A DNA stretch of 64,000 bases. It comes from Aureibaculum luteum. Its GTDB lineage: Bacteria; Bacteroidota; Bacteroidia; Flavobacteriales; Flavobacteriaceae. The notes under the pieces were generated by a model that was given only the letters and a program-made list of their open reading frames with translations, was not told the DNA's origin and made no database searches. A program made the position numbers and the translations under genes. Every line of letters starts with the position of its first letter. Position 1 is the stretch's first letter. Where the stretch lies: positions 124,001 through 188,000 of the forward strand of contig NZ_QRGD01000005.1 in the NCBI RefSeq assembly GCF_003449015.1, written 5' to 3'. Below are positions 1 through 64,000 of the stretch, one piece after another.

Positions 1-447
1 GGTTTATACAGTCATAATTCTTCACAGTTATATTACACAATTGGAAATATAAATACGTTTGAAATCCCAATACAACTGTCTAAAGATGAAGTCTTACATG
101 TTGCCAACAAGAAGGAAGACTATATTCCATTACAACAAATTAATCCTGATAAGGTAACCATTACAACAGAAACAAATCCGATACAAAGTGGTTTTACAAC
201 CATCTTGCATAATAATACATCAATAAAGCAAATTGCATATAATTATAATAGACAAGAGGGTAATTTAAACTATGTTAACGTAGAAGATTATTTTGGTAAT
301 GCAACAAATATAAATTACACTTCTAATGTAAAAGAAGCATTTGTGAATTTATCTGAAACAACAAAAGTAACAAGCTATTGGCAATGGTTTTTAATAGCTG
401 CAATATTATTTTTAATCATTGAAATTCTATTTCTCAAATTTCTATAA
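1..447 (+). CDS. BatA-type membrane protein, C-terminal end (partial)
   Basis: The reading frame is open from base 1, so this is the last 148 residues of a larger protein whose start lies outside the window. It ends in one strong transmembrane helix (YWQWFLIAAILFLIIEILFL) just before the stop, preceded by a beta-rich extracytoplasmic stretch. This layout fits the C-terminus of the long BatA/aerotolerance-type membrane proteins of Bacteroidota, which often sit directly before a dihydroorotase-like gene as here. An internal ATG at 205 would give only 80 residues and is not the real start. The family call rests on the tail and on gene order, so it is moderate. Confidence 0.6.
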   Translation, partial: GLYSHNSSQLYYTIGNINTFEIPIQLSKDEVLHVANKKEDYIPLQQINPDKVTITTETNPIQSGFTTILHNNTSIKQIAYNYNRQEGNLNYVNVEDYFGNATNINYTSNVKEAFVNLSETTKVTSYWQWFLIAAILFLIIEILFLKFL

Positions 448-540
448 CCAAGAGCCTAATAGAGGGGTTTAGCTAATTGTGCTAATCTCTCTACACAAAT
501 AAAAGATTAAACAGAAAACGCATAAACTTATTTAGAACGC

Positions 541-1797
541 ATGAATCTACTCATAAAATCTGCAAAAATAATTGATCGTCAAAGTCCTTTTCATCTTAAA
601 ACACAAGATGTTTTAATTGAAAACGGTAAGATTTCTGAAATTTCTAATATCATTAAAAACATCAATAATATAAAAGAAATTGAGCTAGAAAATCTTCATA
701 TTTCAGTGGGTTGGTTTGACACTAGTGTTTCTTTTGGAGAACCTGGTTTTGAAGAACGTGAAACTGTTGCAAACGGATTAAGCGTAGCTGCAAAAAGTGG
801 ATTTACCGCAGTTGCTACGAATCCTAACACGTATCCTGTAATTGACAACAAATCTGCGGTTGAGTTTTTAATTAACAAAGCGAAGGGTAATATTGTTAAT
901 TTATATCCAATTGCGAACTTAACCCAACAAGCAAAGGGTGAGGAAATTGCTGAATTGTTCGATATGTCTAATTCTGGTGCTATTGCATTTAGCGATTACA
1001 ACAAATCAATTAGCAATGCCAATTTGATGAAAATAGCACTACTCTATGCCCAAAACTTTGACGGACTAGTAATGAGTTTTCCACAAAATAATTCATTAAG
1101 TAATAATGGTGTTGCAAATGAAGGTGCTATTTCTACTAAATTAGGGTTAAAGGGAATACCTGCACTTGCGGAAGAATTACAAATTGCTAGAGATTTATTT
1201 TTACTTGAGTATACTGGTGGTAAACTACATATACCTACTATATCAACGGAGAAGTCCGTTAAATTAATAGCTGAGGCCAAGAAAAAGGGATTAAACGTAA
1301 CCTGTAGTGTAAGTGCTCATCACTTATTTCTAAATGACAGTGAACTAAATGAATTTGATACCAATTATAAAGTGAAACCACCATTAAGAGAAAAGACGGA
1401 CGTAAATGCATTAAAAAAAGGAATTGTAAATGGTACAATTGATATGATTACTTCTGATCATAACCCGATTGATATAGAAAATAAAAGAGTAGAGTTTGAA
1501 AACGCAAAGAATGGTACCATTGGTATGGAGAGTTTTTTTGGAGCTATAAATAAAGTGCTTCCCTTAGAAAAAACCATCGATAGCATAACAAATTTACCTA
1601 GAATGCGTTTTAACATTGAAAATCCGACAATTACAAAAGGAGAAATGGCAAATATTACGTTATTTAATCCTGATACGGAGTATGTATTTGACGAAGAAAA
1701 TATTTTTTCAACATCTAAAAACTCAGCTTTTATGGGCAAACAATTAAAAGGAAAAGTATATGGTATTTTTGCCAATAACAAATTTGTAATCAATTAA
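541..1797 (+). CDS. Dihydroorotase-like amidohydrolase lacking the HxH metal site (probable pseudoenzyme)
   Basis: This 418-residue protein has the full amidohydrolase/dihydroorotase layout: an N-terminal beta-sandwich strand, then the GEPGFEERET loop that follows the metal-binding motif in true enzymes, then TNPNTYPVIDN. The canonical D-x-H-x-H is replaced by DTSVS, and the conserved His of the H-x-S-T segment is replaced (LHIPTIST). The later His (SAHHLF) and Asp (TSDHNP) remain. Known PyrC-like proteins without these ligands are inactive partners of aspartate carbamoyltransferase; whether that holds here is inference. It lies 93 bp after the BatA-type gene and just before a small membrane protein and an esterase, all on the plus strand. 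Confidence 0.8.
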   Translation: MNLLIKSAKIIDRQSPFHLKTQDVLIENGKISEISNIIKNINNIKEIELENLHISVGWFDTSVSFGEPGFEERETVANGLSVAAKSGFTAVATNPNTYPVIDNKSAVEFLINKAKGNIVNLYPIANLTQQAKGEEIAELFDMSNSGAIAFSDYNKSISNANLMKIALLYAQNFDGLVMSFPQNNSLSNNGVANEGAISTKLGLKGIPALAEELQIARDLFLLEYTGGKLHIPTISTEKSVKLIAEAKKKGLNVTCSVSAHHLFLNDSELNEFDTNYKVKPPLREKTDVNALKKGIVNGTIDMITSDHNPIDIENKRVEFENAKNGTIGMESFFGAINKVLPLEKTIDSITNLPRMRFNIENPTITKGEMANITLFNPDTEYVFDEENIFSTSKNSAFMGKQLKGKVYGIFANNKFVIN

Positions 1798-1811
1798 TAT
1801 TAATATATTTG
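1783..1811 (+). promoter_or_regulatory. Bacteroidota-type promoter for the DUF4870-like gene
   Basis: A TTTG (-33 element) ends at 1786 and is followed by TATATTTG at 1804-1811, which matches the Bacteroidota -7 consensus TAnnTTTG. The start codon of the small membrane protein is 37 bp downstream. The upstream element lies inside the end of the preceding gene. Confidence 0.5.
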
Positions 1812-1847
1812 CAACCAATTAACTAATACTTTAAATTTAAAAAAATT

Positions 1848-2177
1848 ATGGATCAAAACACAATCGACGAAGGAAAAACAATGGGTATAATTGCCTACAT
1901 TACTTTTATAGGTACAATTATTGCTTTTGTTATGAATAACGATAAAAAAAATGCATTCGCATCATTTCACATTAGACAAATGCTTGGTATTATTCTTATA
2001 GGTATTGCACTTAATATAATTTTAAGATTTTTACCCTTGGGTAGTTTAGGATTTTATATAGGTTTTTTACCATTAGTGCTTATGGTTATGGGAGCAGTTG
2101 GAGCTTCTCAAGGCAAATTATCGAAAGTACCTGTTTTAGGTGATCAATTCGAAGAATGGTTCAAAACTATCGGATAA
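1848..2177 (+). CDS. Small DUF4870-like integral membrane protein
   Basis: The product is 109 residues with two to three hydrophobic helices (about residues 12-26, 45-60 and 66-84). A short polar linker contains FHIRQMLG, a pattern seen in DUF4870/YccF-like membrane proteins of Bacteroidota. The C-terminal KVPVLGDQFEEWF is soluble. It has its own promoter and is followed by a strong terminator, so it is probably a monocistronic transcript. Function is unknown. Confidence 0.7.
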   Translation: MDQNTIDEGKTMGIIAYITFIGTIIAFVMNNDKKNAFASFHIRQMLGIILIGIALNIILRFLPLGSLGFYIGFLPLVLMVMGAVGASQGKLSKVPVLGDQFEEWFKTIG

Positions 2178-2202
2178 ATTAGTTTAAAAATTTATATTTT
2201 AG

Positions 2203-2227
2203 CCACGCTTTTAGCGTGGTTTTTTTG
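2203..2227 (+). terminator. Rho-independent terminator after the DUF4870-like gene
   Basis: CCACGCT (2203-2209) pairs with AGCGTGG (2213-2219) around a three-base loop. A run of T follows at 2220-2226. Confidence 0.85.
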
Positions 2228-2327
2228 TTATAAACTATTTTAAAATCAAGATAATTTAACTAGTTAATCTTATTTTAGCAACGTTTTTTATTCCTATAAA
2301 AGCCATTAATCTTTACAAATCAAATCA

Positions 2328-2978
2328 ATGAATTTATCTTTAGAATATTTAGTAAGAAAACCAAAAAGTGATATTAAAAATCCACCACTGTTAATACTAC
2401 TTCATGGCTATGGTAGTAATGAACAAGATTTATTTTCATTCGCTAATGAATTACCCGACGATTTATTAATTATAAGTGCAAGAGCTCCTTTAACTATGGG
2501 ACCTGGAGGCTATGCGTGGTATACAATCCATTTTGACAATACAGACGGTAAATTTTCTGATACAGATGAAGCTTTAAAATCTAAAGAGATAATCAGCAAC
2601 TTTATCGATGAAGTAATAACCAATTTTGATGTTAATCCTAAAAAAGTATTTTTATTGGGTTTCAGTCAAGGTACCATTTTAAGTTATGCCGTAGCATTGA
2701 GTCATCCTGAAAAAGTACAATATGTAGTTGGGTTAAGTGGTTATATTAATAGTGAATTATTTCCCGGTAATTTAAATTCTGAAAACTTCAAAAATTTAGA
2801 AATCTATAGTTCTCATGGTACTGTAGACCAAGTTATTCCTGTTGACTGGGCGAGAAAAACAAAACCTTTTTTAGATAATTTAGGTATTAAAAATAGCTAT
2901 GAAGAATATCAGGTTGGACATGGAGTAGCTCCTCAAAATTTTTATAGTTTAAAGCAATGGATCGAAGCCCGAATTTAA
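2328..2978 (+). CDS. Carboxylesterase/phospholipase-type alpha/beta hydrolase
   Basis: This 216-residue cytoplasmic hydrolase belongs to the small carboxylesterase/phospholipase group. It shows the oxyanion-hole motif LLHGYGSNEQDL near the N-terminus, the nucleophile elbow GFSQG around residue 116, an acid-bearing stretch SHGTVDQVIPV, and the catalytic His in YQVGHGVAP near the C-terminus. Length and order of motifs are normal for the family. No signal peptide is present. The natural substrate cannot be told from sequence. Confidence 0.85.
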   Translation: MNLSLEYLVRKPKSDIKNPPLLILLHGYGSNEQDLFSFANELPDDLLIISARAPLTMGPGGYAWYTIHFDNTDGKFSDTDEALKSKEIISNFIDEVITNFDVNPKKVFLLGFSQGTILSYAVALSHPEKVQYVVGLSGYINSELFPGNLNSENFKNLEIYSSHGTVDQVIPVDWARKTKPFLDNLGIKNSYEEYQVGHGVAPQNFYSLKQWIEARI

Positions 2979-3113
2979 CAATTAACCTTACCTTGCCAAT
3001 CCAAAGAAAAGGAACTTTAATAATCTTTTTTTAACCCACCCTTCACTTATTTACTAGATATTAGCAGTAATAATTACGGTTAGGATAAAATGCTTAACTT
3101 CGTAAACAGCACA

Positions 3114-3968
3114 ATGAAAAATTTAATCTTTTTATTAATTATTTATTTCTTCTTGTCATCTTGCGAAAAAGCTGAAGATAAAATTGAAAACAAGGAGGCA
3201 GAACCAATAGCTTTTACCGTAATTGGAGATGTGCCTTATGGTGATACTCAATTAGAAGGTCTAGTCAATTTAATTGAAAAACACAATGCACAAGAAGCGT
3301 CTGAATTTGTTGTTCATGTTGGTGATATAAAAAAAGGAAGTGTACCCTGTGAGGAAAATGTATATAAAGACGTCAGTACTATTCTAAAAAAAATTAAGGC
3401 ACCTACGTTTATTGTTTTAGGAGATAATGAGTATAACGATTGTGACAATCCAAATGAAGGTTTAGAATTTTGGAATACTTATTTTTTACAATTCAATAAA
3501 AACTGGAATTTCAAACACGCTGTAACGAACCAACCCAACAGGATAGAAAACTTTAACTGGATTCAGAATAACGTTTTGTTTATTGGCTTAAATATTGTTG
3601 GAAGTTCAGTGCATGATGCGGACGAATGGCAAACACGTTTAACAGAAAATGGAATATGGGTTCAACAATTAATCGAGACTAATAAAAATAATGTAGAAGC
3701 TATTGTGATTTTTTCTCATGCCAATATGGTTGAGGCTGGCCCAGACAAGTTTAAACCATTTACTGATTTATTTAGAACTGCAGCAAAAGATTTTACCAAA
3801 CCCATATTACTTGTTAATGGTGATGGCCATTTTTGGATTAAAGACAATCCTTATGAGGAAAAAAATATTACTCGCGTACAAATTACAGGAGGTACGAACG
3901 CTTTAAAGGTTACTATTGATACGGCGAACGAAAATCCTTTTTTATTTGATAATAATTTTTTAGATTAG
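3114..3968 (+). CDS. Metallophosphoesterase-like lipoprotein
   Basis: I chose the ATG at 3114 because it opens a clean lipoprotein signal (MKNLIFLLIIYFFLSSC, lipobox LSSC). An ATG 24 bp upstream would add eight polar residues before it. The 284-residue product has calcineurin-like phosphoesterase motifs: FTVIGDVPYG, VVHVGDIKKG, FIVLGDNEYNDC, FSHANM and NGDGHFW. These match the GD-x(n)-GDxx-GDNE-H-GHxH pattern, although the last motif reads GDGHFW. It is probably a phosphatase or nuclease tethered in the envelope; the substrate is unknown. A weakly structured gap separates it from the next gene. Confidence 0.75.
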   Translation: MKNLIFLLIIYFFLSSCEKAEDKIENKEAEPIAFTVIGDVPYGDTQLEGLVNLIEKHNAQEASEFVVHVGDIKKGSVPCEENVYKDVSTILKKIKAPTFIVLGDNEYNDCDNPNEGLEFWNTYFLQFNKNWNFKHAVTNQPNRIENFNWIQNNVLFIGLNIVGSSVHDADEWQTRLTENGIWVQQLIETNKNNVEAIVIFSHANMVEAGPDKFKPFTDLFRTAAKDFTKPILLVNGDGHFWIKDNPYEEKNITRVQITGGTNALKVTIDTANENPFLFDNNFLD

Positions 3969-4000
3969 TAAACTTCATATTCATCAATTAAAAAAACGAA

Positions 4001-5686
4001 CTGGAAAATCATAAAAATTCAAAATTCGATTCCATCATTATTGGTTCTGGCGTAGGCGGACTTTCTGCAGCAATATGTTTAGCCAAAGCAGGGCAAAAAG
4101 TGTTAGTATTAGAAAAACACGATGTACCAGGTGGTTGGTGTCATAGTTTTTACCTTAACGGGTACCGTTTTACACCTGGTGTTCACTATGTAGGTCTACT
4201 AGGTGAAGGAGAATCGACTAATGAACTTTACAAAGGTTTGGGTATTGCAAATGATTTGGTTTTTTATAGAATGAACCCTAATGGTTTTGAACATTGTTGG
4301 ATTGGTGATGAACGTTTTGATTATCCTGCAAATATTAATGATTTCGCCACTTCTCTTTCTCAACGTTTTCCAAAGGAGGAAAAACAGATAAAGAAATATT
4401 TAACCCTTGTTAAAAATGTAACTACTGAGTTGCAACTCATTCCGAAATTAAAAGGCTTTTGGCAACATTTAACAGTACCTTATAGAACGAGGCACATGGG
4501 TAAATTTGCTCTTTTCAGCTTAAAAAGAGTTATGAATTGGCATATTAAAAATCCGTTATTACAAAAAATACTTTATATACAATATGGCGATCATGGTTTA
4601 CCACCATCAAAAGCTCCATTTCCTTTACATTGTGCCGTTATGGGACATTATTTTAGTGGGAGTTATTACCCAATGGGCGGCGGCGGAGCAATTGTAAAAG
4701 CCATGACTAATAGCATTAAAAAACATGGTAGTGAGGTAAAAACTCAACAAGGTGTAAAGTCCATTTTACTAGACAACAACAACAAGAAAAAAGCAATTGG
4801 TGTTGAACTTGAAAATGGAGAACAGCTATTTGCGGATAGAATCATTTCAAATGCTGATCCTGGAATTACTTTTTTGAATTTAGTAGGTAAAGAAAATATT
4901 AGTGCCAAACTTTTAAAACGCTTAACGAAGACTAAATATTCATGTACCTCTTTAATGTTATTTTTAACGGTGGATATGGATGTGAAAAGAGCGGGTTTAG
5001 ATTCAGGAAACATTTGGCTTTTGCCCAATAAAGATATGGATGATTTGCATGACGATATGCAAAAAATTGATATTTTAGAAGGAGATGAGTTTTCTGGACT
5101 TTTTATAAGTTGTACAACCCTAAAAGACCCTGCCAGCTTTGATGGTCGTTACCATACAATAGAAGCAATAACATATATTAACCGTAAAGCTTTTGATAAA
5201 TTTAAGAATGAAAATGATCATGAAAGGTCCTCTGAATACTTAGCATTTAAGGAGCAAATAATGAACAAAATAATAAACAGTCTAGAAAAGGTTGTTCCAG
5301 GTATTTCAGAAAATATTGTACATAAAGATTTAGGCACACCATTAACAAACGAATATTATGTCAACACCACTAACGGTAGTGTTTATGGTACAGAAAAGAG
5401 TTTTAAGCAAATTGGACCTTTTGCATATAAATCGGAAACCGAAATTGAAAATCTATATTTATGCGGTTCAAGTGTTTTATCTCACGGTGTTGCAGGGGCG
5501 AGCTATTCAGGTGTTGAAACTGCAGCAAAAATTTTAGGATGTAAACAGGAAGATTTATTAAAACCGGACGAAAGTCAAAAGGTTAGAATATATGAAGCAG
5601 AAGATGATAGTAACTACCCCGACTGGATGCTTAAGAAAATTGAAGTAAAAAAAGCAAGACTCAAATCAAAACAGGATACAGTCTAG
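4001..5686 (+). CDS. FAD-dependent oxidoreductase, phytoene desaturase/retinol saturase-like, probable CTG start
   Basis: The dinucleotide-binding motif IIIGSGVGGLSAA lies upstream of the first conventional start (GTG at 4100), so the gene must begin earlier. The frame is closed by TAA at 3989-3991, and no ATG, GTG or TTG occurs between there and the FAD motif. CTG at 4001 (then ENHKNSKFDS) is the best candidate, giving 561 residues. Further family signs are LEKHDVPGGWCHSF, a FYPMGG-like stretch (YYPMGGGG) and the C-terminal GASYSGVETAA flavin site. Carotenoid isomerase and retinol 13,14-reductase are the nearest described relatives. The substrate is uncertain. Confidence 0.8.
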   Translation: MENHKNSKFDSIIIGSGVGGLSAAICLAKAGQKVLVLEKHDVPGGWCHSFYLNGYRFTPGVHYVGLLGEGESTNELYKGLGIANDLVFYRMNPNGFEHCWIGDERFDYPANINDFATSLSQRFPKEEKQIKKYLTLVKNVTTELQLIPKLKGFWQHLTVPYRTRHMGKFALFSLKRVMNWHIKNPLLQKILYIQYGDHGLPPSKAPFPLHCAVMGHYFSGSYYPMGGGGAIVKAMTNSIKKHGSEVKTQQGVKSILLDNNNKKKAIGVELENGEQLFADRIISNADPGITFLNLVGKENISAKLLKRLTKTKYSCTSLMLFLTVDMDVKRAGLDSGNIWLLPNKDMDDLHDDMQKIDILEGDEFSGLFISCTTLKDPASFDGRYHTIEAITYINRKAFDKFKNENDHERSSEYLAFKEQIMNKIINSLEKVVPGISENIVHKDLGTPLTNEYYVNTTNGSVYGTEKSFKQIGPFAYKSETEIENLYLCGSSVLSHGVAGASYSGVETAAKILGCKQEDLLKPDESQKVRIYEAEDDSNYPDWMLKKIEVKKARLKSKQDTV

Positions 5687-5697
5687 AATGATTTTTT

Positions 5698-6459
5698 TTA
5701 CACGCTAATTTTTAAACCATCATAAGCTAAAAACACATTTTCTGGCAACTGCTCTTGTACTTCTTTATGAAAACCTAAATTGTGACTGATATGTGTCAAA
5801 TACGCTCTTTTAGGTTGTAACTCATCAATAAAACTGAGTGCATCTTCTAAATTTAAATGGGTTGGATGTGGCTCTTTTCTTAAGGTATTCACGACAAGTG
5901 TATCCAAATTTTTAAGTTTATCTTTTTCTTTATCCTCAATTGTTTTAAGATCAGTTAAATAAGCAAAATCATCAAATCTATAACCAAATATGGGTAATTT
6001 TCCATGTATTACTTCTATAGGAAGTACTTCCTTGTCTCCTAGTGTAAATACTTCATTTTCTACAACTTGAATTCCTGCACTTGGTGCTCCAGGATATCTA
6101 TTTACTTTGGTGAAAATGTAATAAAAACGTTGCTCTAAATTACCAATAATTCTTTCTGGAACATATAATGGCACGTTACCCATTTTATGTGAAAAAGGTC
6201 TGATGTCATCTAAACCAGCAGTATGATCGGCATGTTCATGAGTAAATAAAATACCATTAATTGCATCTACATTTTCTCTCAACATTTGTTGTCTAAAATC
6301 AGGACCACAATCAATAATGTATCTAAAGTTACCCCATTCAACCATAATAGAGCTACGCAACCTTTTATCTTTAGTATCGTCTGATAAACAGACTGGATGA
6401 TTACTCCCAATAATTGGTATGCCTTGAGAAGTTCCTGTACCCAAAAAAGTAATGTTCAT
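5698..6459 (-). CDS. MBL-fold metallohydrolase (PhnP/RNase Z-like)
   Basis: This 253-residue protein of the metallo-beta-lactamase fold opens with the strand-loop MNITFLGTGTSQGIP. It carries the zinc motif THEHADHTAGLDD, then IDCGPDF, a late LTHISHNLG and YDGLKI. This arrangement is typical of PhnP-like phosphodiesterases and of the so-called lipoate synthase-associated group in Bacteroidota. It has no signal peptide and is convergent with the FAD oxidoreductase. The exact substrate is unknown. Confidence 0.85.
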   Translation of the reverse strand: MNITFLGTGTSQGIPIIGSNHPVCLSDDTKDKRLRSSIMVEWGNFRYIIDCGPDFRQQMLRENVDAINGILFTHEHADHTAGLDDIRPFSHKMGNVPLYVPERIIGNLEQRFYYIFTKVNRYPGAPSAGIQVVENEVFTLGDKEVLPIEVIHGKLPIFGYRFDDFAYLTDLKTIEDKEKDKLKNLDTLVVNTLRKEPHPTHLNLEDALSFIDELQPKRAYLTHISHNLGFHKEVQEQLPENVFLAYDGLKISV

Positions 6460-6516
6460 ATCAAATCTTTTTACAAAAATAACGTTTAATTTTTAACAAA
6501 TTTAAGGTATAGTTCT

Positions 6517-6524
6517 TACATTTG
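6517..6524 (+). promoter_or_regulatory. -7 box for the conserved gene at 6545
   Basis: TACATTTG matches TAnnTTTG and lies 20 bp before the ATG at 6545. No convincing TTTG -33 element is seen at the usual distance. Confidence 0.4.
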
Positions 6525-6544
6525 TAAAACAAAAATAGCCAGAA

Positions 6545-8005
6545 ATGTCAGTTACTTTAAAAGGTGATAAAGAAATTGCGAATATCCCTTCCATAAAAAG
6601 AAAGTCGTTAAAAATTAATCTTAATGACAATATTTATGGAACCTTCGCCGAAATAGGTGCGGGTCAAGAAACTGTGCGTAATTTTTTTAGAGCCGGTGGT
6701 GCTTCTGGAACTATTGCCAAAGCAATGTCAGCATATGACAAAGATTTTTCTGATGCTATTTATGGCATTGAACAAGACAATAGATATGTTACTCAGCCCC
6801 GTTTAAAAAAAATGTTGACTCATGAAATTGAGTTAATGGAAGATCGCTTAAGTAGATCTAAACATCCTGAAAAACTATTCTTTTCATATGCCAATACTGT
6901 TGCCACAATAGATTTTGCTAAAAAATTTAAAGGACATGGATGGGTTGGTATTAAATTTCAATTAGATCCGCTTGAGGATTATAACGAAATTGTTTTACAT
7001 ATTAGGTTTAAACAAAATGATGCCCGTTTACAACAAGAAACATTAGGCGTATTAGGTGTAAATCTTATTTTTGGTGCTTTTTACATGAATGATAGACCGA
7101 AAGAATTATTAAAATCTTTCTATGACAATTTGGACAAAGATCAAATTGAAATAGACATGATTAATTTTTCTGGACCTCGTTTTATGTATGTAGATAATAG
7201 GTTGATGAGTCTTCAGTTGGTAAAAAACGGAATGACTGATGCCGTAATGTTTGGGCCAGATGGGAACAATTTATTACCCGCTCAAGTTTTATATAAAAAA
7301 AATATTTTAGCATTGCGTGGTAGCTTTAGACCCGTTACCAAAGTGAATATGGATATGTTTGAAAATGCTCAAAAAATGTTTTTGAATGAAAAAACTGTAT
7401 CTGAAGACAATGCTAAAATTATATTTGAAATTACTTTAGCTAATTTAAGAGCCGAAGGTGAAATTAATGAACGTGACTTTTTAGACAGAGCTGAATTGCT
7501 TTGCTCTTTAGGACAAAACGTAATGATCACCAATTTTCAAGAATATTATAAACTGGTTGAATATTTTGCTCAATTTACGAAAGCAAGAATGGCCTTAGCA
7601 ATGGGTGTTTACAACTTAGTTCAGATTTTTGATGAGAAGTATTATCGTCACTTAAGTGGTGGTATATTGGAAGCTTTTGGAAAATTATTCTTTAAAGATT
7701 TAAAAGTATATCTATATCCATTGAAAGACCAAGATACGGGCGAATTTATAACTAGTGATACGTTAAAGGTACACCCTCGTATGAAAGAATTATATAAATT
7801 CTTTAAGTACAATGGTAAGATGTTAGATATAGAAAACTTTAATCCTGAAATACTAGATATTTTCTCAAGAAATGTATTGCAAATGATTGCCGATGGTGAA
7901 GAAGGTTGGGAAGAAATGATTCCTCATCGTGTAGCTGAACTTATAAAAGATCATCGTCTTTTTGGATATTCCACTAGAAAGTTTGCAAAAAAAATAAATA
8001 AGTAA
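6545..8005 (+). CDS. Conserved Bacteroidota protein of unknown function
   Basis: The product is 486 residues, soluble, with no signal peptide or membrane helix. I recognise it as a widely conserved Bacteroidota protein that databases have sometimes labelled TonB receptor or nicotinate-nucleotide adenylyltransferase. Neither label fits, because there is no beta-barrel signature and no HxGH nucleotidyltransferase motif. Notable conserved-looking stretches are GTFAEIGAGQE, FFRAGGASGTIAK, YDKDFSDAIYG, DAVMFGPDGNN and LRGSFRPVTK. It is followed by a bidirectional terminator shared with the sulfatase. Confidence 0.8.
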   Translation: MSVTLKGDKEIANIPSIKRKSLKINLNDNIYGTFAEIGAGQETVRNFFRAGGASGTIAKAMSAYDKDFSDAIYGIEQDNRYVTQPRLKKMLTHEIELMEDRLSRSKHPEKLFFSYANTVATIDFAKKFKGHGWVGIKFQLDPLEDYNEIVLHIRFKQNDARLQQETLGVLGVNLIFGAFYMNDRPKELLKSFYDNLDKDQIEIDMINFSGPRFMYVDNRLMSLQLVKNGMTDAVMFGPDGNNLLPAQVLYKKNILALRGSFRPVTKVNMDMFENAQKMFLNEKTVSEDNAKIIFEITLANLRAEGEINERDFLDRAELLCSLGQNVMITNFQEYYKLVEYFAQFTKARMALAMGVYNLVQIFDEKYYRHLSGGILEAFGKLFFKDLKVYLYPLKDQDTGEFITSDTLKVHPRMKELYKFFKYNGKMLDIENFNPEILDIFSRNVLQMIADGEEGWEEMIPHRVAELIKDHRLFGYSTRKFAKKINK

Positions 8006-8010
8006 CAAAT

Positions 8011-8040
8011 AAAGCCTCGAAATTCGAGGCTTTATTTGTT
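8011..8040. terminator. Bidirectional terminator between the 6545 gene and the sulfatase
   Basis: AAAGCCTCGAA (8011-8021) and TTCGAGGCTTT (8023-8033) form a perfect 11-bp stem with A/T tracts on both sides, so it can serve both convergent genes. Confidence 0.85.
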
Positions 8041-9523
8041 AGTATTTTCCTATATTTTCTTTCATCCAATTAGTATATGCGGTTTCTAATGCAACTACTT
8101 TATCAGGATATTTATCAGCAAGATTAACTCGCTCACCAGGATCGTTATTTAAGTCAAACAATTTTAATGTAAGATCATTGACAATAGGTTTTATGTATAA
8201 ATTTGATGGCCTTCCTTTCCAACTATTCTCATTTGTATTAGTCAGTTTCCAATCCCCTTTTCTAACCGCCCATGTCTTTTGCCATTTCCAAACTAACAAA
8301 CGCTCTTTTTCAGGCTCTAAAAGACTAATACCATCAATAGTATTATCATCCAATTGTACTCCACTTGCTTCTAATAATGTCGGCATTATATCTAGGGCAG
8401 ACACGTAATTATCTTCTACCCTACCTCCTTCTATTTTACCTGGCCAACGAATTGCCATTGGCACTCTAATTCCACCTTCCCAAATAGAATACTTTCCTGC
8501 TGTAAGTGGTGCATTATTTGCCCCATTTAATGGTGTACCTCCATTATCTGAAACATAGATTATTATTGTATTACCTTCTAAATTTTCTGACTTTAATACA
8601 TCTAATACACGACCAATATTATCATCTAAACAATTTAAATTTGCTAAATAATACTTTCTTAGATCTTCATCTTGAATAGCTCCTAAACGCGAATATTTAT
8701 CATAATATGCTGCATAGGAACCTGTTTCCTGTTTATCAAAGGCAACCAAACTATCAGGATCATAATTTGCAATAGGTTTTACATCAAATTTTTCTAAATA
8801 TTTTTGTGGTACTTGATGTATTAAATGGTGCACTGAATTATACGCTAATGTTAAGAAAAAAGGTGTGTCTTTTTTACGTTTTATAAAATCGATAGCTTCA
8901 TCCGTGAAAATGTCGGTTAAATACCCTTCGTCATAACTCTTCTCTCCCATATTATGCATTAATGGTCCTAGAAGAGCACTTGTACCATATGGATCAGGAG
9001 TTCTATCTTTAATTTTTTTTGAATTCAGCCAATAGTCATGAGCATGAGCTGAAAACCCTAAAAATTCATCGTAACCATGATTTAAAGGATATTCTCGTAC
9101 ATCATTTCTATGAAATTTTTGACCTAAATCATTTTTACCAACTCTAGAAGTAGCATAACCTGCCTCTTTCAAATATTCTGCAATAGTTTTTACACTATCT
9201 GGCAACCCTGGCCCCCAACTCGCATGCTTATCCCATCTAAATTGATTTTTTCCTGTTATTAATCCTGCTCTTGAAGGACTACAAACTGGAGCCGTAGTAT
9301 AGGCCTGAGTAAAAACCATACCCGCATTTGCAATTCTGGACATGTTGGGTGTAGAAATATCTGCACTTTTATTTTCAAAAGGATCAAAATCTGCATAACC
9401 TTGGTCATCAACTACAATTAATACAATATTTGGCTTTATATTAATAGTAACATCCTCTTTTACGGTCTTATTATTACAACCAAAAACCAATAGTAGTAGA
9501 CTTAAAAATAAATATTTTTCCAT
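8039..9523 (-). CDS. Type I sulfatase lipoprotein
   Basis: This 494-residue enzyme has a lipoprotein signal (LLLLVFGC, Cys16) and the sulfatase signature CSPSRAGLITG, whose Cys81 would be converted to formylglycine. Metal-binding VVDDQGYAD lies near the N-terminus, and SDNGG and WEGGIRVP lie in the middle. These are standard S1-family features. An anaerobic sulfatase-maturating enzyme or FGE would be needed elsewhere in the genome. It hydrolyses sulfate esters, probably on algal polysaccharides at the cell surface (inference). The gene stands alone, with no carbohydrate-utilisation neighbours here. Confidence 0.92.
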   Translation of the reverse strand: MEKYLFLSLLLLVFGCNNKTVKEDVTINIKPNIVLIVVDDQGYADFDPFENKSADISTPNMSRIANAGMVFTQAYTTAPVCSPSRAGLITGKNQFRWDKHASWGPGLPDSVKTIAEYLKEAGYATSRVGKNDLGQKFHRNDVREYPLNHGYDEFLGFSAHAHDYWLNSKKIKDRTPDPYGTSALLGPLMHNMGEKSYDEGYLTDIFTDEAIDFIKRKKDTPFFLTLAYNSVHHLIHQVPQKYLEKFDVKPIANYDPDSLVAFDKQETGSYAAYYDKYSRLGAIQDEDLRKYYLANLNCLDDNIGRVLDVLKSENLEGNTIIIYVSDNGGTPLNGANNAPLTAGKYSIWEGGIRVPMAIRWPGKIEGGRVEDNYVSALDIMPTLLEASGVQLDDNTIDGISLLEPEKERLLVWKWQKTWAVRKGDWKLTNTNENSWKGRPSNLYIKPIVNDLTLKLFDLNNDPGERVNLADKYPDKVVALETAYTNWMKENIGKY

Positions 9524-9719
9524 TTTTTTTTAGTTTTACAGGTTACAATGTTAGACTTCATAAATGCCTTAAGCTATTCTTTAACTTTCAAAAAAACTAT
9601 TATAAAGAAAATTCAAAAATAGAATAATCACTATTATGGAGAATATTAAAATAATGAATTTTACAATTTGCTTTTTATTTCTGTTTATTCTTATTTTTCT
9701 ACTCATTTTCTATACTCTT

Positions 9720-10172
9720 TTAAGCCAAAACCTGAGCCGCGTGGTCTTTAGTTTTAACTTTAGTTATAATATTTTCTATAATTCCTTTTTCATCAATTAC
9801 AAAAGTAGTTCGGTAAATGCCATCAAATTCTCTACCCATAAACTTTTTAGGTCCCCATACTTTATAGGCATTTATAACTTCCTTTTCAACATCTGCTAAA
9901 AGGGGAAAAGGTAATGTATTTTTTTTGATAAAATTTTCCTGTTTTTTTGCGGTATCTGCACTTACTCCTAATAATTCAAAACCCTTTTCAATAAGCGTTG
10001 CATAATTATCACGTAAATTACAAACTTCAGCGGTACATCCAGGTGTACTTGCTCTTGGGTAAAAAAACAAGATTAATTTCTTTCCTTTATAATCTTCCAA
10101 TTTACGAATTTTACCTTTTTGATCTAATGCTTCAAAATGAGGTGCCTTCTCTCCTATTTTTAATGTCGTCAT
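9720..10172 (-). CDS. bcp: Thioredoxin-dependent peroxiredoxin (Bcp/PrxQ)
   Basis: This 150-residue cytoplasmic peroxiredoxin reduces hydroperoxides at the expense of thioredoxin. The catalytic motif is ASTPGCTAEVCNLRD, with the peroxidatic Cys followed five residues later by the resolving Cys, as in PrxQ/Bcp. Downstream GVSADTAKKQENFIKKN and RTTFVIDEKG are typical. Length is normal. It diverges from the endonuclease III gene across a 46-bp gap. Confidence 0.93.
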   Translation of the reverse strand: MTTLKIGEKAPHFEALDQKGKIRKLEDYKGKKLILFFYPRASTPGCTAEVCNLRDNYATLIEKGFELLGVSADTAKKQENFIKKNTLPFPLLADVEKEVINAYKVWGPKKFMGREFDGIYRTTFVIDEKGIIENIITKVKTKDHAAQVLA

Positions 10173-10218
10173 TATTGTTATTTTTGTTGAATATAAGTTT
10201 TATCAAAGCTAATTAAAA

Positions 10219-10869
10219 ATGACTAAAAAAGAAAGTGTAGATTTTGTAATAACAGAATTAGAAAAATTATATCCAAAACCGCCCATTCCATTAACACATA
10301 AAGATCCATACACATTGTTAATTTCTGTATTACTCTCCGCACAAAGTACTGATGCTAGGGTGAATACAATCACTCCACTCCTATTTGAAAAAGCAGACAA
10401 TCCTTATGATATGGTTAAGTTAAGTGTTGAAGAAATTAGAGCAATTATAAAACCTGTTGGGCTTTCACCTATGAAATCGAAAGGAATTTACGGTTTATCT
10501 AAAATATTAATTGAAAAGCATAATGGCAATGTTCCGCAGAATTTTGAAGATTTAGAAGAACTGCCAGCTGTTGGTCACAAAACGGCGTCTGTTGTTATGA
10601 GTCAAGCTTTTGATATTCCGTCATTTCCTGTTGACACGCATATTCATAGATTAATGTATCGATGGAATTTAAGTAATGGTAAAAATGTAGTTCAAACAGA
10701 AAAAGATGCTAAACGATTATTTCCAAAAGAAATATGGAATAAATTACATCTCCAAATTATATATTATGCTAGAGAGTTTTCTCCTGCCCGTGCATGGGAT
10801 ATTGAAAAAGATATTATTACAAAAAAAATAGGCAGAAAAAGTGTTCTCAATGCCTATTACAAAAAATAA
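10219..10869 (+). CDS. nth: Endonuclease III-type DNA glycosylase without the iron-sulfur cluster
   Basis: This 216-residue base-excision-repair glycosylase/AP lyase has a helix-hairpin-helix motif (LPAVGHKTASVV) that supplies the catalytic Lys (residue 121). The catalytic Asp is in FPVDTHIHR (residue 139). The C-terminal region that normally binds [4Fe-4S] through four cysteines reads YAREFSPARAWDIEKD and has no cysteine at all. I recall related flavobacterial proteins with the same loss, so it looks like a lineage trait rather than decay. The start ATG is preceded by TATTTTTG at 10179-10186. Confidence 0.9.
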   Translation: MTKKESVDFVITELEKLYPKPPIPLTHKDPYTLLISVLLSAQSTDARVNTITPLLFEKADNPYDMVKLSVEEIRAIIKPVGLSPMKSKGIYGLSKILIEKHNGNVPQNFEDLEELPAVGHKTASVVMSQAFDIPSFPVDTHIHRLMYRWNLSNGKNVVQTEKDAKRLFPKEIWNKLHLQIIYYAREFSPARAWDIEKDIITKKIGRKSVLNAYYKK

Positions 10870-10871
10870 AA

Positions 10872-10905
10872 AAAGGCTTGTAATTTCTTACAAGCCTTTC
10901 CTTTT
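10872..10905. terminator. Bidirectional terminator between nth and the small gene
   Basis: AAAGGCTTGTAA (10872-10883) pairs with TTACAAGCCTTT (10887 onward) around a short loop. A T-rich tract follows on the plus strand and an A-rich tract precedes it. Confidence 0.85.
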
Positions 10906-11048
10906 TAATTCAAATTAAACAAAATTTGTTTGTCATCCTCATTTTTAACTACTTCAATTGATTTTGAGTAATTCAAAATAAATGAGATTGTACTTTGTTT
11001 GGGGGCGAATTGCGTATTTAACAATTCTTCAGTGTAAATTTTCTTCAT
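10905..11048 (-). CDS. Small conserved-looking protein of 47 residues
   Basis: The minus strand holds an ATG-to-TAA frame encoding MKKIYTEELLNTQFAPKQST and a further 27 residues ending ILFNLN. It is soluble with no cysteines. It lies 58 bp downstream of the ECF sigma factor in the same direction and ends at the terminator. I believe similar short ORFs follow this sigma factor in other flavobacteria, but I cannot check that here. Function unknown. Confidence 0.6.
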   Translation of the reverse strand: MKKIYTEELLNTQFAPKQSTISFILNYSKSIEVVKNEDDKQILFNLN

Positions 11049-11106
11049 ATATACTAAAATTAATTATTAGGGTTAAGTATATAACGAAGAAATATTTACA
11101 TTATTG

Positions 11107-11691
11107 TTAATTAGTTAAAACTATTTTATTCTTTTCAATAATTTTTCTCAAATTAATCAAGGCATATCGCATTCTCCCTAATGCAGTATTGATACTAACA
11201 CCCGTATTTTCAGAGATTTCTTTAAAACTCATGTCTCTGTAAATACGCATAATTAATACTTCTTTTTGATCTTCAGGTAATTCTTCAATTATCCTTCTTA
11301 CATCAAAATGTATTTGATTTTTTATAATTTCTTTCTCTGCATTTAAAGAAGAATCACTTAAAACTGAAAAAATATCAAATTCTTCAGTATTTTTAAATGA
11401 AGGCATTCTATTACTTTTTCTGAAATGATCAATAACTAAGTTATGAGAAATTCTCATTACCCAAGGTAAGAATTTACCTTCTTCGTTGTAGTTACCTAAT
11501 TTTAAAGTTTTGATTACTTTAATAAAAGCATCTTGAAAAATATCTTCTGCGATATCTCTATCTAATACTTTCGAATAAATAAAACTGTAGATTTTTTGTT
11601 TGTGACGACCAACTAATATTTCTAATGATCTTTCACTACCATTAATGTAGTTCTTAACTAAGACGCTATCGTCCAACTTTTGTTTTTGCAT
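11107..11691 (-). CDS. ECF-type RNA polymerase sigma factor
   Basis: This 194-residue sigma-70 family protein carries region 2 (RDIAEDIFQDAFIKVIK and LPWVMRISHNLVIDHFRK) and region 4 (LPEDQKEVLIMRIYRDMSFKEISENTGVSINTALGRMRYAL). Spacing and length are normal for the ECF group. No anti-sigma gene lies next to it; the neighbour downstream is a 47-residue ORF and upstream is the divergent uvrA. The promoters it recognises cannot be inferred from this window. Confidence 0.92.
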   Translation of the reverse strand: MQKQKLDDSVLVKNYINGSERSLEILVGRHKQKIYSFIYSKVLDRDIAEDIFQDAFIKVIKTLKLGNYNEEGKFLPWVMRISHNLVIDHFRKSNRMPSFKNTEEFDIFSVLSDSSLNAEKEIIKNQIHFDVRRIIEELPEDQKEVLIMRIYRDMSFKEISENTGVSINTALGRMRYALINLRKIIEKNKIVLTN

Positions 11692-11920
11692 AATTCCCTT
11701 TTTTTGTCAATGAAGCTATGAGACTTCGTTAATTAATTATAAAAGTAGAACTATACTATAAGCGTTTATTTTTTAGTTAAGGGGGAAACTAGTTCCTAAT
11801 TGTTTTTGTCATATTGGTTAGATACAACAGGACAAATATAATGACATTCTTTTTAATAAAACAAACTTTTTTTAATATTATTTTATGCCGTACTATATTT
11901 TTTTTACAAAAATAAGTCAC

Positions 11921-11928
11921 TATCTTTG
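11921..11928 (+). promoter_or_regulatory. -7 box of uvrA
   Basis: TATCTTTG matches TAnnTTTG and lies 28 bp before the GTG start. The region upstream is T-rich without a clear TTTG. Confidence 0.5.
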
Positions 11929-11956
11929 TCGCTATTTCATATTTTAAAGGGCTTCC

Positions 11957-14734
11957 GTGAAGATAGACAACTTAGATCCAAGAGAACAAATAATTATAAA
12001 AAAGGCTGCATTACACAACTTAAAAGACATAGATGTGGCTATTCCTAGAAATAAATTAGTAGTTATTACTGGTTTATCTGGGTCAGGAAAATCAAGTTTA
12101 GCATTTGATACTTTATATGCAGAAGGGCAACGCCGGTATGTAGAAAGTTTATCGTCATATGCAAGACAATTTTTAGGCAAATTAAACAAACCCAAAGTTG
12201 AATATATAAAGGGTATTGCTCCTGCAATTGCTATTGAACAAAAGGTAAATAGCACAAATCCTCGTTCTACGGTAGGTACTTCAACTGAAATTTATGATTA
12301 TTTTAAACTTTTATTTGCCAGAATTGGAAGAACATATTCGCCAATTTCAGGTAATGAGGTGAAAAAAAATACAGTTGCTGATGTAATTGATCATGTTAAA
12401 AAGTATGATAATGGTAGTAAATTATTATTATTGGCACCTATTTGTATAGATGAAGATAGAACCTTAGAAAAAGTGCTACAAATTTTAGAGCAGCAAGGTT
12501 ATTCTAGGATAAAAGTAGATAATGAGGTAGTTAGAATCAATGACTTTAAACCTAAAAAGCAAAAAGAATTTCAGTTGGTAGTTGATAGAGTCGTTGTACA
12601 AGACGATGAAGACTTTTACAACCGATTGGCAGATGCCATTGAAACTACTTTTTTTGAAGGTAAAGGTGAATGTGTTATTGAAGACTTATCAAATAACAAA
12701 CAAAATATCTTTAACAACAAGTTTGAACTCGACGGAATTTCTTTTTTAGAACCCAATACACATTTATTTAGTTTTAACAACCCATATGGAGCTTGTCCTA
12801 CTTGCGAAGGATATGGAAATATAATAGGTATAGATAAAGATTTAGTAATACCAAATACATCATTATCTATTTATGATGACGCCATTGTACCTTGGCGAAC
12901 AGAATCATTTTTAGAATATAAAGAAGCTTTAGTTGATAATGCCTATAAATTTGATTTTCCGATTCACAAACCTTATTTTGAATTAACAGAAGAGCAAATT
13001 CAATTACTTTGGGATGGAAACAAGTTTTTTCATGGGTTAAACACTTTTTTCAAACATATTGAAGAAAAAACCTATAAAATTCAATACCGAGTAATGCTTT
13101 CGAGATATCGTGGCAAAACAAAATGCACCACATGTAACGGTAAAAGATTACGACAAGAAACTGCCAATATTAAAATAAGTGATACTACCATAACTGATCT
13201 CGTAAACCTTCCTATTAATGAGGTTCTTGATTTTTTTCAAGGCCTGAAACTTGAGGAACACGATCAACAAATTGCCAAAAGATTATTAAAAGAAATCAAC
13301 AACAGACTTCTTTTCTTGTCAGATGTCGGTTTAAATTACTTAAGTTTAAATAGAGCTTCTAATTCCCTGTCTGGAGGTGAAAGCCAACGTATTAATTTGG
13401 CTACTTCTTTAGGAAGTAGTTTGGTAGGCTCTATGTATATTTTAGATGAACCCAGTATAGGTTTACACTCTAAAGATACAGAACGCTTAGTAAATGTATT
13501 AAAAGGATTACGCGATTTAGGCAATACTGTAATTGTTGTTGAACATGATGAAGATATTATGAAAGCGGCAGATTACATTATTGATATTGGACCTGAAGCA
13601 GGAACTTTTGGTGGTGAATTGGTGGCATATGGTACTTATAATGAAATTTTAAAAGCCGACACATTAACGGCTAATTACCTAAAGGGAAAATTAAAAATTG
13701 AAGTTCCAAAAGAAAGAAGAAAAGGTACTGGTTATATAAAAATAATAGGTGCAAGAGAACATAATTTAAAAAATATTGATGTTCAATTTCCATTGAATAC
13801 GTTAACCATAATTACTGGAGTTTCTGGAAGTGGAAAAAGTACTTTGGTTAAAAATATTCTTTATCCTGCCTTACAGAAAAAATTATTTAATCATGGTGAA
13901 AAACCAGGACAATTTACGGATATTGAAGGTGATTTTTCGACTATTAAAAGTGTCGAGTTTATAGATCAAAATCCAATAGGGCGTTCAAGTAGATCAAACC
14001 CTGTTACGTACATAAAAGTGTATGATGATATCCGGGCTTTATTTACACAACAAAAATTATCTAATATAAGAGGCTATAAAGCAAAACATTTTTCTTTTAA
14101 CGTAGATGGTGGTAGATGCGAAACTTGTAAAGGAGAAGGCGAAGTAACTATCGGTATGCAATTTATGGCTGATGTACATTTACCTTGCGAAACCTGTAAA
14201 GGCAAACGTTTTAAAAAAGAAATTTTAGAAGTTAAATTTGAAAATAAATCCATTTCTGATGTCTTAGAAATGACAATTGATGAAGCAACTGCCTTTTTTA
14301 AACAGCATGAACAAAAAAAGATTGTAACCAAGTTAAAACCGTTGCAAGATGTGGGGTTAGGTTATGTGCAATTAGGTCAGGCCTCTTCTACCCTATCGGG
14401 TGGAGAAGCACAACGTATTAAGTTGGCTTCCTTCTTAGTAAAAGGAATTACAAAAGATAAGGTTTTATTTATTTTTGATGAACCCACAACCGGATTGCAT
14501 TTTCATGATATTAAAAAACTACTCGCCTCGTTTAATGCCCTAATTGAAAAAGGGCATTCTATCGTGGTTATAGAACATAATATTGACTTAATAAAATGTG
14601 CTGATTATATTATCGATTTAGGTAAAGATGGAGGGAAAACGGGTGGTCAATTACTATTTCAAGGGGTGCCTGAAGATTTAGTTAATGTAAAGGAATCTTA
14701 TACATCATCATATTTAAAAGAAAAGTTGAATTAA
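11957..14734 (+). CDS. uvrA: Excinuclease ABC subunit A
   Basis: This 925-residue DNA-damage recognition ATPase of nucleotide excision repair has two ABC modules. Walker A is GLSGSGKSS near residue 35 and GVSGSGKST near residue 620, and the signatures are LSGGESQR and LSGGEAQR. The zinc-binding CxxC pairs are present: CPTCEG, CTTCNG, CETCKGEG and CETCKGKR. The start is GTG at 11957; no in-frame ATG precedes it and the N-terminus (KIDNLDPREQIIIKKAALHNLKDI) is what the family expects. Length is normal. Confidence 0.97.
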   Translation: MKIDNLDPREQIIIKKAALHNLKDIDVAIPRNKLVVITGLSGSGKSSLAFDTLYAEGQRRYVESLSSYARQFLGKLNKPKVEYIKGIAPAIAIEQKVNSTNPRSTVGTSTEIYDYFKLLFARIGRTYSPISGNEVKKNTVADVIDHVKKYDNGSKLLLLAPICIDEDRTLEKVLQILEQQGYSRIKVDNEVVRINDFKPKKQKEFQLVVDRVVVQDDEDFYNRLADAIETTFFEGKGECVIEDLSNNKQNIFNNKFELDGISFLEPNTHLFSFNNPYGACPTCEGYGNIIGIDKDLVIPNTSLSIYDDAIVPWRTESFLEYKEALVDNAYKFDFPIHKPYFELTEEQIQLLWDGNKFFHGLNTFFKHIEEKTYKIQYRVMLSRYRGKTKCTTCNGKRLRQETANIKISDTTITDLVNLPINEVLDFFQGLKLEEHDQQIAKRLLKEINNRLLFLSDVGLNYLSLNRASNSLSGGESQRINLATSLGSSLVGSMYILDEPSIGLHSKDTERLVNVLKGLRDLGNTVIVVEHDEDIMKAADYIIDIGPEAGTFGGELVAYGTYNEILKADTLTANYLKGKLKIEVPKERRKGTGYIKIIGAREHNLKNIDVQFPLNTLTIITGVSGSGKSTLVKNILYPALQKKLFNHGEKPGQFTDIEGDFSTIKSVEFIDQNPIGRSSRSNPVTYIKVYDDIRALFTQQKLSNIRGYKAKHFSFNVDGGRCETCKGEGEVTIGMQFMADVHLPCETCKGKRFKKEILEVKFENKSISDVLEMTIDEATAFFKQHEQKKIVTKLKPLQDVGLGYVQLGQASSTLSGGEAQRIKLASFLVKGITKDKVLFIFDEPTTGLHFHDIKKLLASFNALIEKGHSIVVIEHNIDLIKCADYIIDLGKDGGKTGGQLLFQGVPEDLVNVKESYTSSYLKEKLN

Positions 14735-14760
14735 AATCTAAGATTCTAATTCAACTTTTT
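14721..14760. terminator. Terminator overlapping the uvrA stop
   Basis: AAAAGTTGAATTA (14721-14733) pairs with TAATTCAACTTTT (14747-14759). The left arm includes the last codons of uvrA. A/T tracts on both sides allow use by the convergent TPR gene. Confidence 0.75.
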
Positions 14761-14788
14761 ATAATTTAATTCAATAAGTACTAAGTTG

Positions 14789-15484
14789 TTACTCTTTCTT
14801 TACCTGCTTACCTGCAATTACAGCTTCAAGATTTTCTTTTGCTAAGACAAAATCTTCTTGAATTTCAACTGCTTTTTGGAAACTAGCTTTAGCTAAATCT
14901 AACTTCTCTTGCTCAAACTCAATCAATCCTTTTAAGTTTGATATTGCAGCCAATAGTGCTACCTGTTGTTGGTAATTTTTATTTACGGCATAACTCACTT
15001 TTATCTCACCTGTATCTTTTAATTCCTGTGCCTTTTTAACAGCTGACATTGCTTCATCATATTTTTTCAACGCAAAATATAAATTCGCTAATTTATAAGC
15101 ATGGTAATTATTACCCGACTTTACAGTCAATTTAGCATAGGTCTGAGCCGCTTTATCATAAGCTCCCATATTTTCTAAAGAGACCGCCTGCATCTCCAAA
15201 ATTTGTAGTTTACTACCATCTTTACTCAATACATCTGCACATACCATAAAGCAAGAAGCATACTTTCTGTCGTTAAAATATAAATAAGCTAAACTGTCTT
15301 TATAAGTACTATTGTCGCCTTCTTTCGCTATAATATCATACATACTTTTTTTAGCAACATCTGAATCTGCGTAACGTAAAGCTTGTTTTAATACCGCCTT
15401 ATCTAATGTAGTATCTGAATTGCCTTGAGCATAAAAAGAAGTTATTGCTAAAAAAGCACTAAGTGTAATGTAAAATTTTCTCAT
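14789..15484 (-). CDS. Exported tetratricopeptide-repeat protein
   Basis: This 231-residue protein has an N-terminal signal peptide (MRKFYITLSAFLAITSFYAQG) and a series of degenerate TPR helices. Examples are KYASCFMVCADVLSKDG, GAYDKAAQTYAKL, KYDEAMSAVKKAQEL and KLDLAKASFQKAVEIQ. It presumably acts as a periplasmic scaffold; no enzymatic motif is visible. It is convergent with uvrA and upstream of the tRNA in the opposite sense of expression. Confidence 0.8.
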   Translation of the reverse strand: MRKFYITLSAFLAITSFYAQGNSDTTLDKAVLKQALRYADSDVAKKSMYDIIAKEGDNSTYKDSLAYLYFNDRKYASCFMVCADVLSKDGSKLQILEMQAVSLENMGAYDKAAQTYAKLTVKSGNNYHAYKLANLYFALKKYDEAMSAVKKAQELKDTGEIKVSYAVNKNYQQQVALLAAISNLKGLIEFEQEKLDLAKASFQKAVEIQEDFVLAKENLEAVIAGKQVKKE

Positions 15485-15605
15485 ATATTATTTTTTTGGG
15501 TGTCTACAAATTTATTGAAATTAATCTTAATAAAATGCTAAAGTTTTGTTTGCTTGTATTCTGTTATTATTAATGTTTAAATTAAAAATAAAACAATTCG
15601 TAAAC

Positions 15606-15632
15606 AAAAAAAGCTTCTTATTTCTAAGAAGC
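15606..15632 (-). terminator. Terminator downstream of tRNA-His
   Basis: GCTTCTTA (15613-15620) and TAAGAAGC (15625-15632) form a perfect 8-bp stem with a four-base loop. On the minus strand it is followed by a T tract (plus-strand A run 15606-15612), directly after the tRNA. Confidence 0.8.
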
Positions 15633-15642
15633 CTTATTTTTG

Positions 15643-15717
15643 GGTGGAAGATGGGGCTCGAACCCACGACCCTCGGTACCACAAACCGATGCTCTAACCA
15701 ACTGAGCTACAACCACC
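15643..15717 (-). tRNA. tRNA-His (anticodon GTG)
   Basis: The minus strand folds as a cloverleaf: D-arm GCTC-AGTTGGTTA-GAGC, anticodon loop TTGTGGT with anticodon GTG, T-arm GTGGG-TTCGAGC-CCCAT and discriminator C73. An extra G at position -1, paired with C73, is the hallmark of tRNA-His. CCA is not encoded. The acceptor stem reads GTGGTTG against CTTCCAC, leaving two adjacent U-U oppositions at 5-68 and 6-67. Confidence 0.93.
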
Positions 15718-15861
15718 ATTTAATATATTCAGCTAGCCGTTTCCAGCTTAGCGGATGCAAATATAATCTATTTGTAGTATTGTTCAAATAAAAAATGAAA
15801 AATTTGTAACTTTAAACCTAATTTGTGCTACTAACTAATAAAACCACCAAATCAAAGTTAG

Positions 15862-16551
15862 ATGAAACCTAAATTTTTATATTTATTTTTATTCATAATT
15901 AGTATCAATTGTACAAAACCAACAAATAGTGATGCGTTTATTAAAAACGTAACTGGACGCTATTTATACGATTCCGATCAAGTGATTGAAGTTTACTTTA
16001 AGGATAAGGTTTTACTTTTAACATGGAAAGGAATAAAAGACATAAAACCAATGAAATTTGATGATGATATCTTTTTTGTAAAAGAAATGAACGAAAAAAT
16101 TACATTCAAAACAAATCCTCAAGATCAAAAAGAATATTTGGTATTACTTCCAAAAGAAAAGGGTACTGAAATTACATTTAATTTTAAAAAATTAGAAGAA
16201 AATGAATTAACACCTAGCGAATATCTAGCCAACGATAATTATGAAGAAGCATTAGCTGGTTATATAGCTATTCAACAAAAAGACTCGTTAAACATAGCAG
16301 TAAACGAAAACGAAATGAACTCTTTAGGTTATTATCATCTTGGACGAAATGAAACCCAAAAAGCCATTAATGTACTAAAAATTAATGCTGTTTTACACCC
16401 GAACAGCGATAATGTATTTGATAGTTTAGGGGAAGCTTATTTTAAAAGTGGAGATACACTGCAAGCCATCGTTAATTATAAAAAAGCACTAGCTATAGAT
16501 TCTGGCAACAGACGTGCCAAAAATGTCATTGAAAGATTTGATAAAAAATAA
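15862..16551 (+). CDS. Lipoprotein with C-terminal TPR repeats
   Basis: This 229-residue lipoprotein has signal MKPKFLYLFLFIISINC with the lipid Cys near residue 17. The middle is a beta-rich domain of unknown family (about residues 20-115). The C-terminal half carries TPR-like helices (NYEEALAGYIAIQQ, LGRNETQKAINVLKINAVLHP and GDTLQAIVNYKKALAID). Such proteins often end Bacteroidota hydrolases; here no hydrolase part is present. Function unknown. Confidence 0.7.
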   Translation: MKPKFLYLFLFIISINCTKPTNSDAFIKNVTGRYLYDSDQVIEVYFKDKVLLLTWKGIKDIKPMKFDDDIFFVKEMNEKITFKTNPQDQKEYLVLLPKEKGTEITFNFKKLEENELTPSEYLANDNYEEALAGYIAIQQKDSLNIAVNENEMNSLGYYHLGRNETQKAINVLKINAVLHPNSDNVFDSLGEAYFKSGDTLQAIVNYKKALAIDSGNRRAKNVIERFDKK

Positions 16552-16646
16552 ATGTCATCAGATAGAAAATGTTCGTTACAGTCTGTGAATTGACTACTTT
16601 TCTATGCAACACAACTTTTAATAGTGTTTATGAATTAGTCTTTTCA

Positions 16647-17363
16647 CTATATCAAATCATCTAAATTATCAACGGCTACATAACGCTCTACCGTGAATCC
16701 TTCAGCATAATCTGCACTTATTAAACGTCCTAAATCTTTGGCTCTATATTCAATACTTTCCAAAAATGTTTTAGTAGCAATGGGCGAATTTGGCTCCTTA
16801 CTATTTGGGTCATAGAACTGCGAAGCATAAGCCTTTATGGCTTCTGTTTTCTTATCAATAAATCCGGTTACATCAACCACAAAGTCCGGCTCAATGTTTT
16901 TCCATTGTATATAATGATATACATGTTTTGGTCTCCAAGCTTCTTGATTTTTTCCATCAACTTCAGTTTCTATTTTTCGTAGACCTGATAAAAAACAAGC
17001 ATCGCTAACCAGTTTGCTTCCTTTACCATGATCAATATGTCTATCGTCAATAGCATTACACAGAACTATGTTGGGTTTATACTTTCTGATTATTTTTATA
17101 ACTTCTCTTTGATGTGCTTTATCATTCACAAAAAATGCATCGCTAAAGGCAAGATTTTCTCTTACTTCAACTTTTAATATTTTCGCTGCATCTGATGACT
17201 CTTTATCACGTATTTCTGCAGAACCTCTTGTACCTAATTCACCTCTAGTTAAATCTAATATACCAACTTTTTTTCCTAATGAAATTTCTTTTGCTATTGT
17301 TGCTCCACAACCTAACTCTACATCATCGGGATGTGCTCCTACTGCTAAAATGTCTAATTTCAT
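16647..17363 (-). CDS. bshB1: Bacillithiol biosynthesis deacetylase BshB1
   Basis: This 238-residue zinc-dependent deacetylase of the LmbE/PIG-L family removes acetyl from GlcNAc-malate in bacillithiol synthesis. The zinc motif GAHPDDVELGCG is at the N-terminus and the second His set is DRHIDHGKG. LTRGELGTRGS and RHIDHGKGSKLVSDACFLSG are diagnostic for BshB1. Presence suggests that bacillithiol is the low-molecular-weight thiol of this organism. A -7 box TATCTTTG (minus strand, 17383-17390) lies 20 bp upstream. Confidence 0.93.
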   Translation of the reverse strand: MKLDILAVGAHPDDVELGCGATIAKEISLGKKVGILDLTRGELGTRGSAEIRDKESSDAAKILKVEVRENLAFSDAFFVNDKAHQREVIKIIRKYKPNIVLCNAIDDRHIDHGKGSKLVSDACFLSGLRKIETEVDGKNQEAWRPKHVYHYIQWKNIEPDFVVDVTGFIDKKTEAIKAYASQFYDPNSKEPNSPIATKTFLESIEYRAKDLGRLISADYAEGFTVERYVAVDNLDDLI

Positions 17364-17382
17364 ATACCTATTTAATTTAGTT

Positions 17383-17390
17383 CAAAGATA
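17383..17390 (-). promoter_or_regulatory. -7 box of bshB1
   Basis: The minus strand reads TATCTTTG here, a match to TAnnTTTG, about 20 bp before the bshB1 ATG. Confidence 0.45.
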
Positions 17391-17450
17391 AGAAAGAATT
17401 TCATTAGGAAAACTTTAACAATCTAATCATTCTACTTTTTTATTATTAAC

Positions 17451-17458
17451 TATTTTTG
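17451..17458 (+). promoter_or_regulatory. -7 box of the RND efflux operon
   Basis: TATTTTTG matches TAnnTTTG and lies 34 bp before the adaptor start at 17493. The -33 region is T-rich but not clear. Confidence 0.4.
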
Positions 17459-17492
17459 CACAAATGGTTAACTAACCCATAAATTGTTTTGA

Positions 17493-18608
17493 ATGAGAAA
17501 AATATTATCAATTATTTTGAGTGTTATCCTTTTAGTAGGTGCTATACTCCTCGCCAACTATTTCATAAAAAATAAAAACAAACCTAAACCTAAGTTTGAT
17601 AAAATCATAAAAACTGTTTCTATAGACACGGTTAAAAATGGAGAAGTTCCTATCATTATTTCTGCTAGTGGAAATTTAGTTGCTAAAAATAAAATTGAAC
17701 TTTACTCTGAGGTACAAGGGGTCTTAAGCACTGCAGGAAAAGATTTTAAAGCCGGTACCAATTATCAAAAAGGTCAAACTTTATTAAGAATTAATAGTGA
17801 TGAATTTTATGCTAGTTTACAGTCTCAAAAAAGTAATTTATATAATTTAGTTACTTCTATTATGCCGGATATTCGTTTAGATTTTCCAAATGAATTTGAA
17901 AAATGGCAATCTTACCTTCAGAGTTTTGACTTGAATAAGGCGACACCAAAACTACCAGAGTATGCATCTGATAAAGAAAAATATTTCATTTCAGGAAGAA
18001 ATATTACTACAACATATTATAGTGTTAAAAACCTAGAAGTAAAGTTAGGCAAATACCAAATTAGAGCTCCATATAATGGAATATTAACCGAAGCTTTAGT
18101 TACTCCTGGCACATTAATTAGATCAGGTCAGAAATTAGGAGAATTTATTGATCCTAGTATCTATGAAATGGAAGTTAACATAAGTTCTGAGTTTAGTAAT
18201 TTGTTAAAAGTAGGAAACGCGGTTTCTTTGCATGATTTAGAAAAAACGCAATCATATACAGGTAGAGTAATTCGTGTAAATGGAAAAATAGACCAAACTT
18301 CTCAAACGCTAAAGGCTTATATTGAAGTTAAAGATAAATTGTTAAAAGAAGGCATGTACTTAGAAGCTGATTTAACGGCAAAATCAGAACATAATGCTTA
18401 TAAAATCGATAGAAAACTTTTAATTGACAATACCAGCGTTTATGTTGTCAATGACACTCTTTTAGAATTAAAAAATGTAAACCCTGTCTATTTTGAAGCC
18501 GAAAGTGTAATTATTAAAGGGTTACCCGATAATACTCATTTATTAGCCAATCCAGTATCAGGTGCTTATAACGGAATGCCTGTAAAGATAAATACCGAAA
18601 TAAAATAG
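17493..18608 (+). CDS. RND efflux periplasmic adaptor (HlyD/AcrA family)
   Basis: This 371-residue membrane-fusion protein has one N-terminal membrane anchor (residues 6-25). A biotinyl-lipoyl-like hairpin starts with SASGNLVAKNKIELYSEVQG and returns with YQIRAPYNGILTEALVTPG. A beta-barrel region (EMEVNISSEFSNLLKVG) follows. It bridges the inner membrane pump and the outer membrane channel encoded next. One base separates it from the pump gene, so the three are translated from one transcript. Confidence 0.9.
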   Translation: MRKILSIILSVILLVGAILLANYFIKNKNKPKPKFDKIIKTVSIDTVKNGEVPIIISASGNLVAKNKIELYSEVQGVLSTAGKDFKAGTNYQKGQTLLRINSDEFYASLQSQKSNLYNLVTSIMPDIRLDFPNEFEKWQSYLQSFDLNKATPKLPEYASDKEKYFISGRNITTTYYSVKNLEVKLGKYQIRAPYNGILTEALVTPGTLIRSGQKLGEFIDPSIYEMEVNISSEFSNLLKVGNAVSLHDLEKTQSYTGRVIRVNGKIDQTSQTLKAYIEVKDKLLKEGMYLEADLTAKSEHNAYKIDRKLLIDNTSVYVVNDTLLELKNVNPVYFEAESVIIKGLPDNTHLLANPVSGAYNGMPVKINTEIK

Positions 18609-18609
18609 T

Positions 18610-21600
18610 ATGAAAAAAATTATTACTTATTTTATTAAGTATCCCGTTGCTGTTAATGTAGTGATGTGGGCTTTTGTGATTTTTGGTGCTATTGGTATTT
18701 TTTCAATGAAATCATCTTTTTTTCCGTTGGTTGATTCTGAAATTATCAGAATTAGTTTGGTTTATCCTGGTGCTTCACCTCAAGAGATGGAAGAAGGGGT
18801 TGTATTAAAAATTGAAGATAATTTAAAAGGACTGGTGGGTATTGACAGAGTAACTTCTGTATCTCGTGAAAATTCAGCTACTGTTACTGTTGAAATAGAA
18901 CGAGGACGAAATATTGACATTATTCTGACAGAAGTCAAAAATGCCGTAGATCGCGTTCCCTCCTTCCCTAGTGGTATGGAACCCGCTGTAGTTGCTAAAA
19001 TTGAAAGTATTAGGCCAACTATTAGTTTTACTGTAAGCGGAGAAAACCTTCCATTAAAAACATTAAAAAAATATGCCAGAACTGTTGAAAATGATCTTAG
19101 AGCAATAGATGGTATTTCACAAGTAAGTTTATCTGGATTTCCAGATGAAGAGATTGAAATTGCAGTACGTGAAAATGATTTAAGAGCTTATAATTTATCC
19201 TTTGTTGAAGTAGCGAATGCTGTACAAAATTCGAATTTAATCATTACAGGTGGAAACATAAAAACCTCTGAAGAAGATTATCTGATCCGTGCGAGGAATC
19301 GATTTTATTACGGTGAAGAATTGTTTAATTTAATTGTAAGAACAGACCCTTCTGGAAACATTATAAGACTTCATGATATTGCTGAAATTAAAGACATTTG
19401 GAATGAAACCCCTGACCGACTGTATTATAATGGTAATGTTGCAATTAACATTTCTGTTAGTAATACGAACAATGAAGATTTAATTTCGTCAGCTGATGCG
19501 GTAAAAGAATATATTGATAAATTCAATCAGCAACATGATAATGTTACCTTAAATATATCAAGTGATGCTTCTATTACATTAAATCAACGTACCGATCTAT
19601 TACTCGAAAACGGGATAATTGGTGTGCTTTTGGTACTTCTGTTTTTAGCATTATTTTTAAACATCCGTTTGGCTTTATGGGTAGCAGTTGGTTTGCCAAT
19701 ATCCTTTTTAGGAATGTTTATTTTTGCTGCTCAATTAGGGGTTACTATTAATGTACTATCCCTTTTTGGGATGATTATCGTCATAGGTATTTTAGTAGAT
19801 GATGGTATTGTAATTGGAGAAAATATCTATCATCACTATAAAGACAAGGGAAAATCGCCAATTAGAGCTGCAATAGATGGTACCATGGAAGTAATTCCTC
19901 CAATAGTATCAGCAATTATAACCACGCTATTAGCTTTCTCTACATTCTTTTTCTTAGACGGAAGAATGGGTAAATTTTTCAGTGAAGTATCTACTGTGGT
20001 AATATTAACACTCAGCGTTTCGTTAATTGAGGCCTTAATTATTTTACCAGCTCACATTGCCCATTCAAAAGCTCTGATGGATTCAGGTGCCAAATCGGGT
20101 AAAATGTTTACCTTTTTTAGAAAAATAAACCAAAAAGCCGATGATTTTTTAGTTTATGTACGCGATAGATTATATATCCCCTATTTAACATTCTTTTTAA
20201 AGCATAAACTGTTAGGTTTTGCTATTCCAATTGCCCTATTAATTTTTAGTATTGGAGCCTTGGGCGGTGGAATTGTTAGAACTTCTTTTTTCCCATCTGT
20301 TGCAAGTGACAGGGTTTCTATCGATCTTACAATGCCGCAAGGAACGAATGAAAAAATAACCGATTCTATTATTTCAAATATCGAAAAAGTGGCATGGGAA
20401 GTTAATGAAGAATACTCAAAGAAGCAAACTGGTAATCTCCAAGTAATTGAAAATATTATAAAACGTATTGGGCCAGGAACATCTACTGGAGAACTAACTA
20501 TTAATTTATTACCAGGCGAATCTAGAGACATCGGCTCACCTGAAATCACAAACGCCATACGTGAAAAAGTAGGTAAGGTTTTGGGTGTTGAAAGCTTGAC
20601 CTTTGGTTCGGGTGGAAATTTTGGTGGTAGCCCTGTTTCAGTATCTTTATTAGGAAATAATATTACAGAGCTAAAAGCCGCGAAACTTGAATTGAAAAGT
20701 GAATTAGAAAAAAACACCTTACTTAAAGATATTTCAGATAATGACCCATTGGGGATTAAAGAAATTAGAATAAAACTAAAGGATAATGCCTATATTTTAG
20801 GACTAAACCTTCAAACGGTTACAGCACAGATACGGGCTGGTTTTTTCGGTTATCAAGCACAACGTTTTCAACGTGGGCAAGATGAGATAAAAGTTTGGGT
20901 ACGGTACAAAAAAGAAGATAGATCTTCATTAACTGATTTAGAAGATATGAGGTTGATTACACCATCGGGTACAAGAGTCCCTTTTGGAGAAATTGCCACT
21001 TACGAAATTGAAAGAGGAGATATTGCTATAAACCATTTAAGTGGACAACGAGAAATTCAAATAAATGCAGATACGAAAAACCCTGAAGAAAGTGCTTCAG
21101 ATATTTTAGAAGATATTAAAGTCAATGTAATGCCTCATATTTTTTCTAAATACCCTTCGGTTTCAGCATCATATGAAGGACAGAATAGAGAAGCAGCAAA
21201 AACTGTAGGTTCTGTAAAAATAGTTGGACCTATTATTTTAATGCTGATATATATAACTATTGCCTTTACATTTAGGTCTTATAGTCAACCCCTTTTACTT
21301 ATACTCATGGTACCTTTTAGTTTAATTGGTGTCGTTTGGGGCCATTATTTTCATGGTTTTTCAATTAACATTTTATCATGGTTAGGTATTATTGCTTTAA
21401 TTGGTATTATGGTTAATGATGGATTGGTACTTATAGGTAAATTTAATACCTACCTTAAAGAAGGTGAGAAATACGATGACGCCTTAATTCACGCCGGTAA
21501 ATCGCGATTTAGGGCAATTATGCTAACATCATTAACTACTATTGCAGGTTTAGCACCATTACTATTAGAAAAAAGCCGTCAAGCACAATTTTTAAAACCA

Positions 21601-21885
21601 ATGGCATTATCCATTTCTTATGGTATTGGCATTGCAACTATACTTACTTTAGTCATGCTACCTTTAATGTTATCTAGTTTTAATTATTTAAAAGTATTTG
21701 TAAAATGGATGCGTACTGGTAACGATGTAACCAGGGAAGAAGTTGAAAGAGCTATTATTGAACTAGAAAGTGAAAATGAAGAACTTATGGATGACAACAT
21801 AATAAATAATGAGATGATGAATGATGAAATAGAAGAACTTATGGATAAGTTTGATGACACTAATGATGAATTAAATACAAAATAA
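18610..21885 (+). CDS. RND efflux pump permease (AcrB/MdtB-like)
   Basis: This 1091-residue inner membrane pump has the first helix at residues 12-33, two large periplasmic loops and paired blocks of transmembrane helices (about 330-480 and 870-1030). The motif GILVDDGIVIGENIYHH in TM4 carries the paired Asp of the proton relay, and the duplicate GIMVNDGLVLIGKFN marks the second half. The C-terminus has an unusual acidic tail of about 45 residues rich in Glu, Asp, Asn and Met. Substrates are unknown. Confidence 0.93.
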   Translation: MKKIITYFIKYPVAVNVVMWAFVIFGAIGIFSMKSSFFPLVDSEIIRISLVYPGASPQEMEEGVVLKIEDNLKGLVGIDRVTSVSRENSATVTVEIERGRNIDIILTEVKNAVDRVPSFPSGMEPAVVAKIESIRPTISFTVSGENLPLKTLKKYARTVENDLRAIDGISQVSLSGFPDEEIEIAVRENDLRAYNLSFVEVANAVQNSNLIITGGNIKTSEEDYLIRARNRFYYGEELFNLIVRTDPSGNIIRLHDIAEIKDIWNETPDRLYYNGNVAINISVSNTNNEDLISSADAVKEYIDKFNQQHDNVTLNISSDASITLNQRTDLLLENGIIGVLLVLLFLALFLNIRLALWVAVGLPISFLGMFIFAAQLGVTINVLSLFGMIIVIGILVDDGIVIGENIYHHYKDKGKSPIRAAIDGTMEVIPPIVSAIITTLLAFSTFFFLDGRMGKFFSEVSTVVILTLSVSLIEALIILPAHIAHSKALMDSGAKSGKMFTFFRKINQKADDFLVYVRDRLYIPYLTFFLKHKLLGFAIPIALLIFSIGALGGGIVRTSFFPSVASDRVSIDLTMPQGTNEKITDSIISNIEKVAWEVNEEYSKKQTGNLQVIENIIKRIGPGTSTGELTINLLPGESRDIGSPEITNAIREKVGKVLGVESLTFGSGGNFGGSPVSVSLLGNNITELKAAKLELKSELEKNTLLKDISDNDPLGIKEIRIKLKDNAYILGLNLQTVTAQIRAGFFGYQAQRFQRGQDEIKVWVRYKKEDRSSLTDLEDMRLITPSGTRVPFGEIATYEIERGDIAINHLSGQREIQINADTKNPEESASDILEDIKVNVMPHIFSKYPSVSASYEGQNREAAKTVGSVKIVGPIILMLIYITIAFTFRSYSQPLLLILMVPFSLIGVVWGHYFHGFSINILSWLGIIALIGIMVNDGLVLIGKFNTYLKEGEKYDDALIHAGKSRFRAIMLTSLTTIAGLAPLLLEKSRQAQFLKPMALSISYGIGIATILTLVMLPLMLSSFNYLKVFVKWMRTGNDVTREEVERAIIELESENEELMDDNIINNEMMNDEIEELMDKFDDTNDELNTK

Positions 21886-23201
21886 TGAAATACATTAAGT
21901 ATATATATATCACTTTATTATTTGTTGGTGCAGTACAAGCACAAGAAGAAACCATTTCAAAAGGTGAAGCTGTAAAAATGGCTTTAGAAAATAATTATGG
22001 AATTAAAATTGCTGATAACAATTTAAAAATTTCGGAAAACAATAAGAGTATTTATAATTCAGGTTTTTTACCTACTGTTGCAGGTAATGCTGGGGCTACT
22101 TATAATATAGACAATACAGAAGCCGTTTATGCTGATGGTAGAGTAACTAGTTTGACTGGAGCTGAAAGTGATCGCTATAATGCCTCTGTTAGCTTAAACT
22201 ATGTGCTTTTTGATGGATTGGGTAGACATTATGATTATCAAAGCTTAAAAGAACAATATAATCTTTCTGAATTACAAGCCCGTCAAACCATTGAAAACAC
22301 AGTTTTACAATTATTTTCAGTATATTATAACGTGGCAAAATTAACTGAAAATCATATCCTTCTTCAGCAAAGTCTTGATATTTCTAAGGATCGATTACAA
22401 CGTGTACAGTATCAATTTGAATATGGGCAAAACACGAAATTAGCTGTGCTAAATGCAGAAGTTGATGTTAACAATGATAGCATCAATCTATTAAACACAA
22501 AACAGTCCTTGATAAATGCAAAACGTGATTTAAATGTTGTTTTAGGAAAAAATAATGCTCCCAATTTTACAGTTGATACTTTAGTGAATTTCACGTTGAC
22601 ACCCCATAAAGAAACATTATTTGAAAAAGTTAAAACCAATAATGTGGAGATGTTACAATTAGATAAAAACATCACTATTAGTGAATTTCAGATCAAAGCA
22701 AACAAATCTGGTTATTTACCGACATTGGGATTAAATGGTACTTATGGATGGAATAAAAACAATAATAATGCCGCCTCTTTTTTAGCTACTTCAACAAATA
22801 CAGGTTTATCCGCTGGTCTAACCCTTTCTTGGAATCTTTTTGATGGCGGAAGAACTAAGACATTGGTTGATAACGCTAAAATAAATCTAGAAAATCAACA
22901 ATTACTAAAAGAGGAAACGGAACTTGATATTACACGTACTTTTAATAATGCCTATGACGATTATTTGAATAAATTATTTATTTTACAGACTCAAGAAAAA
23001 AACGTACAAACCAATACTAATAATTTCAACAGAACGGAAGAACGTTTTAAATTAGGTCAAATAACATCTATAGAATTCAGACAAGCTCAAATAAACCTCA
23101 TTAATGCAAAGAATGCAAAAAACAGTGCGAAATACGACGCTAAATTAGCTGAATTGCAAGTATTACAATTAAGTGGAGATTTATTAAATACTGACTTTTA
23201 A
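21885..23201 (+). CDS. TolC-family outer membrane efflux protein
   Basis: This 438-residue outer membrane channel has a signal peptide ending VQAQE. Two tandem OEP repeats show helical pairs such as KAKNSAKYDAKLAELQVLQLSGDLL in the C-terminal half. It overlaps the pump stop codon by one base and completes the tripartite efflux system. Length is typical. Confidence 0.92.
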   Translation: MKYIKYIYITLLFVGAVQAQEETISKGEAVKMALENNYGIKIADNNLKISENNKSIYNSGFLPTVAGNAGATYNIDNTEAVYADGRVTSLTGAESDRYNASVSLNYVLFDGLGRHYDYQSLKEQYNLSELQARQTIENTVLQLFSVYYNVAKLTENHILLQQSLDISKDRLQRVQYQFEYGQNTKLAVLNAEVDVNNDSINLLNTKQSLINAKRDLNVVLGKNNAPNFTVDTLVNFTLTPHKETLFEKVKTNNVEMLQLDKNITISEFQIKANKSGYLPTLGLNGTYGWNKNNNNAASFLATSTNTGLSAGLTLSWNLFDGGRTKTLVDNAKINLENQQLLKEETELDITRTFNNAYDDYLNKLFILQTQEKNVQTNTNNFNRTEERFKLGQITSIEFRQAQINLINAKNAKNSAKYDAKLAELQVLQLSGDLLNTDF

Positions 23202-23202
23202 A

Positions 23203-23388
23203 ATGTTTGAACACTTTTTTCAATGCCCTTATTGTTGGGAAGAAATATCAATGTTATTGGATAGTTCCATAACAAACACAACTTATATTGAAGATTGCGA
23301 AGTGTGTTGTAGACCTATTGAAGTTCATGTAAGTTTTGATACAGAACAAAATTTAGAAAGTTTTTCTGCAGTGGATATTGAACAGTAA
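23203..23388 (+). CDS. CPXCG-motif zinc-ribbon protein
   Basis: This 61-residue protein has two CxxC pairs (CPYCWEE and CEVCCRPIEV) separated by about 30 residues. This is the small cysteine-rich CPXCG family, presumed to bind zinc. It starts one base after the TolC stop and so belongs to the efflux operon by position, although no functional link is known. Confidence 0.85.
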   Translation: MFEHFFQCPYCWEEISMLLDSSITNTTYIEDCEVCCRPIEVHVSFDTEQNLESFSAVDIEQ

Positions 23389-23458
23389 AGTCGAATAGAC
23401 TTAAGTCAAGTAAATACAATATTCAAGACTAAAAAAGTTAGTGCTTTATCCTAAAAAA

Positions 23459-24271
23459 TTATTCATCCAACAATTCTAAGGTAACCAAATACGCACAATG
23501 ATCAGATGCAATAGTATCTTGAATAACTTTAGTTTCTAGTACTCTCCATCTATTTTTAGGATAAAACAGTACATAATCTATTTTTATAACTGGATTATCT
23601 GATGGATATGTATATTCAATATTATTTTTATCATAAGCCGCTGTCCATACTTTTTCTAATATGTTTATTGGTGTACTGTTGGGTTCTGCATTTAAATCTC
23701 CAGCTAAAATAGTTGGGTACTTATTCTTTGAAAATATTTCATTTAATTTTTCTACTTGTAATACCCTATCCCTTTCATCATTTAAATGGTCTAAATGAGT
23801 GCCAATAAAAGAAATAGTATCTTTAGTACTTAATGTAGTTGTTATCTCTAAGGCGGCTCTAGGTTCATGATCGTCATAATATGGCAATGCTATATTTCTA
23901 GTACTTAAAAAGCTAGTCTTAGACAGAATACCTTCACCATATTCACCATTGTCATAGTCCATTGCTTTTCCAAATAACGGACTCAGTTTTGTACGCCATC
24001 CTAACTCTGTGACTAAATCGTATTTTTTTGCTCTATTTGTCCTATCATCTACTTCTTGCATAGCGACAAAATCTGGGTTTGCATCTTTTATTACCTTAGC
24101 GATAAGGTCTAAGTTAAAATCACCTTTTGTCGTTGCTCCGTGTAAAATATTAAACGATAACACGCGTACTATTTTTGTACTATCAACGTTGTGTTGAGAC
24201 CAAAATAAGTTTGTTGTTAACAGTGTAATAAAGAGCATCGGTATTGTTATACTTAATTTCATCTTAATCAT
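23459..24271 (-). CDS. Secreted endonuclease/exonuclease/phosphatase-family protein
   Basis: This 270-residue protein has a signal peptide (helix LSITIPMLFITLLTTNLFW, then SQ). EEP-fold motifs are present: VLSFNILHG, FVAMQEVDDRT, TILAGDLNAEPNS and the C-terminal IASDHCAY with the catalytic Asp-His. Substrates in this fold range from DNA to phosphodiesters and sphingomyelin, so the reaction is open. It ends 21 bp after the fucosidase start codon region in the same direction and may share its transcript. Start could also be the ATG at 24262. Confidence 0.83.
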   Translation of the reverse strand: MIKMKLSITIPMLFITLLTTNLFWSQHNVDSTKIVRVLSFNILHGATTKGDFNLDLIAKVIKDANPDFVAMQEVDDRTNRAKKYDLVTELGWRTKLSPLFGKAMDYDNGEYGEGILSKTSFLSTRNIALPYYDDHEPRAALEITTTLSTKDTISFIGTHLDHLNDERDRVLQVEKLNEIFSKNKYPTILAGDLNAEPNSTPINILEKVWTAAYDKNNIEYTYPSDNPVIKIDYVLFYPKNRWRVLETKVIQDTIASDHCAYLVTLELLDE

Positions 24272-24292
24272 TTTAAATGTATTGTTATTTTA

Positions 24293-26479
24293 TTATTCAA
24301 TTATAATTTCATCGGCATATAACCAAGCATTTCCTCCTGAATTAAAATGAGGATGTGGACAAACTCCCATATTTTCAGCTTCTATTTTAACAAATCGTGT
24401 AGACCGATTTATACTATCTAAAACATAATCTTTAACATAAACTTTCATTTCAAAAGGAGATATATTATACTTTAAATTTCCAATAACCTTAAATATATCC
24501 CCATCATTTGATATAGAAATTTTAACAGAATCTGGCACAAAAATAGATTCATACACATTTTTTAAAAATCCCACAGAAATTTTATTGATCGGTTCTGTTT
24601 TTCCTAAATCGACCGTTGCAATAAGGTTATTTTTTTCAAATTTAAGCCATTCTTGGCTTTTATGATTAAGAGAACCACGTTTTAAATTAGAAAGTGTTTT
24701 CACTTTTGCATAAGCATCAATATTGTTAGCCTTTGACAGCACTGAAATTTTCTCAAATGATTTTACTTTTTTAATATTCTGGACAAATATGGGGCTATCA
24801 GCAAAACCCTTACATTTTGCTATTGCATTTACTAGTGTATTTGTTTTTATAGTAATTTTCTCATTGTACAGTAAGGAATTTTCGCTTGGAATAGATCCAT
24901 CCAAAGTATAATAGATTTTAGCTTCTGGCGTACCACTTTTTATTTCAAAAGTATAGGTGTCATTAAACATATAAGTGCTCTTATTTTCCTTATTTAAACT
25001 TGTAATAGTTGGTTCTTTTACCATCATTATAGGAGAACCCTCAATACGAAAGGCGAATGCTTGCATAGTAGCTTGATTCAATTCTTTTTTTAGCTCATTA
25101 GGTATTTTAATAGTAAGTTTATCATCTTTACAAACCCATTTCAGTTCTTTATCAGACCCTAATAAAAATATTTTTGAACTTTTATTTGGAATAACCTTTG
25201 TGAGCTTTAATTCGTTTTCAGGCCAATCAGAACTTAATACATAAATAGTTTTACCATTTTTACTCTGCGTATATCTCACCTTATCATTTTCCTGAAAATA
25301 GGTAAACCTTCTTGTTTTGTATATAGCTTCACCATTAACACTTAGCCAATCCCCTATTTCTTTCATACTTTTTATTGCCGCTTCTGGAATTTCACCACTT
25401 GCAGGTGGACCAACATCCAATAAAAGATTCCCACCTTTAGAGACTACCTCTATTAAAATATCTATAATTTCTTTAGAAGATTTAAAAACGTCATTTACAC
25501 GATGCGACCATCCTTCACCTAAAGACATACATAATTCCCATGGTTTAGACAAAGGTTTTTCAGGTAAATTATGTAAACCCTCAGGACTCAGGTAGTTTTC
25601 GTGTTTACCGCCTGCTAACCGATCAACAACAATAATTCCCGGTTGTTTTTCCCTCACCATTTTCACAATTCTATCTAAATCAATATCCTGATTGGCAACA
25701 GGTAAAACTTGTGCACCATCTAACCAAAGCATGTCTATTTTCCCGTAATCAGTAACTAATTCTTCTATTTGATTATATGTGAAATTCTTAAAACTATCCC
25801 ATTTTTCTGGATACTCTCTTGGATCGTAATTCACACTATGGTCAGGTGTTGGAAATTCTGGTGCCCAATAATTTTCATTATGCCAATCCGGCTTAGAAAA
25901 ATAAGCTCCAACGCTAAATTTTTTGGCTCTAAAAGCATCAAACAGGACTTTTGCAATATTTGCATTTTTATTAGTTTTAAAAGGACTGTCTGGACCTGTG
26001 ATACTAAAATCTGATTGTTCCGTATCAAACATGTTAAAACCATCATGATGTTTCGTTACAAAAACAAAATATTTCATACCTGCAGATTCAGCAACGTTAG
26101 CCCATTGCTCTGGATCAAATTTTTCGGGATTAAATGTTTTATTTAAATTATAATAATCCTTAAAATATCTATTAAAATCATAATCACGGTCCGCAAACGC
26201 TGGTCCGTAAGTCCGCGTGCCTTCAAATTTTTTAATAAGTGGCCATGAAGCTACCGCTCCCCATTGGCTATAGATTCCCCAATGCACAAAAAAACCAAAC
26301 TTTTTATCTTGAAAAGCTTCTAATTTATCAAGTACCTTCGGATCACTTTCTATTTCAGAGAAATCAAAACCTAATGAAGAATTATCTTTGACTACTAATT
26401 TTTCCTTTTTTTTATTACAATTTGTAATAGTAATAACTAAAAGTATCAATACTATTAATTGCTTTATTTTATAATTCAT
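24293..26479 (-). CDS. GH29 alpha-L-fucosidase lipoprotein with C-terminal accessory domains
   Basis: This 728-residue lipoprotein (signal ending ITNC, Cys21) has a GH29 catalytic domain at about residues 35-480. Motifs are FGFFVHWGIYSQWG, YFVFVTKHHDGFNMFD, and IDMLWLDGAQ, whose Asp is the expected nucleophile. After it come a chitobiase-like/Fn3-like segment (KIYYTLDGSIPS, about 525-560) and a discoidin-type beta domain reaching the end. It removes terminal fucose from oligosaccharides in the envelope. The sulfatase 15 kb away could act on the same sulfated fucans, but this is inference. Confidence 0.92.
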   Translation of the reverse strand: MNYKIKQLIVLILLVITITNCNKKKEKLVVKDNSSLGFDFSEIESDPKVLDKLEAFQDKKFGFFVHWGIYSQWGAVASWPLIKKFEGTRTYGPAFADRDYDFNRYFKDYYNLNKTFNPEKFDPEQWANVAESAGMKYFVFVTKHHDGFNMFDTEQSDFSITGPDSPFKTNKNANIAKVLFDAFRAKKFSVGAYFSKPDWHNENYWAPEFPTPDHSVNYDPREYPEKWDSFKNFTYNQIEELVTDYGKIDMLWLDGAQVLPVANQDIDLDRIVKMVREKQPGIIVVDRLAGGKHENYLSPEGLHNLPEKPLSKPWELCMSLGEGWSHRVNDVFKSSKEIIDILIEVVSKGGNLLLDVGPPASGEIPEAAIKSMKEIGDWLSVNGEAIYKTRRFTYFQENDKVRYTQSKNGKTIYVLSSDWPENELKLTKVIPNKSSKIFLLGSDKELKWVCKDDKLTIKIPNELKKELNQATMQAFAFRIEGSPIMMVKEPTITSLNKENKSTYMFNDTYTFEIKSGTPEAKIYYTLDGSIPSENSLLYNEKITIKTNTLVNAIAKCKGFADSPIFVQNIKKVKSFEKISVLSKANNIDAYAKVKTLSNLKRGSLNHKSQEWLKFEKNNLIATVDLGKTEPINKISVGFLKNVYESIFVPDSVKISISNDGDIFKVIGNLKYNISPFEMKVYVKDYVLDSINRSTRFVKIEAENMGVCPHPHFNSGGNAWLYADEIIIE

Positions 26480-26523
26480 TTATTATTTTTTATGAAATAA
26501 TCGATTAATAAAGGAACTACAAA

Positions 26524-27672
26524 TTAGTTTATTTTTAGACCTAACTCAATATCCGCAATAATATCATTTACATCTTCAATTCCTACTGAGAAACGCAACA
26601 AATTATCTGAAATACCTATTTCCATGCGTTGTTCAGCCGTTAATAATCCGTGTGAAGTTAGTGAAGGCAATAATATAGTAGACTCTACCCCTGCTAAACT
26701 CATGCTGGGCTTAATTAGTTTTAGATTGTTCTGAAAAGTTACAGCATTATAATCCGATTTCAATTCAAAAGACAACATACCACCATAGCCATGCATTTGT
26801 TTTTTTGCAATTTCATGATTATGATGCGATTCTAACCCTGGATAATATACTTTTTCAACCGCCTTATGAATATCTAGATATTCCGCAATATACTGTGCAT
26901 TTGAATTATGTCGATCTACACGAACACCTAACGTTTTAATACTTCTTTCTAATAAATAGGCAATAAAATCATTTAAATGTCCACCTAAATTTTTGGCTTT
27001 ATTCCAAATGATGTCCATATTTTTCTCTGAAGAAGCCACGGCACCTGCACTAATATCACTATGACCTCCTAAATACTTTGTAGCTGAATGTATAGAAACA
27101 TCAATACCTAAGTCTAATGGTGTTTGGTTAATAGGTGAAGCAAAGGTATTATCAATCATTGTCATTATACCTTGGCTTTTTGCAAGCCTTGCCACGCCTT
27201 CTACATCCGTTATACTCAATAATGGATTTGAAGGTGTTTCTAAATAAATTATCTTAGTGTTCGATTGTATTTTTTCCTCAAAATGGTTGACTTCAATTCC
27301 CTCTGTAAAAGAATATTCAATTCCCATTTTATCAAATTCTTCGACTATTAAGTTAAACGTACCACCATAAATCTCATTTGCTAAAACGATATGATCTCCA
27401 TGACTTAAAAAAGCAAATAGTGTTGTACTGATTGCGGCCATACCTGAGCCAAAAACCATACCTGCTTCTGCATGCTCTAAGGCCGCAATTTTATCGGCAA
27501 CGGCTTTTTGATTTGGTGTATTAAAATATCTCGGATATCGTTTTACATCCACATCCATAAATGGATAGGAGGTTGTCATATAAATCGGCGAAATGACTCC
27601 ACCAAATTGCGTATCTTTTACTTCTCCTGTATGTGTGCAAATAGTATTTACACCTGGTTTTTTCGTTGTCAT
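26524..27672 (-). CDS. PLP-dependent Cys/Met metabolism enzyme (cystathionine gamma-synthase/lyase type)
   Basis: This 382-residue enzyme of the Cys/Met transsulfuration family has the Schiff-base Lys in SIHSATKYLGGHSDI. Other family features are YPRYFNTPNQKAV, AGMVFGSGMAAISTTL, ETPSNPLL and the C-terminal SLAGVESTILLPSLTSHG. The sequence alone does not separate cystathionine gamma-synthase, gamma-lyase and beta-lyase activities. No methionine genes flank it. Confidence 0.88.
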   Translation of the reverse strand: MTTKKPGVNTICTHTGEVKDTQFGGVISPIYMTTSYPFMDVDVKRYPRYFNTPNQKAVADKIAALEHAEAGMVFGSGMAAISTTLFAFLSHGDHIVLANEIYGGTFNLIVEEFDKMGIEYSFTEGIEVNHFEEKIQSNTKIIYLETPSNPLLSITDVEGVARLAKSQGIMTMIDNTFASPINQTPLDLGIDVSIHSATKYLGGHSDISAGAVASSEKNMDIIWNKAKNLGGHLNDFIAYLLERSIKTLGVRVDRHNSNAQYIAEYLDIHKAVEKVYYPGLESHHNHEIAKKQMHGYGGMLSFELKSDYNAVTFQNNLKLIKPSMSLAGVESTILLPSLTSHGLLTAEQRMEIGISDNLLRFSVGIEDVNDIIADIELGLKIN

Positions 27673-27790
27673 TTTTGTAAATTAAAAGAAGTGTAATTTA
27701 CAAAAAGTTATCCTAATAGAAATATGAATGGAAAGACAAAATATAGATAATTTGTATGGATAACTTTTATGAGGTCTAAACTTAAAACGC

Positions 27791-27845
27791 TTCTCGATAC
27801 ATTTTTCTTGATGCTACCGCAGCACGAAAAACACTCGAAGAGACG
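27791..27845. repeat. 55-bp interspersed repeat, copy 1
   Basis: This copy begins TTCTCGATAC and ends CACTCGAAGAGACG. It differs from the copy at 27951-28005 at two positions only (a/g at base 11 and g/a at base 29). The core contains imperfectly inverted arms (TTTTTC and GCACGAAAAA), as in REP-like elements. Confidence 0.8.
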
Positions 27846-27950
27846 TGCTATTGATATTTTTTAGATACAATAAAACCTAATCGTTAGCCTGAGTGATGCT
27901 ATTAAAAATTATTTTGATTACTGTAAATCTTCGCAGGGAGTATAAACTAC

Positions 27951-28005
27951 TTCTCGATACGTTTTTCTTGATGCTACCACAGCACGAAAAACACTCGAAG
28001 AGACG
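27951..28005. repeat. 55-bp interspersed repeat, copy 2
   Basis: Direct copy of the element at 27791-27845, in the same orientation, with two substitutions. The outer ends (CTTCTCGA and TCGAAGAG) are also imperfect inverted repeats, so the transcript could form a hairpin. Confidence 0.8.
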
Positions 28006-28048
28006 TTCACTAGTTGTTTTTATTAAAAACCTCTGATTGAGCTTCTTT

Positions 28049-28663
28049 CTATCCTTTAATCCAATTCACGATAACATCATCTGTTGGTAATGTTTTAGGA
28101 TCTATAACTTTAGCTACGTGTCCACTTTCATCAATTAGGTATTTTTGAAAATTCCAAGAAACTTCAGAATCCTCCAAACCATTTTTGGCTTTTTTTGTTA
28201 AAAATTGATATAATGGGTGCATGTCATCTCCTTTTACAGATATTTTAGACATCATTGGAAAAGACACACCATAGTTTTGCTGACAAAATTCAGCTATTTC
28301 AGTATTTGTACCTGGCTCTTGTTTACCAAAGTTATTTGCAGGAAAACCAACAATGACAAAGTTCTTATCTTTATAAGTATCGTACAATTGTTGTAATTGT
28401 TCATATTGAGGTGTCAGTCCACACTTTGAAGCTGTGTTTACCACTAATATTTTCTTACCTTTTAAAGTTGAAAAATCAAAATCATCTTCCGTTAAGGTTT
28501 TTACTTTAAATTGATAAATATCTTCCATATTTTCCTGATTTACAGCCATTGCTGATTGATTGGTGATGGTATCTTTTTCTGAACTATTCTCTTTTGTATC
28601 TTTATTAGTTTCTTTACAACTTATCAGCATCAAAACTGATAAAACTATTATATAATGTTTCAT
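28049..28663 (-). CDS. Glutathione peroxidase-family lipoprotein
   Basis: This 204-residue lipoprotein (MKHYIIVLSVLMLISC) has the thioredoxin-fold glutathione peroxidase domain from about residue 48. The peroxidatic Cys is in NTASKCGLTPQY, the Gln in NFGKQEPG and the Trp in SWNFQKYLID. Bacterial members are usually thioredoxin-dependent. Since the organism seems to use bacillithiol, glutathione itself is unlikely to be the reductant (inference). Confidence 0.9.
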   Translation of the reverse strand: MKHYIIVLSVLMLISCKETNKDTKENSSEKDTITNQSAMAVNQENMEDIYQFKVKTLTEDDFDFSTLKGKKILVVNTASKCGLTPQYEQLQQLYDTYKDKNFVIVGFPANNFGKQEPGTNTEIAEFCQQNYGVSFPMMSKISVKGDDMHPLYQFLTKKAKNGLEDSEVSWNFQKYLIDESGHVAKVIDPKTLPTDDVIVNWIKG

Positions 28664-28702
28664 TTTTCTCTAGTTTAAACTTAATAATAATTCTCTACAC
28701 CT

Positions 28703-31700
28703 CTATGAGTTTTTCTTTGTTTTCTTGTAATATTTTTTATACTTAATATACGCTAAAATACTAATTATTGTAGAAACGATTAACCAGCCCCAAATTTCAT
28801 TAGGGATAGGTGCAGCATCTCCAGTGGCATACGAATGCAAACCAGATAATAAATGATTTACCCCCAAATAGGTCATTAAAATAGTAGTGTACGCAAATAC
28901 TGCTAGCATATTAAAAGTAAATCGACTTCTTAACCCCGGCACAATACGCATATGTAAAACAAATGCATAGACCATGATACTTACCAAAGCCCAAGTTTCT
29001 TTTGGATCCCAGCCCCAATAACGTCCCCAACTCTCATTGGCCCACATACCACCCAAAAAGTTACCGATGGTTAACATTATCAAACCTATAGTAATTGCCA
29101 TTTCATTAATTACAGTAATTTCTTTAATCGCTAAGTCTATCTTCTTTTTATTATTCTTTGTAGTGATAGCAAATAAAACTAGAGAAATTAGTCCTAAAAT
29201 CATACCAATGGTAAAAGGTCCATAACTGGCTACTATAATAGCCACGTGAATCATTAACCAATAGGAATCTAATACAGGAACTAATGTACCAATGGAAGGA
29301 TCCATCCAATTCCAATGAGCAATCATTAAAATCATTGAAGTTACAAAAGTAGTAGCCGCAACAGTTAGTGCCGATTTTTTACCAAATAATAATCCGAAAA
29401 GCATGGTTGCCCAAGCGATATAAATCATTGATTCATAACCGTTACTCCAAGGTGCATGCCCAGAAATATACCAACGAATACCCAACCCAATTGTATGGTA
29501 AATAAATAAAGCTGCAATTATAAAAATACCGGCCTTTACTAATTTATTAACAAGTGTGGAGCCGTTGAAAATTTGAACCATTACTACAATAAACAAGAAT
29601 AAGGCCCCGTACATGTAATACATAAACAGACTCTTAAAAATATCATATTTATTGTAAAAAATCTCTAATTCCACTTTCCGGTCAGAAGGCATTACTGCTC
29701 CACCAAACTTATGTTGGTATTTATGAATACTTTCTAAAAATTCATTGGCTTTTGAATAATCATTTTTTGATGTAGCCAATTTTAAACTTCCTGAATATAA
29801 CGGAATAATATTAGCTACATACAAAGAATCCGTTCCTGTAAATCCTGCCTCATGTTCCCCAGATGAAAACCATTTGTTATTTTCATCCCCTTGCAATGGG
29901 AAGAATTTAAAAATATTTCCTCTAATTATAGCTTGCCATAATAGTGTAACCCTACCATCAACATTTAATACACTTTCTTCAAATTTATTTTTAATCTTCT
30001 TTTTATAAGCTTTTTCAACTTCTTGACTTAATTTATATTCACCTCTATCGGTAAACATGTCTGACATGCGTAAATATTCTTGATCTTCTGGAACACCTAA
30101 TATATCCCGTAACTTAGTATTTGCTGACTTTACATAAATAAAAGGAACAGACATCCAAATTCTAGGATTGGTAACCATAGAAACTGCCACTTGGTTAGCA
30201 TTCATACCATTGTAAGTATCCTTTTTACTTACTTTCCTTAACAATTCAGAAGTAAAAGTATTCACGGGTTTCATTCTACCGTTTTCATCTTGAATAATTA
30301 GACTTCCAAATCTTTGTGCGTGTTCAACAGAAACTTTTTGTGCGGTTAAGGTAGAATCTACCTGTACCTTAGACATACCATGCTGAATATGACTTCCTTG
30401 TGCAAAAATCAATCCGCTAAACATCAATATCAATAGTGTCAGAGCCTCTTTTTTCTTTTTAATTCTATTCAACATTCTACGTAAATCTGCAAAACGTGAC
30501 GTCTTTGAAAACAATATCATAATCAACCCTGTATAAAGCAATGAATACCCTAAATAAGTAATCCACGTACCCACAGCATCATGATTAACAGATAGGTGTG
30601 TTTCTTCATATTCATCAGTAATGGTATAACTAGATTGGAAAAATTTAAACCCTTTATGAATTAATATATTATTCATAAAAACCCTAAAATCAAAGTTTTC
30701 ACCATTATCCATTACGGTTACTTCACTAGCATATGATTTTGGGCTATTTGAACCAGGATATCTATCCAATTGAAAATCGTTTAGTTTTATCGAAAAAGGC
30801 AATTGTAATTGTTTCGCTCCATAAGAAATTCTGAAGTTTAACCCATCCATAGAAAACATTTCAGGGGGCGTTGCTGCATACTTATAACCGTATAAATCGA
30901 CTATTTTTTTATCGTTTTTAGTTATCACTTCAATGGTTAACTTATCCGCAGGATGTTCCTCTTTTTTGTCAGATGAAACCTCCACTAATTTACCTTTTGT
31001 ACCTTTTTCAGGAACTACAAATTGTAAACTACCTATGTTATGCAACGCTCTTAAATTGAACACCTGCACAGAATCTTTAGCAATAGTACCTGTGGCTTGT
31101 GTAGCCATAACCATATAATTACCCTCAAAAGGCGATTTAATTCTCAATGTGTCATTTTCTGTAAATATATTTACAGCACCTTCAGTTTGATTTTCAAAAG
31201 CAACTAAGGCATTGTGAATATTAGCAACTTCACCTTTTTTGATATAATGATCATGTCTTCCTCCTCCACCCGACTCTACAAAGTGTAAAAACTCTTCGCC
31301 TGAGGCATCTTCTTCAAATTTCTCAAAGGCATTCGGTAGAAAACTAACATAATTAACCGTTACTGGCTTATCTCTAAAATCAGCCTTCAATGAAAAATTA
31401 TTACCGCCTCTTAAAAAATTAAAAAATTTAGAAACCATCGGTATAAATCGCGTTTCTGACCCAATTTCTGGAGTAAAATAATAAAGTTTATTGATCTCTC
31501 TTGCTTCATTACCATCATCTACATGAACATTAAGCGTAGTTTTCTCTGACAGCATTAAATTAGTAGTTTCACCTTCTTGAATAGGCATAATAGCCTCATA
31601 ACTTATATATCTTGTAATAGCGGCACCCACTATGATAACAATGAAAGCTAAGTGAAACATTAAAACGGAAATCTTCTCTTTGCGAAGTAATCTATATCTA

Positions 31701-31897
31701 AATATATTACCTATAAAATTACCAACAAAAATGAGCATGGTTAATTGAAACCACCACGAATTATAAACTAAAGCTTTAGAAGCCTGGGTTCCATAATCAT
31801 TTTCTATAAATGTTGCAATACCCATAGAGGCACCAAAGACAACAAATAAAATAGCAGTAAGACGGGTTGAGAAGAGAATATTGTATATTTTTTTCAT
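28703..31897 (-). CDS. ccsBA: Fused cytochrome c biogenesis protein ResB-CcsA (CcsBA)
   Basis: This 1064-residue multi-spanning protein of system II cytochrome c maturation carries haem out and attaches it to CxxCH apocytochromes. The N-terminal half is ResB-like (helices at 13-33, 48-67, 78-98, a large periplasmic part, and a helix near 450). The C-terminal half is CcsA with the haem-handling motif WGRYWGWDPKETWAL and six to eight helices. The fusion is common in Bacteroidota. It would mature the cytochrome encoded at 56873. Confidence 0.93.
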   Translation of the reverse strand: MKKIYNILFSTRLTAILFVVFGASMGIATFIENDYGTQASKALVYNSWWFQLTMLIFVGNFIGNIFRYRLLRKEKISVLMFHLAFIVIIVGAAITRYISYEAIMPIQEGETTNLMLSEKTTLNVHVDDGNEAREINKLYYFTPEIGSETRFIPMVSKFFNFLRGGNNFSLKADFRDKPVTVNYVSFLPNAFEKFEEDASGEEFLHFVESGGGGRHDHYIKKGEVANIHNALVAFENQTEGAVNIFTENDTLRIKSPFEGNYMVMATQATGTIAKDSVQVFNLRALHNIGSLQFVVPEKGTKGKLVEVSSDKKEEHPADKLTIEVITKNDKKIVDLYGYKYAATPPEMFSMDGLNFRISYGAKQLQLPFSIKLNDFQLDRYPGSNSPKSYASEVTVMDNGENFDFRVFMNNILIHKGFKFFQSSYTITDEYEETHLSVNHDAVGTWITYLGYSLLYTGLIMILFSKTSRFADLRRMLNRIKKKKEALTLLILMFSGLIFAQGSHIQHGMSKVQVDSTLTAQKVSVEHAQRFGSLIIQDENGRMKPVNTFTSELLRKVSKKDTYNGMNANQVAVSMVTNPRIWMSVPFIYVKSANTKLRDILGVPEDQEYLRMSDMFTDRGEYKLSQEVEKAYKKKIKNKFEESVLNVDGRVTLLWQAIIRGNIFKFFPLQGDENNKWFSSGEHEAGFTGTDSLYVANIIPLYSGSLKLATSKNDYSKANEFLESIHKYQHKFGGAVMPSDRKVELEIFYNKYDIFKSLFMYYMYGALFLFIVVMVQIFNGSTLVNKLVKAGIFIIAALFIYHTIGLGIRWYISGHAPWSNGYESMIYIAWATMLFGLLFGKKSALTVAATTFVTSMILMIAHWNWMDPSIGTLVPVLDSYWLMIHVAIIVASYGPFTIGMILGLISLVLFAITTKNNKKKIDLAIKEITVINEMAITIGLIMLTIGNFLGGMWANESWGRYWGWDPKETWALVSIMVYAFVLHMRIVPGLRSRFTFNMLAVFAYTTILMTYLGVNHLLSGLHSYATGDAAPIPNEIWGWLIVSTIISILAYIKYKKYYKKTKKNS

Positions 31898-31935
31898 ACG
31901 GATATAAGATGCAAATAAACTCGGGCGAAGATACT

Positions 31936-31943
31936 TAATTTTG
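31936..31943 (+). promoter_or_regulatory. -7 box upstream of the 32002 operon
   Basis: TAATTTTG matches TAnnTTTG, 58 bp before the ATG at 32002. The -33 region is not clear. Confidence 0.4.
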
Positions 31944-32001
31944 TGTGTAAATTACTACTTTTAACGTTTTATTGTGAACCGCGAAAATTCAAAATCAGGA
32001 G

Positions 32002-32760
32002 ATGATTTCAGTAATTCTATTAGGAACGGGTAATGTTGCCAATCATCTAATCGATGCATTCTTGCAAACAAAAAATATCAATCTGGTACAGGTTTATGGT
32101 AGAAATACTGCTGCTTTAACAAAATTTGAAAAGAAAGTTGATACTACTTCTAATTTAGCTCAACTTAAAGAGGCCGATATTTATATCATAGCTATATCTG
32201 ATGACGCTATTACTGAATTTTCAGAGCAATTATTGATAAAAGATAAATTGGTGGTACATACTTCTGGAAGTGTTTCAATAGACGCCATAAAAACTACTAA
32301 TAAAGGTGTCTTTTATCCATTGCAAACCTTTACGAAAGACAAACCTATTAATTTTATAGAGATTCCCATTTGTATTGAAACTAAACAAAAGGAAGATTTT
32401 AATCGCTTACAACAACTGGCTTTGTTACTTTCTGATAATGTTTACTCTATAGACTCAAACCAAAGAAAATATATTCATCTCGCCGCCGTTTTTACTAATA
32501 ATTTTGTGAATTACATGTACAAAATTGGTAATGATATTTGTGATGACAACAATATCCCTTTTGAAATTTTACATCCTCTAATTTTAGAATCAGCAAATAA
32601 AATCAAAAATAATAATCCTGGGTCTATTCAAACAGGACCTGCAGTTAGAAATGATAAAAAAACAATATCAAATCATTTAAAATTGCTAAAAGACGATGAA
32701 AAGGAAATTTACAACCTATTAACCCAATCAATACGAAACACTTATGGAAAAAAGTTATAA
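32002..32760 (+). CDS. Rossmann-fold protein with DUF2520 domain
   Basis: This 252-residue protein has an N-terminal NAD(P)-binding fold (VILLGTGNVANHLIDAF) and a C-terminal all-helical DUF2520 domain (HLAAVFTNNFVNYMYKIG and LESANKIKN). This resembles pyrroline-5-carboxylate reductase and 6-phosphogluconate dehydrogenase-like proteins. The reaction is unknown. The stop overlaps the next gene by 17 bp, which suggests translational coupling with the KdsC-like phosphatase. Confidence 0.85.
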   Translation: MISVILLGTGNVANHLIDAFLQTKNINLVQVYGRNTAALTKFEKKVDTTSNLAQLKEADIYIIAISDDAITEFSEQLLIKDKLVVHTSGSVSIDAIKTTNKGVFYPLQTFTKDKPINFIEIPICIETKQKEDFNRLQQLALLLSDNVYSIDSNQRKYIHLAAVFTNNFVNYMYKIGNDICDDNNIPFEILHPLILESANKIKNNNPGSIQTGPAVRNDKKTISNHLKLLKDDEKEIYNLLTQSIRNTYGKKL

Positions 32761-33271
32761 AGAAATAATGCCTCAAATTACTACTTTTATTTTTGATGTA
32801 GATGGCGTTTTAACAGATGGAAATGTAATGATATTCCCTGACGGCCAACTAATTAGATCAATGAATATTAAAGATGGATATGCACTAAAAACAGCTGTTG
32901 ATATGGGGTTTAATGTCTGTATAATTTCGGGTGGTACCAACGAAGCTGTAAAATTACGATTGAAAGCTTTAGGTATTACCGACATCTTTTTAGGAGCACA
33001 TCATAAAGTAAAACAATTAAAGGAATATTTAGACACATACAATATTAAGGCTGAAAATGTATTATATATGGGAGATGATATTCCTGACCACCCCGTGATG
33101 GAAATTGTAGGATTGCCAACATGCCCGAAAGATGCTGTTCCTGAAATTCAGAATGTCTCACTGTATGTTTCACAGAAAAAAGGGGGTAATGGCTGTGTAC
33201 GAGATGTAATTGAACAGGTTTTAAAAGTTCAGGACAAATGGCATACAAATTTTGATGCTAAGTTAGATTAG
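32744..33271 (+). CDS. HAD phosphatase, KdsC-like
   Basis: This 175-residue HAD-superfamily phosphatase has FDVDGVLTDG (nucleophile and acid Asp), IISGG (motif II Ser), the Lys in AHHKVKQLKEYL and YMGDDIPD (metal Asp pair). It matches KDO-8-phosphate phosphatase of lipopolysaccharide synthesis in length and motifs. Close relatives act on other sugar phosphates, so I leave the symbol blank. An internal ATG at 32768 would remove the overlap with the previous gene. Confidence 0.87.
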   Translation: MEKSYKEIMPQITTFIFDVDGVLTDGNVMIFPDGQLIRSMNIKDGYALKTAVDMGFNVCIISGGTNEAVKLRLKALGITDIFLGAHHKVKQLKEYLDTYNIKAENVLYMGDDIPDHPVMEIVGLPTCPKDAVPEIQNVSLYVSQKKGGNGCVRDVIEQVLKVQDKWHTNFDAKLD

Positions 33272-33277
33272 TGAAAT

Positions 33278-34207
33278 ATGACAACTGAGGAAAAACTCTT
33301 AAAAATACCAATTTTAGGTTGGTTCGTTAAGCTTTTTATAAAGATTAAGGTTCCGGGCTTAGAAGGCATGTCATTATATAACGTTCTTGAAATGTATGTT
33401 TTAGGTATTGTTAGAGGTGCCTTAACAGCAAGAGCTGGTGGTATTGCTTTTAGTTTTTTCATGGCCTTATTCCCCTTTGCATTATTTATTTTAACTTTAA
33501 TTCCTTACATCACGATAGAAGGTTTTCAGGCTGGTTTTATGGATTTTATCCATCAAGCGTTACCTCCTCAAACCTTTGAAGCTGTAGATTCTGTACTTAA
33601 CGACATCATCAATAATAAATACAGTGGTTTATTGTCTTTTGGTTTTATTATGTCCATAATTCTAATGACCAATGGTATCAATGCTCTATTTGGTGGTTTT
33701 GAAGACAGTTACCACAAATTACAAACACGATCAATGATCAGGCAATTTTTGATATCTATGGCTATATCAATCGTATTGGCATTATTATTGCTCGTTACAG
33801 TTGCAGTAATCATTTACTTTGAAATTGCTATTAGTAGTTTTAAAGAAAAAGGATATGTTTCTGATGACTTATTTTGGATAGATATGGGTAGATATATTAT
33901 CGTTTTAGCCATGATTTTAATAACAGTCGCATTATTTTATTTTTTTGGTACAAAAGAAGGAAGACAAATTTCATTTTTTTCACCAGGAGCTGTACTAACC
34001 ACCTTATTAATTTTATTAAACTTTAAGATTTTTGGAATTTATGTTAAGAAATTCGCACAATATAACGAGCTTTACGGAACTGTAGGTACTTTACTTGTAC
34101 TGATGCTATTTATTTGGCTTAATTCCATTATACTTTTATTAGGGTTTGAATTGAATGCCGCAATGATTGGATTAAAAAGAAATATAAAGGCCAATAATGA
34201 ACAATAA
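33278..34207 (+). CDS. YihY/BrkB-family membrane protein
   Basis: This 309-residue inner membrane protein has six helices. It carries the family hallmarks LTARAGGIAFSFFMALFPFALF near residue 50 and YNELYGTVGTLLVLMLFIWLNSIILLLGFELNA near the C-terminus. Older literature called it RNase BN, which is wrong; its transport role is not settled. It starts 6 bp after the HAD phosphatase. Confidence 0.9.
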   Translation: MTTEEKLLKIPILGWFVKLFIKIKVPGLEGMSLYNVLEMYVLGIVRGALTARAGGIAFSFFMALFPFALFILTLIPYITIEGFQAGFMDFIHQALPPQTFEAVDSVLNDIINNKYSGLLSFGFIMSIILMTNGINALFGGFEDSYHKLQTRSMIRQFLISMAISIVLALLLLVTVAVIIYFEIAISSFKEKGYVSDDLFWIDMGRYIIVLAMILITVALFYFFGTKEGRQISFFSPGAVLTTLLILLNFKIFGIYVKKFAQYNELYGTVGTLLVLMLFIWLNSIILLLGFELNAAMIGLKRNIKANNEQ

Positions 34208-34676
34208 GAATAAAATGAATAAGATAGTTTACATATTGTTAGTTCTATTTATTTACAACACAAATGGTATTGCACAAAATAAAAAGTCAATTGATTTAAA
34301 TTGGCAAACCGATTTTGCTAAAGCAAAAAAATTGGCTTCATCTGAAAATAAAGGTATACTAATTTATTTTACTGGACATGACCGAACTGATTCTTGTCAG
34401 ATGTTAAATGAAGATTTTTTCTATACCGAAAAATTCCAAAATATTGCTAAAAACCATCTAATTTTAGTTAGAGTAAATTCTGATTTGAGAGATAATGCTG
34501 TTTCCACTGATCAAAAAAAGAAAAATACAGCTCTTAGTAAACAGTTTAATCAAAGTGTACATCCAACAGTTGTATTAACAGATGCAAATGGTAAACTTAT
34601 AGGTAAGATTGAAAGCTATAATTACCTGCGAGATACGAGTATGCATTATGCTTTGTTAGACAAGGCTATAGAATAA
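34197..34676 (+). CDS. Exported thioredoxin-fold protein with a single active-site Cys
   Basis: This 159-residue protein has a signal peptide (IVYILLVLFIYNTNGIAQ) and a thioredoxin-7-like domain beginning WQTDFAKAKKLASSENKGILIYFTG. The usual CxxC is replaced by DRTDSCQM, leaving one cysteine. It overlaps the previous gene by 11 bp if ATG 34197 is used; ATG 34215 is an equally good start. A thiol-based role is possible but a disulfide reductase with two cysteines is excluded. Confidence 0.75.
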   Translation: MNNKNKMNKIVYILLVLFIYNTNGIAQNKKSIDLNWQTDFAKAKKLASSENKGILIYFTGHDRTDSCQMLNEDFFYTEKFQNIAKNHLILVRVNSDLRDNAVSTDQKKKNTALSKQFNQSVHPTVVLTDANGKLIGKIESYNYLRDTSMHYALLDKAIE

Positions 34677-34941
34677 TAATCAATTCATTCTAGCATACTT
34701 TTAACAGTCGGGTTTGTCCCCTTCTCTACTTTCATTATTTGTAGTACTTGTTAAAAAATTTGAGTTTCACTCAGCGAATTTTATGTCATGGTTTTGTTTT
34801 AAACTTTCAACGCTACAAACTCATAAATGACGTTGAGGTTCAAATATAGTAATGCTTTAGTCTTAATTATTATTGAATCAATATTACCATGCACTAATCT
34901 ATATTTTTTATTCCCAATCGAGAAAATAATCTAATTTAGAT

Positions 34942-35238
34942 TTGAACAAATCAAATATTGATAAAATAATCAAAGAAGATACTTTTGAAAAAAAACAAGC
35001 ATACATTAAAGACGGTAAGATTAAAGCAGTAACTGAGTATAATATGATCGATTATGTAGCTTTCCTATGCGATCAGATGAATGCTGAACTACCAAAAGAA
35101 ATGGTAACCATAAATAAATGTAATTCATTAGAAGATTATCATAATTTATACAACTACTTGATAAAACATTCACTTTTAAAATTGAAACAAAAATTTAAAG
35201 AAGTATTTAAAGGTAAATCTTTATTATATAAAAAGTAA
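34942..35238 (+). CDS. Hypothetical small soluble protein
   Basis: This frame gives 98 residues from a TTG at 34942, or 64 residues from the ATG at 35044. It is charged and predicted helical (LEDYHNLYNYLIKHSLLKLKQKFKEVF) with no recognised domain. The terminator just after it also serves the convergent S1 gene. The start and even the reality of the gene are uncertain. Confidence 0.45.
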   Translation: MNKSNIDKIIKEDTFEKKQAYIKDGKIKAVTEYNMIDYVAFLCDQMNAELPKEMVTINKCNSLEDYHNLYNYLIKHSLLKLKQKFKEVFKGKSLLYKK

Positions 35239-35260
35239 AAAATCATTTTACAACATAAAA

Positions 35261-35290
35261 AAAGCCATCTCAATTAATTGAGACGGCTTT
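35261..35290. terminator. Bidirectional terminator between the 34942 gene and rpsA
   Basis: AAAGCC-A-TCTCAATT (35261-35275) pairs with AATTGAGA-C-GGCTTT (35276-35290). One A-C mismatch lies in an otherwise complete 15-bp inverted repeat with A and T tracts outside. Confidence 0.85.
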
Positions 35291-35312
35291 AAAATTTATG
35301 AAGATTTAATGA

Positions 35313-37598
35313 TTACTTTTTATCAGCATCCATTTTATCTTTTAAAGCTGCTAAAGCAGAAATATCTCCTAATGTAGATTTCTCTATATTATCGTCCATT
35401 TTCTTTTTAGTTGCTCTAACTGTTTTCTCTTCTTGCTCTCTAAAGTTTGCGGTATGAGAAACTACTAGTCTTCTATATTCTTTATTGAATTCTAAAACTT
35501 TAAAGTCAACTTTATCTCCTTTAACGATTTTAGATCCATCTTCTTTTTCCATGTGGCGTTGTGGCACAAATGCTTCAACATCATCATCTCCAAAAGAAAC
35601 TAAAGCTCCTTTGTCAGTTACAGAAGTTACTTCACCTGCATGAACAGAATCAATTGAGAACTTATCTTCATAAGCATCCCAAGGATTTTCAGTAGTTTGT
35701 TTATGACCTAAATTTAATTTACGTCCTTCAACATCTAATTCTAATACTTCAACTTCTAATTTATCACCAACTTTTACAAAATCAGATGGATGTTTTACTT
35801 TAGTTGTCCAAGATAAATCAGAAATATAAACTAAACCGTCAATTCCTTCTTCTAACTCAACAAACACACCAAAATTAGTGTAATTTCTTACGGTACCAGT
35901 ATGTTTAGAACCTACAGGATATTTAGTTGTTACATCTGTCCAAGGATCAGGATGTAATTGTTTCATTCCAAGAGACATTTTACGCTCTTCTCTATCTAGA
36001 GTTAAGATTACTGCCTCTACTTCATCACCTACTTTCACGAAATCTTGTGCAGAACGTAAATGTGTAGACCATGACATTTCAGAAACGTGAATTAATCCTT
36101 CAACACCTTGACTTACTTCAATAAATGCACCATAATCAGCAATGATAGCAACTTTTCCTTTTACTTTATCACCAACTTTAAGTTCATTATCTAACGCTTC
36201 CCAAGGATGTTTCTGTAATTGTTTTAATCCTAATTGAATTCTAGATTTGTTATCATCAAAATCAAGGATTACTACATTTATTTTCTCATCTAATTCAAGT
36301 ACTTCACTTGGGTGATTAATTCTACTCCAAGATAAATCTGTAATATGAACTAAACCATCAACACCACCTAAATCAACAAATACACCATAAGAAGTAATAT
36401 TTTTAACAATACCTTCTAGTACTTGTCCTTTTTCTAATTGGCCAATGATTTCTTTTTTCTGTTCAGCAAGATCAGCTTCAATTAATGCTTTGTGAGATAC
36501 TACAACGTTTTTAAATTCGTGATTTACTTTAACCACTTTGAATTCCATTGTTTTATCAACATATTGATCGTAATCTCTAATTGGTTTAACATCAATTTGA
36601 GAACCTGGTAAGAATGCTTCGATTCCGAAAACATCTACAATCATACCACCTTTAGTTCTACATTTGATGTAACCATTAACCACTTCTTGAGTTTCATGTG
36701 CTGTATTAACACGTTCCCAAGCCTTGATTACTCTTGCTTTTTTATGTGACAATACTAATTGACCAGTACTATCTTCACGCTTATCTACCAATACCTCAAC
36801 AGTATCACCTACTGCTAAATTTGGGTTATATCTAAATTCGTTTAAAGAAATTACACCTTCTGATTTTGAATTGATATCAATAATCGCTTCTCTATCTGTC
36901 AATCTAATAACTTCACCATCTATCACTTGACGCTCCTCAACAAAACCTACAGTTCCTTTAAGTGCTTTATCAAATTCTTCTAATTTTGATTCATCAACTG
37001 CTTCAATACCTTCTTCGTATTTATGCCAGTTAAAGTTATCTAAAAATTCTTGAGTGTTCGTTGGTTCCGGAGCAGGAGCTTCTGCTTTAACTTCTTCAGT
37101 TTTAGCAACAACTTCTTTTTCTTCTTTCTTTGGAGCCTCTTCCTTTACTTCTTCAACAACAGCTGCTTTCTCCTCTTGTTTAGGAGTCTCTTTAGCTGCT
37201 ACTTCTTCTTTTGGAGCTTCAACTTCTTCTTGTGGAGCTTCAACTTCTTCTTTTGCATCTTCAGCATATACTGCTTGTGCTCCAAATTCTTCAACTAAAA
37301 TAGTATAGAAAATAGCTCTGTACTTATTTCTGTTTGAAGACCCTATTGTTTCAATAGCCTTTTGGATAGCTTCATCTAATTTTGGAGTATCTTCTAATCC
37401 TAATTTTTTGATTAAAAAATTCTTCTTTACAGTATCTAATTCTTTTGTATCAGAACTTGATACTTTTTCAGCATCAACTTTGTAGATTGAAGGACCTAAT
37501 CCTTTGGTTACACTTGCTAATAAATTAGTATCTAATTTTAAACCTAATTTGTTAACTTCTTCTGTGTATTGATCTATTTTTTCTTGTAGTTTAGACAT
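35313..37598 (-). CDS. rpsA: Ribosomal protein S1 with an N-terminal DUF2853-like domain and acidic linker
   Basis: This 761-residue protein is about 180 residues longer than the usual flavobacterial S1. Residues 1-110 resemble the free-standing DUF2853 protein family (KGLGPSIY, VKKNFLIKKLGL, SNRNKYRAIFYTILVEEFGA). Residues 111-180 are a Glu/Lys/Ala/Pro-rich linker with short repeats of EEVEAPKEEV type. From about 181 (NTQEFLDNFNWHKYEEG) it is a normal S1 with six OB-fold repeats; repeats 3-5 show the clearest YGVFVDLGGVDGLVH-type motifs. It binds mRNA on the 30S subunit. Confidence 0.93.
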   Translation of the reverse strand: MSKLQEKIDQYTEEVNKLGLKLDTNLLASVTKGLGPSIYKVDAEKVSSSDTKELDTVKKNFLIKKLGLEDTPKLDEAIQKAIETIGSSNRNKYRAIFYTILVEEFGAQAVYAEDAKEEVEAPQEEVEAPKEEVAAKETPKQEEKAAVVEEVKEEAPKKEEKEVVAKTEEVKAEAPAPEPTNTQEFLDNFNWHKYEEGIEAVDESKLEEFDKALKGTVGFVEERQVIDGEVIRLTDREAIIDINSKSEGVISLNEFRYNPNLAVGDTVEVLVDKREDSTGQLVLSHKKARVIKAWERVNTAHETQEVVNGYIKCRTKGGMIVDVFGIEAFLPGSQIDVKPIRDYDQYVDKTMEFKVVKVNHEFKNVVVSHKALIEADLAEQKKEIIGQLEKGQVLEGIVKNITSYGVFVDLGGVDGLVHITDLSWSRINHPSEVLELDEKINVVILDFDDNKSRIQLGLKQLQKHPWEALDNELKVGDKVKGKVAIIADYGAFIEVSQGVEGLIHVSEMSWSTHLRSAQDFVKVGDEVEAVILTLDREERKMSLGMKQLHPDPWTDVTTKYPVGSKHTGTVRNYTNFGVFVELEEGIDGLVYISDLSWTTKVKHPSDFVKVGDKLEVEVLELDVEGRKLNLGHKQTTENPWDAYEDKFSIDSVHAGEVTSVTDKGALVSFGDDDVEAFVPQRHMEKEDGSKIVKGDKVDFKVLEFNKEYRRLVVSHTANFREQEEKTVRATKKKMDDNIEKSTLGDISALAALKDKMDADKK

Positions 37599-37845
37599 AT
37601 GGTCTAATAAATTTTGTATTTTATTGAAATTCAGATTTTTAACGACAATATCAATAAAAGAGTTTATATTAATTTTTGTTTTCTAATTCCTTTCTAAATC
37701 TGTACTCGTAAAAAGGAGTGCAAAAGTATTGATTTTTTCTCAATCTAACAATAAGAATATCAAATAAATGCAAAGAAAAAACACGGAATATATCGTTTAG
37801 AGTTTACCTATTGCAATTACATAAAATATTGTCGTTATTCTTATC

Positions 37846-37889
37846 ATGATAATTATCATTTTTTTTATAGGTTTTAACTCCTAAATTTA
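37846..37889 (+). promoter_or_regulatory. CRP/FNR-type dyad plus -7 box driving the first Usp gene
   Basis: The 14-bp perfect palindrome ATGATAATTATCAT (37846-37859) is followed after 22 bp by TAAATTTA (37882-37889), a near match to TAnnTTTG. The ATG is 25 bp further on. This places an activator dyad at about -41 from the expected start site. Confidence 0.8.
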
Positions 37890-37914
37890 CCATACAATTT
37901 TTAAAGTAGATGCC

Positions 37915-38772
37915 ATGAAAAATATACTTTACGCTACTGACTATTCAAAGTATTCTGTTACCGCGTTACAATATGCATATCGCTTAAGCACAAAAATGAA
38001 TATCCAATTAAAGGTAATTCATGTGTTTCACTATCCATCTACATTATTAAATATAGTTGGTGATACTGAACCAGACTTTGGCGTAAACTATTTTGAAAAA
38101 CACGCCTCTAAATTAGAACAATTTTGTATCGATAATTTAGGTTATGATTTAACAAATATAACTGTTGAAGCTGTTGAGAATAAATCTGTTTTAAACGGAA
38201 TTATCGATAAAGCTCAAGAATTAGATTCAACATTTGTAGTTGTTGGTACAAAAGGTAATGGGACAATTAAAGATTTTATAATGGGTAATACCACTAAAAA
38301 TTTAATAGAAAAAAGTTTGTTTCCTATACTATCAATTCCTTATCAAAAAAAAATCTCAAAAATAAAAACGATAGTATATGCTACTGCCTTTGAAGAAGAT
38401 GACATACATGCTATTTGTAAATTAACCGAAATTGCAGAACCTTTAAAATCAGAAATAAAAGTAGTACATGCTTCTTTAAAAAATGAATACCCGGGTGAAG
38501 TTCAAATGGCATGGTTTAAAGAAATGATTGCTAATAAAATAAAATATGATAAGATTAGCTTTGAAGTTATTTCTTCAGATGACGTTTTTAATTCATTACG
38601 CTTATATGCTGAAAAAAATGATGCTGATTTAATAGCGATGCTTGATCGTAAGAAAGGTGGATTTATAAAAAAATTATTAAATAAAGATACCGTATTGTTA
38701 ATGAATGATTATGGTAAATATCCACTGATTAGTTTTAATGTTAGTAATTGTCTAAAACTAAATCTTTCTTGA
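37915..38772 (+). CDS. Universal stress protein, tandem UspA domains (Usp1)
   Basis: This 285-residue cytoplasmic protein has two UspA domains. The first begins MKNILYATDYSKYS and carries the ATP-binding pattern GTKGNGTIKDFIMGN around residues 108-122. The second begins near KIKTIVYATAF and lacks a clear ATP motif. Such double-domain proteins are common in Bacteroidota and respond to stress or low oxygen. This is the first of four consecutive Usp genes and has its own dyad promoter 22 bp upstream of the -7 box. Confidence 0.9.
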   Translation: MKNILYATDYSKYSVTALQYAYRLSTKMNIQLKVIHVFHYPSTLLNIVGDTEPDFGVNYFEKHASKLEQFCIDNLGYDLTNITVEAVENKSVLNGIIDKAQELDSTFVVVGTKGNGTIKDFIMGNTTKNLIEKSLFPILSIPYQKKISKIKTIVYATAFEEDDIHAICKLTEIAEPLKSEIKVVHASLKNEYPGEVQMAWFKEMIANKIKYDKISFEVISSDDVFNSLRLYAEKNDADLIAMLDRKKGGFIKKLLNKDTVLLMNDYGKYPLISFNVSNCLKLNLS

Positions 38773-38788
38773 TTTAGAAAAAGTAAGA

Positions 38789-38832
38789 CTGATTTAGGTC
38801 ATTTTATTTAAGTTACAATTATTGTTCTTTTG
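38789..38832 (+). promoter_or_regulatory. CRP/FNR-type dyad plus -7 box driving the second Usp gene
   Basis: CTGATTTAGGTCAT (38789-38802) fits TGAYnnnnRTCA. After 22 bp comes TTCTTTTG (38825-38832), which keeps TTTG of the -7 consensus. The ATG is at 38850. Confidence 0.7.
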
Positions 38833-38849
38833 AAAAAAAATTAATCATC

Positions 38850-39695
38850 ATGAAAAATATACTTTTACCCACAGACTTTTCTGAAAATTCTAAAAATGCT
38901 ATTAATTATGCATTAGAATTATTTAATAATGAACCGTGTAAATTTTATATTTTAAATACCTATACGCCTATTATATATAATTACGATTATCAAATGAGTA
39001 GCGGTGCTTATATAGGTAATGTTGTAGATGTTATAAGAAACAATTCATTAGAAGCACTTAATGACCTTGAAAAATATGTAATTGAAAAATATAACAACCC
39101 CAAGCACGAATTTGAATTAATCTCCTCATTTAGCACACTTACCGATGAAATTGATTTACTAGTAGCTCAAAAGAATTTAGATTTAATAATTATGGGTACA
39201 AAAGGAGCTTCTGGTGTTGAAGAAGTACTTTTTGGTACAAATACCATTCATACCATAAAAAAAGTCAAATGTCCCGTTTTGGCAATACCTGATGGTTTTT
39301 TCTTTGAAAAACCAAAAGATATTCTTTTTCCTACGGACTATAAAATTGATTACTCAGCTAAGCATTTAGATATTTTAGAAACAATTAGCAGTATATACAA
39401 ATCTAAAGTGCATATACTGCACGTTTCTTCAAATAGAGATTTAAATGAGGAAGAAAACTCCCATAAAATTAAATTAGATAATTTATTAAATTCAAGAAAT
39501 AAAGAATTTTATTCCGTAAAAGATCAAGAAATTCCACAAGCAATTAATGAATTTCAGAAATCTACATATGTTCACATGTTAATGATGATTAAAAATAAAC
39601 ATACTTTTTTAGAAAACTTGTTTTTCAAGAAAATTATCAATCAAATTGGGTTTCATTTAACGGTTCCATTCTTGGTTGTTCCTTCTAATTTTTAA
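38850..39695 (+). CDS. Universal stress protein, tandem UspA domains (Usp2)
   Basis: This 281-residue protein starts with MKNILLPTDFSENSKNAI. Its first domain carries the ATP-binding pattern GTKGASGVEEVLFGTNT. The second domain (starting PKDILFPTDYKIDY) is degenerate. It is followed after 10 bp by the third Usp gene, so these two are likely one transcript from the dyad promoter at 38789. Confidence 0.9.
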   Translation: MKNILLPTDFSENSKNAINYALELFNNEPCKFYILNTYTPIIYNYDYQMSSGAYIGNVVDVIRNNSLEALNDLEKYVIEKYNNPKHEFELISSFSTLTDEIDLLVAQKNLDLIIMGTKGASGVEEVLFGTNTIHTIKKVKCPVLAIPDGFFFEKPKDILFPTDYKIDYSAKHLDILETISSIYKSKVHILHVSSNRDLNEEENSHKIKLDNLLNSRNKEFYSVKDQEIPQAINEFQKSTYVHMLMMIKNKHTFLENLFFKKIINQIGFHLTVPFLVVPSNF

Positions 39696-39705
39696 TTTAA
39701 ATAAC

Positions 39706-40536
39706 ATGAAAAATATATTAATACCCATTGACTTTTCTGAAAATTCAAAAAGTGCCGTACAATATGCATTAAAGTTATATAAAAATGAGATTTGTACTTT
39801 TTACTTTTTACATTCTACTAATTTTATTAACTCTACTTCTAGAACATACATAACACCACATTATGTTGAGGAATCACATAAAAAAGCGTTAAAAAAAATA
39901 CAAGAATTAGAATTAAAAACTAAAAGGGAAAATGCGAGTGTAAAACATGATTATAAGAACATTATAAGCAATGACAAATTACATACCGCCATTGATAAAG
40001 CCATTAAACAAAATGATATTGAGCTTGTAATAATGGGCACCAAAGGGTGTACTGCCGCTGTTGAATTCTTTGCCGGTAGTAATACCGTTGAAATAATTAA
40101 TAAAGTTAAAAATTGCCCCATTTTAGTCATTCCAGACGAATATAGTTTTGTTGCTCCAAAACAAATTGGTTTTCCAACAGATTATAACCGCAAATACACA
40201 GATAGAGAATTAGAGACACTTAAAAATATGACCAGGTTATATAATTCTGAAATAAGAATTGTACATATCAATGTCGAAAAAAGTTTAACGCTTTCTCAAA
40301 AACATAATATAGAAAGACTAGAGAACTATTTGGCCGACCAAAAATACAATTTTCATTATATCGATGACAATTCAAAAAAATCAGAAAACATAATTATGTT
40401 TATCAATGATTATAAGATAGACATGCTTGCCATGGTAAATTATGAACATGGTCCTATTGAGAATGTGCTAAAGGAACCTGTGATAAAAAAATTAGCTTTT
40501 CATCCTAGAATTCCGCTTTTAGTAATACCTGAATAA
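39706..40536 (+). CDS. Universal stress protein, tandem UspA domains (Usp3)
   Basis: I start this 276-residue protein at 39706 because MKNILIPIDFSENSKSAV aligns with its paralogues; an ATG 30 bp upstream overlaps the previous gene. The ATP-binding pattern GTKGCTAAVEFFAGSNT is in the first domain. The second domain opens PKQIGFPTDYNRKY and lacks the motif. Confidence 0.9.
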   Translation: MKNILIPIDFSENSKSAVQYALKLYKNEICTFYFLHSTNFINSTSRTYITPHYVEESHKKALKKIQELELKTKRENASVKHDYKNIISNDKLHTAIDKAIKQNDIELVIMGTKGCTAAVEFFAGSNTVEIINKVKNCPILVIPDEYSFVAPKQIGFPTDYNRKYTDRELETLKNMTRLYNSEIRIVHINVEKSLTLSQKHNIERLENYLADQKYNFHYIDDNSKKSENIIMFINDYKIDMLAMVNYEHGPIENVLKEPVIKKLAFHPRIPLLVIPE

Positions 40537-40604
40537 TATATTTAAAAACAGAGTATTATTTGTTAAAATACTGATTACAATTTGTTTAATTAAAATTAGT
40601 ACTA

Positions 40605-41447
40605 ATGAAAAATATTTTAATACCTACCGACTTTTCTGATAATGCCTGGGATGCGTTACTCTATGCCATTAGATTGTACGATGCTATTCCTGCCCATTTT
40701 TATATTTTACATACCTACCAAGCTGGTACTTCTAGAACTAGTAACCGAATGTCTAAGTATAGAAATACTCATCTTCATAGGGTATTAAAAGAAGAATCAG
40801 AAAAAGGACTTAAAAAAATTCAAAATTATTTAGATAAAAATTTATTAAATGACGATCACAAATACCAAACAATTTCTCAGGCCGGTGATTTAGTTTTTCA
40901 GATTAAACAAGTTGTTACGAATTACAATATTGATATTATTGTTATGGGCACTACTGGTGCTACTGGTGCAAAGGAGATTTTTATGGGAAGCAATGCGGTT
41001 AGCGTTATTAATCATATAGAACTTTGCCCCGTATTAACAGTGCCAAAAGATTATGAATTTACAGAATTGAAAAACATCATTTTTGCTAGTGATTTAAAAA
41101 GAAGATTCTACTCCATTGAACTTTTTTCTCTAATTGAATTGCAAGCGATTCATAAAAGTAATATCTGTTTATTGAATATAAACGAAGGTGATGATTTAGA
41201 TGAAACGCAATTTCATAATTTAAAAGATATCAAAGCTTTATTCAAGGATAGCTCCACTTCTTTTGAACAAACCGAATTAGAAGGTAAAGTTGCAAAATCA
41301 ATAATGAATTTCAGCAAAAACCACAATTCTGATTTAGTGTGCTTAGTAAATTCTGAAAAAAAATTCCTTAAAAAATTAATAGAAGAAGCTGTCATAAAAA
41401 AAGTAAGCTTTCATAGTGCTATACCTCTATTAGTAATACCCATTTAG
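40605..41447 (+). CDS. Universal stress protein, tandem UspA domains (Usp4)
   Basis: This 280-residue protein starts with MKNILIPTDFSDNAWDAL. Its ATP-binding pattern is GTTGATGAKEIFMGSNA; the second domain opens LKNIIFASDLKRRF. No dyad operator lies in the 68 bp before it, so it probably reads through from Usp3 or has another promoter. Confidence 0.9.
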   Translation: MKNILIPTDFSDNAWDALLYAIRLYDAIPAHFYILHTYQAGTSRTSNRMSKYRNTHLHRVLKEESEKGLKKIQNYLDKNLLNDDHKYQTISQAGDLVFQIKQVVTNYNIDIIVMGTTGATGAKEIFMGSNAVSVINHIELCPVLTVPKDYEFTELKNIIFASDLKRRFYSIELFSLIELQAIHKSNICLLNINEGDDLDETQFHNLKDIKALFKDSSTSFEQTELEGKVAKSIMNFSKNHNSDLVCLVNSEKKFLKKLIEEAVIKKVSFHSAIPLLVIPI

Positions 41448-41572
41448 TATTGTTTAAGGGTCTCAAAAACTAAATATAGAGCATAAACAAAACTTATAAA
41501 TCTTATTATTCTAATAGTTGCTTTTTCTGTAAAGTTAACGCATTGCTCTTAATCTATTCATTTCATATCAAA

Positions 41573-41616
41573 CTGATGAATATCATTTAGGTTATAAAAT
41601 TATAGTGTTAAATTTA
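41573..41616 (+). promoter_or_regulatory. CRP/FNR-type dyad plus -7 box driving the 41639 lipoprotein
   Basis: CTGATGAATATCAT (41573-41586) is followed after 22 bp by TAAATTTA (41609-41616), the same -7 sequence as at Usp1. The ATG follows 22 bp later. Confidence 0.78.
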
Positions 41617-41638
41617 AAGAACTAAATGTAGCACTATT

Positions 41639-42268
41639 ATGAAAAATATAATCAGTATACTACTTGGGTTTATACTTGTCAGCTGTTCTTCGGCTGAATT
41701 AGTAAACAATTGGAAAAATCCGGATATTGACTCCTTCGCTCCAGGTAAAATATTAATAATCGGAATGACTTCTAATGACGAGGCTAGACAAAAATTTGAA
41801 GAGAAATTAAAACAAAAATACCTATCAAGAGGTACTGAAGCAGTAGCGAGTTACGAGCTTTTTGAGGAATCTTTTATGAGTTTTAGACGAACTGAAGAGG
41901 ACTTAATTTCACTAGAAGACAGCCTAATAAAAGATGGATTCGACAGCGTTTTGTTAACAAAAGTTGCAGGTGTAGAAGACCGTACGGCATTTTTTAATAA
42001 ATTTGACAAAGACACAAACTATGGGTTTAAATATGATTATTACAATAATCAAGAAATATATTTTAATAGCAATTATTATGATGAATATAAAGTATATCAT
42101 GTAGAAACCTCATTGTATTGTATTTGTAAAGGCGAAGAGAGAACGCTCATTTGGAAAGGTTATATTGATATTATAGACCCTAATTCCATAAAAGAAACGG
42201 TAAAAGATTATGTTAATTTAGTAGTGTTTGTATTAGAAGAACAAAACTTAATACAAAAAAATGAATAA
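41639..42268 (+). CDS. Lipoprotein of unknown function
   Basis: This 209-residue protein has signal MKNIISILLGFILVSC (Cys16). The next residues (SAELVNNWKNPDIDSFAPGKILIIGM) resemble a widespread group of envelope lipoproteins with an N-terminal S-W-x-[DN]-P segment and a nucleoside-binding-like fold. The middle contains a Tyr/Asn-rich stretch. Membership in the dyad regulon is the best clue to its role, possibly envelope stress. Confidence 0.7.
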   Translation: MKNIISILLGFILVSCSSAELVNNWKNPDIDSFAPGKILIIGMTSNDEARQKFEEKLKQKYLSRGTEAVASYELFEESFMSFRRTEEDLISLEDSLIKDGFDSVLLTKVAGVEDRTAFFNKFDKDTNYGFKYDYYNNQEIYFNSNYYDEYKVYHVETSLYCICKGEERTLIWKGYIDIIDPNSIKETVKDYVNLVVFVLEEQNLIQKNE

Positions 42269-42360
42269 CTAGATTGAAGAAGATTGGTCTCTGTAGTTCA
42301 CCTTTGATTAATGAATTGTAATTCTACTACCAACCTTATAATTTAACACTGTGGTATCTT

Positions 42361-43347
42361 TTAATTGTCTTTATTATTCTCTTTCAGTTTCTTCTTCTCC
42401 AATTTTTTAAAATAACCTCTGAATAAAAAATTATGCTTTAACGCTTCTAAATTTTCATTCAAAAGTGTACTACCATCCTTTAAGTTCGTCATAGTACTGT
42501 CAATATTCTTAACAAAAACAGTATCATTAATCATATAATTGAGTGCTCCATTACCTGATTGTATTCCTAAAACCACATTATTGATATTACTTAACACTGA
42601 ATCTATTTTACTACTAGAATAATCAAGGTTTTGTATGATAGATTTCATTTTATTGGCTGAAATAGAATCACTCAATAAGACAGCCGCCACACTCTCATTA
42701 TAATTTACAGAATTCATAATTTTATTTAGTTTATCTATAGTTTCTGAAGCACCAATACTGGCGGATTTTAAAGTTAAAAAAGTCTCTTTTATAGTTAACG
42801 CCAAGTTTTCATCATTGATTAACATTCCCAGCGTTCCTTTTCCCTGATTAACTTCGGTGGTTATTTTTAGTAAATCTGACGTTAATAGTGCTGCATTTTC
42901 ATTGGTAGTATTTAATGTTGACATCATATCGCTCGTTGAAATTTTGCTAAATGATTTAATCGTATCTCCAGACATTAATGCTTCAGAGGTTTCTTTTACA
43001 GGAACAATGTTAATAATCATACTACCCACCAAACCGTCAGAACTTATAGCTGCTAATGCGTTCTTTTTTAAATGTTGTAAAATTTTATCTTCAACTATCA
43101 TGTCTACACAAATTGTAGTATCATTAATCATTTCGATATTTTTTACGGTACCAACATTAATACCAGAATATCTAACATTATTACCTAATTGTAGTCCGTT
43201 AACGTTGTTAAACACAGCACTTATTCTAAAGGTTTTACCAAAAATATTTTGTTTATTCCCTATAAAATAAAGTGCAAAAATTAATAATAGTGTACTCGCA
43301 ATTATAAATAAACCCAATTTAAATTTCTGTGTTTTCGTCTGTTGCAT
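42361..43347 (-). CDS. MCE/MlaD-family substrate-binding protein
   Basis: This 328-residue protein has one N-terminal transmembrane helix (LGLFIIASTLLLIFALYFIG) and an MCE domain (FRISAVFNNVNGLQLGNNVRYSGINVGTV). A long helical region with Asn/Ser-rich repeats reaches the C-terminus. It is the periplasmic lipid-binding part of a Mla-type transporter. It ends the operon mlaE-mlaF-mlaD-like, 7 bp after the ATPase gene. Confidence 0.9.
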   Translation of the reverse strand: MQQTKTQKFKLGLFIIASTLLLIFALYFIGNKQNIFGKTFRISAVFNNVNGLQLGNNVRYSGINVGTVKNIEMINDTTICVDMIVEDKILQHLKKNALAAISSDGLVGSMIINIVPVKETSEALMSGDTIKSFSKISTSDMMSTLNTTNENAALLTSDLLKITTEVNQGKGTLGMLINDENLALTIKETFLTLKSASIGASETIDKLNKIMNSVNYNESVAAVLLSDSISANKMKSIIQNLDYSSSKIDSVLSNINNVVLGIQSGNGALNYMINDTVFVKNIDSTMTNLKDGSTLLNENLEALKHNFLFRGYFKKLEKKKLKENNKDN

Positions 43348-43354
43348 AACTTAA

Positions 43355-44095
43355 TTATTTAAAAAATGCTTTAATATTTTTATCAGTTGATAATGCCAAT
43401 TCTGCAAAACTACCTTCGGCATAATTTACACCATCAATTAGCAAAATCATTCTGTTCGCAATTACTCTAGCACAATCAACATCGTGCGTTATTATTAACG
43501 ATGAAGCTCCATATTTTTCTTGAATATCTCTCATCAATTGAATAATTTCTTTTGACGTTATCGGATCTAATCCCGTGGTTGGTTCATCATAAATTATTAT
43601 TTTAGGTTTTAAAATAATGGCTCTCGCTAAAGCAACTCTACGTTTCATACCTCCTGAGAGTTCTTCCGGCATTAAATCCATGACATGAGCCAAACCTACA
43701 CTTTCTAATGCTTCTAATACTAATGCATCTTTTTGCTTAAATTTTTCTTTATTTTTACGGAGTGGAAACTCCAAATTTTCACGTACCGTCATAGAATCAT
43801 AGAGAGCACTACCTTGAAAAAGAAACCCTATTTGTGATCTTAAGTCGTTTAATTGATTCAGTGTGAGTTTAGACAGATCATGACCCATAATTTCAATAAG
43901 ACCACTATCATGCACTAACAAGCCCATTAAACATTTAATCATTACAGACTTACCAGAACCTGATTTTCCCATAATAACTAAACTTTCGCCTTTGTATAAC
44001 TCCAAAGAAAATCCATTAAGCACATGATTATCTCCAAAACTTTTTTTCAAGTCTACTATTTTTAAAACGGGTTCTTTGTTGTTTGTTTTTTCCAT
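43355..44095 (-). CDS. Mla-type ABC transporter ATPase (MlaF-like)
   Basis: This 246-residue ATPase has Walker A GKSGSGKS, signature LSGGMKRRVALARA, Walker B IIIYDEPTTGLDP and switch His in ITHDVDCA. SGGMKRR is typical of the Mla/Ttg2A group. The gene starts 2 bp after the permease stop. Confidence 0.92.
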   Translation of the reverse strand: MEKTNNKEPVLKIVDLKKSFGDNHVLNGFSLELYKGESLVIMGKSGSGKSVMIKCLMGLLVHDSGLIEIMGHDLSKLTLNQLNDLRSQIGFLFQGSALYDSMTVRENLEFPLRKNKEKFKQKDALVLEALESVGLAHVMDLMPEELSGGMKRRVALARAIILKPKIIIYDEPTTGLDPITSKEIIQLMRDIQEKYGASSLIITHDVDCARVIANRMILLIDGVNYAEGSFAELALSTDKNIKAFFK

Positions 44096-44097
44096 AT

Positions 44098-44883
44098 TTA
44101 AACTTCAAAAAATATATCAACTATAAAAACAGCTATAAAATCTATTACAAAAAGGAGCATAGAAGTATAAACTACAGCAGAATTAGAAGCTTCACCAACA
44201 CCAACAGTTCCTTTTTTACAATAATACCCCTTAAATGTACCCACCAAACCAATGGCAAAACCAAAGAAAAATGTTTTGATAGTTGCCGGAATAACATCAG
44301 AAAATTCTAATGCATCTGCCACTTTATTAAAATAGAGTAAAAATGATACTTCGCCTTTAAGGTTCTCTATAATTGCGGAGCCAACTAATGCAACAGCATC
44401 ACCAAAAATAATAAGTAAAGGTAGCATTAATGTAGCGGCCAAAATACGTGTTACTACTAAATACTTAAAGGGATTTGTACCTGATACCTCCATGGCATCA
44501 ATTTGCTCTGTCACTCTCATAGAACCTAGTTCAGCACCGATACCAGAGCCAATTCTTCCTGCACAAATTAATGCAATAATAACGGGTCCAATTTCTCTCA
44601 CTATAGAAATACTAACCATGGAAGGCATCCAAGATTCGGCTCCAAATTCCATTAAAGTGGGTCGTGATTGCAGTGTAAAAACTAAACCTAAAATAAAACC
44701 AGTTACGCCCACCAATAACAACGAACGGATACCCATATTATAACATTGTCGTAACAATTCTTTAAATTCAAAAGGTCTCGTGAAGACTTCTTTAAAAAAA
44801 CGACCTGCAAAATATGCCAGATCACCTATTTCTTCAAAAAAAGATTTAAATTTCGTTGCTAATTGTGTTGATTTGGATTTCAT
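44098..44883 (-). CDS. Mla-type ABC transporter permease (MlaE-like)
   Basis: This 261-residue permease has about five helices and the MlaE signature GAELGSMRVTEQIDAMEVSG in the middle. It is the first gene of the lipid-transport operon. Its promoter carries the dyad at 44921 and a perfect -7 box. Confidence 0.92.
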   Translation of the reverse strand: MKSKSTQLATKFKSFFEEIGDLAYFAGRFFKEVFTRPFEFKELLRQCYNMGIRSLLLVGVTGFILGLVFTLQSRPTLMEFGAESWMPSMVSISIVREIGPVIIALICAGRIGSGIGAELGSMRVTEQIDAMEVSGTNPFKYLVVTRILAATLMLPLLIIFGDAVALVGSAIIENLKGEVSFLLYFNKVADALEFSDVIPATIKTFFFGFAIGLVGTFKGYYCKKGTVGVGEASNSAVVYTSMLLFVIDFIAVFIVDIFFEV

Positions 44884-44890
44884 ATCAATA

Positions 44891-44934
44891 CAAATTTACC
44901 ACTGATATTTATGTAATAAAATGATTTAGATCAT
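44891..44934 (-). promoter_or_regulatory. CRP/FNR-type dyad plus -7 box driving the Mla operon
   Basis: The minus strand reads ATGATCTAAATCAT at 44934-44921, then after 22 bp TAAATTTG at 44898-44891, a perfect TAnnTTTG. The mlaE ATG is 8 bp further on. Confidence 0.85.
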
Positions 44935-44997
44935 TTATAATCATTGAAATTATTATTCAATTTTTTTATAAAATATGTTCATCAATACAGAACTCAT

Positions 44998-45699
44998 CTA
45001 AAGAAAAAGGCCAAATTTTTCTTTTATTTTATTGACCACTTCTTTGACCATCAGTTCTTCTATAATCAAAATTTCAGATATCTCACTAACACTCTGATTT
45101 GCAAAAACATATAATTCAATAATAGCTTTACTTCTTGGTGGCATCTTAAAAAATAGATTTCCTAATAATTGTCGTTTTTTAGCAGATTGTAATGTCAAAT
45201 CTTCTAAATTTAGTTTATTTGTAATTAGTTTTTCTATGGATTGATCTAAGAGAATATGTTTAGGCTTAAAATCGTTTTGATGGTAAGAAATATCATCTAA
45301 TTCCTCATATAATATAAAGTCACCATCGCCATCAACAGTATACCTTTCATCCATGGCTTGTAATTCCTCTTTTAATATTTCACCAATATTTATATTATTT
45401 TCAAATTGGTGACCTAATATGGTTATTTCATCAATTTTTTCAACACTTTTTTCAAAAAGCATTCTTCTTAAATCCTTTTTCGCAATTTTATTATTGAAAT
45501 TTTCAAAAACGTCAAGGTATACCTCATCCAAAATATCATTAGGATTAAAAAAATTCTTATCTATCACCCCTAAATCCTCAGCAATATTTAGCTTTCTTGC
45601 TATAAAATCTTTAAGACTAGGTATAAAGCTTGAAATTTTTACATAAAAATGTTTAAAATTATTCTCCAATCTTAATTGTTGTAATTCTTTAGTAATCAT
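44998..45699 (-). CDS. Divergent sigma-70-like protein
   Basis: This is 233 residues from ATG 45699; an ATG at 45750 would add 17 residues. The N-terminal half resembles sigma region 2 (NDILDEVYLDVFENF, as in the core-binding helix of ECF factors). The C-terminal 60 residues resemble region 4 (FKMPPRSKAIIELYVFANQSVSEISEIL), although the usual small residues of the helix-turn-helix are changed (IIEELMVKEVVNKIKEKF). The linker is unusually long and acidic. It starts 26-77 bp after the FMN protein and probably shares its dyad promoter. Confidence 0.55.
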   Translation of the reverse strand: MITKELQQLRLENNFKHFYVKISSFIPSLKDFIARKLNIAEDLGVIDKNFFNPNDILDEVYLDVFENFNNKIAKKDLRRMLFEKSVEKIDEITILGHQFENNINIGEILKEELQAMDERYTVDGDGDFILYEELDDISYHQNDFKPKHILLDQSIEKLITNKLNLEDLTLQSAKKRQLLGNLFFKMPPRSKAIIELYVFANQSVSEISEILIIEELMVKEVVNKIKEKFGLFL

Positions 45700-45776
45700 G
45701 ATTCGGAAATTTAGATAGTTAGAATTATATATATATGTTAAAGCCAGCATGTAAAATAAATAATTATAAATTGACT

Positions 45777-46232
45777 TTAATTTTTTCTTTTCCTTCCTGT
45801 TATTTCATTAATTTTAATCTGAAAGACAATAGGCTCCCCATCATCATAAATTTTACTTGAAAACTCACTAATAAAATGAAGGTCTTTCAGTTCTTTTTTT
45901 CTAATTATCTCCTTTATACATATAGAAAAATCATGAAGATAATATTTAGCATCAATACCTGATAATTCTTCATACTCACCATGTACAAGCACAGATCTCC
46001 AATTACTAGGCGATTGAATTTCTGCAACTTCTAATGAAACAAAATTATTCTTTCGCATAGCCATTGTTTTTTGACCACCTTCTGTGTATCCTATTATACA
46101 ATTATTCTCTTTACAATAATAGTATGTTATAGGTACAACAAATGGCCTACTCTGAAATATATACCCTAGGTAACCGATATAATTGGAACTGAGTATTTGA
46201 ATTAACTCTTTATCTTTAACTACCTGTATCAT
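45777..46232 (-). CDS. FMN-binding split-barrel protein (pyridoxamine 5'-phosphate oxidase-like)
   Basis: This 151-residue protein has the split-barrel pattern YIGYLGYIFQSRPFVVPITYYY, then GQKTMAMRKN and VSLEVAEIQSPSNWRSVLVHGEYEEL. This is typical of the NimA/PNPOx-like flavin or haem-binding group. The reaction is unknown. Its promoter has the dyad at 46279, and the sigma-like gene follows in the same direction. Confidence 0.85.
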   Translation of the reverse strand: MIQVVKDKELIQILSSNYIGYLGYIFQSRPFVVPITYYYCKENNCIIGYTEGGQKTMAMRKNNFVSLEVAEIQSPSNWRSVLVHGEYEELSGIDAKYYLHDFSICIKEIIRKKELKDLHFISEFSSKIYDDGEPIVFQIKINEITGRKRKN

Positions 46233-46248
46233 CCTTTAATATTTTTAC

Positions 46249-46292
46249 TAAAAATAATAAGAAATTAAATGTTTTAAAATGACCAATGTCAG
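46249..46292 (-). promoter_or_regulatory. CRP/FNR-type dyad plus -7 box driving the FMN protein
   Basis: ATGACCAATGTCAG (46279-46292) fits TGAYnnnnRTCA; on the minus strand, 22 bp later, TTATTTTA (46256-46249) keeps the TTT core of the -7 box. The ATG is at 46232. Confidence 0.65.
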
Positions 46293-46307
46293 TTGTGTCA
46301 AATGCAA

Positions 46308-47222
46308 CTACTTCGCTTTATTTACATCTACTTCTAGTTTAGGTATTTTTATCAATTCCAATGTTGTAGATGCTAACATTACCTTTCCATTAGTCAAATA
46401 AATTTCTTTTCTAATTTCATCATTCAATACATCTTTTGTACCACGGCGTTTCTTATAATCAACAATATATCTAAGATTGAATTGAATCCAATTATCATTT
46501 AAGGTTATCGCTAAAGCTGGATCTACCTCAGCATTTTCTATATAATATTTATTTACAACATCATTCCATTTAGCCTTTGAGTTTAAGGTATAATCTGATA
46601 ATATTTTACGTGCTATTTTAATAACGATAAGTTTTGCTAATTCAATGTCCGATCCATATTTAATGGGTAAGTTAAACTCATCCCAAATGAAGGGGAAATC
46701 TTGAGAATAATTATAAATGGGGCCTTTAAACACAAAGGCGTTACTTAATTTTACAATTCTACCACTGTAGTTATCACTGCTTACCCATTGGCCAATTTCC
46801 ATCATGGTGGTATAAATGCTATCAACATCAATAACATCGCCTTTAATACCATTAATTTCAATTCTATCTCCAGGTTTGTACACTTTAACTAAAAAAATAT
46901 AAACGGATCCAGCCAAGCTCAAAATCAATTCTTGTAATGTAAAAGCAATACCTGCCGTAAAAACACCAATAGCAATAGTGAAATTTTTCATTGAACCTGA
47001 AAAATAGAAAAGAGATAAAAGAATTAATAATATATACCCTAATATTTCAATGCCTTTTTGAGATTTATACCTGGCACTTGTGTTTGTAATTCTTCTTCTT
47101 AAAACTCTCCTCGTCAATTTTATAACGATAATAATAAAAAGCACCCATAATAAGTATTTAACGATTCCCACTACAAATGGATTATCAGCAATCCAATTTT
47201 TAACAACGTCTACTATATGCAT
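46308..47222 (-). CDS. MscS-family mechanosensitive channel
   Basis: This 304-residue protein, started at ATG 47222 rather than a TTG three codons upstream, has two to three helices. The pore-lining helix is GIAFTLQELILSLAGSVYIFLVKVYKPGDRIEI, followed by the MscS beta-domain (GDVIDVDSIYTTMMEIG). It lacks extra N-terminal domains. The dyad promoter upstream places it in the stress regulon. Confidence 0.88.
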   Translation of the reverse strand: MHIVDVVKNWIADNPFVVGIVKYLLWVLFIIIVIKLTRRVLRRRITNTSARYKSQKGIEILGYILLILLSLFYFSGSMKNFTIAIGVFTAGIAFTLQELILSLAGSVYIFLVKVYKPGDRIEINGIKGDVIDVDSIYTTMMEIGQWVSSDNYSGRIVKLSNAFVFKGPIYNYSQDFPFIWDEFNLPIKYGSDIELAKLIVIKIARKILSDYTLNSKAKWNDVVNKYYIENAEVDPALAITLNDNWIQFNLRYIVDYKKRRGTKDVLNDEIRKEIYLTNGKVMLASTTLELIKIPKLEVDVNKAK

Positions 47223-47251
47223 AGCTTTCAAGCATTGATTAATATTTGCAA

Positions 47252-47295
47252 TAAAGTTAATAAATAGTCAAGTCCTTAAAAATGATACATATCAT
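47252..47295 (-). promoter_or_regulatory. CRP/FNR-type dyad plus -7 box driving mscS
   Basis: ATGATACATATCAT (47282-47295) is followed on the minus strand after 22 bp by TAACTTTA (47259-47252). The plus side, toward the histidine kinase, has no -7 box at the same distance. Confidence 0.78.
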
Positions 47296-47395
47296 CTAAA
47301 AAGCAACTAATTATAGTTTAATAGTATATTATGCTTATGCTTATGTAAATTTTGTAACTTTACTACTCTTATTATCATGTAAAAGATCTTGTACA

Positions 47396-49276
47396 ATGTT
47401 TCAACAAAATCAAGATATATTTAGCATCCTTTCTGAAGCTATTTCTGAATGCATTATCATTATAGATAATGATCAAAAAATTGTATCAACAAATTCGTCT
47501 ACCAATAAAGTTTTTGGTTATCCATCTACTGAATTAATAGGCAAATCTCTAGAAAAGCTTATTCCAAAAAAATATCATAAAATTCAAAAGGTTCTCTTCA
47601 AAAAATTTATAAAAAAAGGTGAAAAAAGACAAATTTCAGATAGTATAGAGCTTTATGGATTACAGAAAAATGGAGCAGTTTTCCCTATACAAATTGGTTT
47701 AAACCCTTTTACGGTTTATGGTAAAACCTATATCATGGTTTTATTGATTGATATTACTGAAAGAAAAGAAAATGAAAGAAATTTACTCCTAAAAAGCGAA
47801 GCACTGCAATCCGCTGCAAACGGTATTGTAATAACGGATGCTTCACAGGATGATAACCCTATCATTTATTGCAATTCGGCTTTTATTAGACTCACTGGAT
47901 ATTCAGAATCAGAAATCTTAAATAAAAATTGCCGGTTTCTACAAACTGATGATAGAGATCAAGAAAACTTAAAACAAATTCGTATCGCTATAAAAGAAGG
48001 AAAAAGTTGCAAGGTCATACTGCGTAATTATAAAAAAGATGGCACCTTATTTTGGAATGATCTATCTGTAACTCCAATAAAAAGCAATAGAGGAATTGTT
48101 ACCCATTTTATTGGAATCCAAAATGATATTACGCAACGAATGTATGCCGAGCAAGAACTTAAGCACTGGGCTTCCATTTTTGATGAATCTTTAAATGAAA
48201 TATTTATTTTCGATAAAGGATCATTAAAATTTTTAAATGTTAACCGAGGGGCACAAAAAAATATAGGTTATACATTAGAAGAGCTAAAAGAATTGACGCC
48301 TCTAGACCTTAAACCGGAAATTACCGAAAGTGATTTTCGAACAATGATAGCTCCATTACTTAATAAGGAAAAAGAAAAAATTGAATTTGAAGCCGTGCAT
48401 CAAAGAAAAGATGGCTCTACCTACCCTATTGAGGTACACTTACAAATTTCGTCATCTGAAGATCAAGAATTACTGGTTGCTATAATTTTAGATATTACAG
48501 AACGAAAAAACTATACTGAAAAGTTAGAAAATACGGTCGAAAAAAGAACAGCACAATTAAAAATAGCCCTGACTAAAGAAAAAGAGTTAAACGAGCTTAA
48601 AACAAAATTTCTATCTTTAGTATCGCATGAATTTAAAACACCTTTAAGTGGCATTTTAACATCAACTATTTTACTAGAAAAATATAAACTCACTGCACAA
48701 CAAGAAAAAAGAGATAAACACTTAAATATAATTACAAGCAAAGTACATTACCTCAACAATATTCTCAATGATTTTTTATCAATTGAACGTTTAGAATTAG
48801 GAAAAGTAACCTATAAATTTACTGATTTTAATCTGAGTAAAGTCGTAAACGAGGTGGTTTATAATGCAAATATGCTATTAAAAGGTGGACAAAGAATTAA
48901 TATATCTCAAAATAGTGATGAATTTAACTTACATCAAGATGAGCGGATTTTAGAATTAATTTTGTCAAATTTAATTTATAATGCCATAAAATATTCACCT
49001 GAAAATACAGACATTAATCTTGAAGTTTCAGAATGTGAAAAGAATTTAGTTTTAAAGGTTGTTGATTATGGTATAGGAATACCAATAAATGATCAAAAAC
49101 ACATATTTAATCGTTACTTTAGAGCAGAAAATGTATTGAATAATCATGGTACAGGCATAGGCCTAAACATTATAAAAGCACATTTGGAAAATTTAGGTGG
49201 AACAATAAACTTCAAAAGTGAAGAAAATAACGGGTCTACATTTACAGTTGCACTACCTAAGATAATTGAAAAATGA
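47396..49276 (+). CDS. PAS-LOV-PAS soluble sensor histidine kinase (putative blue-light/flavin sensor)
   Basis: This 626-residue kinase has no membrane helix. PAS1 spans about 10-125. PAS2 at about 140-247 is a LOV domain with NCRFLQ (photoactive Cys179, Gln183), NYKKDG (Asn211), FWND (Asn221) and GIQND (Gln242). Relative to the Cys, the Asn residues lie at +32 and +42, exactly as in YtvA (Cys62, Asn94, Asn104). PAS3 spans 255-372, then a coiled coil (372-400), phospho-acceptor His411 (SLVSHEFKTPL) and the ATPase with N-box (NLIYNAIKYS), DYGIGIP and GTGIGL. It overlaps the response regulator by 4 bp. Confidence 0.9.
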   Translation: MFQQNQDIFSILSEAISECIIIIDNDQKIVSTNSSTNKVFGYPSTELIGKSLEKLIPKKYHKIQKVLFKKFIKKGEKRQISDSIELYGLQKNGAVFPIQIGLNPFTVYGKTYIMVLLIDITERKENERNLLLKSEALQSAANGIVITDASQDDNPIIYCNSAFIRLTGYSESEILNKNCRFLQTDDRDQENLKQIRIAIKEGKSCKVILRNYKKDGTLFWNDLSVTPIKSNRGIVTHFIGIQNDITQRMYAEQELKHWASIFDESLNEIFIFDKGSLKFLNVNRGAQKNIGYTLEELKELTPLDLKPEITESDFRTMIAPLLNKEKEKIEFEAVHQRKDGSTYPIEVHLQISSSEDQELLVAIILDITERKNYTEKLENTVEKRTAQLKIALTKEKELNELKTKFLSLVSHEFKTPLSGILTSTILLEKYKLTAQQEKRDKHLNIITSKVHYLNNILNDFLSIERLELGKVTYKFTDFNLSKVVNEVVYNANMLLKGGQRINISQNSDEFNLHQDERILELILSNLIYNAIKYSPENTDINLEVSECEKNLVLKVVDYGIGIPINDQKHIFNRYFRAENVLNNHGTGIGLNIIKAHLENLGGTINFKSEENNGSTFTVALPKIIEK

Positions 49277-50328
49277 AAAAAATTTTATTAATAGAAGATG
49301 ACATTGTTGTCAGAGAAAATACAGCTGAGCTGTTAGAATTAGCTAATTATGAAGTTTTTACAGCGGCCGATGGTAAAATGGGTATTACAAAAGCTAACAC
49401 GGAATTACCTGATGTAATTATTTGTGATATAATGATGCCCGAAATAAATGGTTATGAAGTATTAAATGTGCTTTCTAAAACAATTGCAACACAACATATT
49501 CCATTTATCTTTTTATCCGCTAAAACTGAATATAGCGATATTCGAAAAGGAATGGATATGGGTGCTGACGATTATTTAACCAAACCTTTTAATGAAGCTG
49601 AACTTATTAGTGCCATAGAAAGTCGAATTGCCAAAGTAGCACTTCTAAATGAGAATTCAGAATTGAAAAGCATTATACAATCATTCAATAGTGATGATAA
49701 TCTAAAAACAATTGATCAGCTTAAAAACTATTTTTCTGATAATGCTGAGGAAGTTACTTATAACCTTGATGAAACTATTTATAGAGAAGGAGATAATTCA
49801 AATTATATTTATTTAATATATAAAGGCGTTGTAAAAACATCAAAAACTGATGAACAAGGCAAAGAATTAATTACCGCATTACATAAAGGAGACGATTTTT
49901 TTGGGCTAACCTCATTAACACTTAATAGACCTTATAAAGAATCTGCAATAGCACTTGAAAAAACGGAAATTTTCAGATTGGTAAAAAATGATTTTAAAGA
50001 TCTTTTATTAAAAAATCATGCCTTAACATTAGAGTTGCTTGATTATTCAACAGAAAATGTAACCGAAATTAAGGATCAATTATTACAAATGGCTTACAGT
50101 TCGGTTAGAAAAAAAACTGCAAATACTATTTTGCAATTTGCTGAAAAAATTAAAAAACATCCAAAGGATGGCATTCGGATATCAAGAAGTGATCTTGCTA
50201 GTGTAGCTGGTATTGCCACCGAGACTTTTATAAGAACATTAACACGTTTAAAAAAGGATGGTATTATTGATATTGAAGGAAGAAATATAAAGGTTATTGA
50301 TATTGACTTGTTAAAACAAGTTTTTTGA
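49273..50328 (+). CDS. CheY-CRP fusion response regulator
   Basis: This 351-residue protein has a receiver domain at 3-122 with phospho-acceptor Asp52 (VIICDIMMP) and Lys in LTKPF. A cyclic-nucleotide-type beta-barrel spans about 155-265 and a CRP-family helix-turn-helix about 295-340. In the recognition helix, Glu317 and Arg321 (ATETFIR) match CRP Glu181/Arg185 and FNR Glu209/Arg213, which read the TGA half-site. The barrel lacks the Gly-Glu and Arg-Ser residues that bind cAMP, and the only cysteine is Cys51, so no FNR-like cluster is possible. Control must come from phosphorylation by the upstream kinase. Confidence 0.92.
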   Translation: MKKILLIEDDIVVRENTAELLELANYEVFTAADGKMGITKANTELPDVIICDIMMPEINGYEVLNVLSKTIATQHIPFIFLSAKTEYSDIRKGMDMGADDYLTKPFNEAELISAIESRIAKVALLNENSELKSIIQSFNSDDNLKTIDQLKNYFSDNAEEVTYNLDETIYREGDNSNYIYLIYKGVVKTSKTDEQGKELITALHKGDDFFGLTSLTLNRPYKESAIALEKTEIFRLVKNDFKDLLLKNHALTLELLDYSTENVTEIKDQLLQMAYSSVRKKTANTILQFAEKIKKHPKDGIRISRSDLASVAGIATETFIRTLTRLKKDGIIDIEGRNIKVIDIDLLKQVF

Positions 50329-50331
50329 AGA

Positions 50332-50375
50332 TTGATATATATCATTGTGTAAAATCTATATCACGTCTAACTTTG
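50332..50375 (+). promoter_or_regulatory. CRP/FNR-type dyad plus -7 box driving Usp5
   Basis: TTGATATATATCAT (50332-50345), four bases after the response-regulator stop, is followed after 22 bp by TAACTTTG (50368-50375), a perfect -7 box. The TTGAT half is identical to the FNR consensus. Confidence 0.85.
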
Positions 50376-50401
50376 ATGTAAATTATAGATCGAATAGAAT
50401 G

Positions 50402-51241
50402 ATGACTAATATTTTAATCCCCACTGACTTTTCGGAAAATTCATGGAATGCGATAGCATATTCCATAAAATATTTTGAAAAATCAACATGTAATTTTTAT
50501 ATATTACATGTTACACCTATTATCAATTATGCAAGTGGTGAAACTCCACCACTCCCCTTCAGTGGCTCCATAGAAAAAGAACTATTAAAGCAATCGAAAT
50601 CAGATTTACAAGACCTATTAAATAGGATTAAGAAAATAGATTTGAATCCCAATCATAATTTTATAACAATACCTAGTTACGATTATTTTATTGATTCGAT
50701 AAGGGGGCAAATTGACAAAAAAAAGATTGACCTAGTTGTTATGGCAACCAAAGGTGCCTCTGGTATTAAAAAAATAGTTATTGGTAGTAATACTGGCGAT
50801 TTAATTACAAAAGTAAAAATACCTGTAATGGTTATACCAGAAAAAGCAATATTTAAAGTCCCTAAAGAAATAGCTTTTCCAACTGACTATAACATATTTT
50901 ATCATACAAAAATAATTAGTGATATTTTAGAATTTTCAAAAAAACATGATACCATTATAAGAGTAGTCCATGTTGCTAAAAAAAATGAGGAATTAACACA
51001 ATTTCAATTAGAAAATAAAGAATATTTAGATGAAGTTTTAAGTACTATTAACCATAGTTTTCATAGAATAAGTAATAAAAAAATTGAAGCAGGAATAGAA
51101 TGTTTTGTGGAAAGCAGAGATATTGATATGATATTTATGGTCGCAAAAAACTTAACTCTTTTTCAGCAAGTTATGTTTAAGCCAACTGTAGAAGAAATAA
51201 GTTATCGTACCAAGATTCCCTTTATCGTATTACATGAATAA
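50402..51241 (+). CDS. Universal stress protein, tandem UspA domains (Usp5)
   Basis: I start this 279-residue protein at ATG 50402 (MTNILIPTDFSENSWNAI), as in its paralogues; ATG 50399 is equally possible and farther upstream starts would lie inside the promoter. The ATP-binding pattern is ATKGASGIKKIVIGSNT, with Ala for the usual first Gly. The second domain opens PKEIAFPTDYNIFY. A small membrane protein gene follows 15 bp later. Confidence 0.9.
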   Translation: MTNILIPTDFSENSWNAIAYSIKYFEKSTCNFYILHVTPIINYASGETPPLPFSGSIEKELLKQSKSDLQDLLNRIKKIDLNPNHNFITIPSYDYFIDSIRGQIDKKKIDLVVMATKGASGIKKIVIGSNTGDLITKVKIPVMVIPEKAIFKVPKEIAFPTDYNIFYHTKIISDILEFSKKHDTIIRVVHVAKKNEELTQFQLENKEYLDEVLSTINHSFHRISNKKIEAGIECFVESRDIDMIFMVAKNLTLFQQVMFKPTVEEISYRTKIPFIVLHE

Positions 51242-51256
51242 AAAACATAAATAATT

Positions 51257-51646
51257 ATGGAAAATATATCTATTTTTTTAGCAAAATTTTGGGGATGGTA
51301 TTTAATTATTTTCTTTTTAATATTAAGTCTAAACCCTAAAAGAATCAAACAAATCTTTGAAGATTTAAAAGATCAAAAATTTCTAATTATTACGGCTTTT
51401 ATAGCCATTATAATAGGCTTACTAAATATTTTATTTCACAATATTTGGGAAGATAGTTGGACTATTGTAATTACATTTATTGGATATATATCACTTCTTA
51501 TTGGTTTGTCTCTATTTGTTTTTCCTGACAGAACCATCAATTGGATAAACATTATAAATATTAAATTTTTACAGATATTATATATGCTATTGTTTTTAGT
51601 AGGTGTTTTCCTTTTAAATATGGCGTATGGTATAGTACCATTTTAA
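51257..51646 (+). CDS. Small membrane protein of unknown function
   Basis: This 129-residue protein has four predicted helices (about 10-25, 43-60, 72-92 and 104-122) and short loops. No family motif is recognised. Position 15 bp after Usp5 indicates co-expression from the same dyad promoter. Confidence 0.7.
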   Translation: MENISIFLAKFWGWYLIIFFLILSLNPKRIKQIFEDLKDQKFLIITAFIAIIIGLLNILFHNIWEDSWTIVITFIGYISLLIGLSLFVFPDRTINWINIINIKFLQILYMLLFLVGVFLLNMAYGIVPF

Positions 51647-51690
51647 AAATTATTTTACAAAAATAGTATATGAACTCTATACTATATTAT

Positions 51691-51720
51691 AAAACAGGTA
51701 AGTTAATACTCACCTGTTTT
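51691..51720. terminator. Bidirectional terminator after the Usp5 operon
   Basis: AAAACAGGT (51691-51699) pairs with ACCTGTTTT (51712-51720) around a 12-base loop. It can also serve the convergent WG-repeat gene. Confidence 0.75.
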
Positions 51721-51731
51721 ATAATTTAACA

Positions 51732-52346
51732 CTACCATGAATAAAGATTCCATTTTTCATTTTTGTTTTTTACTGCAATTAACCTAGAAGCAATAATTTT
51801 AGAATGAAAACTTGGAGGTAAACTGTTAGATTTCATAGCATCATTATAGCCTCTTCCATTATCTAAATACTTAATTATTTTACCTGAATCATCAATAACG
51901 TACTCTTCTAAATTGTAGGAAACAACATTTTTACTTAAGATATTGTTTTTACCTATAGTCGTAGTGTCTATTTTCATAATTATAGCAAAGCCTTCTTTAA
52001 AATTGGTAACATTTAAAAATTGAGGTTCTATAATCGTATTCCCTTTATTGTCCATATAGCCATAATAATAAGTATTGTCAATTAGCTTTTTAATAATACA
52101 TTTACCTTCTTTAAATATAGGGTACTTTATCGATGGATCTTCACTATTTATTTCAGTGGCTACGACACCATCTCTAAAATCAATTTCCTTTTCACCTTTT
52201 TTATTTATAAAGGCCCATTGCTCATTTTTTTGCACAGCTGCCAAATCCTCATTAAAAGGAGAAACCAAATCAATATCCTTTAAATTTTGAGAAAACAAAA
52301 TCTGATTGACGGAAAAGCACAGCACTAAAACTATTAAATTTTTCAT
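51732..52346 (-). CDS. Exported WG-repeat protein
   Basis: This 204-residue protein has a signal peptide (MKNLIVLVLCFSVNQILFSQ). WG-like repeats include AAVQKNEQWAFINKKGEKEI and YYGYMDNKGNTIIEPQF, then a less regular C-terminal part. WG-repeat proteins have no known enzymatic role. Its promoter has one of the clearest dyad plus -7 box pairs. Confidence 0.75.
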   Translation of the reverse strand: MKNLIVLVLCFSVNQILFSQNLKDIDLVSPFNEDLAAVQKNEQWAFINKKGEKEIDFRDGVVATEINSEDPSIKYPIFKEGKCIIKKLIDNTYYYGYMDNKGNTIIEPQFLNVTNFKEGFAIIMKIDTTTIGKNNILSKNVVSYNLEEYVIDDSGKIIKYLDNGRGYNDAMKSNSLPPSFHSKIIASRLIAVKNKNEKWNLYSW

Positions 52347-52370
52347 GATTGTATATATTTATAATTCAAT

Positions 52371-52444
52371 CAAAATTACTAACGACGGGCTTTTTACGAA
52401 ATGATCAGGATCATTTTTTATGAAACCCAATTATAATAGTTTTA
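52371..52444. promoter_or_regulatory. CRP/FNR-type dyad with -7 boxes on both sides
   Basis: ATGATCAGGATCAT (52401-52414) is followed on the minus strand after 22 bp by TAATTTTG (52378-52371), aimed at the WG-repeat gene. On the plus strand at the same distance there is TAGTTTTA (52437-52444), which may be a second promoter toward the gene at 52704. Confidence 0.75.
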
Positions 52445-52483
52445 ACAAAACAAAAATTCACCTCTTGATATATAATTATGTAA

Positions 52484-52527
52484 CTGATATATATCATTTC
52501 AAATTAGAATCAATATAAATACCTTAG
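52484..52527 (+). promoter_or_regulatory. CRP/FNR-type dyad plus -7-like box upstream of the 52704 gene
   Basis: CTGATATATATCAT (52484-52497) is followed after 22 bp by TACCTTAG (52520-52527), one mismatch from TAnnTTTG. The next start codon is 176 bp away, so a long leader or a separate small RNA is implied. Confidence 0.65.
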
Positions 52528-52703
52528 TGTTTATAATAGGAAAGCTTATAATTATATCAATAATTAAATTTGATTTATTGCTGGAAGAAGAGGCTAAACC
52601 ATCATCAAAAAAGGTGATAGAAGTATTCTAATAATTCTTTAAAAAGGGGCAAGCAAATACTTCTATTTCGCTCTAATTTTTATAACGCTATAAATATCTT
52701 AAA
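52528..52703 (+). other. Long leader with an 11-bp inverted repeat
   Basis: ATAGAAGTATT (52617-52627) is repeated inverted at 52656-52666 with a 28-base loop. Two short frames (LLEEEAKPSSKKVIEVF, then FFKKGQANTSISL in another frame) lie on either side of a stop. They may be the relic of a gene, or chance. No full small ORF with a good start is visible. Confidence 0.4.
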
Positions 52704-53141
52704 ATGGAAACTAAAATTAAAAAAGATTGGTTGGGTAGAGTTAAAAGCATTGAAGAATTGCATGATGACTCAAAACTTTGGATGTCTGAAGTAAGTTTTA
52801 TTAATGATGAGTTACATTTTTTTAATGATTTGTTAAGTACTTATTATATTGACCTTATAGATTCCGGTTTATCTGAAGAAATCAAAAAAATAATAAAGAA
52901 AATAACTCAAGAAAAAGAATCATATAATTCATTTATGAATCTGATTCAATATCAGGAAAAATTATTATCTAAATTAATATACACAGGCAGTGTTACCAGC
53001 AATCCAAATTATTTGAAAATGCATCAAGATTTAGAATATAAAGTTGATGCCTACATTAAAAATTCTAAATTATTAAAAAAACAAATATTTAGCATTGTAG
53101 AAGCTCAAATGAGAAAGAAAGAGCAAAAAAAATTACTATGA
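52704..53141 (+). CDS. Helical protein of unknown function
   Basis: This 145-residue soluble protein is almost entirely helical and charged. Segments such as EEIKKIIKKITQEKESYNSF and KVDAYIKNSKLLKKQIFSIV probably form coiled coils. It contains no cysteine and no recognised motif. Dyad promoter control and the neighbouring Usp genes suggest a stress role, but this is only context. Confidence 0.65.
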   Translation: METKIKKDWLGRVKSIEELHDDSKLWMSEVSFINDELHFFNDLLSTYYIDLIDSGLSEEIKKIIKKITQEKESYNSFMNLIQYQEKLLSKLIYTGSVTSNPNYLKMHQDLEYKVDAYIKNSKLLKKQIFSIVEAQMRKKEQKKLL

Positions 53142-53181
53142 AAATTACTATGAGAAGGACTTATTACTATGAGAAGGACTT
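53132..53181 (+). repeat. 19-bp tandem repeat, about 2.6 copies
   Basis: The unit ATTACTATGAGAAGGACTT occurs at 53144-53162 and 53163-53181, preceded by a partial copy at 53132-53143 that overlaps the stop codon of the 52704 gene. Confidence 0.85.
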
Positions 53182-53217
53182 AAAAGATAGTATCGGTTAT
53201 AACCTTTACTATCTTTT
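53182..53217 (+). terminator. Terminator after the 52704 gene
   Basis: AAAAGATAGTA (53182-53192) pairs with TACTATCTTTT (53207-53217) around a 14-base loop. Confidence 0.7.
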
Positions 53218-53286
53218 AATGCTAATACTTACTTCATAAATCTTTTTCTTGTAAAAATTTCCTTTAAAAAAGCAATTAAAAAAAAC

Positions 53287-54111
53287 TTACAAAAACAATA
53301 TAGGTATTTTACTGGCATACGTTATCTCTGTCGCACTAGCCTTAGAAAAGATCCTTTTAAAAAAAGATTCAACATGTATAATTTTGGCAATTAACTGTAT
53401 TTCTTTTGTTGCTGTAAAATGTTCTACAGCATTTTCAATAGACATATTTTGATCCGAATAAAAATTTAGTGCTGTGTCTTTAAAAAATGAATTTAACGCC
53501 TCTTTTTGAAGGTTATATTTATCTTGTTCATTCTGATTAACAATAGTTAAAATATTCAGATCTGAATGAAATTTTGATATAATACCAACTAATGATTTTA
53601 CGATATTTTTATTCATACTTATTTCCGTATCATTGATAAATAAAACTTGCGATGGTTTACAGTACTTGTAATTGTTAGGAATAACCAAAATAGGTAAATC
53701 TACTTTTTCAATAACCTGAATTGTATTAGATCCGAAAACAGTTTCTTTTATACTTGAAGCTCCATTTGTACCCATAACAATCATATCAACATGTTCAATT
53801 TCTACCAATTGTTTTATCGCACTTACAAAGCTATCATAATCACAAACTCCTTCAAAAGTATAGGCTTCATTAGCATACTCTTTCTTTAAATCATTTACTA
53901 AAATCTCTAATGTTTTTTTAGGGTTTTTTATGACGGAATCATAAATAGATTTTTTGGGAGATGCAATTAAATCACTTGTAATATATTTGGAAACTTTCTG
54001 CACATTTAGCACATAAAACTCAATGGTGTCTCCACTAAAAAACTGCATCGCATATGCTATAGCATTGCTAGCATTATTTGAAAAATCGGTTAATAAAAGT
54101 ATCCGTTTCAT
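53287..54111 (-). CDS. Universal stress protein, tandem UspA domains (Usp6)
   Basis: I start this 274-residue protein at ATG 54111 (MKRILLLTDFSNNASNAI); an upstream ATG at 54174 would fall inside the operator. The ATP-binding pattern is GTNGASSIKETVFGSNT. The second domain (PSQVLFINDTEIS) is degenerate. It is the only Usp gene of the island on the minus strand and shares its operator with hemN. Confidence 0.9.
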   Translation of the reverse strand: MKRILLLTDFSNNASNAIAYAMQFFSGDTIEFYVLNVQKVSKYITSDLIASPKKSIYDSVIKNPKKTLEILVNDLKKEYANEAYTFEGVCDYDSFVSAIKQLVEIEHVDMIVMGTNGASSIKETVFGSNTIQVIEKVDLPILVIPNNYKYCKPSQVLFINDTEISMNKNIVKSLVGIISKFHSDLNILTIVNQNEQDKYNLQKEALNSFFKDTALNFYSDQNMSIENAVEHFTATKEIQLIAKIIHVESFFKRIFSKASATEITYASKIPILFL

Positions 54112-54130
54112 AATTATATTTTTTCTCTTA

Positions 54131-54204
54131 TAAAAATACAAATTACAACGTATTGTAAATATGACATTTATCATTGTATCTCCATCATAACAACATTAAT
54201 TTTG
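54131..54204. promoter_or_regulatory. Shared CRP/FNR-type dyad between Usp6 and hemN
   Basis: ATGACATTTATCAT (54161-54174) has TAATTTTG (54197-54204) 22 bp away on the plus side, a perfect -7 box for hemN. On the minus side it has TATTTTTA (54138-54131) at the same distance, for Usp6. A single dimer could activate both. Confidence 0.85.
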
Positions 54205-54228
54205 ACAACAAGAAAATAAGTAATTCCT

Positions 54229-55596
54229 ATGCCAAATTCAACATTAATTCAAAAGTATAATGTACCTGGTCCAAGATATACTAGTTACCCTACAGTTCCT
54301 TATTGGAATGAAGATAGCATAGATGAAAATAGCTGGAAGCAATCCATTAAAAAGTCTTTTGATGAAAGTAATTCTTCAAAGGGAATTAGTTTATATCTAC
54401 ACCTTCCTTTTTGTGAAAGTCTGTGCACTTTTTGTGCTTGTCATAAATACATTACGAAGCGACATGAATTAGAAACACCATATATTGAAACGTTATTAGC
54501 AGAATGGCAACTGTACTTGCAACAATTTGATAAAAAACCGTTGTTAAAAGAGTTACATTTAGGTGGTGGGACTCCTACTTTTTTTGAAGTGGAAAATTTA
54601 GAACTGATGATAAAAACGATTCTAAAAACCGTTGATTTACATAGAGATTTTGAATTTAGTTTTGAAGGCCATCCTAACAACACTACCAAAGAACATTTAC
54701 AGGCATTATATAATTTAGGCTTTACTCGAGTTAGTTATGGTGTACAAGATTATTCAGAAAAAATTCAAAAAGCTATTAATAGAAAGCAGTCCTTTGAAGA
54801 TGTAAAAAATGTAACCCAATGGGCTAGAGATATTGGCTATACTTCTATTAGCCACGACCTTATTTTTGGATTACCATTTCAGACCATTAACGATATTATA
54901 GATACCATAAAAAAAACGAAAGAATTAAAACCTGAACGTATTTCGTTTTACAGTTATGCTCATGTACCATGGATTAAAGGTGTGGGCCAAAGAGGCTTTA
55001 AAGATTCAGATATACCCAATGGTGATGCCAAACGAAAACTATATGAAATGGGTAAACATATGTTACTAAATCTAGGATATATTGAAACCGGTATGGATCA
55101 TTTCGCATTACCAACAGATTCCCTCTCTAGAGCTTTTAAAGACGCTAATATGCACAGGAATTTTATGGGATACACTACAAATCCAACACAATTAATGATA
55201 GGGTTGGGCATGTCTGCCATTAGCGATTCTTGGTATAGTTTTTCACAAAATGAGAAAACGTTAAAAGCATATCAAGATCAAATTGAAAAAGGAGTACTTC
55301 CTCTTTTAAAAGGTCATTTATTAACTGAAGAAGATTTAATAATCAGAAAACACATACTAAACATTATGTGTCATTTTAAAACTTCTTGGAAAAATGACAA
55401 TATGAAATTTAAGGAGCTCCCCGAAACATTAGGTCGTTTAAAGGAATTAGAAAAAGATGGCTTAGTTGTAATTTTAGATGATGAACTCATTATTCCTGAA
55501 AATGCAAGGGCATTTGTAAGAAATATATGTATGGCATTTGATTTACGTATGGTTCGTAACAAACCAAATACCAAATTATTTTCATTGACAGTATGA
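54229..55596 (+). CDS. hemN: Oxygen-independent coproporphyrinogen III oxidase
   Basis: This 455-residue radical-SAM enzyme oxidises coproporphyrinogen III to protoporphyrinogen IX without oxygen, allowing haem synthesis in anoxic cells. The cluster motif CESLCTFCAC places cysteines at 62, 66, 69 and 71, the same numbers as E. coli HemN. LHLGGGTPTFF and RVSYGVQDY follow. The C-terminal HemN domain is complete. Haem would be needed for the cytochromes of denitrification. Confidence 0.95.
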   Translation: MPNSTLIQKYNVPGPRYTSYPTVPYWNEDSIDENSWKQSIKKSFDESNSSKGISLYLHLPFCESLCTFCACHKYITKRHELETPYIETLLAEWQLYLQQFDKKPLLKELHLGGGTPTFFEVENLELMIKTILKTVDLHRDFEFSFEGHPNNTTKEHLQALYNLGFTRVSYGVQDYSEKIQKAINRKQSFEDVKNVTQWARDIGYTSISHDLIFGLPFQTINDIIDTIKKTKELKPERISFYSYAHVPWIKGVGQRGFKDSDIPNGDAKRKLYEMGKHMLLNLGYIETGMDHFALPTDSLSRAFKDANMHRNFMGYTTNPTQLMIGLGMSAISDSWYSFSQNEKTLKAYQDQIEKGVLPLLKGHLLTEEDLIIRKHILNIMCHFKTSWKNDNMKFKELPETLGRLKELEKDGLVVILDDELIIPENARAFVRNICMAFDLRMVRNKPNTKLFSLTV

Positions 55597-55697
55597 TATT
55601 AAGATGCAAAAATGTAGACCAAGAATAAGGTAAAAATGGTAGCTTATAAATTAATTTTAAGGATTATAAACTAAAGTTAAACCAAGCGGAAAGAAGA

Positions 55698-56126
55698 TTA
55701 AAAAAGGTGTGTATGTCCTTCTTTTATTTCCTTAGTGAAACTTGCAATTGTTTTATTTGTTAGCTCCCCTACTAATTTATTTCTTAAGGGTGCTACTAGA
55801 TGATGAATTGGACAGGGATTTTCACTATCACAAACAGGTAAACCTAAAGAACATCCTTGAAATTTTTCTAATCCGTCTATGGCGGCTACGATAGATATCA
55901 TTGTATTTAGTCTATCAGCATCCGTAAGATAAAAACCTCCGTTCCTACCTTTTCTTGAAGAAATTATATTTCTTTTGGTAAGTTCTTGCAAGGTTTTAGC
56001 TAAAAAAGGAGCTGGTATATCAATTATTTCAGCAATTGATTTTGGATTAAATTTTTTTTCGTCATCAGAATTTAATGATAAAAACAGTACTGCTCTAATG
56101 GCGTAAGTACTAGATTTTGAAAGCAT
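55698..56126 (-). CDS. Rrf2-family regulator with a three-cysteine cluster motif
   Basis: This 142-residue regulator has an N-terminal winged helix (MLSKSSTYAIRAVLFLSLN, then FNPKSIAEIIDIPAPFLAKTLQEL and GRNGGFYL). A Cys-x6-Cys-x5-Cys motif (GCSLGLPVCDSENPC) lies near residue 95. NsrR and IscR hold an iron-sulfur cluster with a similar C-x5-C-x5-C or C-x5-C-x7 array. NO or iron-sulfur sensing is thus likely. It diverges from the fasciclin-cytochrome-nosZ transcript across a shared dyad. Confidence 0.88.
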   Translation of the reverse strand: MLSKSSTYAIRAVLFLSLNSDDEKKFNPKSIAEIIDIPAPFLAKTLQELTKRNIISSRKGRNGGFYLTDADRLNTMISIVAAIDGLEKFQGCSLGLPVCDSENPCPIHHLVAPLRNKLVGELTNKTIASFTKEIKEGHTHLF

Positions 56127-56149
56127 ATTTTATAATTTTAACAAGACAA

Positions 56150-56223
56150 CAAAGTAAAAAGATAATAATATCTTTTTATATGACAAATGTCATATTTTCA
56201 TTTAAGCACTACTTATATATTTG
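56150..56223. promoter_or_regulatory. Shared CRP/FNR-type dyad between rrf2 and the nosZ transcript
   Basis: The palindrome ATGACAAATGTCAT (56180-56193) has TATATTTG (56216-56223) 22 bp away on the plus side, a perfect -7 box. On the minus side it has TTACTTTG (56157-56150), one mismatch, at the same distance toward the Rrf2 gene. Confidence 0.85.
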
Positions 56224-56247
56224 TACAAAATTAACAAAACTTAAATT

Positions 56248-56835
56248 ATGAAACTTAAAACTCTAATTCCAATTTTAATCATCGCCATGATGATTTCTTG
56301 TAAAAATGAAAAACAAGAAAGCACAGAAACAACACCAACTGCTGCGGAACAAGCTACTACTGAAGCTTCAGAAAATCAAGGTCAAGCTTCTGTAACGGAT
56401 AACGTGTCTGATGCAAATGCATTACAAGTGGCTCAATCATTACCTGATTTTTCAACGTTAGTAACGGCTATAGAAGCTGCTGGTTTAGAAAATTCAGTTG
56501 TAAATGCAGGTCCTCTAACAATTTTTGCCCCTACCAACGAAGCTTTCGGTAAATTACCAGAAGGTACCGTTGAAACATTAGTAAAGCCCGAAAACAAAGA
56601 AAAATTAGCATTTATTTTAAAAAACCATGTGGCTCCGGCAAATTATCCTGATACACAATTAGAAAAAGATGCTAAAAAGGGTCGTAAGTTATATATGGCT
56701 TCTGGAGAATATTTAGAAATCGTTAAAAAGGATGATGGTCTTTATGTTGGTGGAACTAAAATATTAAAAACAGTAAAAGTTAGCAACGGTTGGATCCATG
56801 TCATAGGAGATGTGATCGTTCCAAAAGATAAATAA
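56248..56835 (+). CDS. Fasciclin-domain lipoprotein
   Basis: This 195-residue lipoprotein (signal ending MISC, Cys18) has a low-complexity Glu/Thr/Ala linker (about 20-60). One fasciclin domain follows (FSTLVTAIEAAGLENSV, LTIFAPTNEAF, LAFILKNHV and the C-terminal GWIHVIGDVIVP). Fasciclin domains act in adhesion or as scaffolds. It is the first gene of the nosZ transcript, 37 bp before the cytochrome gene. Confidence 0.88.
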   Translation: MKLKTLIPILIIAMMISCKNEKQESTETTPTAAEQATTEASENQGQASVTDNVSDANALQVAQSLPDFSTLVTAIEAAGLENSVVNAGPLTIFAPTNEAFGKLPEGTVETLVKPENKEKLAFILKNHVAPANYPDTQLEKDAKKGRKLYMASGEYLEIVKKDDGLYVGGTKILKTVKVSNGWIHVIGDVIVPKDK

Positions 56836-56872
56836 GTGTTTAAAATAAATAATAAAACTAAAAACTAAAATA

Positions 56873-57337
56873 ATGAGAAAAATAATTTTAAGCGTATTTG
56901 TACTCTCTCTTGCTGTACTAGTAAGTTGTGGTGACAAAACAAAAAAGGATAGTACTGAGGCCCCAAAAGAAGAAGTAGTAAAAGAAGAGGTTGTAGAAGT
57001 TGATCCAATGCAAAATAAAGGAGTTGGACCTATTACAAGTGTAACCTTAGCTGCCGAAGTAGATCAAGAATTAGCAAAAAAAGGTGCCGAAGTTTATAAG
57101 CAAATGTGTTCTGCTTGTCATAAAGCAGAAAAAAAGTTTGTGGGTCCTGCTCCAAAAGGGATATTGGAAAGAAGAACTCCTGAATGGGTTATGAACATGA
57201 TTTTGAATCCAGAAGTAATGGTAAAAGAAGATCCTATTGCGAAAGCATTATTAGCTGAATATTTGTCACCAATGTCAAATCAAAATTTGACAGAAGAGCA
57301 AGCAAGAGCTGTCTTAGAATATTTTAGAACTTTATAA
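56873..57337 (+). CDS. Class I cytochrome c lipoprotein
   Basis: This 154-residue lipoprotein (signal ending VSC, Cys19) has an acidic Lys/Glu linker followed by one cytochrome c domain. Haem attaches at CSACH (Cys79, Cys82, His83) and the likely axial Met is in LSPMSNQN. It sits between fasciclin and nosZ, so it is the obvious candidate to pass electrons to NosZ. Confidence 0.9.
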   Translation: MRKIILSVFVLSLAVLVSCGDKTKKDSTEAPKEEVVKEEVVEVDPMQNKGVGPITSVTLAAEVDQELAKKGAEVYKQMCSACHKAEKKFVGPAPKGILERRTPEWVMNMILNPEVMVKEDPIAKALLAEYLSPMSNQNLTEEQARAVLEYFRTL

Positions 57338-57364
57338 ATAAATCAAACTTTAAATTAACTTAAT

Positions 57365-59329
57365 ATGAAATCAATACTTAAAATAATGACGCTGTTATTT
57401 TCAGCTTCTGTTTTACTGAGCAGTTGTGGTAATAATGGTAAATCTTCGGGTAACAATAGTGCTTTAAATAGCAGTAACGCCGAAAAAGTGTATGTTGCAC
57501 CAGGTGAATATGACGAGTTTTATGCGTTTATGTCTGGAGGATATAGTGGTAACCTTACTGTTTATGGTTTACCTTCTGGTAGAATGTTTAAAGAAATTCC
57601 TGTTTTTTCACAGTTTCCAACCACAGGTTATGGTTACTCTGAAGAAACTAAACCGATGTTAAATACTTCATTTGGGATGGTACCTTGGGATGATTCTCAC
57701 CACCCTGATATTTCTCAAACTAATGGTGTTTTAGATGGCAGATGGGTATTTATTAATGGTAATAATACACCTCGTATTGCTAGAATTAGTCTTAAGACTT
57801 TTGAAACTGAAGAAATTATTGAAGTACCTAATAGTGCAGGTAATCATAGTTCTTCATTTATTACTGAAAACACAGAATATGTAGTTGCTGGTACACGTTT
57901 TTCTGTTCCTGTACCTCAAGCCGATTTACCTATTAATGAATATAAAGGTAAATTTAAAGGGGCTTTATCTTTTATTAGTGTAGATAAAGAAACGGGTAGA
58001 ATGGGTATTAAATTTCAAATATTAATGCCAGGTTTTAACTATGATCTTTCTCACCCAGGTAGAGATAAATCTCATGGTTGGTTCTTCTTTACTACTTACA
58101 ATACCGAAGAAGCGAACTCATTATTAGAAGTAAATGCTTCTCAAAATGACAAAGATTTTATAGCTGCAATCAATTGGAAAAAAATTGAAGAATACGTTAA
58201 CAATGGTGGTGGTACTAAGATGCCTACTAATTACGCACATAACGTTTATGATGAGCATACACATACTGCAACTTCTACTATGGTAAAAGAAGTGTTAACA
58301 GTAAATCCATTAGACATTCCTGGTGCAGTCTATTTTTTACCTACACCAAAATCACCTCATGGTTGTGATGTAACTCCATCAGGAGAATACATTATCGGTA
58401 ATGGTAAATTATCAGCAGACTTAACGGTACATTCATTTGCAAAAATGTTAGATGCTATTGAAAACAAAAAATTTGACGGTGATGCTTATGGAATTCCAAT
58501 TTTAAAATATGAGGATATTTTAGCTGGTGTGGTAAAATCTGGTGGTTTAGGCCCATTACATACAGAATTTGATGATAAAGGGAATGCGTACACTACGTTC
58601 TTTATTTCTTCTGAAGTAGTGAAATGGAAAATAGGTACTTGGGAAGTAATTGATAGAAAACCTACTTATTATTCAGTGGGTCACTTAATGATTCCTGGTG
58701 GAAACTCTAGAAAACCTTTCGGAAAATATGTGGTTGCCATGAATAAAATTACTAAGGACCGTTATTTACCAACTGGACCTGAATTAGAGCATTCAGCACA
58801 ACTATATGATATTTCAGGTGAAAAAATGGAATTGATTTATGATTTCCCAACACATGGTGAACCTCATTATGCTGCAGGTATTCCAGCTGATCTAATAAAA
58901 GGTAATTCACAAAAAATATACAGATTAGATGAGAACAAACATCCATATGCGATAACTTCTCCAGATCAAGCCAAAGTGACTAGAAATGGTAAAGAAGTAC
59001 ATATCTCTATGGCAATGATTAGGTCTCATTTTACACCAGATAATATTGAAGGTGTTAAGGTTGGAGATAAAGTGTATTTCCATATCACAAACCACGAACA
59101 AGATTTTGATGTACCTCATGGATTTGCTATGATTGGTGCAAACAATTCTGAATTGCTAATTATGCCAGGACAAACAAAAACCCTTACATGGGAACCTAAA
59201 CAAGTAGGTGTTTGGCCTTTCTATTGTACAGATTTCTGTAGTGCATTGCATCAAGAAATGCAGGGATATGTTAGAGTATCACCAGCAAATTCAGACATAG
59301 AGTTATCATGGTCTTTAGACGGTGAATAA
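57365..59329 (+). CDS. nosZ: Nitrous-oxide reductase, Sec-dependent clade II type
   Basis: This 654-residue enzyme reduces N2O to N2. The leader MKSILKIMTLLFSASVLLSSC is a Sec lipoprotein signal with no twin arginine, as in clade II. The beta-propeller carries the CuZ histidines (WDDSHHPD, YAHNVYDEHTH, PHGCD, GPLHTEFD and LEHSAQLYD). The C-terminal cupredoxin holds CuA ligands Cys621, Cys625, His629 and Met632 (CTDFCSALHQEM). It is followed by a terminator, so the maturation genes downstream may have another promoter. Confidence 0.97.
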   Translation: MKSILKIMTLLFSASVLLSSCGNNGKSSGNNSALNSSNAEKVYVAPGEYDEFYAFMSGGYSGNLTVYGLPSGRMFKEIPVFSQFPTTGYGYSEETKPMLNTSFGMVPWDDSHHPDISQTNGVLDGRWVFINGNNTPRIARISLKTFETEEIIEVPNSAGNHSSSFITENTEYVVAGTRFSVPVPQADLPINEYKGKFKGALSFISVDKETGRMGIKFQILMPGFNYDLSHPGRDKSHGWFFFTTYNTEEANSLLEVNASQNDKDFIAAINWKKIEEYVNNGGGTKMPTNYAHNVYDEHTHTATSTMVKEVLTVNPLDIPGAVYFLPTPKSPHGCDVTPSGEYIIGNGKLSADLTVHSFAKMLDAIENKKFDGDAYGIPILKYEDILAGVVKSGGLGPLHTEFDDKGNAYTTFFISSEVVKWKIGTWEVIDRKPTYYSVGHLMIPGGNSRKPFGKYVVAMNKITKDRYLPTGPELEHSAQLYDISGEKMELIYDFPTHGEPHYAAGIPADLIKGNSQKIYRLDENKHPYAITSPDQAKVTRNGKEVHISMAMIRSHFTPDNIEGVKVGDKVYFHITNHEQDFDVPHGFAMIGANNSELLIMPGQTKTLTWEPKQVGVWPFYCTDFCSALHQEMQGYVRVSPANSDIELSWSLDGE

Positions 59330-59347
59330 ACATTTATTTTAGTTTGA

Positions 59348-59397
59348 AAAGGCTGTATTGAAAATTTCAATCCTTTAATTTCGTACAGCCTTTTTGT
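59348..59397 (+). terminator. Terminator after nosZ
   Basis: AAAGGCTGTA (59348-59357) pairs with TACAGCCTTT (59384-59393); the loop contains a smaller hairpin (TTGAAA/TTTCAA). A T-rich tract follows. Confidence 0.75.
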
Positions 59398-59410
59398 TTT
59401 TATCCTCACC

Positions 59411-59453
59411 CAGAATTCCTAAAAAGGAATTCTGACCTCTCCAAAGGAGAGGT
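59411..59453. repeat. Two adjacent perfect hairpins
   Basis: CAGAATTCCT (59411-59420) pairs with AGGAATTCTG (59425-59434). Immediately next, ACCTCTCC (59435-59442) pairs with GGAGAGGT (59446-59453). Such a double hairpin looks like an interspersed repeat element rather than a terminator of the plus strand. Confidence 0.7.
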
Positions 59454-59469
59454 AAAAAATTACAAAAAG

Positions 59470-60081
59470 ATGAAAAAAGCAGGTATTATAATGATTATCG
59501 GCTCTTTATTACTAATGGGCCTATTCAAATTTCCTTTATGGAATATTATGTTAGGAGCACCTCAATATCCAGAACCTTTAGGTATGGATATTTATATTGA
59601 TGGTATAAAGGGAGTTTCCGAATTTGATTTACAAAACATAGACGGCTTAAACCATTATATTGGTATGAAAGTGATACCTAAACCAGAAGAAATGTGGGAA
59701 TTCTCCGCCTTTCCTAAGGTTATTGGAGGTATGGTGGCCTTAGGGGTTCTCATAGGAATTTTAGGTTTTATGGGTAAAGTTTCCTATAAATGGTTTATCG
59801 GTTGGTTTATACTTATGTCCATTTTAGGGGTATTAGGTATGTATGATTTTAACCAATGGTTAACTGAATATGGTGGCGATTTAGACCCACATGCTATTAT
59901 AAAAGTTATAAATGCTGATGGAACACCTATGACATACAAACCACCATTATTAGGGTATCAAAAAATGTTAAATTTTGATGTTACTTCATTACCACACACA
60001 GGTGCTTATATGATGTTTGTAGGAATGATGCTTACCATCGTTGCATTTTTTGTAGGAAAAAAAGAGAATAAAAGGGCATAA
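59470..60081 (+). CDS. Integral membrane protein in the NosB position
   Basis: This 203-residue protein has four helices (about 5-25, 76-95, 104-122 and 172-192) and two extracytoplasmic loops rich in Pro, Asp and Tyr. In clade II nos clusters the gene after nosZ usually encodes a NosB-type membrane protein, so this is the likely equivalent, although I cannot show sequence kinship. It precedes nosL. Confidence 0.7.
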   Translation: MKKAGIIMIIGSLLLMGLFKFPLWNIMLGAPQYPEPLGMDIYIDGIKGVSEFDLQNIDGLNHYIGMKVIPKPEEMWEFSAFPKVIGGMVALGVLIGILGFMGKVSYKWFIGWFILMSILGVLGMYDFNQWLTEYGGDLDPHAIIKVINADGTPMTYKPPLLGYQKMLNFDVTSLPHTGAYMMFVGMMLTIVAFFVGKKENKRA

Positions 60082-60090
60082 AACAATGGC

Positions 60091-60129
60091 TGTTCGCGTG
60101 CCAAGCCTTTGCATGGTGTATCGAGAACA
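60091..60129. repeat. Imperfect palindrome related to the 27.8-28.0 kb repeats
   Basis: The element begins TGTTCGCGTGCCA and ends TATCGAGAACA; outer arms TGTTC/GAACA are exact and inner arms partial. The reverse strand carries TTCTCGATAC, the same opening as the 55-bp repeats. Confidence 0.5.
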
Positions 60130-60161
60130 GGTTTAATTGGAATAGTTTAATCTAGACAAAA

Positions 60162-60608
60162 ATGAAAAAATTATATTTTTTACTTTCATTATCTCTGATA
60201 TTGGTTTCATGTTCTATTGAACCCTCAAAAATTGAATATGGTAAAGATGCCTGCAATTTTTGCAAAATGACAATTGTAGATAAAACACATGCTGCTCAAA
60301 TTGTTACTAAAAAAGGGAAGTCTTTTAAATATGATGCTATTGAATGCATGCTAAATGACATGGAAGATAAAGATAAAAGCAAATTGGAATTATTTTTGGT
60401 TACAGACTATCTAAATCCTACAACATTAATAGATGCCAATTCCGCAACATTTTTAATTTCTCCTGCAATAAAAAGCCCTATGGGAGCTAACTTATCTGCT
60501 TTTAAAAATAAAGAAGATGTAGAAAAGCTTGTCAAAACTGATGTAGACAAAAGCTATAACTGGCAAGAGCTAAAGGCACTTTATCAGTCTGGTTCTCAAG
60601 GTAAATAA
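60162..60608 (+). CDS. nosL: NosL copper chaperone lipoprotein
   Basis: This 148-residue lipoprotein (signal ending VSC) has the NosL copper-binding pattern CNFCKMTI followed by AAQIVTKKGKSFKYDAIECM. NosL delivers Cu(I) for CuZ assembly in NosZ. It is followed by a terminator-like hairpin. Confidence 0.92.
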   Translation: MKKLYFLLSLSLILVSCSIEPSKIEYGKDACNFCKMTIVDKTHAAQIVTKKGKSFKYDAIECMLNDMEDKDKSKLELFLVTDYLNPTTLIDANSATFLISPAIKSPMGANLSAFKNKEDVEKLVKTDVDKSYNWQELKALYQSGSQGK

Positions 60609-60627
60609 ATACTCACTCAAATTAGCT

Positions 60628-60664
60628 AAAGCTGTCTTATAATTAAATTTAGGGCAGCTTTTTT
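60628..60664 (+). terminator. Terminator-like hairpin after nosL
   Basis: AAAGCTGTC (60628-60636) pairs with GGGCAGCTTT (60652-60661, one G-T pair) and is followed by TTT. It lies 12 bp before the cupin start. Confidence 0.7.
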
Positions 60665-60675
60665 AAATCCAAAAA

Positions 60676-60963
60676 ATGAATAAAAATAGTATTACAGACA
60701 TCCCTATTAAAGGTTTAAACGTTACTAAAATCTTTACAACAGATAGTACTGAAACGTTGTTAATAAGCTTAGAAAAAGGCAAAACTTTCCCAACACATAC
60801 ATCACCCAAAACTACACTTCTTGTTGTTTTAGAGGGAAAAATCGATTTCCATATTGAAAATAAAATTGTTACTTTAGCTAAACATCAGTGTTATAGTTTT
60901 GAAAAAAACATTGAGCATTACGTTACTGCTCATAAAAATTCTAGATTTTTGATAATTAGATAG
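60676..60963 (+). CDS. Small cupin-domain protein
   Basis: This 95-residue single-domain cupin shows the first motif around KTFPTHTSPKTTLLVVLEGKIDFHIE and the second around HQCYSFEKNIEHYVTAHKNSRFLII. The metal-binding His set is partly preserved (PTHTS, EHYV). It lies 4 bp before nosD and so is in the maturation operon. It may bind a metal, perhaps copper, but that is inference. Confidence 0.78.
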   Translation: MNKNSITDIPIKGLNVTKIFTTDSTETLLISLEKGKTFPTHTSPKTTLLVVLEGKIDFHIENKIVTLAKHQCYSFEKNIEHYVTAHKNSRFLIIR

Positions 60964-60967
60964 TAAA

Positions 60968-62203
60968 ATGCTAAAGAAAACACTTCCCCTTTTATTATTA
61001 CTTTTAATAATTTCCAATAGTTATGCTCAATCTATAGAGGTATGTGCTACTTGCGATGTTAACTCACTCACCGATGCTATTGCTAAATCAAAACCACATG
61101 ATAAAATAACAATAAAAAAGGGTACTTACTTAGAAAGTAATATTTTAATTGACAAGCCTTTACAAATAATTGGTGAGGGTAATCCAATAATTGATGGAGA
61201 AAAAAAAGGATATGTACTTATTGTAAAATCTGACAGTGTTTCTGTAACTGGACTGGTAATTAAAAACCCAGGGAAAAGCTATACCAAAGATTATGCAGCT
61301 GTTTATATTTCTCAGAGCAACCATTTTACTTTTGAAAACAATACCTTAGAGAGTGTCTTTTTTGGTTTTCTAATTGAAAAATCTCATCATGGAAAAATCG
61401 TTAAAAATCATGTTTCAAGTCAAGCGATAGATCAATCGGCGTCTGGTAATGGTATTCATTTATGGAATTGTTCAAATATGCTTATTGATGGAAATAAAGC
61501 TCATAATTTAAGAGATGGTATTTATTTAGAATTTACCAAAGAAACTAAGGTTACAAACAACCAAAGCTATGATAATATGCGTTATGGTTTACATTTTATG
61601 TTTTCAAACAATAACGAATACCATAACAATACGTTTACAAATAATGGTGCCGGCGTTGCTGTTATGTTTTCCAAATTTATTAAAATGACTGGCAACACAT
61701 TTACCAAAAACTGGGGAACCGCGTCTTACGGATTACTTTTAAAAGAAATATATGATGCCGAAATTGAAAACAATACTTTTGAAGAAAATACCATTGGTAT
61801 TAACGTAGAAGGGTCAACCAGAATAAATTATATTAAAAATAACTTTATAAGCAACGGTTGGTCTGTAAAAATTGCTGGAGCTTGTTATGCCAATATATTT
61901 AAGGAGAATAATTTTTTAAACAATTCTTTTGACATTTCATACAATAGCAATATGAATGATAATAAATTTGACAGTAATTATTGGAGTTCTTATACGGGTT
62001 ATGATTTAGATAAAAATGGCATAGGTGACATTCCTTATCGTCCTGTAAAGTTATTCTCTTACATTGTAAACAAGACTCCAGAAACCATTATTTTATTGCG
62101 AAGTTTATTTGTAGATATTATCAATTTTTCAGAAAAAGTATCTCCAGTGTTCACACCTGATGAATTGGTAGACAGTTCACCATTAATGACCCCCATTAAA
62201 TGA
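60968..62203 (+). CDS. nosD: NosD periplasmic maturation protein
   Basis: This 411-residue periplasmic protein has a signal peptide ending SNSYAQ. A right-handed beta-helix is built of CASH/NosD-type repeats (NGIHLWNCSNMLIDGNKAHN, EYHNNTFTNNGAGVAVMFS and others), with a final DFDSNYWSSYTGYDLDKNGIGD-like block. It works with the NosFY transporter in assembling the CuZ cluster of NosZ. Confidence 0.95.
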   Translation: MLKKTLPLLLLLLIISNSYAQSIEVCATCDVNSLTDAIAKSKPHDKITIKKGTYLESNILIDKPLQIIGEGNPIIDGEKKGYVLIVKSDSVSVTGLVIKNPGKSYTKDYAAVYISQSNHFTFENNTLESVFFGFLIEKSHHGKIVKNHVSSQAIDQSASGNGIHLWNCSNMLIDGNKAHNLRDGIYLEFTKETKVTNNQSYDNMRYGLHFMFSNNNEYHNNTFTNNGAGVAVMFSKFIKMTGNTFTKNWGTASYGLLLKEIYDAEIENNTFEENTIGINVEGSTRINYIKNNFISNGWSVKIAGACYANIFKENNFLNNSFDISYNSNMNDNKFDSNYWSSYTGYDLDKNGIGDIPYRPVKLFSYIVNKTPETIILLRSLFVDIINFSEKVSPVFTPDELVDSSPLMTPIK

Positions 62204-62919
62204 TAGAAATAAAAAATTTATATAAAAAATTCGGAAAGGTTGAAGTCTTAAAAGGGCTAGATCTAACCATTAACCCCAATACTTCTGAAGGTGGCATTTT
62301 TGCAGTTTTAGGTCCTAACGGCTCCGGTAAAACGACATTAATTAAAAGTATTTTAGGTATGGTTATTCCCAATAATGGGGAAATAGAAATTCAAGGAAAA
62401 AGTGTCTTAAAAAAACATCAATATAGAAATAACATCAATTATTTACCACAAATTGCCAATTTTCCAAGTAATTTAAGCGTAAACGAATTGATTAAAATGG
62501 TTAAAAACCTAAGACCTAAACCTGCAGCTGATCAAGAATTTATTGATTTGTTTCGTTTAGAACCTTTTCTAGACAAAAAATTAGGCAATTTATCAGGGGG
62601 TACGAAGCAAAAAGTAAACATCCTATTGACTTTTATGTTTGATAGTGAACTTATTATCTTGGATGAGCCCACAACTGGTTTAGATCCAATTTCTTTACTC
62701 AATCTTAAAAAAATAATAGTAGCTGAAAAAGAAAAGGGTAAAATGATATTAATTACTTCGCACATTATGAGTTTTGTGGAAGAAATGGCTGATGAAATTG
62801 TGTTTCTATTAGATGGTAAAATCTATTTTAAAGGAACATTAGCTGCCATAAAAGAGCAGACCAAACAAACCGATTTAGAACATGCTATTGCAGCAATTTT
62901 AACAAAAGAAAATGTTTAA
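62200..62919 (+). CDS. nosF: NosF ABC transporter ATPase
   Basis: This 239-residue ATPase has Walker A GPNGSGKTT, signature LSGGTKQKVN, Walker B LIILDEPTTGLDP and switch His in ITSHIMSF. It overlaps nosD by 4 bp and nosY by 8 bp. Together with NosY it drives a step in CuZ assembly. Confidence 0.95.
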   Translation: MIEIKNLYKKFGKVEVLKGLDLTINPNTSEGGIFAVLGPNGSGKTTLIKSILGMVIPNNGEIEIQGKSVLKKHQYRNNINYLPQIANFPSNLSVNELIKMVKNLRPKPAADQEFIDLFRLEPFLDKKLGNLSGGTKQKVNILLTFMFDSELIILDEPTTGLDPISLLNLKKIIVAEKEKGKMILITSHIMSFVEEMADEIVFLLDGKIYFKGTLAAIKEQTKQTDLEHAIAAILTKENV

Positions 62920-63694
62920 AATATTAAAATATAGTTTTTACGATTTAATGCGTAGCAGTTGGAGTTACGTATATTTTTTATTCTATTTAGGCTTAGGTTC
63001 TGTATTACTATTTTTAAATAATGACGTGTCAAAAGCGGTTATTACTTTAATGAATATTATTGTGGTACTAACACCGTTAATAGGAACCATTTTTGGTGTT
63101 ATGTATTATTATAACTCCCGCGAGTTTACAGAGTTATTATTAGCCCAACCCTTAAAAAGATCAACCATTTTTATTGGTCAATATTTAGGAGTGGCTATTT
63201 CACTCTCTTTAAGTTTAGTGATTGGTTTGGGTATACCATTTTTAGCATATGGACTGCTACAATCATCAGAAATTTTTAATTTTTTATCGCTAATAATCGT
63301 TGGGGCATTTTTGACTTTTATTTTTGTGGCCTTGGCATTTAACATTGCTCTTTCTAACGAAAATAAAATAAAAGGTTTTGGTTATGCCATTTTAATGTGG
63401 CTGTTTTTAGCTGTAATTTATGATGGGTTATTTTTGATTTCTCTAGTGATGCTTCAAGAATATCCATTAGATAAATTCTCTTTAATAGCAACCATGTTTA
63501 ACCCTATAGATTTATCGAGAATTTTAATACTTTTAAAATTAGACATCTCCGCCCTACTCGGCTATACAGGTGCTGTTTTTCAAAAATTCTTCGGTACAAA
63601 CTTCGGTATGGTAATTTCTTTTAGTGTACTTTCGCTTTGGGTTGTTTTTCCTATCTTAAGAATATTGTTTAAATCAAAAAGGAAAGATTTTTAA
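62912..63694 (+). CDS. nosY: NosY ABC transporter permease
   Basis: This 260-residue membrane protein has about six helices and the ABC-2 permease pattern (YYNSREFTELLLAQPLKRSTIFIGQYLG). It begins inside the end of nosF and is followed 46 bp later by the nitrite reductase gene. Confidence 0.93.
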   Translation: MFKILKYSFYDLMRSSWSYVYFLFYLGLGSVLLFLNNDVSKAVITLMNIIVVLTPLIGTIFGVMYYYNSREFTELLLAQPLKRSTIFIGQYLGVAISLSLSLVIGLGIPFLAYGLLQSSEIFNFLSLIIVGAFLTFIFVALAFNIALSNENKIKGFGYAILMWLFLAVIYDGLFLISLVMLQEYPLDKFSLIATMFNPIDLSRILILLKLDISALLGYTGAVFQKFFGTNFGMVISFSVLSLWVVFPILRILFKSKRKDF

Positions 63695-63740
63695 ACAACA
63701 CCCAAAATTAAAAACCATATTACTCAAAATCAACTAAACC

Positions 63741-64000
63741 ATGTCCAATTTTTTAAAATTAGTGCTACTTATTATTTCATTCTTCTTTATAAATTGTAAA
63801 AATGGTAAATCAGAAAAAGAAAACTTTGCTCAAAACAATACACGAGATATTGTAATCTCAGGTACAATGGATGCCGAATTGACTTCGCCACCGTTTGTCC
63901 CTGCTCCAGTGGGTAACAGAACAGCTAAGAAATTAATAGTAAATTTAGAAATAATTGAGAAAGAAGGTGTTTTATCTTCTGGGGTTAGCTATATGTATTG
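63741..64000 (+). CDS. nirK: Copper nitrite reductase, N-terminal part (partial)
   Basis: The first 86 residues are in the window. A lipoprotein signal (LLIISFFFINC) is followed by AELTSPPFVPAPVGNRTAKK, IVNLEIIEKEG and GVSYMY. These match the entrance of the first cupredoxin domain of NirK (LTSPPxVPxP, then V-E-x-x-E-x-x-G-V-x-Y-x-x-W). The copper-binding region would lie beyond the edge. Together with nosZ it suggests denitrification from nitrite to N2, with nitric-oxide reductase elsewhere. Confidence 0.85.
   Translation, partial: MSNFLKLVLLIISFFFINCKNGKSEKENFAQNNTRDIVISGTMDAELTSPPFVPAPVGNRTAKKLIVNLEIIEKEGVLSSGVSYMY

Follow-up and report, generated by a model that had tools for sequence, protein, structure and literature searches.

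A single dyad-to-box spacing in a Flavobacteriaceae genomic island that encodes a REC-CRP response regulator

Class II activators of the CRP/FNR family have their operators centred at -41.5. Bacteroidota promoters are unlike those of E. coli, and to our knowledge few activator-promoter geometries have been established in this phylum. In the mycobacterial dormancy regulon, the two-component system DosRST controls Usp-rich low-oxygen survival genes that lie near the regulator gene. In Flavobacterium psychrophilum, the sigma-A box TAnnTTTG has been placed at -12 to -5 (PMC9723704), and a term search finds neither "crp" nor "fnr" in the available main text of that paper. MalR-type carbon control has been predicted for a Flavobacteriales CRP homologue, according to the available part of PMC8510549. 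The listed literature matches (titles and abstract openings, with subscription journals mostly outside the search) include neither a REC-CRP regulator nor a comparable dyad/box geometry in Bacteroidota.

The window, i.e., the whole analysed stretch of 64,000 nucleotides from Aureibaculum luteum (30.5% G+C), carries an island of dyads around a gene for a CRP-type response regulator, referred to here as REC-CRP. We consider it likely that the dyads are class II CRP/FNR-family operators, that the island is activated mainly by kinase-phosphorylated REC-CRP, and that the operators are probably shared with an FNR-like protein.

One spacing between dyads and promoter boxes

Dyads were scored by their 12-bp core, TGAYNNNNRTCA. 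The coordinates in the earlier sequence-only reading start one flanking base before this core, and a gap of 23 counted from the core corresponds to 22 from the 14-mer used there. All 11 dyads claimed in that reading are present (Table 1). With both sides of each dyad read, a strict TAnnTTT[AG] box lies at the key gap on 11 of the 22 sides, compared with a mean of 0.1 and a maximum of 2 at 60 other gaps, which bears out the judgement that the arrangement is not due to chance. Boxes with one mismatch add three promoter-facing sides (38790+, 52485+, and 56181-), so the single spacing proposed for these sides describes 11 strict and 3 one-mismatch boxes; the fifteenth side within one mismatch, 38790-, points at the end of a gene. 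Perfect TAnnTTTG boxes number five (44922-, 50333+, 52402-, 54162+, and 56181+) rather than six. The "five Usp loci" were loosely counted: a dyad precedes four Usp genes (one of them, 38790+, with a one-mismatch box), with another two Usp genes located downstream of the second dyad. As predicted targets, the Usp, HemN, and Nos proteins do form the coherent stress/anaerobic set that had been suggested.

Table 1. Dyads, boxes at the key spacing, and associated genes (positions in the window unless a contig is given)
Feature	Position (strand)	Box at the key spacing	Gene or content
Dyad TGATAATTATCA	37847..37858	TAAATTTA 37882-37889 (+)	Usp1 (37915)
Dyad TGATTTAGGTCA	38790..38801	TTCTTTTG, one mismatch, 38825-38832 (+)	Usp2 (38850), then Usp3 and Usp4 downstream
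Dyad TGATGAATATCA	41574..41585	TAAATTTA 41609-41616 (+)	209-aa protein (41639), no Pfam family
Dyad TGATTTAGATCA	44922..44933	TAAATTTG 44891-44898 (-)	MlaE/ABC/MlaD-like genes (44883 downwards)
Dyad TGACCAATGTCA	46280..46291	TATTTTTA 46249-46256 (-)	Pyridoxamine-oxidase-like FMN protein (46232 downwards)
Dyad TGATACATATCA	47283..47294	TAACTTTA 47252-47259 (-)	MscS-like channel
Sensor histidine kinase	47396..49276 (+)		PAS - LOV - PAS - HisKA - HATPase
REC-CRP response regulator	49273..50328 (+)		Receiver domain, cNMP-binding-type domain, Crp helix-turn-helix
Dyad TGATATATATCA	50333..50344	TAACTTTG 50368-50375 (+)	Usp5
Two-sided dyad TGATCAGGATCA	52402..52413	TAATTTTG 52371-52378 (-)	WG-repeat protein
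Dyad TGATCAGGATCA, other side		TAGTTTTA 52437-52444 (+)	Next ORF (52704) 259 nt away
Dyad TGATATATATCA	52485..52496	TACCTTAG, one mismatch, 52520-52527 (+)	145-aa protein (52704)
Two-sided dyad TGACATTTATCA	54162..54173	TAATTTTG 54197-54204 (+)	HemN (54229)
Dyad TGACATTTATCA, other side		TATTTTTA 54131-54138 (-)	Usp6
Dyad TGACAAATGTCA	56181..56192	TATATTTG 56216-56223 (+)	Fasciclin, cytochrome c, nos genes
Dyad TGACAAATGTCA, other side		TTACTTTG, one mismatch, 56150-56157 (-)	Rrf2-type regulator
Candidate target genes, one direction	56248..63694 (+)		Fasciclin protein, cytochrome c, Sec-type NosZ, 203-aa protein without family, NosL, cupin, NosD, ABC ATPase, ABC-2-like protein
FNR-like protein	C40:230379-231062		Same genome, outside the window

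The run of genes that begins with the fasciclin protein would form one operon; its ABC-2-like protein scores below the Pfam cut-off. The spacing rule helps to correct start codons and points to likely regulators: Usp5 probably starts at 50399 rather than 50345, and Usp6 probably at 54111. No key-gap box stands in front of the kinase and REC-CRP genes, the dyad at 47283..47294 included, and hence there is no sign of autoregulation.

The genome scan proposed in the sequence-only reading returned 81 matches of TGAYNNNNRTCA-N{15,30}-TANNTTTR and 24 of the reversed pattern. A gap of 23 accounts for 53 of the 81 dyad/box pairs, and the remaining 15 gap values (within 15-30) together for 28. Across 80 related loci (1.56 Mb; chosen as the best 80 among 533 confirmed stretches rather than at random), 338 sites have a gap of 23, whereas 60 other gaps average 3.4 sites each and seven control dyads give 0 to 2 sites at gap 23. 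An ATG-initiated ORF lies no more than 300 nt away from 317 of the 338 sites, with a median box distance of 24 nt, and 132 sites, spread over 74 loci, are followed by a Usp gene. In 149 genomes of this one large environmental family, the rule of a dyad, 23 bp, and TAnnTTT[AG] flags 2168 candidate promoters, against 80 for the reversed-pattern control. Thus, this genome, 80 relatives, and the family as a whole all support the proposed regulon of CRP/FNR type with its single fixed spacing. Because it had been judged by eye at 30.5% G+C, the pattern might be suspected of arising from AT-rich intergenic sequence as such, but the preference for one gap in the genome, its excess over other gaps in the related loci, and the reversed control in the 149 genomes refute this explanation and leave it virtually no chance of being correct.

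With the box at the position reported for F. psychrophilum, the dyad centre falls at -41.5, which would be the class II position of CRP/FNR activators. Among the dyads near REC-CRP genes, 221 of 550 have a strict box at gap 23 on neither side; of the 220 boxless dyads that could be tested, 97 carry a box within one mismatch at this gap, compared with 13.3 expected. The boxless dyads, together with the use of such palindromes by other families, could indicate that the dyads are mainly repressor sites or belong to an unrelated regulator that recognizes dyads of the TGAY-N4-RTCA form. We regard this as very improbable, given that one spacing at -41.5 fits class II activation, that chance is excluded, and that site number tracks two CRP-family regulators with E..R recognition helices (see below).

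The REC-CRP regulator and its partner kinase

The REC-CRP protein matches PF00072 (3.4e-28), PF00027 (5.4e-19), and PF13545 (2.6e-12). It belongs to the CRP/FNR superfamily by its cNMP-binding-type beta roll and Crp helix-turn-helix, and to the response regulators by its receiver with the phospho-acceptor Asp and Lys residues and by the adjacent kinase; D52 and K104 are invariant across 42 aligned sequences. Its AlphaFold model (pLDDT 81.5, pTM 0.56) has CRP, GlxR, NtcA, and FixK2 among its best PDB matches in Foldseek (E ~1e-15 to 1e-13), with TM-scores of only 0.2-0.3 on the query because the domains are packed differently or uncertainly. The G-E-L..R-S-A motif of the cAMP phosphate cassette, which defines CRP proper rather than the superfamily, is replaced by FFGLTSLTLNRPYKESA, and control by cAMP was rejected for lack of the canonical cassette. 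The only Cys is residue 51, in the receiver; the protein therefore lacks the FNR cluster cysteines and an Fe-S oxygen sensor. Together, the single receiver Cys and the missing cassette are consistent with control by phosphorylation.

In 77 of the 80 related loci, the gene immediately upstream of REC-CRP encodes a kinase. In the kinase from the window, a segment at about residues 136-257 with the motifs NCRFLQ, RNYKKDG..FWN, and FIGIQ has LOV domains as its best PDB matches (4.5e-37) and retains, by sequence, the photoactive Cys in NCRFLQ and the FMN-contact residues. The partner sensor of REC-CRP thus looks like a blue-light receptor, with blue light or the redox state of the flavin as possible inputs. 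The LOV motif is present in 10 of 78 partner kinases of the relatives and missing from 68; in a quick tree, it was gained or lost at least 4 times on well-supported branches.

The dyad/box sites crowd around the regulator. Their density in the related loci reaches its maximum, 893 per Mb, within the kilobase that follows the REC-CRP midpoint, and 13 of the 53 sites of this genome lie within 25 kb of the REC-CRP gene in the window (0.52 expected). A second REC-CRP island in this genome lies on another contig and uses an operator spelling of its own; 11 of the 53 sites are within 25 kb of its REC-CRP gene (0.52 expected). The predicted operator preferences are TGATWWWWATCAT for the REC-CRP in the window and TGACCTAGGTCA for that of the C12 island. 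Around REC-CRP genes of other families, local clustering is weak: 12 loci of 20 kb (L173-L184) together contain 6 sites. The class II position, the REC-CRP inside the island, the LOV kinase, the association of at least two regulators with these operators, and the second island were all absent from the sequence-only reading.

Regulator content and site number

For the 149 family genomes, REC-CRP was called at E <= 1e-40 and the FNR-like protein at E <= 1e-55. Genomes in which neither regulator was detected have a mean of 2.6 sites (n=30), those with only the FNR-like protein 11.0 (n=53), those with only REC-CRP 16.5 (n=30), and those with both 28.1 (n=36); the reversed-pattern control stays at 0.43-0.70 across the four groups. 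Three rank tests give p values of 1e-9 to 2e-9, which overstate the case because the genomes are related and the raw counts are uncorrected for genome size. Three genomes with no detected regulator, G341 (82% complete), G436 (73%), and G427 (99%), have 10-29 sites. The recognition helices of the CRP-family regulators are of the E..R type (TETFIR, TETAIR, TESAIR). The L001 protein of this genome has Fnr as its best model, at 87.8 bits far below the cut-off of 228. Two other small Crp proteins (C40:60722 and C46:151623) were rejected as the main regulator on account of their different recognition helices.

Five FNR-only genomes spell their operators nearly as the relatives of the island do: among the 64 listed of their 72 sites, 57 are all-A/T inside and 3 have C4 or G7. 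Of 11 of these listed sites, all from G311, 8 are all-A/T inside and 2 have C4 or G7. Since the spelling is shared and both regulators occur in this genome, single sites are not assignable between FNR and REC-CRP. This common spelling would also suit an island run by the FNR-like protein alone in response to oxygen, with REC-CRP binding elsewhere or merely modulating, as would the association of FNR-like orthologues with the promoter design in genomes devoid of REC-CRP (11.0 versus 2.6 sites), the sites within 25 kb of the FNR-like gene (4/10 in G352, 2/12 in G337, and 4/12 in G365), and such targets as HemN, pyruvate:ferredoxin oxidoreductase, and cbb3 FixS, which fit oxygen control. We nevertheless consider this unlikely: the 30 genomes with REC-CRP and without an FNR-like orthologue still average 16.5 sites, 6/15 (G321) and 3/20 (G432) of the sites in such genomes lie within 25 kb of REC-CRP, and the most constant target directly follows the REC-CRP gene.

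In the preferred reading, with REC-CRP as most likely the main activator, encoded inside the island that it serves, a CRP/FNR-family dimer would be centred 41.5 bp before the transcription start and touch the RNA polymerase bound to the -7 box of Bacteroidota. Phosphorylation of REC-CRP would come from the kinase whose gene immediately precedes its own, and REC-CRP would then turn on the Usp genes above all, and also HemN, Nos, Mla, MscS, and others. The FNR-like protein probably acts on the same operators, so that two signals would converge, with blue light or flavin redox state as the candidate kinase input. More tentatively, and with considerable doubt, a LOV kinase gated by blue light or flavin redox state might drive REC-CRP, whose -41.5 operators would also serve an oxygen-responsive FNR; light and oxygen would then converge on dormancy-type (Usp), heme, and N2O-respiration promoters, and Flavobacteriaceae might repeatedly build REC-CRP islands, each paralogue having its own operator spelling and the sensor domains being swapped. 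By the spacing rule, the genes for N2O reductase and the dormancy-type genes would answer to a CRP protein of a two-component system, possibly with light as an input.

Comparison with described systems

Class II CRP/FNR-dependent promoters share the dyad type, the (here inferred) centre at -41.5, and the one fixed distance to the promoter box; the differences are the Bacteroidota box TAnnTTTG instead of the -10 TATAAT, a receiver domain as part of the likely regulator, and operators that crowd into islands around the regulator gene. FNR, FnrL, and FixK have the same TGAY-N4-RTCA half-sites, an E..R recognition helix, and low-oxygen targets, whereas REC-CRP lacks an Fe-S oxygen sensor and comes with a receiver and a partner kinase. 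With LovK/LovR of Caulobacter, the Brucella LOV-HK, and YtvA of general stress control, as described in the available part of PMC4844311, the island shares a canonical LOV domain joined to a histidine kinase and stress-gene outputs, but here the regulator downstream of the kinase is a DNA-binding response regulator of the CRP family and the LOV motif is confined to a minority of the partner kinases. DosRST likewise exerts two-component control over Usp-rich low-oxygen genes near the regulator; this likeness appears to be functional rather than one of membership, as DosR is of the LuxR/NarL type and the output domain here is of the CRP type.

Operator spacing in the window and its relatives

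The eleven dyads listed in the sequence-only reading are all present in the window (bases 124001 to 188000 of contig C40; genome of 5.10 Mb in 48 contigs). At the single spacing proposed there, 23 bp between the 12-bp core TGAYnnnnRTCA and a -7-type box, strict boxes (TAnnTTT[AG]) occupy 11 of the 22 dyad sides and one-mismatch boxes another 3 promoter-facing sides; at 60 other spacings, the same 22 sides carry a mean of 0.1 and a maximum of 2 strict boxes. Boxes that match TAnnTTTG perfectly number five, against six in that reading. The genome scan suggested in that reading, run with gaps of 15 to 30 bp, returned 81 matches versus 24 for the reversed pattern; the gap is 23 bp in 53 of the 81, and the remaining 15 gaps total 28. 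Of these 53 sites, 13 fall in the 25 kb on either side of the window REC-CRP gene, which encodes a response regulator with receiver and CRP-type domains, and 11 in the same range around a second REC-CRP gene on contig C12 (expected, 0.52 each).

A scan of named genomes confirmed 533 stretches with REC-CRP relatives; the loci described here are the best 80 of these and hence a selected, nonrandom set. In these best 80 (1.56 Mb), the 23-bp gap occurs 338 times, versus a mean of 3.4 for 60 other gaps, and seven control dyads yield 0 to 2 occurrences each at that gap. At least one site is found in 79 of the 80 loci, and a kinase gene lies immediately upstream of the REC-CRP gene in 77. Of the 338 sites, 317 have an ATG-initiated open frame downstream at a distance of at most 300 nt (median, 24 nt from the box), and Usp genes follow 132 sites spread over 74 of these loci. 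Site density in the same best 80 stretches is maximal just after REC-CRP, with 71 sites in the kilobase past its midpoint (893 per Mb). Strict boxes flank both sides of 9 of the 550 dyads in these best 80 stretches, and of the window dyads at 52402 and 54162. The operator, its spacing, the islands, and the association with the regulator are established by sequence statistics.

Features of the regulatory loci and recurrent predicted targets (locus counts refer to the best 80 of 533 stretches)
Feature	Position or loci	Remark
Sensor kinase	window 47396-49276	mid-dyad group
LOV domain of partner kinase	window 47801-48166	canonical
REC-CRP: receiver, cNMP-binding-type domain, Crp helix-turn-helix	window 49273-50328	mid-dyad group
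Second island around second kinase/REC-CRP pair	G000:C12:141866-178507 (L038-L040)	13 gap-23 promoters
Conserved protein without Pfam family	33/80 loci (L085-L164)	representative of 138 aa; second commonest predicted target after Usp
cbb3-oxidase maturation FixS	16 loci	named from one representative
Ribosome-hibernation-type S30AE protein	16 loci	named from one representative
WG protein	9 loci	
MlaE	7 loci	

For Usp5 and Usp6, the longest possible ORF opens within a dyad or on its border (window 50345-50398 and 54112-54174, respectively). Starts at 50399 and 54111 match the box spacing, and in the long forms the Pfam Usp domain is matched from residues 19 and 22 onward. The true starts are probably 50399 and 54111, and the operator positions therefore suggest correction of these two start codons. 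Elsewhere in the window, a single ORF (35313-37598) fuses a DUF2853 N-terminus with several S1 RNA-binding domains.

REC-CRP and FNR-like regulators

This two-component CRP fusion, 94% identical to the Aureibaculum flavum copy (L085), is likely the local regulator of the window promoters. Its gene overlaps the kinase gene by four bases. The predicted fold contains the three domain parts (pLDDT 81.5, pTM 0.56), with modest confidence in their modeled packing; the top Foldseek matches by E-value are CRP, GlxR, and NtcA, at low whole-protein TM-scores. The protein carries the receiver residues Asp52 and Lys104 and a single Cys, residue 51, and its sequence has no canonical cAMP cassette. Judging from the family, Asp52 would be phosphorylated. 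The recognition helix, TETFIR, resembles those of the C12 REC-CRP (TETAIR) and of the FNR-like protein encoded at C40:230379-231062 (TESAIR); two further Crp proteins encoded in the genome have different helices.

The C12 REC-CRP has its own kinase. Stress genes figure among its predicted targets (two ferritin-like genes, genes with BON domains, an aldehyde dehydrogenase), as does YtxH. C12 operators tend to TGACCTAGGTCA: C4 or G7 is found in 12/13, versus 4/11 in the window (Fisher p 0.008). Such spelling occurs in 47/338 sites of window-type loci (best 80 of 533 stretches) versus 12/18 near C12-type genes elsewhere (L165-L168; p 1e-6), but in only 2/7 at L169-L172.

The scan of 149 genomes of the family, from 148 genera, gave 2168 occurrences of the exact pattern and 80 of its reverse. 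With regulators called at E <= 1e-40 (REC-CRP) and E <= 1e-55 (FNR-like orthologues), raw means, ignoring kinship and genome size, are 2.6 sites per genome with neither (n=30), 11.0 with FNR-like only (n=53), 16.5 with REC-CRP only (n=30), and 28.1 with both (n=36); the reversed-pattern control stays at 0.43 to 0.70 in all four groups. The two contributions look additive, and each regulator therefore appears to keep up sites of its own. Exceptions with neither regulator detected are G341 (29 sites; 82% complete), G436 (16; 73%), and G427 (10; 99%). Clustering is seen around both kinds of regulator: sites within 25 kb of the regulator gene number 6/15 and 3/20 in REC-only genomes G321 and G432 and 4/10, 2/12, and 4/12 in FNR-only genomes G352, G337, and G365 (expected, 0.13 to 0.24 each). 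FNR-only sites resemble the window type (57/64 listed sites are all-A/T inside), so that REC-CRP and FNR sites are not separable one by one here; the operators may be used jointly with FNR. The FNR-like and REC-CRP genes are no more than about 2 kb apart in G354, G364, G403, G413, and G423, a proximity that would suit shared control. G271, from another family of the phylum, has 39 dyad/box pairs with gaps of 20 to 26 bp, versus 3 in the control, and its best match to REC-CRP (E 2.3e-23) falls short of full length; these pairs are perhaps another CRP-family regulon of the same geometry.

The LOV domain of the sensor kinase

Within its LOV domain, the window kinase carries the photoactive motif NCRFLQ, and RNYKKDGTLFWN and FIGIQ are present as the stretches that contact flavin; the top PDB matches of this domain are LOV domains. 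The conserved Gln of LOV domains, which serves in signaling, is Leu in 3 of 10 LOV relatives (L130, L136, and L163). The motif is found in only 10 of 78 partner kinases, requires 6 to 7 changes on a quick REC-CRP tree (at least 4 being forced by well-supported branches), and is absent from the C12 kinase; this distribution makes LOV look like an exchangeable add-on to partner kinases. LOV proteins are described as influencing stress responses elsewhere (PMC4844311). Light or flavin redox could be the input in Aureibaculum, and Usp, HemN, Nos, Mla, and MscS genes would be activated under low oxygen or stress; a light-gated version of the regulon is a bold reading.

Promoter geometry

The fixed spacing noted in the window holds and extends to a family-wide promoter rule. 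According to start-site mapping in F. psychrophilum (PMC9723704), the TAnnTTTG box spans -12 to -5. With the 23-bp gap, the dyad core would therefore fall at -47 to -36, centered at -41.5. At class II promoters, CRP/FNR activators bind at this position, from which the activator would here be in class II contact with RNA polymerase; judged from sequence, the dyad geometry would be a class II CRP-type promoter rule across the family.
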